Shown here piece after piece: positions 1 to 64,000 of a stretch of DNA of 64,000 bases; position 1 is the stretch's first letter, and each line of letters starts with the position of its first letter. Origin of the DNA: Isoetes taiwanensis (lineage: Eukaryota; Streptophyta; Lycopodiopsida; Isoetales; Isoetaceae); NCBI GenBank assembly GCA_021234155.1, contig JAJEKV010000071.1, positions 5,020,483 through 5,084,482 on the forward strand. The letters run 5' to 3'. The notes under the pieces are model-generated. The model had not been told where the DNA came from, ran no database searches, and worked only from the letters and a program-made list of their open reading frames with translations. The position numbers were made by a program, and so were the translations under genes.

Positions 1-1410
1 GATCCCATATCCACTTCTCGCATGATGTGTTTACAATGGGTTTTAAATCAGTTATTTCTAATTTCTCTCATGAGCATATTCTCTTTGATGTCATAGTCGA
101 TTTCTTTGCCACATACTCTCTTTGATCTCATAGTCGACTCTTTTGCAAGCATATTAGCATAACTTCTCAATTATGTAGTTCGACATCTAGTTTATTTGTG
201 TATATTGGCACAATTATCTTTCTTTAAGTATCTTATGTGTGTTGATTCAGATTTTCGATATTGTTCGCTTTGGCGCACATTGATTTGTTTCTTTGAGTTT
301 CGCTTCATTCTATTTTCCTCAGATCTTGAGTTCACAATCATTGCTCGATTGTTTCTGCTTTTTATGTTTGAGGTGTTTGGCCTGGTAGGAGCATGTTTAG
401 CCCCATTGTCTCTTGTCTTCCTTTATTTCATGTTTTTTCGTTGGATTCCTCAACTTCCGTTACTCCTTCCGTTTTTATTGCTCCATGTTGCCCCTTTTTG
501 TCACCTTTGATAATATGGTTCTTCTTACTCTCCGACATGCGTTGTGTTTTTTCAATCCTATTAGTTATTTGTGCCCCATTGCGAGATACCCCTTTTGCCA
601 CCGTCACGCCTTCTCTTATTTCTCTTTTTGACCTTTGCTTTTCGGGTTTATCTCATTCATGTATTGCCATTACATGCTTCCACATTTGCCTCTAGGCGTT
701 ACGTGCTTCTGTTGTTCTAGTTGTCTTTTGTCACTTTTCCATGGTTTTACTGGTATTTTAGTAATAGATTGTTATCTCCTCGAATTTCTTTTGCGGTTTA
801 CAATTGTCACTATGGTTTACTAGTGCATGTTGATTTTGTTATGTTATGGAGGTTTATCTCATGACACCTTTTCGCTATTTTAAGAGTCTCGTCCTTTATT
901 CCTTAGGTTCTTCTGGCTCCTTTGCCTGTTTTTACGTAAATCGTTTCTTCTGTTGTTTTTACATTATTAGTATCTCTTTTTACATGGGTCGTGTTTCTTT
1001 CTCGGCGTGGCCCTGGAGCCTCCAAGTCTTCTTGCCTATGGCATCTAACTCATTGACGGGTTATTTTTCTTTCAGCCTTGATTCTGCAGGATTGTTTAAG
1101 GTCTTGTGGTTGCCATAGTGCATGGGGTCGTGCTTCAACTATTTGCTTGGGTTTCCTCGGAACCTAAGAAGGCGTGGTTCTTCTTCCCGATGAGGAGCAT
1201 TCACTGAGTCTTCTCACCTTTGCATCGACCAAGTGGCGGATAAAACCATCTTTTTCTTCAGTTTCATAATGCTCTCGATGATTGTCTAGTTTCGGAGCAT
1301 TTAAAGTTCATATTTTCAAATTTATCTATCCCTAGTGAGGGATCCATTTGTACTCAATGTTTTACAAAGCTCAATGAGAACTTTGTTATAGCACCATACA
1401 CATATACAAT
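1..1410 (+). repeat. T-rich repeat block, unclassified (copy 1)
   Basis: Strongly T-rich on the plus strand, with many short open frames rich in Phe, Leu, Ser and Cys that I regard as compositional. About 350 bases (roughly 600-970) are recognisably similar to 37,340-37,900 just upstream of copy 2, sharing phrases such as TTCCACATTTG and CTATGGTTTACTAG. The block is therefore part of an older dispersed or tandem family that predates the large duplication. No domain or family was recognised. Confidence 0.6.
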
Positions 1411-1582
1411 TTAAGAGCTATATAGTACTCTCTATAAGTATCATAGACCATACACACAATAGACAGTAACCAGTAAACCAGCTAGAGGATTGTATATAGT
1501 AAATAGTACTCTCTATTAGCACCATACACAATCTTTGATATACTGTCTATGGCCGGGTTTGAACCCCTAGAAAAGCTCAATG

Positions 1583-2190
1583 GTAGAACTTAAAAGCTTA
1601 TACATGTCCTCCACTTTGGCTGCTCGTTGGCAGTGGGACAAAAACTAGCTAGTCTGTCAAAAGACTAGTCTAGACCAAGAAAAGTTGGTTTACGTGACAT
1701 CGTGGTCTGGTTTATCGGTTACCGCCTAAAAGCCCCCTCGGGTCCTAGGGATGCCCAAAAAGTCATATGTGGCAGCTGGCACTAGGCGGGTGACGCTTAG
1801 GTTCGGGCGATGCCCCTAGAGTTGCCCCCTAGGATCCAAAAAACTTCCTCAAGGTGGGATTTAATCCCCGCCTACAAAGTGTGCATGTATGGCCAAAGTT
1901 TTGCCCAACGGATGTGTGGTGAGTTGGTATAGGCCTAGTAATGCCAAAATAAATGTGCACTTGGTCTGGGGTTCAAACCCGCCGGTGTATGTTTATATTT
2001 GGGAGTTGGTTACCGGGTTATATGGCCATGATCCCCGACGTGGTAGAACTTAAAAGCCTATACATGTCCTCCACTTTTTGGCGCTATATGGGACAAAAAC
2101 TAGCTAGTCTCACAAAAGACTAGTCTAGACCAAGAAAAAGTTGGTTTTACGACATCGTGCTTTGGTTTATCGGTTACCGCCTAAATTCAG
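1583..2190. mobile_element. Paired ~145-bp direct repeats around a tRNA-like core (TRIM- or SINE-like)
   Basis: A segment starting TGGTAGAACTTAAAAGC occurs near 1583-1729 and again at 2041-2188, separated by about 310 bases. Both copies carry the phrases ACATGTCCTCCACTTT, ACAAAAACTAGCTAGTCT and AGACTAGTCTAGACCA. The terminal direct repeats with a short non-coding interior suggest a TRIM-like miniature retroelement or a SINE dimer. The interior carries a pol III-type promoter, listed separately. No clear primer-binding site or polypurine tract was found, so the class is uncertain. Confidence 0.5.
1893..1985 (+). promoter_or_regulatory. tRNA-like A box / B box pair
   Basis: GTGGTGAGTTGGTATAGG resembles a tRNA A box, and GGGGTTCAAACCCG about 41 bases downstream is a good B box. 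The spacing fits an internal RNA polymerase III promoter as found in tRNA-derived SINEs. The sequence does not fold as an intact tRNA. The copy 2 equivalent lies near 40,465-40,535 and keeps both boxes. Confidence 0.45.
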
Positions 2191-2813
2191 CCACTCTATT
2201 TTTTTCATGGCATTTGAATCCATGCAATATAGTTAAAGATCCAATAGTTTTCTTGACTGTAAAATGACAATTGCATCTGCTTGTATATTGAGATCTCACA
2301 TCTCTACTAAACAACTGCTAAGGCAAGTAACCTGATATGTACTCCAATCTGACATTAACATGCACAGTGGCACATTCGTGGAATAACATTTAGTCTATTC
2401 TCTCTGATATTAACATGGACAATGGGAGATTGGTGCAACAACCGGTCTGCAATGCAAGACTGCTGAATTATTTTTTAGTGATGATTTTTGCTGAAATCAT
2501 CTAGAAGCATGCTTAGAGTAGAAACTTCAAATCGTAAGAAAGGATATATTTGGAAAGTATCAAATACTTTTACTGCCCTAAATTTGAAGTAACGTACTAA
2601 ATTTGAAATAGATGCGTATCACTACAAAATCTGACATGCAACTGTAAAGAATAGCAATAAGTAAGATGGAGAGTCACGAATTACTCCCACAGCATTTAAA
2701 TTGTACAAATCATAGTAATCAAAGAAGAGGAGGAACATTTGGTGAAGCTACTTGCGAATTTAAATGCTTATTTCTCCAACCTATTTCTATCTGAAAGCAA
2801 AGAATGATGCGAA

Positions 2814-3310
2814 GGCAAACAACACTAAATATGTAGGACAATCTTTATTGAAGAACGACAAACTTTATTGAAACTCCAAGCCAAAAGCAAAATACAAATG
2901 CAGAGGCGGGAATAAAGTCTCAGAGGATAATCATGATCCATCGAAAGTAGAAACACCAATTTTATGCATAAGACAGCACACTCAAATAGGACTCAAATAT
3001 CAACTGTCGCTTGGCAGGAGCAAGGGAAGAACAATGGTATGCCTTAGCGATTCTAGCTTGCGCGTCCTGGAGGACAACTGCAGGAGGAATATTCGAACCC
3101 TGAAAGATACACAGTCTTCTACACTTCCAGATGGACCATAACAACCATCCTGATGCTAAATGAAATGCTTGGCTCTGCAACTTATTCCAAGCATCCGGAT
3201 AAATAGCAAACAACACTAAATATATAGGACAATCTGAAACACCAAACATTTATACATTTATACAGAAGGCAAACAACACTAAATATACAGGACAATCTGA
3301 AACACCAAAC
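2814..3310. repeat. Three copies of a ~30-bp motif
   Basis: GCAAACAACACTAAATAT followed by a short AGGACAATCT block occurs at about 2814-2842, 3206-3235 and 3267-3297. The second and third are nearly adjacent and are extended by ACACCAAACA. The first sits at the 3' tail of the LINE remnant and the others at its 5' side, so part of the repetition may come from the element itself. Confidence 0.6.
2840..3249 (-). mobile_element. 3' end of an L1-like LINE (copy 1)
   Basis: A minus-strand frame from 3249 to 2962 (95 aa) contains ASGWLLWSIWKCRR, typical of the segment that follows the zf-RVT domain in plant L1 open reading frame 2. It ends in a stop and is followed on the same strand by a short non-coding tail with AATAAAG-type signals near 2850-2875, as expected of a LINE 3' untranslated region. 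Upstream coding domains are absent, so it is 5'-truncated. The copy 2 equivalent is more disrupted. Confidence 0.5.
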
Positions 3311-4597
3311 AATTATACATTGTAGGACAACTAATCTAGACGTTCAGAGATAAACAACTGCTAAGGCAACTAATGTGTAACTGCTCAAATAGAAAAGAAA
3401 TTATGTACTGCTCAATCTCGCATTAACATATGCAATGCCGCATCTATGCAACAGCAATTTTTATATTCTATCTGGCATTAACATGGAGTGGCAGCTTGGT
3501 GCAATACCATTTTGACTATGCAGGCCCGACAAGACTCCCAAGTAGTTCCACGAACAATCAAACAACCTCAGAAATAGAATTCCTCCAAGGAGAAATACCC
3601 AACAAAATGTTTGTTTGAGAATAGAGGCAATCACTGAATTGTTTTCTTGTGATAATGTTTTATGTAATTTCTCATTTGAATGCCTGCACGGAAGCCCTCA
3701 TCTTCTTGAACATTTGACCTGAAAACCAAGCACGTCAACATAAGCTCTTGGTATCTCTAACTTCTGGCCCGCTAGTTCAACGAGAGGAAGTTTGATAAAC
3801 AAAGGAAAGAATTGATGTTCAAAAGAGAGAACTTACCTAGCTAATGTTGAATGGATAAACTTATCCCCATGAACAGATATGCTGCTAAAGCATTTCATCG
3901 TGTAGATAGATGGCTAATTGCAACTCGGCAAGACATGCCTAAGAGAAATCATGCCTCATAGAAATCATTCTAGTAAATGTTAAGTGTCATCCATGCCATA
4001 GAAAGAACCTTGGCGATGATGACTTACCGCAGACTCACATAAGACAGGAGCTTTAGGCTCATGATAGTCATATGAAGAGAGGAGTTGAAAGCTCACAATT
4101 GAATGAAATAACAACGAATCTAGACTGATATAATACGATATGAATCACAAAATGATAGTAAATATGGGCGAAGAGGAAGCTATAACCCATGAAAGGTTGC
4201 TCCAATGGACTTGCTCCATGATCTCTAGTTCCGCGATATAGCATCACATGCAACCTGCAAAGAAAGGAACTTTAATTTTTATGGGCTGAGAAATATACCT
4301 AGTTTTCCTTGAGGAATCAATTGAACTCTAACATCCACATAGTGCAGTAGCCTATCCTTCGAGATGGAGATGTGGTGGGACTTCATACCTACAGAACATT
4401 CAAGTGATTGTCTCAAGGTAAATTAAGTGATTGTCTCAAGGCATGTCTCAAACACCATCATGGTCTATGCCATACATTTATGACATACTATGTTTATTGG
4501 TTTTATTCCTTATTCGAAAGCCATTATGAACTGATAAATGCATGAATCACAACTACAATTGACCAAATTTTATGCAAGCCAGAACCAAAAATACTAA
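3311..4597. other. No gene recognised
   Basis: AT-rich sequence with only short, unsupported frames. A 62-codon plus-strand frame at 3430-3618 and a 61-codon minus-strand frame at 4068-4253 have no recognisable motif and are not preserved as frames in copy 2. Nothing else is supported. Confidence 0.5.

Positions 4598-4643
<46 letters not shown>
4598..4643. repeat. (TTA)n microsatellite, LINE 3' tail
   Basis: About 15 uninterrupted ATT/TTA units. It directly follows the LINE 3' end on the minus strand, so it is best read as the element's tail. Copy 2 has an array at 43,138-43,185 that is slightly longer. Confidence 0.9.
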
Positions 4644-5119
4644 TGTCTGATGCTCTCTTGGGCCTCGAGAGACCATGGAGCACATGAACAGTAAAAAAAG
4701 AGCGGTGAGTATCAACAGCTCTAATATAAGGTCCTAAAGTCATTGGTGGCATTTGTAATAAAGAGAGAAAATCAGTAGCTTGAATGCCAAAACTATTTCT
4801 GATGTGAGCGTATTCCGGGCAACATGTAATTACATGATCTTCGCCTTCAATGCCCTGCTCCACATACTTTACATAAGCTTCTTCTACCGGATCTTAGCCC
4901 ATCTCCCGGCCTCAATTGCCGGCCTATGGGATCCTATCCCAGACCGCAAGGTGCATCTTTTGAGACTTGGGTATGTTTGCTATCGATAGATTTGACTCTC
5001 ACCGCTATCACCGGATTGACATTTTTGGTAATCGTATCATTCGCCTTCCGGTTTGCCCACATATCGGCAGTTGATCCACCCCCGAAATTGAGTTCGGGAA
5101 GCCACGGTTCGCCCAAGCT

Positions 5120-6240
5120 TAACCCGTAAAAATTTGTTAACCTACCTGACCAGCGAACCCGCTATGTTGACGCGGGTGAGGTGGCGTACCACCGGTTCGC
5201 TTTGGGCGTAACCCCGAACCAGGGTTAGCAGGGCGCATGAACGCCGGCAGGTCTGGATCAGCAGGCGTGCATTCAACGAGGCCCCGCCGTTGTTTAACCC
5301 AAACGCCCATTGTGCCCCCAAATATTTCCATCAAATGTTCCGCAAATTCATGCATAAATTCATACACCGCCTGTGCCCCTTCTCAAAAATCATTACCGCA
5401 TTGTTGATCCGATTCCATTGCCCTATTTTTCGATCCCGACTCAGTGCCCCAATTGCATTGCTTAAATTCGACAAACCCTTTAGAACAATCACATTCAGAC
5501 GAGATAAATCCCTCCGAATTTGTACAACGCCGCTAATCAAGTAGATTGATAAATTTTAAGGTCAGTCACAATTCTTCCCGGATCGATTGATCCGCTTTTT
5601 AGGCCAATCACCCAACCCGATCTTTGGAGTAGATCGGAAAAGGTAGTTCAAATCGAGCTATGGCTAAAATGCGTAATTGAGATCTAAAAAGGGTTTTAAG
5701 ATTGAAAAGCCCCTTGCGCGGTCGAATTCGTTTGACAGTAATAACGACGCAGGCTTTTGATGATGCTTAAAAATGCTCTGCAAACACAAATTTTCTCTCA
5801 ACCCAAGGATTGTAAATTGAAATCCATGTCGTGAAAAATTTCTACGAAAGCATTTGGCCCTTCCCGGCTCGAAAAAATGCTTTCATTTTGCTCGAAAATC
5901 ATGTTTCAACCCCATCTTGTTTTAAGAATTTTGATCTTCGCCCGCCCCTCGCCGATCCGACCTGCCATCCACTTTTGTTCCGCTTCACCCGGGGGGGGGC
6001 CGCCTCGCTGAGCCGCCACCGCCACCGCCTCGCTGATCCGATCCGCCCGCCGCTCACACGCCCAGGCTTAGCCTTCGTTCGGTTCGGGTTTGGGCGAACC
6101 CGTGGGTAGCGCCACCTGGGCTGGGCCACCTCGGGCGAATCGTGGGTAAGCGCCACCTCGCCTCGGGCGAATCCTGTGGGTAGCGCCACCCGCACTGGCG
6201 ATCCGGGGTTCGCTAGGGCTTAACCCGCTGGCGGTTTGAC
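5120..6240. other. GC-rich insert within the LINE (copy 1)
   Basis: Between the LINE's RT C-terminal part and its zinc-motif domain lie about 1.1 kb that do not fit LINE coding sequence. The two ends are much richer in G+C than the surroundings. Each end has GCGAACCC next to a GTGGCG-type block in inverted relation (near 5155-5200 and 6140-6230), hinting at terminal inverted repeats of a nested element. The middle (5300-5900) is AT-richer, and in copy 2 it holds a 152-aa minus-strand frame of unknown function. This is one of the most divergent parts between copies, consistent with its many CG sites. Confidence 0.45.
6085..6200. repeat. GC-rich minisatellite
   Basis: Three to four imperfect tandem units of about 35 bases built on GGGCGAAT, then GTGGGTA, then GCGCCACCT. 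The copy 2 version (44,640-44,790) has the same unit with many differences at CG and CTG/CAG positions. Confidence 0.6.
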
Positions 6241-7502
6241 CCAATTTCGAGCCAATAAAGTGGGTTTCACATATGGCTTATTGCTTGCTTCTCCAAAGAT
6301 GGTTCGTTTCCTCTTTCTCGGTAATAAGCGGTTATCCCCATCTAGCAGCCCAAGCTATTAGCTTGTTTTTCCATTTCGAAGTTCTCCAAAGCATGGTGAG
6401 ATAACCGGGTTGTAGCTTGAGCATTCACTCTATTAAAGAAGTTTATTGACTGGTATAAACCTTCTAATTCCAGTGGTATCAGCCCTACTTCGCAAGCATA
6501 ATCGAGTAGGGGATTAGAGATCTAATGCCGAGTTCCTCTTTTATGAAAGACTTTTAAATCTTTCAATCTATTTCCATAAGCTGGCCGAGATCTCTGGACC
6601 CCAGATTGGAGCACCGTACAGCACCGCTGTCTGTACTAGAGTTTTGAAGAGAAGCTTCTTCAAATTCCAGTCTGTGAGTAATGCCTTATTGCATTTAGCT
6701 AGCATGTTATATAATGCAGCTTTTCCGCCTGAGACCCTCCTATTTATGCAGATTTTCCAGCTGTAATTGGATGCCAGATCAATCCCCAAATATTTATAAG
6801 ATTCAACTGTTTCTAGTAGCTCTCCCTTGTAGGTGAAATCTGGCCTTTCTCGTGAGCCAAAGACCATAATTTTAGACTTAGATAAATTAATTGTCATCTT
6901 CTTTGCTGCACAAAAGTCTTCCAAGTGGTTGAGATGTTCTTGAAGTCTTGCTAGCAATTAGAACTACATCATCGGCATAGAGGAGGAGCTGAAGAATATA
7001 GCTGCCAAGTTTTGTCCCTATTAGTGATCTCTGTCGTAACCAATCATCTAGTTCGTCAATATAAATGCCGAATAGAGTGGGGGATAAAGGGCACCCCTGT
7101 CTTACCCCTATTGTGCTCTTCAAAACTCAATTGCAATCTCGGGCAATATATGTGCATACCCAACATGTCAGGTGACATAATTCTTGAGCACTAAAGTTAG
7201 CAGTACTTATCTGAATGTTTTGTATGCATTTATAGCAAACTATTCTTGTCCACAGATAGAGAGTCATATAGGTCTGGTTATGGCAATACATACTAAAACT
7301 GATTAGTTCTATAAGAGTTGCACGTTTAAAATCCAGGGTATAATACTAAAAGCTTTAGCATATAATCTAGATGGCAATACAAAGAATGTTAGACAGCCAA
7401 ATTCTACCTAGAATTAGATGTCTAATTCTAGCATGATTCCATGGCCAGGACCATAGGCTATGCTATATAAGGATGTGAAGAGAATTTTCTTTGAAAATAT
7501 AC

Positions 7503-7665
7503 CTTTTTGCCTGAATCCCTCCATTCATAGGTTGTAATCCTGGTTTTACATTCACCCATGAAGTCATTGCTCAGAATTATGAAGAAAGTGGACTCTGCAA
7601 TGGAAGCACTCATCAGGCAAGAATGAAAACTGGTCTTTCCCTCATGAACTGAGTTGTGCAAAACA
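7503..7665 (-). CDS. Coding-like exon, unrecognised (copy 1)
   Basis: A minus-strand frame of about 54 codons up to a candidate splice donor at 7502-7501 (AAAAAG then GTATAT). It includes SFHSCLMSASIAESTFF and CKTRITTYEWRDSGKK. The residue mix is protein-like rather than compositional. The 3' two thirds lie in a ~550-base stretch (7084-7636) that is identical between the copies. I do not recognise the family. It could be an exon of a host gene or of an element. Confidence 0.3.
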
Positions 7666-7689
7666 GCGAATTGGAGGACGAAATTTATC

Positions 7690-8590
7690 TATGCATTATG
7701 GCGCCCTACACAATATCCAGCCAGGATACTATCCACGCTAAAGCACAAATTGTCTATTCAGACTTCTTGAAGGGGGCAATATTTCAAATTTAAAATAAAA
7801 AAAATGTGGTGGATATGACAGGATGATCTCGAAGATCTAAATGGAAGCCTACACTTATAAGAAGCAAAAATATTGGATCATATTTTTCCCTTGCCAAATG
7901 GATAGCAGTAATAGAATGCTTTACCAGATTTTTTGCCGATGTAGCGTTGACCATGCATCTATTGAAAGACTTGAAAGCATATACATCTCAACCACAAACG
8001 AATCTGCAACATAATGCTAAACCATAATGAATCTATGAATGTCAATGCAAAAGAAAGTATCAATAGATCATGTCTGTAATAAAGGTTTAAAAATTGCCTA
8101 GTGAGTAAAGCTATAAGAATATATCAAAGCCTAGATTCATATTATCAAAACAAGGTGCAAAGCACTGTAGATTGCCCCCAAAATGCTATTATGAATAAAG
8201 CTTTATAAATGTATCTTCATTATTTAAATTATTTAATTATTTTGAAAGTAGTATAGGAACATGGATGAATCATTTTGTTGCATATGTCTTTGTTTTTGCA
8301 AGGCGAAGAGGTAAGTGGCCAATATCACGAAGATGTTGTTTTTCTGTTCTGATCCCGTGTTGACAATTCATGTGTATTTTTTTTGTTTTGTTAAGGGTGA
8401 TGCGTAACTTTTTTTTTCTTATGTTTAGATGTAGATTTTGAACATTATTTATTAGCATGTGTTTGTGTTGAATGGTTAAGTCCTTTGAGGTGTAGGGTTC
8501 GAGTTAGTGTTGAATAACATGAGTAACGTATGGGATTTGAATTTTTAAAATCACGTAAAAGTAAATCATTTATATAAAAGTGTCTAGTTT
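7690..8590. other. No gene recognised
   Basis: AT-rich non-coding sequence with homopolymer runs. A 62-codon minus-strand frame at 8270-8458 has nothing to support it. Confidence 0.5.
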
Positions 8591-8594
8591 TGCT

Positions 8595-9150
8595 TCAAAA
8601 GCAAAGATTTCTACAATTATTAAAATGCATGTAAAGCTCATAGACGTGAAAGTGTTGATTGTCTAGTTTTTTCAGACTCGGATGATTACGCTTTGCACAA
8701 TTGATTTTGAATATCCCTATTGATTTTGTTGAGATACTGCGCTCACGGAATTTTAGTGGCGACGCCATCATTTCATTATACAATTCTCCATCGCCCATTC
8801 CATATGCTTTGTCAAGGAGTTCATTTCGAAGAGTGCTTTGTATGCTTTGCTCAGATCACAGAGATGGAACCAAAGTGTTGGTAACCGGGCTTTGATTTGC
8901 AGCTTCACATCGCGGCAGTGTTCTTCATACGCTTCACCAGGTAATGTGTACAAACGATCGTATGCTATCGAAATTGTTAGTTTGTGCTTCAAATTTGCCT
9001 TTGATCCGCAGCCATATGTCAAGACATACCGAAATTACTTGCATATATTTGTGATTGGTACAATTGTTTGCTTACCGTTACGCCCTTGTCGCTTTCGACA
9101 TGACTTGGATACACAATGTCTTTCATGCGCCGAATTGTTAATGTGTCGTT
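8595..9150 (-). pseudogene. Coding-like remnant, unrecognised (copy 1)
   Basis: Minus-strand frames that appear to continue one another: RMKDIVYPSHVE near 9130, then ISIAYDRLYTLPGEAYEEHC and LWFHLCDLSKAYKALFEMN at 9022-8830, then GDGELYNEMMASPLKFRERS at about 8800-8740. The composition and the run of sense across frame changes suggest a decayed or mis-sequenced coding region. In copy 2 (47,180-47,720) the N-terminal piece IVYPSHVENKEGR is again open, but the middle is disrupted by differences at CG/CHG sites. No family assignment. Confidence 0.35.
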
Positions 9151-9159
9151 AGAAGGGCA

Positions 9160-10845
9160 TATGTGAGATTTAAAACAGTCGCCGCTGCTTGAATTTGTTG
9201 CTTCATTTAAAAGAATGGGATTGGAATGTAGAACTTAAAATTAGTCCAATGTGTTAGTACATCTTGGTGCCAAAGAAATCAAGCAAGATCGTTGTGTGTA
9301 TATGCATTGTGAGCATTAATTGTACTTCTATAACATAATTCTAGCGTGACAATTTTTGGAACAGTATGTACAATATAGTCAAGGTAAACTCCATTAGAGA
9401 TTCCATCTCAACGTTATACAATGTATAGTAGAATAAGGTGCTAATTGTAGACTCTAGACATTTGGATAATGAAAAAATTGAAATATGACAACTCAAATGT
9501 TGATGTAGCGTGCTCAAACCACCCTCAAAGGTCGTCGATGTGGTTCACCCACAACATTATTTATTTAAGCTCCCTTAGGTATGGTTTCAAGGTTTTAATA
9601 TTAAAATTCCACTTCCATAGCTAACTAATTTATTGAGACAAGTAATGCAGCAGTCTCATAATTACGCTTACAGCTTTTAAAATCTATAGGGTCTTACGAC
9701 CGCAAATGTCCGTGAACCAACCCTTGTCCACTGATCCCTGCACTAGGCCTCATCTCCTGAACAAGCCCCAGATAATCATCCTAGATACCGCTGATTTATT
9801 AGCTTCAAATTACGTAAAATGTCTTAGTTAATACAACTAGTCATAGAAATTCTTACAACTTGTTATTACTCTGCCCAGACGTCATGCTCGAATTTCCTCT
9901 GTTGGCTAATTCTTTCTTAAGCCCAGGCGCCACCCAATTCCTTCTATGATTACCTAACTTTATAATTTTCTTTTAACATGCCAACAATGAGTTCAAAGCA
10001 ACAAATTGACAAATCCAAACATAAACAACAAATAAAGACCACAACCCAAAAAAGTTACAGAAAAGAAAACAGCAACACAGCAAGCAACGAAGATAGACAT
10101 GTTTCGGCCTCTTTGGGCTCTGATTTTGGCATGGATTCACCATCTACCACTGACCCACCACCAAATCGACATGATCCAAGCCCAAATCGACCTGATTCCG
10201 CTGATTTTGAGGCATTTTGGGGCAGTTGGATCGCTTGAGAAGCTCTTCAAACACTGCCGAATAGCCATGCCAGTCCTTAATTCCTTCAAAATAGGCCTTT
10301 AAACTCAATTTCGGCCCTCTCCTAAGTAGTTTCAGCATGTTCTAACCATGCCCAATCCACGCCATGAGACATGTGCTCAGTTTTTTTTTTCTTCCTGATC
10401 AATCCCATCTTGGTTTTTGTCGGATCCAATTCACATCCTCAGAACAAATCCAATCCTTCTTCCTGATGATCTTTCAAAAGCCCATCTTACAAATCCAATT
10501 ACCCAGATACAAAGCCTCTCAATGACAACTCTTAACAAAAGCATGTACAATCATGGCAGCCTATGCAAACCTCAATTGAATCCTAAAAATTAGAATTCAA
10601 ACCCCACCTGAAAAGGAAGAACGATTTGATGCCGTTTATTCCAGCTCCTGCCTCCAGATAGCCTCCTCCGCTCCTCTGCGACTCAAATTCCTTCTGGAGC
10701 TCCTCTCTTGCAACAATTCCTCACGTACCACCAAAAGCCCTCTTCTATAATTTTTTCTTTTTATAGTTTGGCTTATGTGGATTTACTTATGTGGATATAT
10801 GAACCCAAAGATAAATTCTAAAAAAAGGAATCTCTAGCCCAAAGG
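9160..10845. other. No gene recognised; contains near-identical patches
   Basis: Mostly AT-rich. The plus-strand frame at 9978-10,238 is Lys/Gln/Pro-rich and low in complexity, and is not kept in copy 2, so I do not call it. Stretches near 9840-10,130 and 10,530-10,740 are almost identical to copy 2, unlike the sequence around them. Confidence 0.45.
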
Positions 10846-11544
10846 TTAAAAAAACCAATAGTTTTTCACAAAAAAGACGAGTTTCCGATCGCCGGAAAAA
10901 TAATTTGGCGTCCAAAACACGGAAAACCTTAGCGTATATTCATACGCAAAAAAACCAAAAAGTTTTTCACCGCCGGAAATACAATCAGTAATGACGGGCG
11001 TCAGATTATCAGATATACCCCTGATATGCCAGAATATGCCAAAACCAACCCTCCCCCTAACGAATTGCCCCCTTAACAGGGGCAATCCAAAAAATTTGGC
11101 AATGTTACCGAATTGAATATCTTACATTCTTTGTACTTCGAACAGTGCTCAACATATATATGAATAAAAGCATTCCCTTCTGCATCCTTGCGATGAAAGC
11201 AGTTGACATCAGAGATCTACAGAGATCAGAATATGTAACTTTTTGAACAACAGGATTTGACCTTAGCAATAAAAACCAACAAACCATAAAATTCCCATAA
11301 AATGCTGAGCTCTTCAGCAATCATGGCATGCATGCCAAGATGCAGCCAGAAAGGGAAACTCAACATGAGTATGCTAGATCGGATAAGGTATGCTCACAGG
11401 AAGCCCAAAAAGAAAGTGGAAATCATACGAAAAGATAATATTTTATTTTTGGAACGTCGGATATATTTCCCGGCATCTAAACACAAAAATCTTAGGAAAT
11501 CGACTTAAAAAAAAAACAAAAACTTTTTCCACCAACCGGAAAAT
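10846..11544. repeat. Pair of similar A-rich motifs flanking ~600 bp
   Basis: AAAACCAAAAAGTTTTTCAC followed by CCGGAAA (10,951-10,980) is echoed by AACAAAAACTTTTTCCAC then CCGGAAA (11,515-11,543), in direct orientation, and a weaker first version lies at 10,850-10,900. Between them is TTGCCCC/GGGGCAA, able to form a small hairpin at 11,066-11,088. Bases 11,290-11,990 are nearly identical in copy 2 (49,860-50,560). Confidence 0.4.
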
Positions 11545-12290
11545 CCCAAATTAACAAGATTGATACTTCACGAATCCCATAATAAGATTATATATATTTT
11601 GAACTCTTATTGATTTTAATAATTTGTCTTAACTTAGATCAAAACTATGATGGTTATTAAAGTATAAAATTGCTTTCTAAACTAATTTTCACTTTAATCT
11701 GTTTACACTTAAATTTCCATCTAAGAAAAGCTCTATATAATTAAATGTTATTTTTCAAAATACTTAAAGAAAATTTTAGGCTAAAGTTAATTAAATGATT
11801 ACACTTATGCTTTAACAAAAAAAAAATGAAATGAAAAAACTTTATGATTGAATAATTTTCAATATATTTTCATCTATTTATAGTTATATTTAAAACGTTA
11901 ACTTTATCATTTAATTAATTTCAAACTAAATTTTTTCTTAAAGTGCTTTTAAAAAGTGTTAAAGCTTGTAAATTGTGAAATTCTCATAATAATTTTAAGT
12001 CATCGCTTATCAAACCATCATATTTCATTTAGAAATTATCATGATTATTAAATATTAAATATGTTAAATCACTGAAAATTGAAATTTTATATTCTTGAAA
12101 TGTCTAATTCTAAATAGATTCAAGTGAAAATTAGTTTTAAGCAATTCTATGCTTTGATAATCGTTACATTTTAATTTAAGGATAAACTTATATAATTAAA
12201 ACTTATAAAAAATATAATAATCAAGAAGAATTAAACAATACATATATTCTTATAATGTCATCCTTGAAGTGCTATCTATTAAATCTGAAT
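11545..12290. mobile_element. Fold-back element F1 (copy 1)
   Basis: About 745 bases, extremely AT-rich, whose two halves are diverged inverted repeats. The left arm passes through CTTCACGAATCCCATAATAAG and TTAATTAAATGATTAC. The right arm, reverse-complemented, passes through CTTCAAGGATGACATTATAAG and TTAATTAAATGATAAAG. The RNA would fold into one long imperfect hairpin with arms of roughly 350 bases. F1 is homologous in the same orientation to F2 at 13,074-13,786. No coding capacity. Best read as a non-autonomous fold-back/MITE family. Confidence 0.7.
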
Positions 12291-12342
12291 AAGTCCAAGT
12301 TTTAATTGAATATATCATTAATGCTGAGGACATCATTATCCT

Positions 12343-12548
12343 AAGGAGGGGAGAATGTGACGTTCCCCAGAAATATACGCTATAAATACGTATATTTTTG
12401 GGCCACATCACTGTATAAGTCTATTTGAGTAGCCTTGTACGCCATTGAGGGTGGAAAAGGGACATGTTTGTCTCATAAACTTTTGGATGAACTCCATGCC
12501 ATTTGAGTGCAAATTAGCGAGGAAGAGAAGGTCTCTATGCTTCACAAT
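12343..12548 (+). mobile_element. LTR-type retroelement fossil, LTR boundary
   Basis: The purine-rich run AAGGAGGGGAGAA is followed immediately by TGTGACGTTCCC, the typical arrangement of a polypurine tract next to the start of a Ty3/gypsy-type LTR in plants. A TATA-like CTATAAATACG lies about 25 bases further on. The 3' limit is unclear (a candidate CA lies near 12,545). No protein-coding part is recognisable. I regard it as a broken relic with only one end visible, older than the large duplication because copy 2 has it too. Confidence 0.4.
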
Positions 12549-12756
12549 TTAGAAGATCATCAATTTGGAGGGGAGGCTTTCTTGCTACTTTTGATAAAGC
12601 TTTGGATGTGTCAAGGTTGAGGCCATTCGTCAATAGTAATCCAAGCCTCATTTTTCCCATACTCTCATGATAGCTGATACTTGCTTCAAGTTCTGGCAGG
12701 AAAAAGCACACAGAGGTTCTATCGATCCAGCGAACAATCCACATTAAAAAATTCAA
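12535..12756 (-). CDS. Coding-like frame, unrecognised (copy 1)
   Basis: A 73-codon minus-strand frame containing LPELEASISYHESMGKM and SKALSKVARKPPLQIDDLL. Both stretches look protein-like. The surrounding 12,480-13,060 is nearly identical to copy 2, with a few differences near 12,700. It could be a captured host exon. No family recognised. Confidence 0.3.
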   Translation of the reverse strand: MNFLMWIVRWIDRTSVCFFLPELEASISYHESMGKMRLGLLLTNGLNLDTSKALSKVARKPPLQIDDLLNCEA

Positions 12757-13073
12757 TGCTCTAATTTCAAAAAAAGATCAGCAGGGCCGAAAAATAAGCT
12801 GCAACACTCAATCTGGAGCTCCAAAAGCAGCTTACGATACTAATTTGGAAGAATTTAAGACAGAGGAGAGGTCTATGTTTGAAAATACCAATGGATGGGA
12901 TTTAATACGGTGTATAAGGTCAATCCAGTCCGTTGAAACATGTCTTAAATGGAGAGCGAAAATAGGACGGAAGATGGGCGGCTAAGATGTGCCCCTGTGG
13001 AAAAGGAAGATTCAATCCGAGCCTTTCGTTGGGGTCCACTAGGATGAATTTGGGTTGACACGTAGAGAAGATG

Positions 13074-13786
13074 TTATTCAAATCTAATAAATGTACTTCA
13101 AGGATGCCATGATAATATTATATGTATTTTTAGCTCTTATTGATTTTAATAATTTGTTAAATATGATACTAAAGTTTAAAGTTGCTTTCTAAACTAATAT
13201 TTAGAATTACATTTTCATCTAAGATAACCCTGTATAATTAAAATGCTATTTTGTTTTTTAAATATTTAAAGAAAGTTTTAGATTGAAATTAATTAAATGA
13301 TTACGTTTATGTTTAATAAATAATGAATAGTTTATTATTGATTAAATGTCAATATATTTTATTTCATCAATAATAAATTATTCAATAGTTATTATTAAAC
13401 CAATAACTTTATATCATTTAATTAATTTCAACCTAAAACTTTCCTTAAAGTATTTCTAAAAGTGTAAAAGTTTATAAATTGTGAAATTCTAATAATAGTT
13501 TTAAGTCAATCGCTTATCAAACCATTAGATTTCATTTAATTATCATGATTGCTAAATCTTGAATCTGTTAAATCACTCAAAATTGAAATTTTTATATTCT
13601 TGAAATGTCTAATTCTAAATAGATTCAAATAAAAATTAGTTTGGAAATCAAGTTTATTCTTTGATAACCATTATAGTTTTAATTTAAAGATAAACTTATA
13701 AAAATTATAACAATCAAGAAGAATCAATCAATACATATATTTTTATAATGGCATTCTTGAAGTGTTATCTACTAAATCTGAATAAG
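13074..13786. mobile_element. Fold-back element F2 (copy 1)
   Basis: About 713 bases. The left arm begins TTATTCAAATCTAATAAATG then ACTTCAAGGATGCCA. The right arm, reverse-complemented, begins TTATTCAGATTTAGTAGATA then ACTTCAAGAATGCCA, and the arms stay alignable to the centre at about 13,370, where ATTGATTAAATG faces its inverse. It is related to F1, 1.53 kb upstream. F2 differs from its copy 2 partner by more than a dozen plain A/T-context substitutions and a 14-base indel, unlike F1, which is almost unchanged between copies. Confidence 0.75.
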
Positions 13787-14389
13787 TCCAAATTTTGTTG
13801 AATATGTCATGAAGACTATAGTCAAAGTTGAAGCTTTCCCATCTGCTCCGTCCAATTTGAGGAACTAGATTTTGATCTGGAGGTGTGGAACTTGGTTACT
13901 TTTCAGTCAACATGAATTCATTCATATGTATGTCTTTAGATTCTTCCTATAGCAGGACACAAGAACACAATTTGCTATTTGATCTTCCTCAAGCTTTTAC
14001 TGCTTAATGTCTTCCAAATTCAAAATGGAGTTTGAGAGGAACAGGGGTTAATACAACAGATTGCTTCTAGGTAGTTGGTGTAGAATGATGATACGGCCAA
14101 GGAGGCTCTTAAAGAAGACATTGTTTTTGCCTCTAGATCCTAGCCTGCAGCAAACCAAATCATGTTCTATCAGCACCAGAGGATGGCTTTCATCCGCTAT
14201 GGCAAGGGATCTAAGAAAATGAGGAAAATTTTCTCCTATCCATATTCAATTCTAAATGGAATTCTACTATGCAACTTGATGGGTCTTTCATAGACTGTAT
14301 AGACTTCCATTTAACAAGAGTGAAGCTCTTGTGAACCTCTCCTGGGAGTTTTCGATTCTTCCTTTTGCATCTGAGAGTAGTTAGAATAG

Positions 14390-14514
14390 CATCAATGCAG
14401 TAGTTTGTTGTGTATCATCGAAATTTGTTGAGCAAGAGATGTGGTTGTTTACTACTCAGTCATTTGGAGTTGCTGCAAGCTTGCAAGACAAGACAGAAAC
14501 AATGCAGGTATGTT
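14390..14514 (+). CDS. Possible exon, unrecognised (copy 1)
   Basis: An open plus-strand frame reads SSKFVEQEMWLFTTQSFGV, ends ...DKTETMQ, and then has a strong donor CAG/GTATGTTC at 14,513-14,522. Sequence from about 14,220 to 14,540 is identical in copy 2. The product is not recognised, and the frame may belong to a longer spliced gene whose other exons I cannot find. Confidence 0.25.
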
Positions 14515-15017
14515 CATATTTTCAAACTGACATATGATCTCTTCCATCTAAAACAAGGATATTATATTTAATATGCTTTTCTAGATACAAAAATCGTAGA
14601 AGATGTGTACTGCAGGATTTAAATACTTTGAAAAACTGGGAGGCATTGTAAAAATGGAATGCATGTAGATTGGATTGATTGTTCCAAAGATAGTACATTA
14701 TATTAGTGGATATAGTATGCAGATATCTAATATCTAATATTTTTGTTGTGGGATAATAATGATCCTTTATAGCTGCAGCCTTTACTATTATGCTTTGTAT
14801 TTGAATATGTCTAGAAGGAAATCTTGCAAATCTAATAATTGCATGCAGAATTTTTTAACGCATGTTAGCATGTTGCACACATATTTATATCGTGGAGCAT
14901 ATTTATTCAATATGATCTGTTTCTTTTATTATTTCTAGCTTTAAATCATGCCCATTTGATAGTTCTTGATCATTTTTTGGTGCTCAAGAGCCACTCCTTG
15001 CCATAGATATGTTCCGT

Positions 15018-15334
15018 ATTTAAATTAAAATCCCCCTTAAACCCCCTTTGGTTTGGGTGCATATTCACGCGGGGGGTTACGTAGGACAGCGAGAGCCTCA
15101 AAAAATTTACAATACATGTACAAAATTAACACCATTAAGTACATTCTCTCAATCCTTATAGTATTTTGCAAACCTTGTACATGCATACCCCACAAGCGAG
15201 GATCGCTATGTACGGTCCAGATCTTGGAATAAAGGGCAAATATGCCCATCCGACAGCTCTTGTTGCCCGAAGTAACCCCCCGCGTGAATATGCACCCAAA
15301 CCAAAGGGGGTTTAAGGGGGATTTTAATTTAAAT
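15018..15334. mobile_element. 317-bp inverted-repeat element with invertible interior (copy 1)
   Basis: The element has perfect 63-base terminal inverted repeats (15,018-15,080 and 15,272-15,334), starting ATTTAAATTAAAATCCCCCT and ending inward with CGCGGGGGGTTAC. The interior is 191 bases. In copy 2 (53,611-53,919) the arms are in the same places, but the interior is the reverse complement of this one. It has the size and form of a MITE. The only frames are short: minus 15,249-15,037 here, plus strand in copy 2, sharing SDPRLWGMHVQGLQNTIRIE. No target-site duplication could be fixed because the outermost bases are palindromic. Confidence 0.9.
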
Positions 15335-15407
15335 GTGTCAAATGCAATGGTTTGTATTAATATTGTTAGTTGTGTGTTAATGGTTTATGTTAACTAAAAA
15401 ACTTTTT

Positions 15408-15422
15408 GGCCCCTTCGGGGCC
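15408..15422. repeat. Small perfect hairpin
   Basis: GGCCCCTTCGGGGCC, six-base arms with a three-base loop, followed by TTAAGGATGG. It lies just outside the invertible element and is preserved at 53,993-54,007. Function unknown. Confidence 0.6.
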
Positions 15423-15766
15423 TTAAGGATGGTGTAGGGGTGTAGATATAGACATTACCTAATACTCTAATGATGGATGGTATATCATAGCCTCACAAAT
15501 CTAACAAACTAGAGGTGCTCATGTTATAATATTATACCAATAGCAATATTAATACATGAGGTAGCATGTAATAATAGAATTTATTAATAATGAACAAACA
15601 GTTAAATCCTCATTGTTTTTTCTTCAAGTTGCATCAAGCATTTAGCTTTGGGTTAGGCAACCATTTATAATGGTAGAAATGGCACAAGCTAGTCTCCTGT
15701 CTTTTAATACAAAATAAAAAGAGAATTATGAGACTAGGTAGGAACCGCAACAACTGCAGATTTTAC

Positions 15767-16750
15767 AAGAATCAGCCTGAACAATCCGTCAAACCACGTG
15801 TGCCATAGTCCTCCTGCATAGTTTTGCACAGAAACTTTTAAAAACCCAGACTTTGACACCGCTGAGTTGGGTTTCAGCTTTGGGCAAGGACTATCAGTAT
15901 GTGCTGCAATAACATGAAATCCTTTCCAATTTGGTATCTGTTTTATAAATGGCACAATACATGTTAACATTCTATCTCCAAAGAGAAAAGGAAAAAAAAG
16001 ATTTATTAACGTACACTAAAGACCACAAAGACTTAAAAACTAGTTGCATCATTGACAACAATAAAAAGAAGGGAAGGAAAGAAAGATTTATATCTACCGA
16101 AGAGATATGCAGCCTATGAGACCAAATATCTAGCATTATAACAACCGGATGAAAAAGTAGCTCGGCAACCAACCAGGAAGACTTTTCGACTAATAGTGAT
16201 ATCAGACATTGGGGAGCTTAATGCCAAATAAAGACACCTGTATTGGCAACTAGAAAGAACTTCTCCTACATAAGAGCCATGCTGTGTGAAGATCTTTACC
16301 ATGTATCTCCAGGTCTTACACATGAGACATTCTATTTCTGTGATGCCAAATTGTCGATCAATCAAGCGATTGGCTAAATTCATTGCCACCTATATTGACC
16401 AGTGCTAAGTTGCAGTTTGAAACTGATCAACCCTCTTTCCAGGTTCGATATGGCACTGTTAATTTGACCAGCAGGTTGCTTACGGCAAACTGCTTCCGTA
16501 GCCCATCCATGGACTGCCTTTTATCTTACTCTGAGGGAATGAATGTATCCCAGCATTGTTTTAAGTAATTGTGTGTAACGTACATGCTTTTCATACTGTC
16601 GCATTATTAATAACAAATCTCAATCTATCTAAACATTATAAACTATGGGGATGCAAATCCTCATACCAGTGGCATGGAAGGGAGTCCAAGACTCGTTCAA
16701 GAATTTGAGAAGATCTGACACCACACTGACTTGCTCCAGAGTCTTGTCAA
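15767..16750 (-). pseudogene. Aspartyl aminopeptidase (M18), two exons only (copy 1)
   Basis: Peptidase family M18 enzymes are zinc metallopeptidases that remove N-terminal acidic residues. Exon A (about 16,750-16,667) encodes VVSDLLKFLNESWTPFHAT, matching the N-terminus of the plant plastid-type enzyme, and ends in a phase-1 donor G/GTATGA. Exon B (15,937-15,767), after acceptor AAACAG, encodes GFHVIAAHTDSPCPKLKP and GGLWHTWFD, containing the zinc-ligand HTD motif. The exons that should lie between (AEAKR... to the YFFTRN region) are not found in the 730 bases available, and the rest of the roughly 500-residue enzyme is absent. After WFD the sequence departs from the family. It is therefore a gene fragment or relic, not a working gene. 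Confidence 0.8.
15972..16389 (-). other. Intervening sequence between aminopeptidase exons
   Basis: It contains a minus-strand open stretch at 16,389-16,114 (NLANRLIDRQFGITEIECL, then CQYR before a possible donor at CAG/GTGTCT) that is not part of the M18 family and is almost identical in copy 2. It may be an exon of another gene inserted here, or chance. The rest is AT-rich, intron-like sequence. Confidence 0.3.
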
Positions 16751-16784
16751 CTGCAAGATTATAGCCATAGCAATCACGATCCAA

Positions 16785-17440
16785 TACAATGATGTTGTAA
16801 AATATTACAACAATCTTCTTCGAGCCGAAGTTAAGAACCTGCAGGCCCAGCTTCCAGGATCAACGCTCATCTACATGAATACATTTGATATCTAATACGG
16901 CCTAATCAGACCGCATTTAATTATGGTATGCTCATTTCTCCATCACTGATTTCAATTCGTCTTCTCAAAAAGATCACTCTGTTGATTCATTTCCTCAAAA
17001 AGATAACTCTGTCACAATAATTCGCGATTGTTTATTTCCACCGACCGATTCTTGCCCATAATGAATGCAAGACCAATTATTTCCCCTGTTTTTTTAAGCA
17101 TACAAATTAGGTCAAAAGCATTGCATTAGCTTAGGCAGAAAAAGTGCAATTATTCCGCAAAATCTAAGGTAAGATCTATCCCAAATGTGTTTTCAATACG
17201 TAACAAAAAGCCCGCAAGCAAGCATAGGAGGAAATTACAACTACAATTATGCGGTCCAATGTGGAGAAAGCAAGCAAATAAACGGAATGCAAGTTATTTC
17301 TACTACCCGCTTAGATCCGTCTAAAACATTTGAACTGGATGGAGTACATTATACAGATGCAGCCTAACCGGATCATCACAAGATGTATTCTTACAGCAAA
17401 TATTTCGAGCCCGCTTTTATCCCCTCAGACGATTTGCAAG
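16785..17440 (+). pseudogene. GDSL esterase/lipase, 3' exons (copy 1)
   Basis: GDSL esterases/lipases are secreted serine hydrolases acting on cutin-type, acyl or sugar esters. The exon from 16,785 to 16,925 encodes YNDVVKYYNNLLRAEVKNLQ and LPGSTLIYMNTFDI, the helix and strand before block V. The last exon (about 17,190-17,440) encodes GGNYNYNYAVQCGESKQ and DGVHYTDAA, the block V motif carrying the catalytic Asp and His (DxxH). Here the splice acceptor, the ACCG motif and the frame after DAA are damaged, whereas copy 2 reads through all three. Blocks I-III, with the GDSL serine, are absent. The first exon starts within about 35 bases of the opposite-strand aminopeptidase exon, so the two fragments are joined head to head. 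Confidence 0.8.
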
Positions 17441-18290
17441 CTTCGATCCGCCTAACTCCCCCTATCCGCCATTCTCGTAACCCTAAAACCCCTAAAATGG
17501 TCACCCCTAAATTGGATTTCATCTTTCTTTAACCAAAATTAGATACAAGGGTAAAACCACCGCCCGGATTGTTGAAGCCAACCCAAATCAACGAACTAAA
17601 AAGGGCGACTCTAGAAATACTATTTAGTATGCCTCCACTAATACAACGCAGTAAATCATAGGAAAACCATGTGAAAACCGTGATAAAACCACAAAAAACC
17701 CCCAAGTTATAATGCTAGATATTGAAATTCATGTCGGGTCTTTTTGGCGCTTTGCATTTGCTCAAAACCTTCATTATATATTCGACACTTGAATCTATTA
17801 TCTAGAGGGACTCTGCTCAATTTGTTTATTGTCCGGTATTCAAACCGCAAAATTTAAGACTACCGCTTTTGAAGTGATGCCTTTTTATTGAAAAATGCGT
17901 TCCTCTGTTATAACTATCTTATTTACAAACAAGATTGCGTATTAAACGGGAGCAAATCATCGAAATGAGAGCAAAAGAATATTCCTTAAAGATTCCCTTT
18001 TTTTTTACAAAAAAGGGGGTAAAACGAGGTAAAAAAAAAAAGATGCATGAAATTCTATTTTGACCCCCCCAAAAACGACTAGTTTTTTTTGTGCAACTAA
18101 AGAATTGACTTTTTAAAGACACTTTTTTTAGCAAATAGAATGTCCTTGAAGTATGTTTTAAGAGAGAAACTCTAATTTCAGAGGATAAAATATTTAACAA
18201 AAATTGAAGTAAAATTCTAACCGAAATCAGTAGTATTCTCAAAATTTGAAGATAAAATCTTCATATTCACATGCAAAATTTACGCTTGTT
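17441..18290. other. No gene; short telomere-like run and homopolymers
   Basis: AACCCTAAAACCCCTAAAA at 17,479-17,497 resembles two degenerate plant telomere units, too short for a telomere. At 17,560-17,610 copy 1 has about 52 bases that copy 2 lacks. Long A and T runs lie at 17,995-18,140. The minus-strand 107-codon frame at 17,919-18,242 is compositional. Confidence 0.5.
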
Positions 18291-18292
18291 TT

Positions 18293-18920
18293 CTAAGACT
18301 CGCTTATGCACAAAAGTGTGAGGAGTGATGAAGGAGGGATCCAGACGCCATCATATTCATTTATGCCTTCCTCATCACCTTCACTTTTTTTCATCGCCAC
18401 CGAGGAAGTGCTTGAGTTGTCTTCCTCGCCACTATCAACGTGATGGTGAAGCATTGCCACCACCACTCCCTTCCTCATCCCTCTTCCTCGTAATTACAAG
18501 CCTTTTAAGTAAATTGATAGTCCTCTGGCATAGACGATTGTTAGATTTCAATTTAAAATTATAACACAATATAGTCACGTCATTAAGGTTCAGCTCATCC
18601 CTACAACCCACTTTCTTGGACTTTCTCCCTTTTCCTTGGCTTCTCATTTCTAACTCATATCTACCTTCAAAAGCATTTTCTCGAACGTGCTACAAGCCAA
18701 TGAATCTTGAGTTTAGTGACTAAGCCTACAACAATGGAGGCCCGGGAGGTCTTGAAGGATAAGCTTTGAACCTTCTGTCAAAGAACCTTTGAGACATCTT
18801 TATTGTCCCAAGGTTGACAAACTCTGTTTCAGACTGCGATGGCTTTGTTCCGCTTTTGCAAACGCGTGTAGAAATGTGAGTGTGATGTACATTTAAGCAC
18901 CGCAGGTTACGAACCATCGC
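18293..18920 (-). pseudogene. Acidic/basic coding-like region, unrecognised (copy 1)
   Basis: The same minus-strand frames appear in both copies. An upstream part has LEMRSQGKGRKSKKVGCRDE. A downstream part has LKSNNRLCQRTINLLKR and an acidic Ser-rich tail (GSGGGNASPSR, then DSGEEDNSSTSS in the adjoining frame). In copy 2 the tail is continuous with EEEDEEGSGGGNASPS and ends KVTKEKVKVMRKA. A basic block followed by a disordered acidic tail would suit a nuclear protein, but I recognise no domain. The region downstream of the tail is AT-rich. Confidence 0.4.
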
Positions 18921-19263
18921 GTTTGAAAATTTTCATAAATTGCGTGTTCGCTCTTGCGGTCGCTAGCCCGCTTCATTGATGCGGTCGCTTGACTATCTTC
19001 AAAAGACTTTCTTTGGTGCCCTCTTGCTTCCTTCTTGCCTCGCCACATAAAAGATTAAAACAACACTGTTAAGAGTTGAAAAGGGATGAAAACCGTATTC
19101 TTAATAAGAATTGAAGATTTGTGCGTTAAATGCAAGCAAAAAGGAGGAAAATGTTTTAGAAAATAGACGACAAACATACTTTTTCATGTTATTTATTAAC
19201 TAAAAGTGGTTTTCCTAAGCTAAAAAAACAACAAAAAGGGCACTATTTTCCAAAATTAAGATT

Positions 19264-19602
19264 TGTATTCCTAATACACTTTGCCTTGAGAAAAGGGCAA
19301 AGTGTATTCCGTATCTACCCTTTGATCCGAAGATTAAAAAAGTGTATTCCGTATCACACTTTGTTTTGATCAAGGCAAAGTGTATTCCGAATACACTTTT
19401 GCCTTTCAGTGAGAAAGGCAAAGTGTATTGAATACACTTTGCCTTCGTGACAAAAAGAGCAAAGTGTACACTTTGCCCTTAAAGTGAGGGCAATGTGTAT
19501 TCCTGGAATACACTTTGGTTTTTTGAGTGAGGGCAATGTGTATTCGGAATACACATTGCCTTTTGTCAAAGGGAAAAGTGTATTCCCGAATACACTTTTC
19601 CC
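19264..19602. repeat. Tandem cluster of ~30-bp palindromes (copy 1)
   Basis: Eight to nine successive near-perfect palindromes of the form GGCAAAGTGTATTCC / GGAATACACTTTGCC, separated by about 10-base AT-rich spacers, giving an average period near 40 bases. The outer letters vary in a matched way on both arms: AAAGTG/CACTTT, AATGTG/CACATT, AAAAGTG/CACTTTT. The paired change suggests that symmetry is maintained. Copy 1 units are more degraded than those of copy 2. Confidence 0.9.
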
Positions 19603-19619
19603 ACAAAATTAAACCAACA

Positions 19620-21020
19620 CGGGACAAAAAGATTACTATGTAATTTTATATGCTTACCCCGTCCATAGTTTTGGGGTGATGTAAAGTGGAATATAGCAAA
19701 TCAATATAGATTGAAGGCCGGGTCTGGCGACTAAATCCAAAAGCGGAATACAAACAATCGAGGCACTCAAATTTTTTCTCTAGCTACTATTCCCGAAGAG
19801 ACCTGTAGACACCAAAGAAAGATGAAACAAAGGACAAAGGAGCAAATTGAAAAGAACAATAAGGACCAACCTCGGGACAAGCAAACAACATACCGAGGGC
19901 TTTGATTTAGACCTCTGACTTATTTTTTGCTAAATTATTTATTATTGGCTACAAAATACTGCCATATTTGATGTACTGAAAGAAAGTAATAAAAAAAATT
20001 ATTCTTATTTGTACCTTTTTTGGATGTCTTCGAATTCCTAGTGAAATTTCTGGTGTATTAATGTCTGGAATTTTGCCATTTTCAAGTGCTCTTTTCTACA
20101 CATGCAAGATCATCACTTCAAAAGAACCTAAAATGCACGATAAAATATTCTGTTCCACTTGAAATCCCCAACTTCTTTTGAAAATGATCAATTTTTAAAT
20201 CTTGGTGTTTTTTTTAAGGGAATCTTTGAAACGGGAGTGATGCAACACTCCCGTTTAGTTTGCAATCGTGTTTACATCATAATTATCTTATTTACATCAT
20301 TAGACTTTTCAGATACGTGGGACATTTATATAATTGAATATTCTTTTACACCACATTTGATCTTCTTTGCAATAGTAAATGTGACAATAGTCTACTCTTA
20401 CATTAATTGGTCAAGATGGTTTTCCTACTAGATAAGACCAAGAATAATCTTGTGCATTTGCTCATGGAACATAGGGTCTTCATAAACCATGGGAGGAGTT
20501 TAGTCTAATTGCTATAGAGGAGGAATTGCATTGTGCAAGTATAAAGAGGTGGATCAAAAACTGAACCCAACTTACAAAAGATCGAATAAACCCAAATAAG
20601 AAATACAATGCAGATTTAAAATAGATGAAAATAAACAACTTTTTACCTAGAGAAGGAGTATTTTTTATTCTGAATTGAAATTTTGGGGAGTTGTGAAAGA
20701 GAAATGTTCGTGTTTTAAAACATTCATATATCTTCAACCACAAAGTCCTTGGAACATTTACACACTTTAAGTTGCATGAGGAGTATCCTAGGGAGATATA
20801 AATCATGTAAGTAGGAACTAGAATTTGAATGCATACTAACATTTATATGTACATCGTAGATTCCTCTACATTGTTGTCTATAGCTCACCATCCTACTTTA
20901 CACTCCAAATTCTGCTCTTTGTTCTGTAATTGCCATTAAAAAGCTTCTTTAATCATTTAAGACTGTAATAGGCAAAATAACGTCATCCTACTCTAATATT
21001 TTATCTCTTTGCTATTGGTA
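19620..21020. other. No gene recognised
   Basis: AT-rich sequence. A minus-strand 120-codon frame at 20,480-20,842 is Phe/Leu/Ile-rich without a motif, and copy 2 keeps only its first part. A 90-codon plus frame at 20,159-20,431 is not kept. A small inverted motif GGGAGTGATGCAACACTCCC lies at 20,233-20,252. Confidence 0.5.
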
Positions 21021-21133
21021 GTATTTGATCTATTCACTGACAGACAGGCATGCAATGCATGCATGCATGCATGCATTGCACAGCTGCAGTAAGTGTGATA
21101 GAGAAAGTGCATTATTTTGTGAAGAAAAAAAAA

Positions 21134-21296
<163 letters not shown>

Positions 21297-21879
21297 GTGC
21301 AAAGCAAAGCAAAAGCAGAAGCAAAAGTGCAGGATAGAGAGATAGATATTATTTCTAGAAGAAGCAAGTTAGATGCTCGTAGATCATTTGAGGTTGGTGT
21401 AGGTAAATGATGTTTTTTTTATGACGCATCCTTAGAAATTATTTTTAATTAATGCTAAGTGTGAAAGTCCTTGAGCATATAGGACATATCACCAGCTATT
21501 CTACCACAATAGAACACGTTTCATATGAAGCTAACCAATGGAGAATCGTTTTCACATTCAGGAGATATGGGAAAGTTTGGTCTCTTGAGTTTAATGTAAA
21601 TATTATTAAGATGTAGCTGTGTGGTTGCCATCTATCTTTCAATGTGTGGAGTGGATGTGTGATATTCCACTGCCTTTTGTAATCCTTCCTTTTGGGCTCC
21701 TATAATATAAAGTAATCCCCCAATTAAAAAAAGGGGGGGAAGATCTAACATAAGAAACCTTGCCACTCATCTACCTTGCTCTCCCCTTGCACTGACCCCA
21801 TTAGTGCGTAAGATAGTCAATTTATTTATGTCTTCAAGCTGGCCCTTGCTTATTGCACGACCACCCTCCTTGCTTGAGA

Positions 21880-22440
21880 CCTTCCTCATAATATTTATAT
21901 AGGTTAAAATAACATAAGATGAGAGCAGCCAAACACAAGTGCTTAAGACTTTCCCCATAATATAGATTAATATTGATAACCTTCCCAATATAGATAAGAG
22001 GGACCAAAACCCCGTGCTCAAGAGTTTCCCCATAATATTTATACGGAGATAAGAAAGATTTCTCTCTGATATATTTATTGGTCCAAGATATTTATATACG
22101 GAGATAAGACAAGGAAGATTTTCCTCTGATATATTTATTGCGAGCGTCTTATTTAACAACCACGGTCATGTTTGAACCAGCATGAAATATAAAAAACTTC
22201 GTGTATTTTTTCTCTCAATGTGGCTTTAACATGACACTCACTAAAAAATTCGTTAAGTCCACAGAAACCTCGTGTATTTTTTTTTTGGTTCAAACATGAC
22301 CGTAGTTGTTAAATAAGACAATCGTATTTATTGGTGCAAGACTTTCCCCATAATATTTATACGAAGAGGAGACAAGACAAGGAAGATTTCTCTCCGATAT
22401 ATTTATTTGTGGGGAAATATAAATTACGTAAGATGCAAAA
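21880..22440. repeat. Tandem ~70-85-bp repeat array (copy 1)
   Basis: Repeated phrase CTTTCCCCATAATATTTATA, then GGAGATAAGACAAGGAAGAT, then CTCTGATATATTTATTG. Units start near 21,950, 22,025, 22,085 and 22,345. The MITE at 22,141-22,324 interrupts the array at TATTTATTG. In copy 2 one unit keeps 12 more bases (CTTTCCCCACAA near 60,634) that copy 1 has lost. Confidence 0.75.
22141..22324. mobile_element. MULE-type MITE, 184 bp, with 9-bp target-site duplication (copy 1)
   Basis: Terminal inverted repeats of 38 bases with three mismatches (left start CGAGCGTCTTATTTAACAAC, right start on the reverse strand CGATTGTCTTATTTAACAAC) flank a 108-base non-coding interior. The sequence TATTTATTG lies directly on both sides (22,132-22,140 and 22,325-22,333). 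A 9-base duplication is the hallmark of Mutator-like transposases. The element carries no transposase and must have been mobilised in trans. It inserted into the tandem array before the large duplication. Confidence 0.88.
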
Positions 22441-22464
22441 GGGCCAATTTTTTCTATAAGCTTC

Positions 22465-22722
22465 TTGGAAAAAACTATTGGGCTTCATTTTGCCTTCCCA
22501 TCCAATGAGGTTACAACATATGGCAAATATTGTTTCTTTGAAAGTCGAGCAAGAACAATTGCAGATTTTTACCTTCCTTCCATTGATCTTACCCTGCATT
22601 TAGTGGCAGAATGCAGCCCAATGGATATTTTTCCTTATGCGAATATTTTTTGTTATGCCAAAGGCCTGCTGGCCTGTGAATTTTCTGGGTGGGATAAGAT
22701 GAAGCTGACCTCCATCGGATAA
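22465..22722 (+). CDS. Open frame, unrecognised (copy 1)
   Basis: An 85-codon frame starting MEKTIGLHFAFPSNEVTTYG. In copy 2 the same start opens a 149-codon frame with the same first 70 residues. The minus strand is also open over part of it. The near-identity over the first 200 bases reflects the recent duplication rather than selection. Product unknown, possibly not coding. Confidence 0.25.
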   Translation: MEKTIGLHFAFPSNEVTTYGKYCFFESRARTIADFYLPSIDLTLHLVAECSPMDIFPYANIFCYAKGLLACEFSGWDKMKLTSIG

Positions 22723-22724
22723 CG

Positions 22725-23550
22725 ATTTCCTCAAGGATCCGCTTCTTTAATGTAAGCCGTTACCACTGAGGTGCGGCGTAACATTGGCCATCACCTCTGG
22801 CGAACATTGGTGTGTTCCCCTGAGGGCAAAAGCCAGGAGGAAAACAGCCCAGCGGGCCTCAAGGATCCCTTTTAATGGTTTGCCGGCACTTGTAACACAC
22901 ACTCGCGACATTGGCCATCTTTTTCGCCGTAAAAAAAAAAAACACTACTTATCTTAGAACAAATGTTGATTTTTTGTTTTATATCTTAGAACAAATGGGG
23001 ATTTTTTGTTTTATAATCTTTCATGTCTTTGTCAAATTGACTTACTGATCATGCATGTTTTGCCAACCTGACTATAGCTAAGAAAAGAATTATTATGGAG
23101 CAATCTCATATGTTTATATTAATGAGCTTTGACATTACAGTGCATGCTTGATGGGGCATTTTGCCCACAATGGATTATTTATAATTTGGCGCATAAGGTA
23201 CAAAGTCAACAACGATATCATCTAATTTGTTTCTAGATAACATCATGTCCACCATCTTGTGTCTTCTTCATTCTTGAAAACTTGAAACAATGATCATTTT
23301 GATCATCATCTCGAAGTCAATCAAAAAGATTCCAATAAAATATACATGTAACACTTGCAAACTTGTTTGCAAGGCTTACAACAACTAGATCCCAAACTGC
23401 AAGACTTACAACTAGATCCCAACATGGAAACCATGTAGGCTTCTTAGAAAATCCAAGTTGCTAGTAGCAAAAAGGCATGTTAAAGTTTTGGAAGTATTCA
23501 ATGCAAATAAGTATTTGATAAGAAGGGTTTTTAACCAAAAAGAAAGCTTT
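22725..23550. repeat. Non-coding with a 37-bp tandem duplication
   Basis: TATCTTAGAACAAATG followed by GATTTTTTGTTTTA occurs twice in tandem at about 22,940-23,012. At 22,735-22,925 a G/C-richer stretch differs strongly between the copies. The remainder is AT-rich with the phrase ACAACTAGATCCCAA repeated near 23,380 and 23,410. No gene recognised. Confidence 0.5.
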
Positions 23551-23552
23551 TA

Positions 23553-24344
23553 CTATGAGGGTGAGCATAGTGGAGAAGATGGATGAGCAAAGGGGTGTGA
23601 TACTGGTTCCATAGTGTTTGGTAAATATGCCTGGGGATGCATAAACAGATATGCTTCAGTTGCTCTGAAGACCTGATGAGTGACTAGCCTCACTCTGGAC
23701 AGAACTTTTTTTTGAGCAGGCTCTGATTTGAAAGGTTCATATTCTAGACTAACTCTTACATCTGTGCTGTATTCGTCTGCACCTTCTTTCAGCTCACTTG
23801 TAACCTTGAAATGGTCATATTCTAAAGATGCAACTGTCATGATCCTCCCTCTCTTCATCTACCCCTTTCAATCCTTTCCCTAACACTTGGAACAACTTCT
23901 GGCATGGCTGTAAATGAGAACCAGACATGGATTATATGTGGTAAAAAACACTTCAACAGAACTAATAAGAAGTGTAAAATGAGATTTTTCATCACAAGAA
24001 CATTTCATTCAGTCTATAGTCAAACAAAATATTTGGCCCTGTTTAGTGAAACCAATTTCTTAAGCCCTAATTAAAAAAAACAAATTGAAGGAATCCCTGA
24101 AAACAGAGCATAGAAAAGGCCGGATCTAAGAACATAAAGAAAGCCCAGAGGAAAGAAAATACCGGGACCAAAAATGACGACTCTGATGCTACCGACTTCC
24201 CCATTGCCTTTCTCGAATTCTGATGCGCCGGATATAATCGGGAAGCATGCGAGGCAAAAAGGTTGTGCATATCTTAAGGGCGGCCCAGAGATGATCTGGG
24301 CCGACATCGACCTGGATACTGCCTATGTGCACCGTTTCCACCAT
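23553..24344 (-). pseudogene. Bet v I / PR-10-like gene, frame-disrupted (copy 1)
   Basis: Same two-exon gene as at 62,070-62,861. Exon 1 is 24,344-24,163 and exon 2 is 23,907-23,553, with the same donor (CCCG/GTATTT) and acceptor (TTTACAG). Recognisable parts include the N-terminal SIQVDVGPDHLWAA and the C-terminal half SLEYDHFKVTSELKEG with FRATEAYLFMHPQAY. Exon 1 has a one-base net frame change (a base missing after ...GCCCTTAAG, two extra nearby), and exon 2 is four bases shorter than in copy 2. The differences could be consensus errors rather than real decay. If real, this copy encodes no full protein. Confidence 0.75.
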
Positions 24345-24430
24345 AGCCAAAAATGTGTGGAGCTCCAATTCTTCCGCTCAAACAAATATGAGCTATGGCC
24401 ACCAAAAAGGCTTCTAGAAGCCGGCGTCTT

Positions 24431-24505
24431 TACGTGACGTGGCAACTTTTTTTGTTTACATGGTCGGCACACGCTATTCAGCTGCAAAAATATACGTGAC
24501 GTGTC
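24431..24505. promoter_or_regulatory. Two ABRE/G-box-like boxes upstream of the Bet v I gene (copy 1)
   Basis: TACGTGACGTGGCA (24,431-24,444) and TACGTGACGTGTCA (24,493-24,506) share the core ACGTGACGTG and match ACGTG-core elements bound by bZIP factors in abscisic-acid responses. They lie about 90 and 150 bases upstream of the start codon. A TATA-like TATATT follows between them on the gene strand. Both are unchanged in copy 2. Confidence 0.55.
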
Positions 24506-24589
24506 AATTACACCTCACCATATACACTAACGAAATAATCGCCTTCTCCATATGCAGCGGTTTCTGATGGATGTTAAAATTCCATCGTA

Positions 24590-24830
24590 TATCATAAGCA
24601 TTACCATGTTGACTTGGTGCACCTTGATTTGTTGGAAGGCTTTGCACGTTGTACTGATCCATTTGTATACCTAGAATGGCTTGAATTCACTAATGAAATA
24701 AGCAATGAAATAAGCACATTCTAGATGAGCATCACTATGTTGACTTGCACACATTGGCTCGCTGCAGGTTTTGCATGTTGTAGTGACCCATTCGTGTATG
24801 CCCTCTAGGCAGATCCCTAGCCCATGAGTT
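24590..24830. repeat. Diverged ~140-bp direct repeat with an indel between copies
   Basis: GTTGACTTGGTGCACC...GTTGTACTGATCCATTTGT (about 24,608-24,670) recurs as GTTGACTTGCACACATTGG...GTTGTAGTGACCCATTCGT (about 24,738-24,800). Copy 2 lacks about 36 bases of the second unit near 63,296, a real deletion or an insertion difference. Confidence 0.6.
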
Positions 24831-24859
24831 TGAAAACGAGCGAAATGCTTGCTCAGCAT

Positions 24860-26160
24860 CCTATGTGAAACACCCCAACCATTGCTTGCATGCCAAATAT
24901 GGAAATAGACAGAATATGTACTAAAATGTCCTCCTATGAACAGAAATCAATATTGCTTAGCCTCCAAGCCAAGAGCACTCTCTTAATTATAGAAAGCACA
25001 CACAGTGCGTTGTTAAAGACTTGCCAAGCTCCAAAACATGCTTACCCCCTTAACAAACCAACCTATGTCCAACTTGGAGGCAAATCCCAGAGACCAATAT
25101 ACAAAGGTAACGACAATGACTCATAGAGATGTGCAAAGTTGGGCCTTTTGGACAAGTCTAGATCTACTGTTGGTTTCCTATGCGAAAATGTGCCACATGG
25201 ATTAACTACTACGCAAAATGCATCTTACATGACAAGCATATATGCAACATCCCAAGTCATTCAACAAACATGTCTAGATTCCAACTATAAACGAGCCCTC
25301 CACCCCAACCCTCCAAAAAAAAACAAGGTGTCACAAGACGGGAGGGTTGCCTCCATGGCCGGAGAGGGTGAAGTGGCTTGACAATCAATTCAAAACCATA
25401 ACCCCAACATTTAGAAACAAAATCCCTCTCAGAGCCAACTTTAACTCCCTTTTTATCTTCCAAAATGCAAAATTAAAGATTTAGCAACCTCGTGAAATAA
25501 AGAAGAAACACAACTAATTTTAACTATAAAATATACCTGGCTATTTGGGAAAATATTTAAAATTTAAGGGCATTTTGGGAGTTTTAAAATACAAAGGGCT
25601 TTTTGGGAATTGTTAAGGAAGGGAGCCCCCGAGAAATCTAAGGCAACCCAGATAAGGCAACACTTGTTAAACACATTATACTTCCAAGCAATCTTGTTTA
25701 TTTCAAGAATCATGTGCATAATGAGACTAGAGAATGCCAAACTTTTAAAATGAGATATGGCGAGGAATGATAAGATTGGACGCTCCAAAACGCTTAAGCT
25801 AAGAATAAGAACAAGAGCCAATATTGGCACACATTTAAGCAAATTGTCAAGACTTTTATGCCGGTAATGATAGAGGTCCAATGCATTTTGTTTAGCTTTT
25901 TAGGCATTCCACGCTAGAATAATATATTCTTCAAGTACTATAATCGGAATGTACACTTCCAAAATCTAAATCGGTTGTGATCACTCTAGAAGAGAAAAAG
26001 ACATACAAAAATAAACCGCTACTATAGGTCTAAAAATACCACAAGATATCGTAATATCCAAAGATATGCTTAGATATGTTGAAAACCCATTATGAGTAGC
26101 GGGTTTGGCCCCTAGGGGCAACCCAAAAAATTTTCGTAAGAAATCATTGAGCACATGAAT
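24860..26160. other. No gene recognised; right edge of the repeated unit near 25,520
   Basis: AT-rich with short frames only. Similarity to copy 2 runs to 25,520, where the window ends in copy 2. The palindrome GCCCCTAGGGGC lies at 26,111-26,122. A minus-strand 105-codon frame at 25,564-25,881 is Leu/Ser-rich with no motif. Confidence 0.5.
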
Positions 26161-26165
26161 AGGTT

Positions 26166-26213
26166 TAGAATAGAATAGAATAGAATAGAATAGATTAGAT
26201 TAGAATAGAATAG
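26166..26213. repeat. (AATAG)n pentanucleotide microsatellite
   Basis: About nine AGAAT/AATAG units with two interruptions (TAGATTAGATT). Confidence 0.9.
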
Positions 26214-27290
26214 TGTTTTTTAGCATATGATGATATATTTTTAATTATCCTAATAAAGATATTAATAACAAGGTTTGATGGACTTTCATACGAGCTATGT
26301 ATGGATTACCAATGGGGCATAGAAAGGGATTCAATGTCGCTCAAAATAATTTGTCCGATCTAGATATATATGTGAACAATGACAGAGATGTGGGTTGGAC
26401 CAGTGATGGGAGAAGGTGAAGGATCTTGACATAAATAAAGTCAAAGAAATGCAAGAGTCTTTCTCCAAGCAAGATGTATCTATGATGGCTTAGAAGATGC
26501 TGGCAAAGATTACATTGCTCAAGGCTTCAGCTTTTATGGCATTCATTGTTTTTGTAATTAAGGAAGCATGCTCTAATTTTGAATTGGCCATCATAAATCG
26601 CCGCCTAAAACCACTTAAGATTACACTAGAGCAAGGTCAATCAGAGACTTTCTGTTTACAATATATGGACTTATAACTTTGGTAGTTACTTTCTTTTAGA
26701 ATTTATGTTGAGATAATTCCTAAGCCGTTGTAAATCTAAGTTGAAAGAACGTTGGAGCTAAAGTCCCCAAAGATAGACCTTTGATTTGAATGAATGGCTA
26801 AATGTGAGGGAAGTAAATTGACATCTATGTTATAGGTGAGTTTGATTTGACATTACATTGACGAGTTTCATGCTAAGCTCATAAAGCAATTTTGAACTTG
26901 GCCTTCAGCTTTTAAGATTTCGCTTTTAAGTGCCGATAATGTCCTTGGTCTAGCAGGATGGTCCCCCACCAAATGAGAAGGTTTATGCTTTAAAACCCTA
27001 GATGGTGATTTTGTTTGGGAGTAAAGTGCCCCAGGATGAAATTGATCAACTTGAAGATAAAGTTGGCAAATGCAAAGAGAGACTAAAGAGAGACTGCTAT
27101 TGGCCCATTGGCAAAAAGCTTTTAGATTTTCCTAAAGAGAGATTGTTGGCCTCATTGGCAAAAGCTTTAGATTGTGCCAACAATCTTGTAAAATAAACTA
27201 TGGATAATTGTGCATCAATATCTTCCACTTTTGCAGTTGTTCCCTTCCATGGTTCTAATTATGGGTTCACAAAATCAGATCCAAATGCAC
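26214..27290. other. No gene recognised; short tandem duplication
   Basis: A 64-codon plus frame at 27,002-27,196 contains two copies of a ~48-base segment (AAAGAGAGACTGCTATTGGC and AAAGAGAGATTGTTGGCCTC, each followed by CATTGGCAAAA). It reads as repetitive K/L/D peptide and has no recognised domain. The rest is AT-rich. Confidence 0.45.
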
Positions 27291-27960
27291 TTCATCCGCC
27301 CATCCGCAAGACGCTGAGGTCCTAGATGTCGCCCATAAAATGAGCAAGTTCAAAATCGAATGTAATTCGCAGCCTCGCGCACTTGATAGCGAGATCCAAC
27401 ACTCCGAGAGCTACGCTAGGGGCAACTACCCGGTAAAAGCATGTTAAGGTGTCCCTTAAAATTGCTTGCTGGGCCGAGGATGGACGTCCTCGATATTATT
27501 AGAGTCTGTGTGGCTAGCATGATCGTCGTTAATGTAAGTGTCAAACTCCACTGCAATAAATCGGTTAGAGGAATTGCCCTCTATACCCAACGGCGCGCCC
27601 CATATGGGGTTGATCTTGGATCAGCCTGGATGAAAAAGCCATGCCATCCCAGGACACTGAAGCCCGATGCATCAATCTGGAAGGAGGAAAAACGTAAGAA
27701 GAAGGATGCAACAGCAGTTACGTTCTTGAATCTAAAAGACTCTGCGTAGTAAACCTTACCGTTATTCCTTGTACCGTTCTGATTTTTCACGCTATTGTTG
27801 GTAAGATCGGAATCAATGTGGATGCAGGCGTTGTCGTCGTTAATTGAAAGGATTCAAACTAAAATTTGCACAGGCCATTGGTGAAGAAGAAGGGAGGAGA
27901 GAGATGATCCGGGAGAACGCCATTGCCAGAGTGAATTGCTTGCTAGCCATTGCCGTCGTT
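27290..27960 (-). pseudogene. L-type (legume) lectin domain gene, broken
   Basis: L-type lectins are beta-sandwich carbohydrate-binding proteins, free or as the outer domain of lectin receptor kinases. On the minus strand a start at 27,960 opens a signal-peptide-like N-terminus (MASKQFTLAMAFSRI). After frame changes come GKVYYAESFRFKN (about 27,750), FQIDASGF, GFFIQADPRSTPYGA (about 27,600) and then IAVEFDTYIND near 27,550, followed by HASHTDSNNIEDV. EFDT is the segment that supplies the calcium/manganese ligands, and the later block matches the family's NHIGIDV region. At least two frame changes and a stop interrupt it. No transmembrane or kinase part follows downstream. It is in the single-copy part of the window, so it cannot be cross-checked against a second copy. 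Confidence 0.7.
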
Positions 27961-27989
27961 TAAGCATATGGCCCCGTATCTCAGGCGGG

Positions 27990-28120
27990 TTTCGCACGAA
28001 GGAATCTGGAGGAATCTGGAGCCTGAGGCCTGAACCTGAGACCTGGAACCTGAATGCTCGGTCTGGAGGAAGGTTTCCGCGTTCCCCATCGATCCAACAG
28101 ACCTGAAGCAGACCTAAAGG
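27990..28120. repeat. Short CCTGAA/GGAATCTGG repeats
   Basis: GGAATCTGGA is repeated twice, followed by five imperfect CCTGAR units. Low-complexity, no function proposed. Confidence 0.45.
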
Positions 28121-28140
28121 TGTTTTTCAAATAGCCAGGA

Positions 28141-28419
28141 TCATTCGGAAACAGGGAGATGATTCAGGGGGTCCCGCGACCGGCGGCCAGGAGCGGAATC
28201 CTGAATCAAAGCGACCTGTTCATCCCCCAATAGCGACAACCGGGAGGATGCAAAATTTGATCCATTTACCTGTTCTTCACCTGTTGAGGCGGAATCAAGC
28301 CCGCCGCTTCGGAGGCTGAATGGGCTCCCCAGTTGCCATGTTGTATCTTGGCTGAAACGTTTTGCATCTTGTTCCACCGATGTAACAATTCTAGGCTTGC
28401 TTCTCTTATTATAACCCAC
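28141..28419 (-). CDS. Open frame of 92 codons, unrecognised
   Basis: Polar, Ser/Gly-rich sequence with EQDAKRFSQDTTWQLGSPFS and ASSRLSLLGDEQVALIQDSA. It lies upstream of and on the same strand as the lectin fragment. The base composition is more G/C-rich than the surroundings, as is the lectin. Might be an exon of a neighbouring gene. No domain recognised. Confidence 0.3.
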   Translation of the reverse strand: MGYNKRSKPRIVTSVEQDAKRFSQDTTWQLGSPFSLRSGGLDSASTGEEQVNGSNFASSRLSLLGDEQVALIQDSAPGRRSRDPLNHLPVSE

Positions 28420-28439
28420 CTAAAACATTATGTATAGCT

Positions 28440-28600
28440 CCCATAATAGCTATCGTCTCAACAAGGAATCATGACTAGAAAACCTCAGGTTCGATAATGG
28501 CCATGGAATAATGGCCATGGAAAGCCCATCAAGGAATCCTTGACTAGAAACCTCTAGGAATGCCCATGGAAAGCCCCCATTATATGGGGCTCGCCACCTA
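28440..28600. repeat. Imperfect short direct repeats
   Basis: CAAGGAATCATGACTAGAAA and CAAGGAATCCTTGACTAGAA occur 75 bases apart, with AATGGCCATGGA repeated between them and GCCCATGGAAAGCCC after. Non-coding. Confidence 0.6.
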
Positions 28601-29068
28601 AACCGACAAAAAGGGGATGCAATGTTGTGCCTTCATGTCTTATACTTTAATTCTTAAATCACAGGTCTTGAATTCTTAAATCATAGGTCTTGCATGATCT
28701 CATGTTCATGCCATCCGCTCAAAGAGATGCCTTACAATGTGGAATTTGGGGTAGATGAAGATTATCACGATGATATCTTTTGAGATAATCTTTTAGAATC
28801 TACTAGTTAAAACTGCCCATGTAGTCTCGTTTCGTCCCTCCATGTCCATCATTTTACTTAGCTTTCAACCTTCATTTGTTGGTGTCTTCCTTTCTTCCTT
28901 TGTTTTCCACCAATCTAAAAACTATAACATATAAAATGCAAAGACATGACTCTAACCCCAAAGGACAAACTAATCTAAGCGAGCACAACCAATGATCTAT
29001 GCATAAGAATGAATCGAAGGTAAATATTCTAAATTAGTACTTTCTTCTCTTGATCAAGAGAAGAGCAA
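28600..29068. other. No gene recognised
   Basis: AT-rich. TTGAATTCTTAAATCA-type phrase repeated at about 28,655 and 28,675. Nothing further supported. Confidence 0.4.
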
Positions 29069-30662
29069 TTATAAGCCATAACAATCTTTTACGTGTCCAT
29101 TGAAGAAGAGTCTCATCGTAGTGTCCATGCTCTTAGAGATATACAATCTCCTCCTCTTCCGTCGACCATAGAAGCCAACCACATGCACCATGAAAGCTTC
29201 GTTTTTGTAGTTTGGGCCATCATCAAAGGTAAATAGCGGAATTTCATTGGCTAGATCGAGGTGCCAAATAGGGTGAAGCCCCAAGACCATGCACTGTAGA
29301 AGCCTCTCACAGGAGAAACAATGCTCACTCTCAAATCCTTTGCTTACACAAAAGGCGAAGTTCTTAAATTCTTCTGGGAAGCGACCTATGTTGACTTTGA
29401 GACATCTATGGATTATTTCGCGATCATAGAGCTGCCACTTTGGAATGAAGAAGCTTATCCCCACCCATACCCAAACACTTTTACAGCGTGGTGAGGAAGA
29501 TGCCATTTATTAAATGAAGGTGGTTTTGGAATGGGAAGCAATTTATAAGCGAGAAGATACAAAAATGCCGCCCGATTGATTACGATGGCACCCCATCCAT
29601 CAATTTCAATTTGTGGACTGAATCCAGTGGCAACAATGCGCAATGCTAGTCAAATTGCTCTATTCCACCATTACAACATGAATTTTTGTTCTCAATGCTG
29701 CCCATGATAGGAGATGACGACTTATACTAGGCTACAATGCTTATACAAGTTGCTACCCATTGGCTCTATTTCTTTGGATGAACAATAACACTTTCGAGGA
29801 GGTACATTCTTTGTAGTGTCTTGCAAAGGAATCCACCAGCTAAAATATACAACTGAAGACACACCTTAAGATTGATATAAAAGGGCAGCGGATAGGAGAA
29901 AGCATTAAAATAGGATGCATAGATAAAAAAAGCCCCACGGAAGGAGGGCTTAATGGTAGCTTTATAAAATGGAAGACAATGGTGAATTGACTGCCTCAAC
30001 AACTCAAACTAGGAGAACTTCCTTACCAATGAGAATCTTCCAAATAAACTTTGATATCATGACCTTACTTTAGGGTAAAATCAATATACCAAGACCACAA
30101 GCTGCCTTGGAGTCTGATGCACTTTGCCAAGCTACATTGACTACAACTCTCTCCCCTCATTCTACGATCGCACAATCTCCTCGGAGTCTTACCTTTGAGG
30201 AAGCTAGAAGAGTAGATGCCTTGTAAATATGAGTTTTACTAAGAACACATTTAGCTCGGTGATTCTACGGGCATGGATAGTTTAGCAATATTTAAGCCAA
30301 AATAAATGTACGCAAACCTCTAATAATTTCATACCACGAATAAAAGTGGAGATGTAGATTCCAATAGGGATACCAAGTAACCCATTGGTCTTACCTTGGG
30401 TAGAAGCTTCCATGGATAGTTTAAAATATAAAGACAAGCATCCAACGTCCTCATCTTTGTCTATTTATGGGATGCTCGGACTAGTGGAAATTAGTAGACT
30501 TACTAATCTTTTGAAGATAGAGATGTGTGTTTCATGAGCACATCTTTGGAACTCAATTGCATTGCACCTATAGAGACTACTAAAATTTAAAAATGGGATG
30601 CCACTCTGCAAAAGCGAGGTTGGGCTATTGGTTTTATGCAATACTATTGATCTTATGGTCAC
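29069..30662 (-). mobile_element. L1-like LINE remnant, C-terminal part
   Basis: Read right to left. Around 30,110-30,020 the minus strand carries SDSKAACGLGI and, in another frame, KVMISKFIWKIL, echoing the WxKVCxPKxxGGLGI and KWIWRL pattern after the RT domain of plant L1 elements. At about 29,540-29,510 is NKWHLPHHAVKVFGYG, resembling the start of a zf-RVT domain. The frame at 29,506-29,069 (145 aa) has GFESEHCFSCERLLQ then LGLHPIWHLDLAN, like the zf-RVT histidine/cysteine segment. Several frame changes separate these. The RT core itself is not visible, and the assignment rests on motif resemblance only. Confidence 0.45.
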
Positions 30663-32250
30663 TTTAATTACGCCTTTAATTTCGGGTTAGGAAAGCATGT
30701 GGCCATTCTTCAAGCGTTGGAAGCCTAGCACGGAATGGCTATCTTCAACATTTCCTTTACTGTCGGATGAATTTTGATATTATGCTGAGGGGCAAAGCGG
30801 TCATTTTTCACAGGTCTTGATTCAATTTTTTCTGTATGAGAATGATTAGCAGGTGATAATGTTGTGTGTGGTACCATTTCGGAACTTTTGCCACAGGCTG
30901 CCAATGATGATGTTCTTCCGGCATCATCAAGAATAGGTTGTTAGGTGCACACGGGAGCTAGCATATGGCGGATGCTTTCCTTGTACTGAGCATGCTTGTA
31001 TATTTTATCTTCTCCATTCTTGCTTTGCATAAAAGCAATTTCTATTTTATGGTATATATTAGGCGGTCATTCATCTTAACCAGCGTAGGTCCATTGGGAT
31101 TCCTATCATTTCCTTACTTTCCTTTGGCACATGAGGCACAATGTCACTGTCAAAGAGAGGCATCTTTTGGGAAGCACAAACCCTTCTAGTGCTCCGGATC
31201 TACGGGGAACCCATTTTGCTGCTACTGTTAGGATTGCTGACTTTGAACTATGATTTAAGCCCCTTCACCCTCCGCCCATGGAGGGCAACCCTTTGCGCGC
31301 ACAGACAATTGCAGCAGCCTTTGGAGATTGGGTGTTTGAACGGGGAAGAGCAAAAGATCATGCATTTCGGCGTGCATAACACATTATGAAGATCAATGGC
31401 TTTGACTCGTCTAAAATGCCCTTTGCTTCAAAAATGCCCTTTGCTTCAAGATGCACATATTTATGCCTCTTATAATACTCACCCTTGGCATGGAAGTTGT
31501 CATTCTTGCGAGTCAAGGGTCATGTTAATCGGCTTTTAAGCCAAAATACATACAACTCGATTTCATTAATTTATAGATGTGAGAATATGTACAGCGTTAT
31601 TTAATTTTTGGGGCATGGTGCATACGATCATTTGATTTCTATGTGAGTGTTAGTTAAGTTGATGTGTAAAGGATCATTATCATGTTAACTTCAAGAAATT
31701 TCCATGTTAAGCCAATAATTGAATAAATCTCAAACCCATAATTTATTTGTGACCTAACCATGAGCCACAAATATAAAAAGCGTAACTAACTAGCCAGCGT
31801 AACAAAGATGTATATAAAAATCTAACCTCATATGAACCGTGTAACATAACCCGGAGAGAACACCTCATCACCTATCTCTTAGCATTACGATCAAAAGCCT
31901 CAACCAAACAAATAACTACAAAAAGATGCTTATGTGGAGAGACCTCCCTAGCCTAGAGGCTAACCAACCAACAACATGTATATATTTAATTCATGTGAAC
32001 AATATCTATAGACAAATGACATCATGAAATGTAGATATAGGAGTTAGACCGGACAAAGAAATGATTATGGCAAAATGATCAAAAGGCAGACACATGGCAT
32101 CCCATGCATATTAATAACCCAACCCATGCACTTTCGGCATTTCTCTTGAAAAAGGCCGATCATAGCAAACCATGTGAGGAAAACAATGCATCAGGATAAT
32201 AAACCAAAATGAATCTAATGGTGCATACGAAGCCACATGGTGCAAGTCCT
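30663..32250. other. No gene recognised
   Basis: Short frames only. AAAATGCCCTTTGCTTC is tandemly duplicated at 31,418-31,450. From about 31,560 the plus strand becomes A-rich. Confidence 0.45.
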
Positions 32251-35200
32251 AGCACCTTATGTCGAATGAGCAAACATAATAGGATAATGCAGGATCTGAG
32301 CTAATGAGAGACTACAACATCTAGTGTCAGCAAATGTTAATTCTAGGAAACCACCACAGTGAAATAACGAGAAACCATAACCAACTCAATGACCATATGG
32401 CGCATAGGATAATGCGGGGATCACGAGGCTAATGAGAGACTACAACATGTAGTGTCAGCAAATGTTAACTCTAGGAAACCACCACAGTGAGATAACGAGA
32501 AACCATAACCAATTTGACAGCCACATGATGCAAGCCCTAACACAAGTCCTAAACGTTGAATAATGCAACATCTTGGGGTTGCGGGAAATGATAAAAGCAG
32601 GTAAAGTTCAATCAATTTATTCGATATAACCCTCAAAAATCTAAGAAATTCCAATTCTATGATGACAAGAAAAATCTTTGATAAAAATGCATCTTTGATA
32701 TCAAGTTCTGAGATCTATATAATCAATGCTATTATGGAAAAAGGACAACAAATCGTTTAATAAGAGTCTATGTGAACAACCAACAAATAAAACATGACTA
32801 GGGAGATATAATGCATGTTTGCAAAGATCGAGAAAAGCGAGAGTACTATTGGTTTTGGATATAAATGATGAATGAGATCGATTTCCATGAAAACAAAATA
32901 TATAATCTAGCGCATGATTATGAAGATGATCAATGAGGATATCAAAACACAAACATGTAGTGGAAATCTGGATTTGTCTAGTTTATGCCATATAAACAAA
33001 AAAAACTCAAGAAAAAAAGAAAAATTATTTTGCCATTGGAGGAATCGAACTAACAATCACAAGTTGCAAACCATGAAAGCTAGCCACAAATCCGACAACA
33101 AATTCTTAGTAAAAGTAATCAAGTAGAGATTTAAATGGGTTGTGATACGGGACCCAGTATCCCCTAACAAAACCTCTCGAGGAAATGGTGGCCGCCAAAG
33201 ATGGCGCTAATTGGGCATGTGTGGGAGAAATGGATGGAGGTTTCACATAGCTAGGCGAGAACTTGGAGGATACAAAAACCTAGACCAAACCAGAGCATAT
33301 CAGCTCAAAATTAGGAGAGCAATGGGCCGGGTGGTTTCACAATCCCTGATTAGCAAATCTAGTGGGAAGTCAATTCTAGTACTCAAGAATCTTTGGTTCC
33401 CTTTGTATAGAGCCAAAAACCTCTTAGATCGAATTCAAAATGATTCATCACATAAATCTTTAAGAAAGCAGAAAAGCATGAATCGAGTACACATACTACT
33501 CTTGATCCAAATGCGACAAGAATCAAAAAGAAAAAGCAAATTGACAACTACAAGAAGGAATATCTAGATAAGAACAAAAAACATTAATTAAAACAAACTA
33601 CCACAATATGCTCTACCTTGTACAAGACTACGCTTTATGACTAGGAGCATTTCTACCTTGTGCAAGACTACGCCTAAAAAAGCATCTTTAACAACAAACT
33701 AGGAATCCCAACATACTTAGAAGGACCAAACCATCGAGAAATGGAAAAGTAAAGAAGATAACAAAACTGATTTCAACCAGCTTGGCGATCTTGGGAACAA
33801 TTGGATAAGTTTGGGTCTTGCGGTCGAAAGGCCTGCGATGGGAAAAAAAAGGCAAGAAGGCAAAGGTAATCGCAGCCATGCTATAGAAGGAAAGGAAAGG
33901 CTGAAAAACAACAGAGAATGGGAGGCCAAAGAGGCGGTGATAGCAAAGGTCGATCTGCAATCAAGACCCGGAATGGGGACGGTTGACAGATCGCGGGATA
34001 CCTAGCGGACATGCAAGATCAAAAACACATAGATAAGCAATCTAGGAAGGAGAAGCATAAAGATAAGAGGCAAGCCCAGACAGATTTATTAAGGAATCAG
34101 CTCATCAGGGCGGTACCATCGACCCATGAGGTGCAGGCACCACCCTAAGACCAATCCAATAGATGCATGACCAAGCAGTAGTACATGTGCTAGGAATTTG
34201 ATGAAGTAGGAAACTCCTACTTCATCCTATGGCATAAAGCAAGAAGGGCAACCAAAAGCATTATGCTATAAAAGGCGCACCCTCGACTACCAACTACAAA
34301 CCTAACAAACAAGTCTAAGCAACATATCTTAACATGACCCACGCCAACTAAAGGCAACAAAACCCCAAGCAACAATTTGGTCAACTATAAGTGTAACAAA
34401 AAACTCCAAGATATCCTAGGCGAAGTTGCATCCTCAACAACAAATTTCCAAGGCATCGAAGGTTCAAAGACTTCGCCTCGATTCCAGGGTTTTCTCCTCG
34501 CTTCCAAGGTCCAAAAACATCGTCAACAATAAAAATAGAAAATACTTCTCATCCATGAGTTGATATCCATAATGTCTCAACAATAACAAACCAATTGACC
34601 AACCAATACATCCACACAATAAGATATTAATTTTAAATTAAATGACCCATCAATATATCCATAAAATAAGATATTAATTTTATAAAGCTAAATCACTATT
34701 TTATAAGGTGGTTACTTTTTACGAGAAACCTATCAAAAAAACTTTGTACCGCAGGGCATGATCACCTCCCATGGATCGAGCTGCTCAAAAATGGCGACCC
34801 ACTCACTCGAAGCAATGTGAAAAACCTAGAGAATATGAAATGCATTGCAGCTCCCAAAAATCGGGGTAAAAGGCACGGAATCCAACCCAAATTTGTTCAC
34901 CGGCCAAAAACATGATACCCCAACTCCAAAATCCACAAGCAATCATGGCATCTCAAAATTAGTAATGAAAGGGAGGAAGGAACAAAGAAATTTATGAAAC
35001 AAGGTGCAAACCTCAAAAGACAAACTGACCGGGGTGATCGTCCATAGCCATCCATCTTCAAAAGCGCATGACAAGCATATCAGAGCACCAACACCACCTA
35101 TAGCTTGGCAATTTTTAGGTCATGGATAAACACAAAACAATCAAAGTGGGTCCCAATGCATATGGCAAAAGGCGAAGATCATGGGAACCAACAAGATATC

Positions 35201-35440
35201 TTGATGTTGGACTCCCCAACTCCAGCCCATCAAACAAAAAAACCACCAAGCGAGGCGATTTAGGATTTTGGAAAAAATTGCTCAACAAAGGCTATGAATC
35301 ATGCTGATTGGGGATTACAAATTGTGCGAGAAAAGCTTGTGCATTGATGTGGAATTAAGAGGGAGATGATTTAGTAATAAGTAGAAACTAAAGAAATTGC
35401 ATAGAGAAGAAGGAGAAATCTAGCTAATGAGAATGGTTGA
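31560..35440. other. A-rich gene-poor stretch
   Basis: About 3.9 kb with strong A over T excess on the plus strand. Short frames are Lys/Arg/Asn-rich and compositional. CTACCTTGTRCAAGACTACGC occurs twice, at 33,615 and 33,653. AAGATATTAATTTTA occurs twice near 34,622 and 34,669. No gene, RNA or element family recognised. Confidence 0.5.
32270..32530. repeat. 128-bp tandem repeat, two units
   Basis: TAATGAGAGACTACAACATC and its partner TAATGAGAGACTACAACATG are 128 bases apart, each followed by TAGTGTCAGCAAATGTTAA and AGGAAACCACCACAGTGA. A partial third unit can be traced on both sides (phrases AGGATAATGC and CCACATGRTGCAAG). Confidence 0.8.
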
Positions 35441-35449
35441 TATAGGAAT

Positions 35450-38400
35450 GCCCGCGGTTCTATTGTGGCGACAATAAACAGACATTCCTTGGATGGGGGC
35501 GTTCTCCTTCCGTCTCTATTTATTGACCTCTTGTCTCATTTCTAGTCATCGGCGTTCTCTTGAGCTCCCTTTCTGTTCTCTCTTCTTTGGCTCCTCAAGT
35601 TTGCTCCCCTTCTCATGGCGTTGATGGTCCAAGGTTTTAGGGATGGAAGCGTCCATGGTTTTCCGCGGTGGGCGATCCATGATTCATAGTCTTTGGGTTT
35701 TAGGGATGGGGCGATCCATGGTTTCCATGGTAGGCGATCCCTTGGCGATCTGATTAGGGAAAGCATCACGGGGTTTGGATTGGCGGGCTTGGTGTGCCTC
35801 GGATTCCAGATCCTCGATCCGGCCACTTTTGCTCTGGATTTTTGGGTATTTTGATTTTGTTTTCTTGGTTCTACGGTATCTTCGCCTGCGGGGCGGCTTG
35901 TTCCCTATCTACATCGGGATGTCTTTGTTGAGTCAATCGATCCTTTGCTGATTCTAATCTGAGTCAATCCGTGCTAGTATGATCCCCATCGAGTTTAAGG
36001 CGTGCTCTTTGCTGGAGTTTGGCGGTCGCGCTTTTGCCAGTTCTTTGAAGCTTAATGACTCGCGCCCGCAGGATGGCGACCCATGGGTTGGGCTATTCAT
36101 AGTTCGGTGTTGGGTTGCAGCCGGTATACAAGTTTGGATCTCTTGATCCCTTGGGGCCGGTGAGTTTTTTTGATTGTAGTTCTTGGGACTTGTATTTCAT
36201 GCACTTATTTGTTGCAATAAGCGACTTTGATTGCCATTTCTTTGCCTCGGTTTACGCCTTTGGGGCATATAGCCCTTCGATTTGGATTGGGTTCTTTGTT
36301 GGTTTTGTTTTATCTTGGATCTAGCTTTGTTTGGGGAACATCGGCGTTGGTTTTGAGCAGGCTTGGCATGCCTCAAATTTAGATCCTCGGTCGGCTATCT
36401 ACGCTCGAATTATTGGGTCTTTGTCGGTTTGTATAGGTTTGAGTTTTCTTGGCTCTCGGGTATCTTCACACTGGAGGGGCGGTTTATTTTCTATACGCTT
36501 TCGACTCAATCGGTGCTGCGAGGAATATATACGAGTCATTACATTGCTAAGATGATCAAGGTCCGGCTGGCGATGATCTTATTTGAGTGCGATCAATTTT
36601 GCTGCCCATATTTGCATGAAGCGGGCGAGCTCCGCGACCTCTGCGTTCTTTGCTTTGGGAGGGATCTGGGGTGCGTGGCATCCCACTGTCGGTATTTCAA
36701 ATTTCCTTGGTTTTGGTTAGCATGGTCTAGGTTTTTGCATATGCCCATGTAGTTCCCTATATACATGGTTCTGCCTAGTCTTGTTTTGGCATGATAGGTG
36801 GGGTTCTTCTATTCTCATTTGCTTATCGAGGGTTTCTTTCTAAAGCTATCCATGTTTTTTATGCGGATGTCTTGCATTTTTTATGCTTTCTTCCTCTCTT
36901 ACGTGATCCCAAAACTATGTCATCAAAGCATTACGTTTGCTTTCTTGTTTGTCTTTTTTAGATCTCGCAGTTTTTCCTTACCTCTTTTTGTCTCACTTCT
37001 CTTTTCCTTACCTCTTTTGGTCTCACTTGTCTTAGTTTTTCTGATTGTCATCTCTCCTTCATTTGTTCATCTCATCTTTTGACTCGTCGTTCTCCTTTTC
37101 CTTGTTAGTGTCAGGTTGCTCGGCCTTTTATTCTTGTTTTTGTTTTGATTTGAGGCTTCCCCACGAGGTTTTTCTTATTTCTCGTGTTTACATATAATTT
37201 CTTAGCCCTTATACATATAATTTCTTAGCCCCTATGGTTATCTCATATTCTAATTTATCTGGGTTACACAGATTTTTCCAAGCCACTCCTATGGTCATCT
37301 TGCTCTTTTAACCTCGTTTGCTCATATGATCGAGTTTCTTTTTGCTTTACATTTCCTTCCATGTATCTCGATTATATCCCCTTAAACTTGTTTCATTTGG
37401 ATATCTTCTATTTTTTTATGCTTTGGTTATCTTCCACATTTGTCTCTAAGCATGACATGCTCCTTTTGTTCGAGTCGTCCTCTGCATCTTGTCCACCTTA
37501 TGAATATGCTATCTTGGTTCTCACTCTTGTCATGAATTATTGTGCATGTCCTATAGTATGCTCTATTTCATGGTTTTTCTCGCTAAATAGATCAACTTAC
37601 TTAACAACTTTCTATGGTTTTACCGGCATGTTTTCGTTCTATAGAATGCTATCTCTTCATATTCTTTGATATGTTCCAGTGTGCAATTGTCGCTATGGTT
37701 TACTAGCGCATATTGACCTTTTTGTCATGCGATGGGGGTTTTGCCCGTGGCGTCATTCATTTTTTACGAGTCGCGCCCTCCTTCTTTTCCATTTAGACTA
37801 GCCCTAGCTAATTTGTTGGATTCGTAAATCGTCTCTTCTATTGTTTTTGCATTATTAGTATCTTTCTTAGGGGTCGTTTTGGACATGAATGTTCTTTCTT
37901 TTCATATCGTCATGAGTGTTTCCTTTCCTTGGAATGTGTTATCCTCTAGTACTCGTGGATGCTTGCTTTCGATGTCTCCTTTGGGGTTTTTCTGGTCCCT
38001 TGTGAATACTTTCTCGGTATTATGGCTCTTGTTTCCAATGTTAATGTGGTAGGGTATATGCTCTTTTTCTGTGTGTTACGGTGTTCTGTTGTGCAAATTG
38101 TTTTTCGGTTATGGTGTTGGTGGTATGTATTAAGCTAGATCGGTGCATGCTCCTTTCTATAGCTTCTTAGCTCTCTTGCTCATGGAGGTCTTTGAGGGCC
38201 TGTTCTTGCTCTTTCCTCGGGTTTCTCTCATGGTTTGCCTTTGTGGGCTTGTTTGGCGTTGCATTATCGTCCTTACGTTATGTGACTTTAACTATGTTGT
38301 CCCTATCTTTGTTCTCATTCACGATCCCTTTATTTTCTTGTTCTTTTCACCATTTATCTTGTTTGTCTCCTTGTATTGCATGTTGATCCTTATCTCTTGA

Positions 38401-38563
38401 TCCACACTCCTTGTTCCTCCTATTTTCTCTCCGCATTACCCTCTTAGGCGTCTTTGGTTTCCATACGGATCATCTAGGAGCATTGTTGTGCGTATACACA
38501 AAGGTCTTATTTTTCGGGGTTTTGGCGGCCTTAGTCGGGTTTGTTTGCAAGCATGCTTTCTTT
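35450..38563 (+). repeat. T-rich stretch of old diverged repeats
   Basis: The skew switches to T-rich at about 35.45 kb and stays so into copy 2. Bases 35,760-35,960 and 36,350-36,520 are diverged direct copies (shared TTTTCTTGG, GGTATCTTC and GGGGCGG phrases in the same order, about 590 bases apart). Bases 37,340-37,900 are similar to about 600-970 and thus to 39,180-39,540, about 1.68 kb downstream. The frames (up to 129 codons) are Phe/Leu/Cys-rich and not conserved. Possibly layered remnants of one unclassified element. Confidence 0.55.
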
Positions 38564-39975
38564 GATCCCATATCCACTTCGCATGCGAGGTTTACAATGG
38601 GTTTTAAATCGGTTATTTCTAATTTCTCTGCGAGCATATTCTCTTTGATGTCATAGTCGATTTCTTTTGCCACATACTCTCTTTGATCTCATAGTCGACT
38701 CTTGCAAGCATATTAGCATAACTTCTCAATTATGTAGTTCGACATCTAGTTTATTTGTGTATATTGGCACAATTATCTTTCTTTAAGTATCTTATGTGTG
38801 TTGATTACCATTATTTTCGATATTGTTCGTTTCTTTACATTGATTTGTTTCTTTGAGTTTCGCTCATTCTATTTTCCTCATTATCATGAGTTCACAATCA
38901 TTGCTCGATTGTTTACGGCTTTTATGTTTGAGGTGTTTGGCTTTGGTAGGGCATGTTTAGCCCCATTGTCTCTTGTCTTCCTTTATTTCATGTTTTTTCG
39001 TTGGATTCCTCAACTTCCGTTACTCCTTAGTTTTATTGCTCCATGTTGCCCCTTTTTTGTCACCTTTGATAATATGGTTCTTCTTACTCTCAGGCATGCG
39101 TTGTGTTTTCAATCCTATTAGTTATTTGTGCCCTCTTTTGCCTCGCATACCCCTTTTTGCCAACATCGCGGTTCTCTTATTTCTCTTTTGACCTTTGCTT
39201 TTTCGGGTTTATCTCATTCATGTATTGCCATTACATGCTTCCACATTGCCTCTAGGCGTTCACGTTATACATTTGTTCTAGTTGTCTTTTGTCACTTTTC
39301 CATGGTTTTCTTGGTATTTTAGTAATAGATTATTTATCTCCTCGAATTTCTTTTGCGGTTTACAATTGTCACTATGGTTTACTAGTGCATGTTGATTTTG
39401 TTATGTTATGGAGGTTTATCTCATGACACCTTTTAAGCTATTTTAAGAGTCTAGTCCTTTATTCCTTAGGTTCTTTGGCTCCTTTGCACATTTTTACGTC
39501 ATCGTTTCTTACATTTGTTTTACATTATTAGTATCTCTTTTTACATGGGTGCGTGTTTCTTTTCTCGGCATTGGCCCTGGAGCCTCAAGTCTTCTTGCCT
39601 ATGGCATCTAACTCATTGACGGGTTATTTTTCTTTCAGCCTTGATTCTGCAGGATTGTTTAAGGTCTTGTGGTTGCCATAGTGCATGGGGTCGTGCTTCA
39701 ACTATTTGCTTGGGTTTCCTCGGAACCTAAGAGGCGTGGTTCTTCTTCAGATGAGGAGCATTCACTGGAGTCTTCTCACCTTTGCATCGACCAAGTGGCC
39801 GGATAAAACCATCTTTTTCTTGGTTTCATAATGCTCTCGATGATTGTCTAGTTTCGGAGCATTTAAAGTTCATATTTTCAAATTTATCTATCCCTAGTGA
39901 GGGATCCATTTGTACTCAATGTTTTACAAAGCTCAATGAGAACTTTGTTATAGCACCATACACATATACAATTTA
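38564..39975 (+). repeat. T-rich repeat block (copy 2)
   Basis: Equivalent of 1-1410, with numerous one- to four-base differences. Confidence 0.6.
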
Positions 39976-40129
39976 AGAGCTATATAGTACTCTCTATAAG
40001 TATCATAGACCATACACACAATAGACAGTAACCAGTAAACCAGCTAGAGGATTGTATATAGTAAATAGTACTCTCTATTAGCACCATACACAATCTTTGA
40101 TATACTGTCTATGGCCGGGTTTGAACCCC

Positions 40130-40740
40130 TAGAAAAGCTCAATGGTAGAACTTAAAAGCTTATACATGTCCTCCACTTTGGCTGCTCGTTGGCAGTGGGA
40201 CAAAAACTAGCTAGTCTGTCAAAAGACTAGTCTAGACCAGTAAAAAGTTGGTTCTGATTCTGTGGCTGGTTTCTTGGTTCTTGTCTAAAAAGCCCCTGGT
40301 CCTAGGATGCCCAAAAAGTCATATGTGGCGAGGCGGCACTAGATTTTGGTGGCGCTAGGTTCGGTGATGCCCCTAGAGTTGCCCCTAGGATCGAAAACTT
40401 CCTCAAGGTGGGATTTAATCCGCCTACAAAGTGTGCATGTATGGCCAAAGTTTTGCCCAGCGGATGTGTGGTGAGTTGGTATAGGCCTAGTAATGCCAAA
40501 ATAAATGTGCACTTGGTGGGGTTCAAACCCGGCGGTGTATGTTTATATTTGGGAGTTGATTCTTTGGGTTGCTCGGCCATGATCCCGGCGTGGTAGAACT
40601 TAAAAGCCTATACATGTCCTCCACTTTGGGCTGCGTTGGCGGTGGGACAAAAACTAGCTAGTCTGTCAAAAGACTAGTCTAGACCAGTAAAAAGTTGGTT
40701 TACAGATTACTGTGGCTGGTTTACTGGTTACTGTCTAAAT
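40130..40740. mobile_element. Paired direct repeats around a tRNA-like core (copy 2)
   Basis: Equivalent of 1583-2190. The two repeats start near 40,145 and 40,591. The B box reads GGGGTTCAAACCCGG. The repeats are more alike within this copy than within copy 1 over the segment after AGACTAGTCTAGACCA (GTAAAAAGTTGGTT in both). Confidence 0.5.
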
Positions 40741-41399
40741 TCAGCCACTCTATTTTTTTCATGGCATTTGAATCCATGCAATATAGTTAAAGATCCAATA
40801 GTTTTCTTGACTGTAAAATGACAATTGCATCTGCTTGTATATTGAGATCTCACATCTCTACTAAACAACTGCTAAGGCAAGTAACTTTGATATGTACTCA
40901 ATCGACATTAACATGCGATTGGCACATTAGGTGGAATAACATTTAGTCTATTCTCTCTGATATTAACATGGACAATGGGAGATTGGTGCAACAACCGGTC
41001 TGCAATGCAAGACTGCTGAATTATTTTTTAGTGATGATTTTTGCTGAAATCATCTAGAAGCATGCTTAGAGTAGAAACTTCAAATCGTAGAAAGGATATA
41101 TTTGGAAAGTATCAAATACTTTTACTGCCCTAAATTTGAAGTAACGTACTAAATTTGAAATAGATGCGTATCACTACAAAATCTGACATGCAACTGTAAA
41201 GAATAGCAATAAGTAAGATGGAGAGTCACGAATTACTCCCACAGCATTTAAATTGTACAAATCATAGTAATCAAAGAAGAGGAGGAACATTTGGTGAAGC
41301 TACTTGCGAATTTAAATGCTTATTTCTCCAACCTATTTCTATCTGAAAGCAAAGAATGATGCGAAGGCAAACAACACTAAATATGTAGGACAATCTTTA

Positions 41400-41770
41400 T
41401 TGAAGAACGACAAACTTTATTGAAACTCCAAGCCAAAAGCAAAATACAAATGCAGAGGCGGGAATAAAGTCTCAGAGGATAATCATGATCCACTGAGTAG
41501 AAACACCAGCCTATGCATAAGACAGCACACTCAAATAGGACTCAAATATCAACTGTCGCTTGGCAGGAGCAAGGGAAGAACAATGGTATGCCTTAGCGAT
41601 TCTAACTGCTTGGCGTCTGGAGGACAAGCTGCGGGAGGAATATTGAACCACAGAAAGATACAGTCTTCTACACTTCGGATGGACCATAACAACCATCGAT
41701 GCTAAATGAAATGCTTGGCTCGCAACTTATTCCAAGCATCAGGATAAATAGCAAACAACACTAAATATAT
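41400..41770 (-). mobile_element. 3' end of an L1-like LINE (copy 2)
   Basis: Equivalent of 2840-3249. The C-terminal residues RIAKAYHCSSLAPAKRQL and the following non-coding tail are kept. The WSIWKCRR part is out of frame here because of differences at CTG/CAG sites. Confidence 0.45.
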
Positions 41771-43136
41771 AGGACAATACGAAACACCAAACATTTATAC
41801 ATTTTATCTGAGGAAGGCAAACAACACTAAATATACGAGGACAATCGAAACACCAAACAATTATACATTGTAGGACAACTAATCTAGGCGTTCGAGGAGA
41901 TAAACAAGCGCTAAGGCAACTAATGTATAGCTTGCTCAAATAGAAAGAAATTATGTCTTGCTCAATCTAGCATTAACATATGCAATGCCGCATCTATGCT
42001 TGACAATTTTATATTCTATCGGCATTAACATGGGTGGCGACTTGGTGCAATACCATTTTGACTATCGAGGCCGACAAGACTCCCAAGTAGTTCCACGAAC
42101 AATCAAACAACCTCGAAATAGAATTCCTCAAGGAGAAATACCCAACAAAATGTTTGTTTGAGAATAGAGGCAATCTTTGAATTGTTTTCTTGTGATAATG
42201 TTTTATGTAATTTCTCATTTGAATGCACTTGCGGAAGCCCTCATCTTCTTGAACATTTGACCTGAAAACCAAACCTGCGTCAACATAAGCTCTTGGTATC
42301 TCTAACCGGCCCGCTAGTTCAGCGAGAGGAAGTTTGATAAACAAAGGAAAAATTGATGTTCAAAGAGAACTTACCTAGCTAATGTTGAATGGATAAACTT
42401 ATCCCCATGAGCGGATATCTTTGCTAAAGCATTTCATCGTGTAGATAGATGGCTAATTGCCTTTCGGCAAGACATGCCTAAGAGAAATCATGCCTCATAG
42501 AAATCATTCTAGTAAATGTTAAGTGTCATCCATGCCATAGAAAGAACCTTGGCGATGATGACTTACCTTGAACTCACATAAGGCAGGGGCTTTAGGCTCA
42601 TGATAGTCATATGAAGAGAGAGGAGTTGAAAGCTCACAATTGAATGAAATAACAACATGAATCTAGGCTGATATAATACGATATGAATCACAAAATGATA
42701 GTAAATATGGCGAAGGAAGCTATAACCCATGAAAGGTTGCTCCAATGGACTTGCTCCATGATCTCTAGTTCATGATATAGCATCACATGCAACACGCAAA
42801 GAAAGGAACTTTAATTTTTATGGGCTGAGAAATATACCTAGTTTTCCTTGAGGAATCAATTGAACTCTAACATCCACATAGTCGCGTTAGCCTATCCTTG
42901 AGATGGAGATGTGGTGGGACTTCATACCTCTGAGAACATTCAAGTGATTGTCTCAAGGTAAATTAAGTGATTGTCTCAAGGCATGTCTCAAACACCATCA
43001 TGGTCTATGCCATACATTTATGACATACTATGTTTATTGGTTTTATTCCTTACCGAGAAAGCCATTATGGTGATAAATGCATGAATCACAACTACAATTG
43101 ACCAAATTTTATGCAAGCCAGAACCAAAAATACTAA

Positions 43137-43137
<1 letters not shown>

Positions 43138-43185
<48 letters not shown>

Positions 43186-45715
43186 TGTCTGATGCTCTCT
43201 TGGGCCTCGAGAGACCATGGAGCACATGAGCGATAAAAAGGCGGTGAGTATCAACAGCTCTAATATAAGATCCTAAAGTCATTGGTGGCATTTGTAATAA
43301 AGAGAAAATCGGTAGCTTGAATGCCAAAACTATTTCTGATGTGAGCGTATTCCGGGCAACATGTAATTACATGATCTTCGTCTTCAATCTGTCTCGTTCC
43401 ACATACTTTACATAAGCGCTCTTCTACCTGGATCTTAGCCCATCTCCCGGTCTCAATTGCCAGCCTATGGGATCCTATCCTGTATCTGGCAAGCAGGCAT
43501 CTTTGAGACTTGGGTATGTTTGCTATCGAGATAGATTTGACTCTCACTGTTATCCTTTGGATTGACATTTTTTTGATGCTTTGTATCATTGGCTTTCTGG
43601 GTTTGCCCACATATCCCGGTGCCGATCGGCTCCGAAAGGTGAGTTGAGAGCGGGCCGAAACCATGGCGAACCCGGAAAAGTCAGCAAACCCGAACCGGGA
43701 TCGCCAGGCGAACCCGTTATGTTGGCGTGTAAGGTGGTGCGCTACCGCCGGGTTAAGCAGAAGCGAACGGAACCGAGGTGGCGTCTGCCCGTGCGGCCCG
43801 TGAGGTCGGATCGAGGCGGGCATTCAGCGAGGCCCCGCCCGTTAAAAGCGAACAAAGCGGCCCATTGTGCCCCAAATATTTCCATCAAATGTTAGGCAAA
43901 TTCATGCATAAATTCATACAGCGCCACTGTGCCCCTTCTCAAAAATCATTACCGCATTGTTGATCCGGATTCCATTGCCCTATTTTTGATCGACTCGTGC
44001 CCCAATTGCATTGCTTAAATTCGACAAACCCTTTAGAACAATCACATCGTATCGAGATAAATCCCTCGAATTTGTACCATACGCTGCTAATCGAAGTAGA
44101 TTGGATAAATTTTTGCGTCGGTACCAATTCTTCGGATCGATTGATCCGTTTTTAAACCAATCGGCCAAACGATCTTTGGAGTAGATCGGAAAAGGTAGTT
44201 CAAATCTGGAGCTATGGCTAAAATCATTAATGGTGAGATCTAAAAGGGTTTTAAGATTGAAAAGCCACATTACGTGTCGGGTCGTTTTGCGAGAATAACG
44301 GTGAGGCTTTTTGATGATGCTTAAAATGCTCTGCAAACACAAATTTTCTCTCAATCGAAGGATTTGTAAATTCGAAATCCATGTCGGGGAAAAATTTCTA
44401 CGAGCATTTGGCCCCTTAGGCTCGAAAAAATGCTTCAATTTTTTCGAAAATCATGTTTCAACCCCATCGTTTTAAAATTTTGATCTTAAGCCCTGCCCTG
44501 GCGATCCGAGACCTGCCATCCCACTTTTGGGTTAAACTACGCCCGAACCGGTGAAACCGTCGTTAGTAGCGCGCCACCCTGCCCACGCTGATCCGACCTG
44601 CCCGGCGTTCACCGCGCCTCGGCTTAACCACGGTTCGGGTTGGCTTGAACCGGTGGAGTAAGCGCCACCTCGGCGTACTGAGCCACCTCTCGTACGCTGG
44701 TGAATCGATGGGTAAGCGCCACCTCGGCGCACAGGCGAATCAGGTGGGTAAGAAAAGCCACCTCAGCGCTGGGCGAATCATTAGGGTTTCGCTAGAGGCG
44801 GGCTCCAGCTTGGCGGTTGACCCAATTTAGGGAGCCAATAAGGGGTAGAGCCCACATATGGCTTATTGCTTGCTTCTCGGCGTATGGTTCGAGGTTTCCT
44901 CTTTCTCGGGTGGCCATGGCGGTTATCCCCATCTAGCGACCCAAGCTATTAGCTTGTTTTCCCGTCCCCGAGTTCTCAAAGCATGGGTGAGATAACGGGT
45001 TGTAGCTTGAGCATTCACTCTATTAAAAAGTTTATTGACTGGTATAAACCTTCTAATTCGATTGGTATCGACCCTACGCCGCCCAAGCATAATCGAGTAG
45101 GGGATTAGAGATCTAATGCGAGTTCCTCTTTTTATGAAAGACTTTTAAATCTTTCAATCTATTTCCATAATTTGGCGAGATCTACGGACCCCAGTTGGAC
45201 TGCCGTCTGACACCATTTGTCTGTACTAGAGTTTTGAAAGAAGCTTCTTCAAATTCGATCTGTGAGTAATGCCTTATTGCATTTAGCTAGCATGTTATAT
45301 AATGCGGCTTTTCCTTTGAGACCCTCCTATTTATGCAGATTTTCCAATTTGTAATTGGATGCGGATCAATCCCAAATATTTATAAGATTCAAGCTGTTTC
45401 TAGTAGCTCTCCCTTGTAGGTGAAATCTGGCCTTTCTCGTGAGCCAAAGACCATAATTTTAGACTTAGATAAATTAATTGTCATCTTCTTTGCTGCACAA
45501 AAGTCTTCCAAGTGGTTGAGATGTTCTTGAAGTCTTGCTAGCAATTAGAACTACATCATCGGCATAGGAGGGAGCTGGAAGAATATAGCTGCCAAGTTTT
45601 GTCCCTATTAGTGATCTCTGTCGTAACCAATCATCTAGTTCGTCAATATAAATGCCGAATAGAGTGGGGGATAAAGGGCACCCCTGTCTTACCCCTATTG
45701 TGCTCTTCAAAACTC
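43138..45715 (-). mobile_element. LINE, 5'-truncated (copy 2)
   Basis: Equivalent of 4598-7130. The RT frame at 45,710-45,474 is almost unchanged. The C-terminal domain is better preserved than in copy 1: the frame at 43,823-43,260 has RYRIGSHRLAIETGRW, then LCKVCGTRQIEDEDHVITCC, a CxxC-x9-H-x3-C zinc motif, and it stops close to the (TTA)n tail at 43,138-43,185. Confidence 0.85.
43590..44840. other. GC-rich insert within the LINE (copy 2)
   Basis: Equivalent of 5120-6240. A minus-strand frame of 152 codons at 44,438-43,980 contains FNLKTLLDLTINDFSHSS and LVRLAAYGT-like sequence (LLRLAAYGTNSRDLSRYD). Parts of it are recognisable in copy 1 (RRDLSRLNVIVLKGLSNLSN), so it may once have been coding. 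Function unknown. The flanking GC-rich ends are the most divergent sequence between the copies. Confidence 0.4.
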
Positions 45716-46089
45716 AATTGCAATCTCGGGCAATATATGTGCATACCCAACATGTCAGGTGACATAATTCTTGAGCACTAAAGTTAGCAGTACTTATCTG
45801 AATGTTTTGTATGCATTTATAGCAAACTATTCTTGTCCACAGATAGAGAGTCATATAGGTCTGGTTATGGCAATACATACTAAAACTGATTAGTTCTATA
45901 AGAGTTGCACGTTTAAAATCCAGGGTATAATACTAAAAGCTTTAGCATATAATCTAGATGGCAATACAAAGAATGTTAGACAGCCAAATTCTACCTAGAA
46001 TTAGATGTCTAATTCTAGCATGATTCCATGGCCAGGACCATAGGCTATGCTATATAAGGATGTGAAGAGAATTTTCTTTGAAAATATAC

Positions 46090-46250
46090 CTTTTTGCCTG
46101 AATCCCTCCATTCATAGGTTGTAATCCTGGTTTTACATTCACCCATGAAGTCATTGCTCAGAATTATGAAGAAAGTGGACTCTGCAATGGAAGCACTCAT
46201 CAGGCAAGAATGAAAGCTGGTCTTTCCCTCATGGTGAGTTGTGCAAAGCG
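46090..46250 (-). CDS. Coding-like exon, unrecognised (copy 2)
   Basis: Equivalent of 7503-7665, identical over most of its length and changed only at the upstream edge. Confidence 0.3.
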
Positions 46251-47179
46251 GTGGTGGAGGACGAGAAATTTATCTATGCATTATGAAGCCCTACACAATA
46301 TCCGCCCGGGATACTATCCGCTAAAGCACAAATTGTCTATTCAGACTTCTTGAAGGGGGCAATATTTCAAATTTAAAATAAAAAAAATGTGGTGGATATG
46401 ACAGGATGATCTCGAAGATCTAAATGGAAGCCTACACTTATAAGAAGCAAAAATATTGGATCATATTTTTCCCTTGCCAAATGGATAGCAGTAATAGAAT
46501 GCTTTACCAGAATTTTTTGCCGATGTAGCGTTGACCATGCATCTATTGAAAGACTTGAAAGCATATACATCTCAACCACAAACGAATCTGCAACATAATG
46601 CTAAACCATAATGAATCTATGAATGTCAATGCAAAAGAAAGTATCAATAGATCATGTCTGTAATAAAGGTTTAAAAATTGCCTAGTGAGTAAAGCTATAA
46701 GAATATATCAAAGCCTAGATTCATATTATCAAAACAAGGTGCAAAGCACTGTAGATTGACCCCAAAATGCTATTATGAATAAAGCTTTATAAATGTATCT
46801 TCATTATTTAAATTATTTAATTATTTTGAAAGTAGTATAGGAACATGGATGAATCATTTTGTTGCATATGTCTTTGTTTTGCAAAGGCGAAGAGGTAAGT
46901 GGCCAATATATCGAAGATGTTGTTTTTAAATTACGATCCAGGTGTTGACAATTCATGTGTATTTTTTTTTTTGTTAAAGGGTGATCGTAACTTTTTTTCT
47001 TATGTTTAGATGTAGATTTTGAACATTATTTATTAGCATGTGTTTGTGTTGAATGGTTAAGTCCTTTGAGGTGTAGGGTTGAGTTAGTGTTGAATAACAT
47101 GAGTAGCATTATGGGATTTGAATTTTTAAAATCACGTAAAAGTAAATCATTTATATAAAAGTGTCTAGTTTTGCTTCAA

Positions 47180-47720
47180 AAGCAAAGATTTCTACAATTA
47201 TTAAAGCAGGGAAAGCTCATAGGCAGTGTTGATTGTCTAGTTTTTCGTACTTTCGATGATTACGTTTGCACAATTGATTTTGAATATCCCTATTGGATTT
47301 TGTTGAGATACTCGTTCCGCGGAATTTTTAGTGGCGGCGTCATCATTTCATTATACAATTCTCCATCGTCCATTCCATATGCTTTGTCAAAGGAGTTCAT
47401 TTAGGAAGAGTGCTTTGTATGCTTTGCACGTATTTGTAGATGGAACCGGCAAGTGTTAGTCTTGGCTTTGGATTTGCAGTTTCACATCGTCTTGTGTGTT
47501 CTTCATACGTTTGTTTGTGCAATGTGTACAAGCGTATCGTATGCTATCGAAATTGTTAGTTTGTGCTTCAAATTTGCCTTTGATCTGCGGGCCATATGTC
47601 GATTACATCTTGAAATTACTTGCATATATTTGTGATTGGTACAATTGTTTGCTTACCAGATTCGTCCTTCTTTGTTTTCGACATGACTTGGATACACAAT
47701 GTCTTTCATCGTCGAATTGT
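47180..47720 (-). pseudogene. Coding-like remnant, unrecognised (copy 2)
   Basis: Equivalent of 8595-9150, with the central part scrambled by differences at CG/CHG sites. MKDIVYPSHVENKEGR is open at 47,710-47,655. Confidence 0.3.
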
Positions 47721-50119
47721 TAATAATGTCGTTAGAAGGGCATATGTGAGATTTAAAGCAGTTTGCACCGTTTGAATTTGTTGCTTCATTTAAAAAGAAT
47801 GGGATTGGAATGTAGAACTTAAAATTAGTCAATGTGTTAGTACATCTTGGTGCCGACAAATCAAGCAAGATCGTTGTGTATATGCATTGTGAGCATTAAT
47901 TGTACTTCTATAACATAATTCTAAGCGTGACAATTCTTGGAGCGGTATGTACAATATATTTGGCGAAACTCCATTAGAGATTCCATCTCAACGTTATACA
48001 ATGTATAGTAGAATAAGGTGCTAATTGTAGACTCTAGACATTTGGATAATGAAAAAAAATTGAAATATGACAACTCAAATGTTGATGTAAGCGTGCTCAA
48101 ACCACCCAAGAAAGGTCGATCACGAGGGGTTCACTCCACAACATTATTTATTTAAGCTCCCTTAGGTATGGTTTCAAGGTTTTAATATTAAAATTCCACT
48201 TCCATAGCTAACTAATTTATTGAGACAAGTAATGCGAGAGTCTCATAATTACGTGCTTCTGACTTTAAAATCTATAGGGTCTTCACGGACCGCAAATGAA
48301 AAGTAACCAACCCTTGTCCACTGATCCCCGGACTAGGCCTCATCTCGGGAACAAGCCTGTATAATCATCCTAGATCACAGTTGATTTATTAGCTTCAAAT
48401 TACGTAAATGTCTTAGTTAATACAACTAGTCATAGAAATTCTTACAACTTGTTATTACTCTGCCCAGACGTCATGCTCGAATTTCCTCTGTTGGCTAATT
48501 CTTTCTTAAGCCCAGGCGCCACCCAATTCCTTCTATGATTACCTAACTTTATAATTTTCTTTTAACATGCCAACAATGAGTTCAAAGCAACAAATTGACA
48601 AATCAAACATAAACAACAAATAAAGACCACAACCCAAAAAAGTTACAGAAAAGAAAACAGCAACACAGCAAGCAACGAAGATAGACATGTTTCGGCCTCT
48701 TTGGGCTCTGATTTTTGGCATGGATTCACCATCTACCACTGACCCACCACCAAATCGACATGATCAAGCCCAAATCGACCTGATTCCGCTGATTTTGAGG
48801 CATTTTTGGGGCGGTTGGATCGCTTGAGAAGCTCTTCAAACACTGCCGAATAGCCATGCCAGTCCTTAATTCCTTCAAAATAGGCCTTTAAACTCAATTT
48901 AGGCCCTCTCTAAGTAGTTTCAGCATGTTCTAACCATGCCCAATCCACGCCATGAGACATGTGCTCAGTTTTTTTTTTTCTTCTGATCAATCCCATCTTG
49001 GTTTTGTCGGATCCAATTCACATCCTCAGAACAAATCAATCCTTCTTCCGATGATCTTTCAAAAGCCCATCTTACAAATCCAATTACCCGGATACAAAGC
49101 CTCTCAATGACAACTCTTAACAAAAGCATGTACAATCATGGCAGCCTATGCAAACCTCAATTGAATCCTAAAAATTAGAATTCAAACCCCACCTGAAAAG
49201 GAAGAACGATTTGATGCCGTTTATTCAGCTCCTGCCTCAGATAGCCTCCTCCGCTCCTCTGCGACTCAAATTCCTTCTGGAGCTCCTCTCTTGCAACAAT
49301 TCCTCACGTACCACCAAAAGCCCTCTTCTATAATTTTTTCTTTTTTTATAGTTTGGCTTATGTGGATTTACTTATGTGGATATATGAACCCAAAGATAAA
49401 TTCTAAAAAAGGAATCTCTAGCCCAAAGGTTAAAAAAACCAATAGTTTTTCACAAAAAACCGAGTTTCCGATCGTAGGGAAAAATAATTTGGCGTCCAAA
49501 ACACGGAAAACCTTAAGCGTATATTCATGCAAAAAAAACCAAAAAGTTTTTTCACCATAGGAAATACAATCGTGTGTGGCGTCGGATTATCGGATATACC
49601 CGATATGCGAGAATATGCCAAAACCAACCCTCCCCTAACGAATTGCCCCTTAGCGGGGGCAATCAAAAAAAAAATTGGCAATGTTGCAATTGAATATCTT
49701 ACATTCTTTGTACTTGAGCGATTGCTCAACATATATATGAATAAAAGCATTCCATACGCATCCTTGCGATGGCGATTGACATCGAGAGATCTCTGAGAGA
49801 TCGAATATGTAACTTTTTGAACAACAGGATTTGACCTTAGCAATAAAAACCAACAAACCATAAAATTCCCATAAAATGCTGAGCTCTTCAGCAATCATGG
49901 CATGCATGCCAAGATGCAGCCAGAAAGGGAAACTCAACATGAGTATGCTAGATCGGATAAGGTATGCTCACAGGAAGCCCAAAAAGAAAGTGGAAATCAT
50001 ACGAAAAGATAATATTTTATTTTTGGAACGTCGGATATATTTCCCGGCATCTAAACACAAAAATCTTAGGAAATCGACTTAAAAAAAAAACAAAAACTTT
50101 TTCCACCAACCGGAAAATC

Positions 50120-50868
50120 CCAAATTAACAAGATTGATACTTCACGAATCCCATAATAAGATTATATATATTTTGAACTCTTATTGATTTTAATAATTTG
50201 TCTTAACTTAGATCAAAACTATGATGGTTATTAAAGTATAAAATTGCTTTCTAAACTAATTTTCACTTTAATCTGTTTACACTTAAATTTCCATCTAAGA
50301 AAAGCTCTATATAATTAAATGTTATTTTTCAAAATACTTAAAGAAAATTTTAGGCTAAAGTTAATTAAATGATTACACTTATGCTTTAACAAAAAAAAAA
50401 TGAAATGAAAAAACTTTATGATTGAATAATTTTCAATATATTTTCATCTATTTATAGTTATATTTAAAACGTTAACTTTATCATTTAATTAATTTCAAAC
50501 TAAATTTTTTCTTAAAGTGCTTTTTAAAAAGTGTTAAAAGCTTGTAAATTGTGAAATTCTCATAATAATTTTAAGTCATAAACTTATCAAACCATCATAT
50601 TTCATTTAGAAATTATCATGATTATTAAATATTAAATATGTTAAATCCTTTGAAAATTGAAATTTTATATTCTTGAAATGTCTAATTCTAAATAGATTCA
50701 AGTGAAAATTAGTTTTAAGCAATTCTATGCTTTGATAATCGTTACATTTTAATTTAAGGATAAACTTATATAATTAAAACTTATAAAAATATAATAATCA
50801 AGAAGAATTAAACAATACATATATTCTTATAATGTCATCCTTGAAGTGCTATCTATTAAATCTGAATA
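50120..50868. mobile_element. Fold-back element F1 (copy 2)
   Basis: Almost letter-identical to 11,545-12,290 apart from a handful of small indels. Confidence 0.7.
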
Positions 50869-50919
50869 AGTCCAAGTTTTAATTGAATATATCATTAATC
50901 TTTGAGGGACATCATTATC

Positions 50920-51120
50920 CTAAGGAGGGAGAATGTGGCGTTCCCGAGAAATATCACGCTATAAATACATTATATTTTTGGGCCACATCAACTAATATAA
51001 GTCTATTTGAGTAGCCTTATGCGCCATTGAGGGGTGGAAAAGGGACATGTTTGTCTCATAAACTTTTGGATGAACTCCATGCCATTTGAGTGCAAATTAG
51101 CGAGGAAGAGAAGGTCTCTA
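50920..51120 (+). mobile_element. LTR-type retroelement fossil, LTR boundary (copy 2)
   Basis: Equivalent of 12,343-12,548. Purine-rich run followed by the TGTG start at 50,934. Broken relic, no coding part. Confidence 0.4.
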
Positions 51121-51122
51121 TG

Positions 51123-51335
51123 CTTCACAATTTAGAAGATCATCAATTTGGAGGGGAGGCTTTCTTGCTACTTTTGATAAAGCTTTGGATGTGTCAAGGT
51201 TGAGGCCATTCGTCAATAGTAATCCAAGCCTCATTTTTCCCATACTCTCATGATAGCTGATACTTGCTTCAAGTTACGGCTGGGAAAAAACCACGGAGGT
51301 TCTATCGATCCAGCGAACAATCCACATTAAAAAAT
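51123..51335 (-). CDS. Coding-like frame, unrecognised (copy 2)
   Basis: Equivalent of 12,535-12,756, identical except for a small cluster of changes near 51,275-51,295 that shifts the N-terminal part. Confidence 0.25.
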
Positions 51336-51656
51336 TCAATGCTCTAATTTCAAAAAAAGATCAGCAGGGCCGAAAAATAAGCTGCAACACTCAATCTGGA
51401 GCTCCAAAAGCAGCTTACGATACTAATTTGGAAGAATTTAAGACAGAGGAGAGGTCTATGTTTGAAAATACCAATGGATGGGATTTAATACGGTGTATAA
51501 GGTCAATCCAGTCCGTTGAAACATGTCTTAAATGGAGAGCGAAAATAGGACGGAAGATGGGCGGCTAAGATGTGCCCCTGTGGAAAAGGAAGATTCAATC
51601 CGAGCCTTTCGTTGGGGTCCACTAGGATGAATTTGGGTTGACACGTAGAGAAGATG

Positions 51657-52383
51657 TTATTCAAATATAATAAATGTACTTCAAGGATGCCATGATAATA
51701 TTATATGTATTTTTAGCTCTTATTGATTTTAATAATTTCTTAAATATGATACTTACTAAAGTTTAAAGTTGCTTTCCAAACTAATTCTTGGTTCCATCTA
51801 TTTAGAATTAAATTTTCATCTAAGATAACCCTGTATAATTAAAATGATGTTTTTTTTTTTAATATTTAAAGAAAGTTTTAAATTGAAATTAATTAAATGA
51901 TTACGTTTATGTTTAATAAATAATGAATAGTTTATTATTGATTAATTGTCAATATATTTTATTTTATCAATAATAAATTATTCAATAGTTATTATTAAAC
52001 CAATAACTTTATATCATTTAATTAATTTCAACCTAAAACTTTCCTTACTATTTTTAAAAGTGTAGAAGTTTATAAGTTGTGAAATTATAATAATAGTTTT
52101 AAGTCAATCGCTTATCAAACCATCAGATTTCATTTAATTATCATGATTGCTAAATCTTGAATCTGTTAAATCACTAAAAATTGAAATTTTTATATTCTTG
52201 AAATGTCTAATTCTAAATAGATCCAAATAAAAATTAGTTTGGAAATCAAGTTTATTCTTTGATAACCATTATAGTTTTAATTTAAAGATAAACTTATAAA
52301 AATTATAACAATCAAGAAGAATCAATCAATACATATATTTTTGTAATGGCATTCTTGAAATGTTATCTATTAAATCTGAATAA
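51657..52383. mobile_element. Fold-back element F2 (copy 2)
   Basis: Equivalent of 13,074-13,786. It retains CATCTATTTAGAATTA in the left arm, which pairs with the right arm and is missing from copy 1, so this copy is the more complete one. Confidence 0.75.
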
Positions 52384-52399
52384 GTCCAAATTTTGTTGA

Positions 52400-53610
52400 A
52401 TATGTCATGAAGACTATAGTCAAAGTTGAAGCTTTCCCATCTGCTCCGTCCAATTTGAGGAACTAGATTTTGATCTGGAGGTGTGGAACTTGGTTACTTT
52501 TCAGTCAACATGAATTCATTCATATGTATGTCTTTAGATTCTTCCTATAGCAGGACACAAGAACACAATTTGCTATTTGATCTTCCTCAAGCTTTTCTTG
52601 CTTAATGTCTTCCAAATTCAAAATGGGTTTGAGAGGAGCAGGGGTTAATACAGCAGTTGCTTCTAGGTAGTTGGTGTAGAATGATGATCTGACCAAGGAG
52701 GCTCTTAAAAAGACATTGTTTTGCCTCTAGATCCTAACTGCGACAAACCAAATCATGTTCTCGACACCCGGAGGATGGCTTTCATCGCTATGGCAAAGGA
52801 TCTAAGAAAATGAGGAAAATTTTCTCCTATCCATATTCAATTCTAAATGGAATTCTACTATGCAACTTGATGGGTCTTTCATAGACTGTATAGACTTCCA
52901 TTTAACAAGAGTGAAGCTCTTGTGAACCTCTCCTGGGAGTTTTCGATTCTTCCTTTTGCATCTGAGAGTAGTTAGAATAGCATCAATGCAGTAGTTTGTT
53001 GTGTATCATCGAAATTTGTTGAGCAAGAGATGTGGTTGTTTACTACTCAGTCATTTGGAGTTGCTGCAAGCTTGCAAGACAAGACAGAAACAATGCAGGT
53101 ATGTTCATATTTTCAAACTGACATATGATCTCTTCCATCTAAAACAAGGATATTATATTTAATATGCTTTTCTAGATCTGGTGTGCTTGTAGAAGATGTG
53201 TCTTTGCGAGGATTTAAATACTTTGAAAAGCGGGAGGCATTGTAAAATGGAATGCATGTAGATTGGATTGATTGTTCCAAAGATAGTACATTATATTAGT
53301 GGATATAGTATCACGGATATCTAATATCTAATATTTTTGTTGTGGGATAATAATGATCCTTTATAGCTGCAGCCTTTACTATTATGCTTTGTATTTGAAT
53401 ATGTCTAGAAGGAAATCTTGCAAATCTAATAATTGCATGCAGAATTTTTTAACGCATGTTAGCATGTTGCACACATATTTATATCGTGGAGCATATTTAT
53501 TCAATATGATCTGTTTCTTTTATCATTTCTAGCTTTAAATCATGCCCATTTGATAGTTCTTGATCATTTTTTGGTGCTCAAGAGCCACTCCTTACCATAG
53601 ATATGTTCGT
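52400..53610. other. No assigned gene; equivalent of 13,800-15,017
   Basis: It contains the same possible exon with a CAG/GTATGTTC donor (about 52,990-53,098). Identical to copy 1 over roughly 52,810-53,160. Confidence 0.3.
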
Positions 53611-53919
53611 ATTTAAATTAAAATCCCCCTTAAACCCCCTTTGGTTTGGGTGCATATTCACGCCGGGGTTACTTGGACAACAAAGGCTGTCGGATGGGCA
53701 TATTTGCCCTTTATTCAAGATCGGACCGTACATAGCGATCCTCGCTTGTGGGGTATGCATGTACAAGGTTTGCAAAATACTATAAGGATTGAGAATGTAC
53801 TTAATGGTGTTAATTTTGTACATGTATTGTAAATTTTTGAGGCTCTCATTTGTCCCTCGTAACCCCAGCGTGAATATGCACCCAAACCAAAGGGGTTTAA
53901 GGGGGATTTTAATTTAAAT
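53611..53919. mobile_element. Inverted-repeat element, interior in opposite orientation (copy 2)
   Basis: Arms at 53,611-53,672 and 53,859-53,919. The interior starts ...AGGCTGTCGGATGGGCATAT and ends ...GAGGCTCTCATTTGTCC, the reverse complement of the interior at 15,081-15,271. Flanking sequence outside the arms is colinear with copy 1 on both sides, so only the interior (or the whole symmetric element) has been inverted. Confidence 0.92.
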
Positions 53920-53992
53920 GTATCAAATGCAATGGTTTGTGTTAATAATGTTAGTTGTGCGTTAATGGTTTGTGTTAACTAAAGACATTTTT

Positions 53993-54007
53993 GGCCCCTT
54001 CGGGGCC
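53993..54007. repeat. Small perfect hairpin (copy 2)
   Basis: GGCCCCTTCGGGGCC, unchanged from 15,408-15,422. Confidence 0.6.
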
Positions 54008-54352
54008 TTAAGGATGGTGTAGGGGTGTAGATATAGGCATTACCTAATACTCTAATGATGGATGGTATATCATAGCCTCACAAATCTAACAAACTAGAGG
54101 TGCTCATGTTATAATATTATACCAATAGCAATATTAATACATGAGGTAGCATGTAATAATACAATTTATTAATAATAAAAAAACAGTTAAATCCTCGTTG
54201 TTTTTTCTTCAAGTTGCATCAAGCATTTAGCTTTGGGTTATGCAACCATTTATAATGGTAGAAAAGGCACAAGCTAGTCTCCTGTCTTTTAATACAAAAT
54301 AAAAAGAGAATTATGAGACTAGGTAGGAACACTTAACAAGCTGAGATTTTAC

Positions 54353-55326
54353 AAGAATCAGCTGAACAATCCGATCAAACCGCGTGTGCCATAGTCCTCT
54401 GCATAGTTTTGCCTGAAACTTTTAAAAACCGGACTTTGACACACCCGAGTTGGGTTTGGGTTTTGAGCAAGGACTATCGGTATGTCTTTGCAATAACATG
54501 AAATCCTTTCCAATTTGGTATCTGTTTTATAAATGGCACAATACATGTTAACATTCTATCTCCAAAGAGAAAAGGAAAAAAAAGATTTATTAACGTACAC
54601 TAAAGACCACAAAGACTTAAAAACTAGTTGCAGCATTGACAACAATAAAAAGAAGGGAAGGAAAGAAAGATTTATATCTACCGAAGAGATATGTAGCCTA
54701 TGAGACCAAATATCTAGCATTATAACAACCGGAGTAGCTCGGCAACCAACCAGGAAGACTTTTCGACTAATAGTGATATCAGACATTGGGGAGCTTAATG
54801 CCAAATAAAGACACCTGTATTGGCAACTAGAAAGAACTTCTCCTACATAAGAGCCATGCTGTGTGAAGATCTTTACCATGCGTCTCCAGGTCTTACACAT
54901 GAGACATTCTATTTCTGTGATGCCAAATTGCCGATCAATCAAGCCATTGGCTAAATTCATTGCCACCTATATTGACCAGTGCTAAGTTGCGGTTTGGCCC
55001 GATCAACCCTCTTTCGGGTTCGATATGGCCTTCATTAATTTGACCAGCGAGGTTGCTACGACAAAAGCGCTTCCGTGCCCATCCATGGGCGCCTTTTATC
55101 TTACTCTCGAGGGAATGAATGTATCGGCATTGTTTTAAGTAATTGTATTGTAGCATTACATGCTTTTCATACTGTCGCATTATTAATAACAAATCTCAAT
55201 CTATCTAAACATTATAAACTATGGGGATGCAAATCCTCATACCAGTGGCATGGAAGGGAGTCCAAGACTCGTTCAAGAATTCGAGAAGATCTGACACCAC
55301 ACTGGCTTGCTCCAGAGTCTTGTCAA
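54353..55326 (-). pseudogene. Aspartyl aminopeptidase (M18), two exons only (copy 2)
   Basis: Exon A at 55,326-55,243 reads DLLEFLNESWTPFHAT with the same phase-1 donor. Exon B at 54,521-54,353 is more damaged than in copy 1: the HTDSPC segment is interrupted, and WHTWFD reads WHTRFD. The same intermediate exons are missing, so the loss preceded the duplication. Confidence 0.7.
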
Positions 55327-55360
55327 CTGCAAGATTATAGCCATAGCAATCGCAATCCAA

Positions 55361-56028
55361 TACAATGATGTTGTAAAATATTACAACAATCTTCTTCGAG
55401 CCGAAGTTAAGAACCTGCAGGCCCAGCTTCCAGGATCAACGCTCATCTACATGAATACATTTGATATCTAATACGGCCTAACTGCATCTGCATTTAATTA
55501 TGGTATGCTCATTTCTCCATCACTGATTTCAATTCGTCTTCTCAAAAAGATCACTCTGTTTGATTCATTTCCTCAAAAAGATAACTCTGTCACAATAATT
55601 CGCGATTGTTTATTTCCACCGACCGATTCTTGCCCATAATAAATGCAAGACCAATTATTTCCCCTGTTTTTTTAAGCATACAAATTAGGTCAAAAGCATT
55701 GCATTAGCTTAGGCAGAAAAAGTGCAATTATTCTGCAAAATCTAAGGTAAGATCTATCCCAACAGGTTTTCAATACAGAACAAAAGCCTGCTGCGGCATA
55801 GGAGGAAATTACAACTACAATTATGCGGTCCAATGTGGAGAAAGCAAGCAAATAAACGGAATGCAAGTTATTTCTACTACCTGTTTAGATCCGTCGAAAC
55901 ATTTGAACTGGGATGGAGTACATTATACAGATGCAGCCAACTGGATCATCACAAGACAGATTCTTACAGGCAAATATTTCGAGCCCGCTTATCCTCTGTA
56001 TCAGATTTGCAAGCTTCGATCCGTCTAA
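55361..56028 (+). pseudogene. GDSL esterase/lipase, 3' exons (copy 2)
   Basis: The upstream exon ends at 55,502 with donor ATG/GTATGC. The acceptor is CCCAACAG, and the last exon runs 55,766-56,028 to TAA. Across the junction the protein reads FNYG then FQYRTKACCGIGGNYNYNY, the family's YGF...ACCG motif, followed by AVQCGESKQINGMQV, then LNWDGVHYTDAANWIITRQI with the catalytic DxxH pair and LTGKYFEPAY. The last exon is fully open and ends about where the family ends. The upstream exon has one frame change near TTTGATATC. The N-terminal half with the nucleophilic serine is absent from the window, so this is a gene fragment with good splice signals. Confidence 0.85.
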
Positions 56029-56885
56029 CTCCCCCTATCTGCCATTCTCAGAACCCTAAAACCCCTAAAATGGTCGACCCCTAAATTGGATTTCATCTTT
56101 CTTTAACCAAAAATTAGATACAAGGGCGCACTCTAGAAATACTATTTAGTATGCCTCCACGAATACAACGCAGAAATCATAGGAAAACCATGTGAAAAAC
56201 CGTATAAAACCACAAAAAACCCCCCCCTGTTATAATGCTAGATATTGAAATTCATGTCGGGTCTTTTTGGCAGTTTGCATTTGCTCAAAACCTTCATTAT
56301 ATGCTGACACTTGAATCTATTATCTAGAGGGACTCTGTTCAATTTGTTTATTGTCTGGGTATTCAAACTGGCAAAATTTAAGACTACTGCTTTTGAAGTG
56401 ATGCCTTTTTATTGAAAATGCGTTCCTCTGTTATAACTATCTTATTTACAAACAAGATTGCGTATTAAACGGGAGCAAATCATCGAAATGAGAGCAAAAG
56501 AATATTCCTTAAAGATTCCTTTTTTTTACAAAAAGGGGGTAAAAAGCAAGGTAAAAAAAAAAAAAAAAGATGCATGAAATTCTATTTTGACCCCCAAGCG
56601 ACTAGTTTTTTTTTTTTTTTGAAAGAATTGACTTTTTAAAGACACTTTTTTAGCAAATAGAATGTCCTTGAAGTATGTTTTAAGAGAGAAACTCTAATTT
56701 GAGGAGGATAAAATATTTAACAAAAATTGAAGTAAAATCTCTAGCTGAAAGCTGTAGTATTCTCAAAATTTGAAGATAAAATCTTCATATTCACATGCAA
56801 AATTCTGAGTTGTTTTCTAAGACTCGAGTTATGCACAAAAGTGTGAGGAGTGATGAAGGAGGGATCGGGGCGTCATCATATTCAT

Positions 56886-57570
56886 TTATGCCTTCCTCAT
56901 CACCTTCACTTTTTCCTTTGTCACTTTCGAGGAAGTGCTTGAGTTGTCTTCCTCGTCACTATCAACAGATGGTGAAGCATTGCCACCACCACTCCCTTCC
57001 TCATCCTCTTCCTCGTAATTACAAGCCTTTTTAAGTAAATTGATAGTCCTCCGGCATAGGCGATTGTTAGATTTCAATTTAAAATCATAACACAATATAG
57101 TCCGTCATTAAGGTTCGACTCATCCCTACAACCCACTTTCTTGGACTTTCTCCCTTTTCCTTGGCTTCTCATTTCTAACTCATATCTACCTTCAAAAGCA
57201 TTTTTACGGCGTGCTACAAGCCAATGAATCTTGAGTTTAGTGACTAAGCCTACAACAATGGAGGCCTGGGAGGTCTTGAAGGATAGCCTCCCCGCTTGAA
57301 CCTCCTTGTCCAGCAACCTTGGAGACATCTTTTATTGTCCCAAGGTTGACAAACTCAGTCGGCGTACCGTTTGTTCAGCTCTTGCAAGCGTGTAGAAATG
57401 TGAGTGTGATGTACTTGCCCACGCACCGATTCTGAACCCACTGCGTTTGAAAATTTTCATAAATTGCGAGGCTAAATGCATTGTCGGTGATCTGCTTCAT
57501 TGGATCGCGATTAAACTTGACTATCTTGACACTTTCTTTGGTGCCCTCTTGCTTCCTTCTTTGCCACATA
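56886..57570 (-). pseudogene. Acidic/basic coding-like region, unrecognised (copy 2)
   Basis: Three minus-strand frames in series. First comes 57,569-57,375 (MWQRRKQEGTKESVKIVKF, then MKQITDNAFSLAIYENFQTQ). Then 57,328-57,074 (KLKIHWLVARRKNAFEGRYE, then RSQGKGRKSKKVGCRDES). Last comes 57,095-56,886 (LKSNNRLCRRTINLLKK, acidic tail, stop). The sense continues from frame to frame, suggesting one damaged coding region of about 200 residues. The tail is rich in Glu, Asp and Ser. No domain recognised. Confidence 0.4.
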
Positions 57571-57784
57571 AAAGATTAAAACAACCTTTGTTAAGAGTTG
57601 AAAAGGGATGCTGTATTCGAATAAAATTGAAGATTTGTGCGTTAAATGCAAGCAAAAGGAGGAAAAAAGCTTTTTAGAAAATAGGCGCACAAACATACTT
57701 TTTCATGTTATTTATTAACTAAAAAGTGGTTTTCTAAACTAAAAACAACAAAAAAAGGGCACTATTTTCCAAAAATTCAAGATT

Positions 57785-58130
57785 TGTATTCCGGAATACA
57801 CTTTGCCTTGAGACAAAAGGGCAAAGTGTATTCCAGAATACACTTCCCTTTGATCCGAAGGGCAAAGTGTATTCCAGAATACACTTTGCTCTTTTGACTG
57901 AAGGCAAAGTGTATTCAGGAATACACTTTGACCTTCAGGTTAAAGGCAAAGTGTATTCCGGAATACACTTTGCCTTCAGACAAAAAAACAAAGTGTACAC
58001 TTTGCCCTGCCAGTGAGGGCAATGTGTATTAGGAATACACTTTGCCCGCACAGTGAGGGCAATGTGTATTCTGGAATACACATTGCCTTTAGTCAAAAGG
58101 GAAAAGTGTATTCCGGAATACACTTTTCCC
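57785..58130. repeat. Tandem cluster of ~30-bp palindromes (copy 2)
   Basis: Nine units, centred near 57,793, 57,834, 57,875, 57,918, 57,960, 57,997, 58,033, 58,072 and 58,114, mostly GGCAAAGTGTATTCC joined to GGAATACACTTTGCC. The sixth has lost its ATTCCGGAAT centre, and the last three carry matched arm changes. Spacers follow the pattern TTNAGNCAAAAG or GCCAGTGA. Confidence 0.93.
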
Positions 58131-59213
58131 ACAAAATTAAACCAACACGGGGACAAAAGACGTACTATGTACTTTATATGCTTACCTGTCCATAGTTTTC
58201 GGTATGTAAAGTGGAATATAGCAAATCAATATAGATTGGAAGGCGCTCGGGCTGGCGACTAAATCTCTGGCGGAATAATGCATGGCCTGAGGCACTCAAT
58301 TTTTTCTCTAGCTACTATTCACGAGAAGAGACGTAGACACCGATAAAAGATGAAACAGGTGACAAAGGAGCAAATTGCGGATAAGGACCAACTGGGACAA
58401 AGCAAACAACATATCTTGAGGGCTTTGATTTAGACCTCGACTTATTTTTGCTAAATTATTTATTATTGGCTACAAAATCACGCCATATTTGATGTCTTGA
58501 AAGAAAGTAATAAAAAAAATTATTCTTATTTGTACCTTTTTTGGATGTCTTGAATTCCTAGTGAAATTTACGGTGTATTAATATGCGGAATTTTGCCATT
58601 TTCAAGTGCTCTTTTCTACACATGCAAGATCATCACTTCAAAAGAACCTAAAATGCACGATAAAATATTACATTTCCACTTGAAATCCCCAACTTCTTTT
58701 TGAAAATGATCAATTTTTAAATCTTGGTGTTTTTTTAAGGGAATCTTTGAAGCGGAGTGATGCAACACTCCCGTTTAGTTTCAATCGTGTTTACATCATA
58801 ATTATCTTATTTACATCATTAGACTTTTCGGATCGTGGGACATTTATATAATTGAATATTCTTTTACACCACATTTGATCTTCTTTGCAATAGTAAATGT
58901 GACAATAGTCTACTCTTACATTAATTGGTCAAGATGGTTTTCCTACTAGATAAGACCAAGAATAATCTTGTGCATTTGCTCATGGAACATAGGGTCTTCA
59001 TAAACCATGGGAGGAGTTTAGTCTAATTGCTATAGAGGAGGAATTGCATTGTGCAAGTATAAAGAGGTGGATCAAAACTGAACCCAACTTACAAAGATCG
59101 AATAAACCCAAATCTGAAATACAATCTTGATTTAAAATAGATGAAAATAAACAACTTTTTACCTAGAGAAGGAGTATTTTTTATTCTGAATTGAAATTTT
59201 GGGGAGTTGTGAA

Positions 59214-59235
59214 AGATAGATAGATAGATAGATAG
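59214..59235. repeat. (GATA)n microsatellite present only in copy 2
   Basis: About five GATA units in place of GAGAAATG at the equivalent position near 20,702 in copy 1. Confidence 0.9.
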
Positions 59236-59686
59236 TATTTTTCGTGTTCTAAAACATTCATATATCTTCAACCACAAAGTCCTTGAAACATTTACACACT
59301 TTAAGATGCATGAGGAGTATCCTAGGGAGATATAAATCATGTAAGTAGGAACTAGAATTTGAATGCATACTAACATTTATATGTACATCGTAGATTCCTC
59401 CACATTGTTGTCTATAGCTCACCATCCTACTTTACACTCCAAATTCTGCTCTTTGTTCTGTAATTGCCATTAAAAAGCTTCTTTAATCATTTAAGACTGT
59501 AATAGGCAAAATAACGTCATCCTACTCTAATATTTTATCTCTTTGCTATTGGTAGTATTTGATCTATTCATAGGCAGAAGGGCAGACGGCGGGCAGAGGC
59601 AGTGCAGAGGCATGCATGACAGGGCGGCCGGGTGGCGGCGGCGGAGGCGGCGGGCGAGAAAAACAAAGCAGAACACAGAACACACA

Positions 59687-59836
<150 letters not shown>

Positions 59837-60697
59837 GGCGAGGCGGAGGGCAAAGAGGCGAGGCGAAAGGCGGGGATAGAGATAGATATTATTTTTAGAA
59901 GAAGCAATTAGATGCTCGTAGATTGTTGTTCACACTTTCATTTGAGGTTGGTGTAGGTAAATGATGTTTTTTTTATGACGCATCCTTAGAAATTATTTTT
60001 AATTAATGCTAAGTGTGAAAGTCCTTGAGCATATAGGACATATCACCAGCTATTCTACCACAAGAGAACACGTTTCATATGAAGCTAACCAATGGAGAAT
60101 CGTTTTCACATTCAGGAGATATGGGAAAGTTTGGTCTCTTGAAAATATTATTAAGATGTAGCTGTGTGGTTGCCATCTATCTTTCAATGTGTGGAGTGGA
60201 TGTGTGATATTCCACTGCCTTTTGTAATCCTTCCTTTTGGGCTCCTATAATATAAAGTAATCCCCCAATTAGAAAAAAGGGGAGGAAGATCTAACATAAG
60301 AAACCTTGCCACTCATCTACCTTGCTCTCCCCTTGCACTGACCCCATTAGTGCGTAAGATAGTCAATTTATTTCTGTCTTCAAGCTGGCCCTTGCTTATT
60401 GCACGACCACCCCCTTGCTTGAGACCTTCCTCATAATATTTATATAGGTTAAAATAACATAAGATGAGAGCAGCCAAACACAAGTGCTTAAGACTTTCCC
60501 CATAATATAGATTAATATTGATAACCTTCCCAATATAGATAAGAGGGACCAAAACCCCGTGCTCAAGAGTTTCCCCATAATATTTATACGGAGATAAGAA
60601 AGATTTCTCTATGATATATTTATTGGTCCAAGACTTTCCCCACAATATTTATATACGGAGATAAGACAAGGAAGATTTTCCTCTGATATATTTATTG

Positions 60698-60880
60698 CGA
60701 GCGTCTTATTTAACAACCACGGTCATGTTTGAACCAGCATGAAATATAAAAAACTCCGTGTATTTTTTCTCTCAATGTGGCTTTAACATGACACTCACTA
60801 AAAAATTCGTTAAGTCCACAGAAACCTCGTGTATTTTTTTTTTGTTCAAACATGACTGTAGTTGTTAAATAAGACGATCG
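60698..60880. mobile_element. MULE-type MITE (copy 2)
   Basis: Equivalent of 22,141-22,324, 183 bases, with the TATTTATTG duplication at 60,689-60,697 and 60,881-60,889. The right terminus reads GACGATCG and so pairs better with the left terminus than in copy 1. Confidence 0.88.
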
Positions 60881-61020
60881 TATTTATTGGTGCAAGACTT
60901 TCCCCATAATATTTATACGAAGAGGAATCAAGACAAGGAAGATTTCTCTCCGATATATTTATTTGTGGGGAAATATAAATTACGTAAGCTGCAAAAGGGC
61001 CAATTTTTTCTATAAGCTTC

Positions 61021-61470
61021 TTGGAAAAAACCATTGGGCTTCATTTTGCCTTCCCATCCAATGAGGTTACGACATATGGCAAATATTCTTTCTTTGAAAG
61101 TCGAGCAAGAACAATTGCAGATTTTTACCTTCCTTCCATTGATCTTACCCTGCATTTAGTGGCAGAATGCAGCCCAATGGATATTTTTCCTTATGCGAAT
61201 ATTTTTTGTTATGCCAAAGGCCTGCTGGCCTGTTTTCTGGCGGGTGAAGCTGACCACACTGATATGGTCTGTGGGGTATGGGATAAAGCCTGGAAAGGTT
61301 GGGGCCCATTGGATAACGATTTCCTTGAAGGATCCGCCCTTTTAATGTGTTGGTTACCACTAGAGGTGCTAGTGCGTAACACACACTCTGCACATTGGCC
61401 ATCTTTCCCCGCCAGAAAACAGCCCAGCGGGCCTTTCCCTTATACAGAAAAAAAACACTACTTATCTTAG
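61021..61470 (+). CDS. Open frame of 149 codons, unrecognised (copy 2)
   Basis: Starts MEKTIGLHFAFPSNEVTTYG and continues past the point where the copy 1 frame is lost (VCGVWDKAWKGWGPLDNDF). It contains many Trp, Phe and Leu residues. The opposite strand is open for 85 codons over the same bases, so coding status is doubtful. No domain recognised. Confidence 0.3.
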   Translation: MEKTIGLHFAFPSNEVTTYGKYSFFESRARTIADFYLPSIDLTLHLVAECSPMDIFPYANIFCYAKGLLACFLAGEADHTDMVCGVWDKAWKGWGPLDNDFLEGSALLMCWLPLEVLVRNTHSAHWPSFPARKQPSGPFPYTEKKHYLS

Positions 61471-62069
61471 AACAAATGGAGATTTTTTGTTTTATATCTT
61501 AGAACAAATGGGGATTTTTTGTTTTATAATCTTTCATGTCTTTGTCAAATTGACTTACTGATCATGCATGTTTTGCCAACCTGACTACAGCTAAGAAAAG
61601 AATTATTATGGAGCAATCTCATGTTTATATTAATGAGCTTTGACATTACAGTGCATGCTTGATGGGGGCATTTTGCCCACAATGGATTATTTATAATTTG
61701 GCGCATAAGGTACAAAGTCAACAACGATATCATCTAATTTGTTTCTAGATAACATCATGTCCACCATCTTGTGTCTTCTTCATTCTTGAAAACTTGGAAA
61801 CAATTCTTGATCATCTTGATCATCATCTCGAAGTCAATTAAAAAGATTCCACAAAATATACATGTAACACTTGCAAACTTGCTTGCAAGGCTTACAACAA
61901 CTAGATCCCAAACTGCAAGACTTACAACTAGATCCCAACATGGAAACCATGTAGGCTTCTTAGAAAAATCCAAGTTGCTAGTAGCAAAAGGCATGTTAAA
62001 GTTTTTGGAAGTATTCAATGCAAATAAGTATTTGATAAGAAGGGTTTTTTAACCAAAAAGAAAGCTTTA

Positions 62070-62861
62070 CTATGAGGGTGAGCATAGTGGAGAAGATGGA
62101 TGAGCAATAAAGGGGTGTGATACTGGTTCCATAGTGTTTGGTAAATATGCCTGGGGATGCATAAACAGATATGCTTCAGTTGCTCTGAAGACCTGATGAG
62201 TGACTAGCCTCACTCTGGACAGAACTTTCTCTTTTTGAGCAGGCTCTGATTTGAAAGGTTCATATTCTAGACTAACTCTTACATCTGTGCTGTATTCGTC
62301 TGCACCTTCTTTCAGCTCACTTGTAACCTTGAAATGGTCATATTCTAAAGATGCAACTGTCATGATCCTCCTCTCTTCATCTACCCTTTCAATCCTTTCC
62401 CTAACACTTGGAACAACTTCTGGCATGGCTGTAAATGAGAACCAGACATGGATTATATGTGGTAAAAACACTTCAACAGAACTAATAAGAAGTGTAAAAA
62501 TGAGATTTTTCATCACAAGAACATTTCATTCAGTCTATAGTCAAACAAAATATTTGGCCCTGTTTAGTGAAACCAATTTCTTAAGCCCTAATTCAAAACA
62601 AATTGAAGGAATCCCGAAAACAGAGCATAGAAAAGGCCGGATCTAAGAACATAAAGAAAGCCCAGAGGAAAGAAAAATACCGGGACCAAAAATGACGACT
62701 CTGATGCTACCGACTTCCCCATTGCCTTTCTCGAATTCGATGCGCCGGATATAATCGGGAAGCATGCGAGGCAAAAGGTTGTGCATATCCTTAAGGGCGG
62801 CCCAGAGATGATCTGGGCCGACATCGACCTGGATACTGCCTATGTGCACCGTTTCCACCAT
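62070..62861 (-). CDS. Bet v I / PR-10-MLP family protein, two exons, intact (copy 2)
   Basis: Bet v I-type proteins are small cytosolic ligand-binding proteins (PR-10, major latex-like, some biosynthetic enzymes). Exon 1 (62,861-62,681) begins MVETVHIGSIQVDVGPDHLW and ends RIEFEKGNGEVGSIRVV then FGP. The Gly-rich KGNGEVGS matches the family's loop. The donor is CCCG/GTATTT. The 252-base intron ends TTTACAG, and exon 2 (62,428-62,070) reads AMPEVVPSVRERIERVDEER, SLEYDHFKVTSELKEG, SLEYEPFKSEPAQKEKV and FRATEAYLFMHPQAYLPN. The intron is phase 1 at codon 61, matching the conserved PR-10 intron near codon 62. The predicted length is 179 residues versus about 155-160 usual, the excess being a Ser/Pro-rich tail. 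An upstream in-frame ATG at 62,885 is possible, but the 62,861 start fits the family. Ligand and function cannot be told from sequence. Confidence 0.88.
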
Positions 62862-62947
62862 AGCCAAAAATGTGTGGAGCTCCAATTCTTCCGCCCAAAC
62901 AAATATGAGCTATGGCCACCAAAAAGGCTTCTAGAAGCCGGCGTCTT

Positions 62948-63023
62948 TACGTGACGTGGCAACTTTTTTTGTTTACATGGTCGGCACACGCGATACAGCT
63001 GCAAAAATATACGTGACGTGTCA
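62948..63023. promoter_or_regulatory. Two ABRE/G-box-like boxes upstream of the Bet v I gene (copy 2)
   Basis: TACGTGACGTGGCA (62,948-62,961) and TACGTGACGTGTCA (63,010-63,023), about 87 and 149 bases upstream of the start codon. Both are conserved in copy 1, although a 10-base insertion (CCTTGAATTT-like) has appeared a little further upstream near 63,041. Confidence 0.55.
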
Positions 63024-63029
63024 ATTACA

Positions 63030-64000
63030 CCTCACCATAGCCTTGAATTTACACTAACGAAATAATCGCCTTCTCCATAAGCTACGGTTTCTTGGATGTT
63101 AAAATTTTATATGTCTGTCATAAGCATTACCATGTTGACTTGGTGCAGCTTGACTTGTTGGAAGGCTTTGCAGGTTGTACTGATCCATTTGTATACCTAG
63201 AATATGGCTTGAATTCACTAATGAAATAAGCAATGAAATAAGCACATTCTAGATGAGCATCACTATGTTGACTTGCACACATTGACTCGCTGCAGGTCTA
63301 GGCAGATCCTAGCCCATGAGTTTGAAAATGAGCGAAATGCTTGCTCAGCATCCTATGTGAAACACCCCAACCATTGCTTGCATGCCAAATATGGAAATAG
63401 ACAGAATATGTACTAAAATGTCCTATGAATAGAAATTAAGCTTAGCCTCCAAGCCAAGAGCACTCTCTTAATTATAGAAAGCACACATGGTGCGTTGTTA
63501 AAAACTTGCCAAGGTCCAAAATATGCTTATCCCCTTAACAAACCAACCTATGTCCAACTTGGAGGCAAATCCCGGAGACCAATATACAAAGGTAACGACA
63601 ATGGCTGTTAGAGATGTGCAAAGTTGGGCCTTTTGGACAACTCTAGATCAACTTTTGGTTTCCTATGAAAAAATGTGCCACATGGATTAACTACTACGCA
63701 AAATGCATCTTACATGACAAGCATATATGCAACATCCCAAGTCATTCAACAAACATGTCTAGATTCCAACTATAAACGAGCCCCTCCACCCCAACCCCCT
63801 CCCCAAAAAAAAAAAAAACAAGGTCTTCGCAAGACGGAGGGTTGCCCTCCATGGCCGGAGGGTGAAGTGGCCGGACAATCAATTCAAAACCATAACCCCG
63901 AACATTTAGAAACAAAATCCTCTGTAGCCAACGAACTCCCTTTATCTTCCAAAATGCAGCTAAAGATTTAGCAACCTGTGAAATAAAGAACACACGAATT
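63030..64000. other. No gene; equivalent of 24,510-25,520
   Basis: It contains the direct repeat described at 24,590-24,830, shortened here. AT-rich to the window end. Confidence 0.5.

What the first reader, a model, noticed from the sequence alone, without database searches (positions are those of the whole stretch)
15018..53919. Small inverted-repeat element whose interior is flipped between the two copies of a 38-kb duplication
At 15,018-15,334 and 53,611-53,919 the same element sits at the same place, with colinear flanks, but its ~190-base interior is the reverse complement in one copy. The arms in copy 1 are perfectly matched over 63 bases. Inversion by recombination between arms, or a recombinase acting on them, would give exactly this. 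If it happens in living tissue, it is a natural DNA flip switch in a plant genome. The interior holds a short frame and would change reading direction on inversion. Alternative explanations are excision with reinsertion in reverse, or an assembler choosing orientation arbitrarily across a hairpin.
Basis: partly seen in the sequence, partly recalled or inferred. Interest (0 to 1): 0.8.

Follow-up and report, generated by a model that had tools for sequence, protein, structure and literature searches.

The report
Hairpin repeat with in-place flipped loop
A small hairpin-shaped repeat, one of many in this large genome, has its middle turned round in one copy of a duplicated region; this fits passive recombination between its mirror-image arms, already known from chloroplasts and transposons, and nothing here shows a working genetic switch.

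Summary
At 15018-15334 (c1) and 53611-53919 (c2) the same repeat sits at the same site with colinear flanks, and its ~190-base interior is reverse-complemented. It is the only such inversion found along 25 kb of duplicated DNA.

The repeat belongs to a dispersed hairpin family; 40 copies were scored in the window's own 1.66-Gb assembly. In 23 of 27 near-full copies both arms run further out. c1 and c2 share the same cut left arm and long right arm, and their interiors are nearest relatives among 40 copies. So the interior turned inside fixed arms.

Contig C233, which meets unique DNA upstream of c1 at 99.0% over 1 kb, carries the c2 orientation. c1 is probably the turned copy, perhaps recently, unless the contigs mislead. 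Across the family the interior stands either way relative to the long arm (19 against 7 of 40).

Best reading: passive arm-to-arm recombination or template switching, a known mechanism (IS inversions, plastid small inversions; internal inversions are also described in plant PIF/Harbinger elements). No recombinase or regulation was found in a limited search. No reads were available, so an assembly artefact remains possible.

The parts
15018..15080 (+). c1 left arm, 63 bases identical to the right arm; its outer edge is also the left edge of a composite insertion
   Evidence: empty-site comparison
15081..15271 (+). c1 interior (loop), flipped relative to c2 and C233
15272..15334 (-). c1 right arm, the part that mirrors the left arm
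15335..15745 (+). c1 outward continuation of the long right arm, shared with other family copies (end approximate)
53611..53672 (+). c2 left arm, cut at the same place as in c1
53673..53858 (-). c2 interior, in the orientation also seen in C233
53859..53919 (-). c2 right arm, the part that mirrors the left arm
53920..54330 (+). c2 outward continuation of the long right arm (end approximate)
15018..17719 (.). composite insertion absent from four older relatives of this locus (C111, C1056, C1028, C46), whose sequence resumes at 17720 in C111, C1028 and C46 and at 17743 in C1056 (c2: 56243 and 56266)
1..25504 (+). first unit of the duplication seen in the window; homology also runs upstream of the window
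38564..63990 (+). second unit of the duplication, about 38.6 kb from the first

Best explanation
The feature is one copy of a dispersed hairpin repeat with no known coding role: two mirror-image arms round a ~150-190-base loop. Its loop was inverted in place in the c1 copy. The arms pair with each other, as homologous duplexes or as a snap-back hairpin during replication or repair. A crossover, or a double template switch, then turns the loop round and leaves the flanks and outer arms as they were. The same exchange makes the arms alike, which fits the perfect arms of c1. It is a passive side effect of arm homology, rare but probably recurrent in the family, not a regulated switch. Shown: same insertion, fixed outer arms, reversed interior, and the other orientation on a second contig that looks like the same locus. 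Inferred: the pairing mechanism, its rate, and that the flip exists in living tissue.
For: Colinear flanks with a reversed interior. Other copies show that the arm normally continues outward; c1, c2 and C233 keep it only on the right and share the left junction. Among 40 copies the nearest interior to c1 is c2 (distance 0.025, next 0.061) and to c2 is c1 (next 0.081); L034, the C233 copy, is nearest to c1 (0.082) and then c2 (0.094). C233 carries the c2-like interior and is colinear with unique DNA upstream of c1: C233:38201-39200 matches C1080:5003883-5004881 at 99.0% (5 mismatches, 4 gaps) with no match in the window, at about the same distance from the element (30.5 and 30.6 kb). Over 7.3 kb of C233:22001-30000 it agrees with the sequence upstream of c1 at 362 sites and with the second unit at 116; 195 sites are its own and 45 differ in all three. 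Family polarity: of 40 copies, outer sequence type A or B lies only on the c2-like side in 19, only on the c1-like side in 7, on both sides in 3; type C in 2 (one each way); none in 9 (recounted). Arms within a copy differ by 0.020 on average against a nearest-other mean of 0.034 in 18 copies; within-copy is smaller in 11, tied in 2 (L026 and L031, one insertion, were not compared with each other). Known precedent: PMC3004938 (abstract, Introduction and Discussion read) and PMC8604942 (abstract and Introduction read).
Against: No reads, so an assembly error at c1 cannot be excluded. In the low-divergence bins small indels are about as many as substitutions (42 substitutions, 40 indels of 1-2 bases, 7 longer, in 30 of 102 bins), the mark of a poorly corrected consensus. 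C233 may not be the c1 allele: its left flank is only 92% like c1, less than c2 (96%) or contig C945 (96 and 98% in two pieces); in 9.6 kb round the element it has 738 sites of its own, agrees with c1 at 247 and with c2 at 140, which on three sequences measures branch lengths, not kinship; at about 100 kb no colinearity with C1080 was found in the 9 kb looked at. It could also have switched units inside the repeat. The 19:7 family count overstates flips if the ancestor had long arms on both sides, as L009, L016 and L027 do. One other same-insertion pair (L026/L031) is not flipped. In 5 of 18 copies an arm is closer to another copy than the two arms are to each other. A bird survey found no link of microinversion hotspots with stem-loops (PMC3123225, abstract).
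Confidence: 0.72

Rival explanations
1. Assembly or library artefact: reads at c1 carry the c2 orientation, and a consensus step, a chimeric read or template switching at the hairpin during library making turned the loop round in the contig.
For: The consensus is indel-rich, the region is duplicated, and C233 disagrees with C1080 at what looks like the same locus. A 63-base arm defeats assembly by short words (general knowledge).
Against: The window holds no N and contigs exceed 30 Mb, which suggests long reads that span 317 bases easily. The interior is intact and colinear to both arm ends. Both polarities occur at other loci in the family, though these come from the same assembly.
Confidence: 0.15
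2. Excision and reverse reinsertion at the same site, or two independent insertions after the duplication.
For: A palindromic ATTTAAAT edge would let an element enter either way. The interior shows no substitution in its middle while the right flank does.
Against: The family element is longer than 317 bases, and its outer right arm and cut left arm stand alike in c1, c2 and C233. c1 and c2 interiors are nearest relatives among 40. Four older relatives of the locus lack the insertion while c1, c2 and C233 share its left and right edges, which fits one insertion before these split.
Confidence: 0.04
3. Ectopic gene conversion: another family copy with the opposite polarity overwrote the c1 interior.
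For: The family is dispersed and holds both polarities.
Against: The c1 interior is closer to c2 than to any other of the 40 copies; a donor outside the 40 is not excluded, as 2370 first-look candidates were counted.
Confidence: 0.05
4. A dedicated site-specific recombinase flips the loop, perhaps with regulatory effect.
For: Both orientations occur at what seems one locus and across the family.
Against: No recombinase family in the 8 of 29 listed window frames tested; the rest of the genome was not searched. Arms vary from about 48 to 576 bases, with no fixed recognition-site layout seen.
Confidence: 0.04

Closest known systems
TIR-TIR recombination inversions of insertion sequences (ISWpi1 in Wolbachia; PMC3004938, abstract, Introduction and Discussion read)
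   Same: A segment between terminal inverted repeats is turned round in place, and the asymmetry between the repeats is lost after the event, as in the perfect c1 arms. Reported at 2 of 22 loci with 23-bp repeats. Its Introduction also cites a eukaryotic Tc1/mariner element inverted by recombination between its repeats after insertion in a baculovirus.
   Different: ISWpi1 is a bacterial element with a transposase gene. Here it is a hairpin repeat without a known gene in a 1.66-Gb genome, with arms of about 48 to 576 bases.
Internal inversion in a PIF/Harbinger-like element of Medicago truncatula (PMC2213677, passages read)
   Same: A plant element with terminal inverted repeats whose internal region is inverted between copies.
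   Different: There the authors link it to 60-bp tandem repeats, and different element copies are compared, as far as the passages show; here the same insertion is compared.
Plastid small inversions in hairpin loops (PMC6824564, abstract and passages read; it cites Kelchner and Wendel 1996)
   Same: Stem kept, loop turned round, states changing several times in evolution.
   Different: Loops there are 4-24 bp and in plastids. Here the loop is ~150-190 bases and lies in a repeat of an assembly of nuclear size.
Template switching between inverted-repeat arms (yeast; PMC8604942, abstract and Introduction read)
   Same: Arm homogenisation together with spacer inversion.
   Different: Shown there for short inverted repeats in genes.
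MITE and foldback elements with long terminal inverted repeats (recalled)
   Same: Short, high copy, mirror-image arms.
   Different: No target-site duplication could be shown, and one arm often ends early and at different places.

Membership tests
In-place inversion by arm recombination | Colinear flanks with a reversed interior between inverted repeats | tested here: met
In-place inversion by arm recombination | Same insertion in both copies, breakpoints inside the arms | tested here: met
In-place inversion by arm recombination | Both orientations present in DNA of the organism | tested here: inconclusive
   two contigs differ; no reads held
MITE (TIR DNA transposon) | Dispersed short copies with terminal inverted repeats | tested here: met
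MITE (TIR DNA transposon) | Target-site duplication at fixed ends | tested here: inconclusive
   one arm ends at variable places; the insertion here is composite and no clear duplication was seen by eye
MITE (TIR DNA transposon) | Autonomous partner with transposase | not tested
   not searched
Recombinase-driven invertible switch | Recombinase gene linked to the site | tested here: inconclusive
   8 of 29 listed window frames tested, no recombinase family; the rest of the window and genome was not searched
Recombinase-driven invertible switch | Loop carries a promoter or frame whose direction matters | tested here: inconclusive
   longest frame begins alike in 8 of 12 copies but differs in length, another frame is longest in 4; promoters and coding not tested

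The most novel reading that the evidence does not exclude
The loop of this hairpin family flips often enough in the living organism that one individual carries both orientations at a single locus, making the family a natural and countable reporter of intrachromosomal recombination between short inverted repeats in a large eukaryotic genome.
Probability: 0.2. Interest if true: 0.6.

Novelty: new member of a known kind. Interest (0 to 1): 0.35.

Why it matters
If reads confirm both orientations, each copy of the family becomes a built-in reporter for recombination or template switching between inverted repeats of tens to hundreds of bases. That would give a rate per locus in a large genome, where I know of few such data (recalled, not searched systematically). 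It also warns that interior orientation of such repeats is not a safe phylogenetic or structural marker.

Tried and rejected
Elements elsewhere: an exact 25-base arm pattern had no match in viral contigs; no further copy in the window up to 3 mismatches of a 19-base arm pattern. No tRNA and no Rfam family at gathering score in the window. Pfam gave one weak RVT_1 and one weak Bet_v_1 match, both below cutoff, among 8 frames, so the organism was not identified. Further duplication units in the 8 kb looked at on each side, about 38.6 kb away in C1080: none. Colinearity of C233 with C1080 at about 100 kb: no match; this limits the haplotig reading to the first ~39 kb of C233. C945, a fourth version of the locus, shows only the left arm and about 20 inner bases before other sequence; its edge fits the unflipped state best (score 10 to C233, 8.5 to c1's right edge, 6.5 to c2, 5 to c1's left edge; 99th percentile of shuffles 9), which is weak.

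Papers: searches are listings, of which 15 of 143, 15 of 22, 20 of 61, 10 of 10 and 2 of 2 papers were shown. Among them one plant case of an internal inversion in a transposon was found and its passages read (PMC2213677). I saw no report of a loop flip at one and the same insertion in a plant nuclear repeat in these listings, which is no proof of absence.

Dropped or limited: of the 40 places scored, 38 were fetched with flanks; the other two are c1 and c2. Arm comparison used the 18 of 40 copies with both arms long enough. The c1/c2 totals include the flipped element forced into direct alignment (bins 15000 and 15250). One search failed on a missing file and was rerun. The right-flank search of the genome did not complete.
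Full report
OBSERVATION. The two places hold the same repeat with colinear flanks and a reversed interior. Element c1 (15018-15334) aligns to c2 (53611-53919) end to end only on the opposite strand, 94.0% over 318 columns; the reversed alignment scores 525 and the direct one 155. The c1 arms are identical over 63 bases and the c2 arms 96.8% over 62. Along 25 kb of duplicated DNA, a scan of 1270 slices found reversed matches only here, apart from one slice in a self-palindromic repeat. Another spaced inverted repeat present in both units is not flipped.

WHAT IT IS. The window lies in an unnamed assembly of 1.66 Gb in 1110 contigs, at C1080:5020483-5084482. A search with the 317 bases scored 40 places at 81-100% identity out of 2370 first-look candidates, so this is a dispersed repeat. 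I fetched 38 of these with flanks and added c1 and c2. In 23 of the 27 near-full copies laid side by side, both arms continue outward beyond the 317 bases; the exceptions are c1, c2, L034 and L021 (read by eye; 27 counted). In 18 loci examined at 10 kb (16 fetched plus the two window copies), arms run from about 48 to 576 bases. One arm is usually longer, and the outer sequence beyond it is shared among copies, while the other arm stops at different places. No clear target-site duplication was found. I therefore call it a MITE-like or foldback-like hairpin repeat and do not file it in a transposon superfamily.

THE FLIP IS IN PLACE. Both window copies keep the long arm on the right and are cut at the same place on the left. 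An element taken out and put back in reverse would have moved the long arm to the other side; it did not move. Each interior is the other's nearest relative among 40 (0.025; the next is 0.061 for c1 and 0.081 for c2). Older relatives of the locus at 84-85% (C111, C1056, C1028, C46) lack the insertion: their sequence runs from the left junction to the window's 17720 region. A fifth (C1105) diverges just before the junction and says nothing. So the insertion is best read as one event before c1, c2 and C233 split, with the turn coming later. The insertion is composite (15018-17719) and seems to hold a second element with perfect 18-base inverted ends at 16125 and 17723.

WHICH COPY TURNED. A third version of the locus sits on contig C233 (positions 7388-7694), with the interior as in c2. 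C233:38201-39200 matches C1080:5003883-5004881 at 99.0%, in DNA with no match in the window, and the distances to the element agree (30.5 and 30.6 kb). Over 7.3 kb of C233:22001-30000 it agrees with the sequence upstream of c1 at 362 sites and with the second unit at 116. C233 is thus best read as a second contig, perhaps the other haplotype, of the c1 locus. c1 is then the turned copy, and the turn is of allelic age. Against this: round the element C233 is noisy (738 sites of its own), and its agreement with c1 over c2 is 247 to 140 sites, which on three sequences measures branch lengths and not kinship; its left flank is 92% like c1, while c2 is 96% and another contig, C945, 96 and 98% in two pieces; at about 100 kb no colinearity was found. 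The interior of C945 could not be read beyond about 20 bases, which weakly favour the unflipped state.

RECURRENCE. Scoring which side of the interior carries outer sequence type A or B gives 19 copies like c2, 7 like c1, 3 with both sides, 2 of type C (one each way) and 9 undetermined, of 40 (recounted). The 19 include c2 and L034, and L026 and L031, which are one insertion each. This suggests several flips in the family. It is weaker than the same-site evidence, because an ancestor with two long arms could be trimmed on either side. Of two same-insertion sets found among the 40, one is flipped (c1 against c2 and L034) and one is not (L026/L031).

MECHANISM. The c1 strand can fold into a 63-pair perfect stem (z = -16). 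Arms within a copy are more alike (mean 0.020) than the nearest arms of other copies (0.034): smaller in 11 of 18, tied in 2, larger in 5, as expected if arms exchange sequence, though arms alike at birth would also do. The flipped copy c1 has the perfect arms. Spacer inversion with arm homogenisation is the known outcome of template switching between inverted-repeat arms (PMC8604942, abstract and Introduction) and of TIR-TIR recombination (PMC3004938: 2 of 22 loci, 23-bp repeats, asymmetry of the repeats abolished; it cites a eukaryotic Tc1/mariner case). Loop flips at plastid hairpins are described in PMC6824564 (abstract and passages). An internal inversion between copies of a plant PIF/Harbinger-like element is described in PMC2213677 (passages). 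A bird survey found no link of microinversion hotspots with stem-loops (PMC3123225, abstract). I prefer the passive reading at 0.72.

ARTEFACT. The consensus is imperfect: in the 30 of 102 bins with at most 4 substitutions there are 42 substitutions, 40 indels of 1-2 bases and 7 longer. That is more indels than ordinary divergence gives (general knowledge) and suggests a noisy consensus in the duplicated DNA. A turned 317-base segment is not a typical error of long-read assembly, but without reads it stays possible (0.15).

SWITCH. Nothing found supports a regulated switch: no recombinase in the 8 of 29 listed frames tested and variable arms. The loop's longest frame begins alike in 8 of 12 copies and differs in length, which does not decide whether it is read.

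VERDICT. A real in-place loop inversion in a common hairpin repeat, probably recent if C233 is the same locus: a new instance of a known mechanism. Its value lies in the family as a possible reporter of inverted-repeat recombination.

Noticed in passing
window 1-25504 and 38564-63990: The duplication is a patchwork: 250-base bins range from no difference to 79 substitutions, with runs of up to 718 identical bases, and small indels about as common as substitutions in the close bins; this suggests poor consensus, gene conversion or both.
   Followed up: partly
window 16125-17723: Perfect 18-base inverted ends about 1.6 kb apart at the right edge of the composite insertion, perhaps a nested transposon.
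   Followed up: no
window 11564-12321, 13094-13813, 50138-50898, 51677-52411: A ~0.75-kb repeat, 76-77% alike between its two places in each unit, with inner inverted stretches.
   Followed up: no
window 15402-15425 and the outer arms of many family copies: GGCCCC-TTCG-GGGCC or GGGCCC-TTCG-GGGCCC mini-hairpin beyond an A/T run, close to where many short arms end.
   Followed up: partly
window 62070-62516 and 23553-23858: A conserved exon-like stretch (weak Bet v 1 match, below cutoff), longer open frame in the second unit and shifted by small indels in the first.
   Followed up: no
G000 contig C945:1555649-1568713: A close relative of the left flank (96 and 98%) split by about 12 kb of other sequence, with the element's left arm at its end.
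   Followed up: partly
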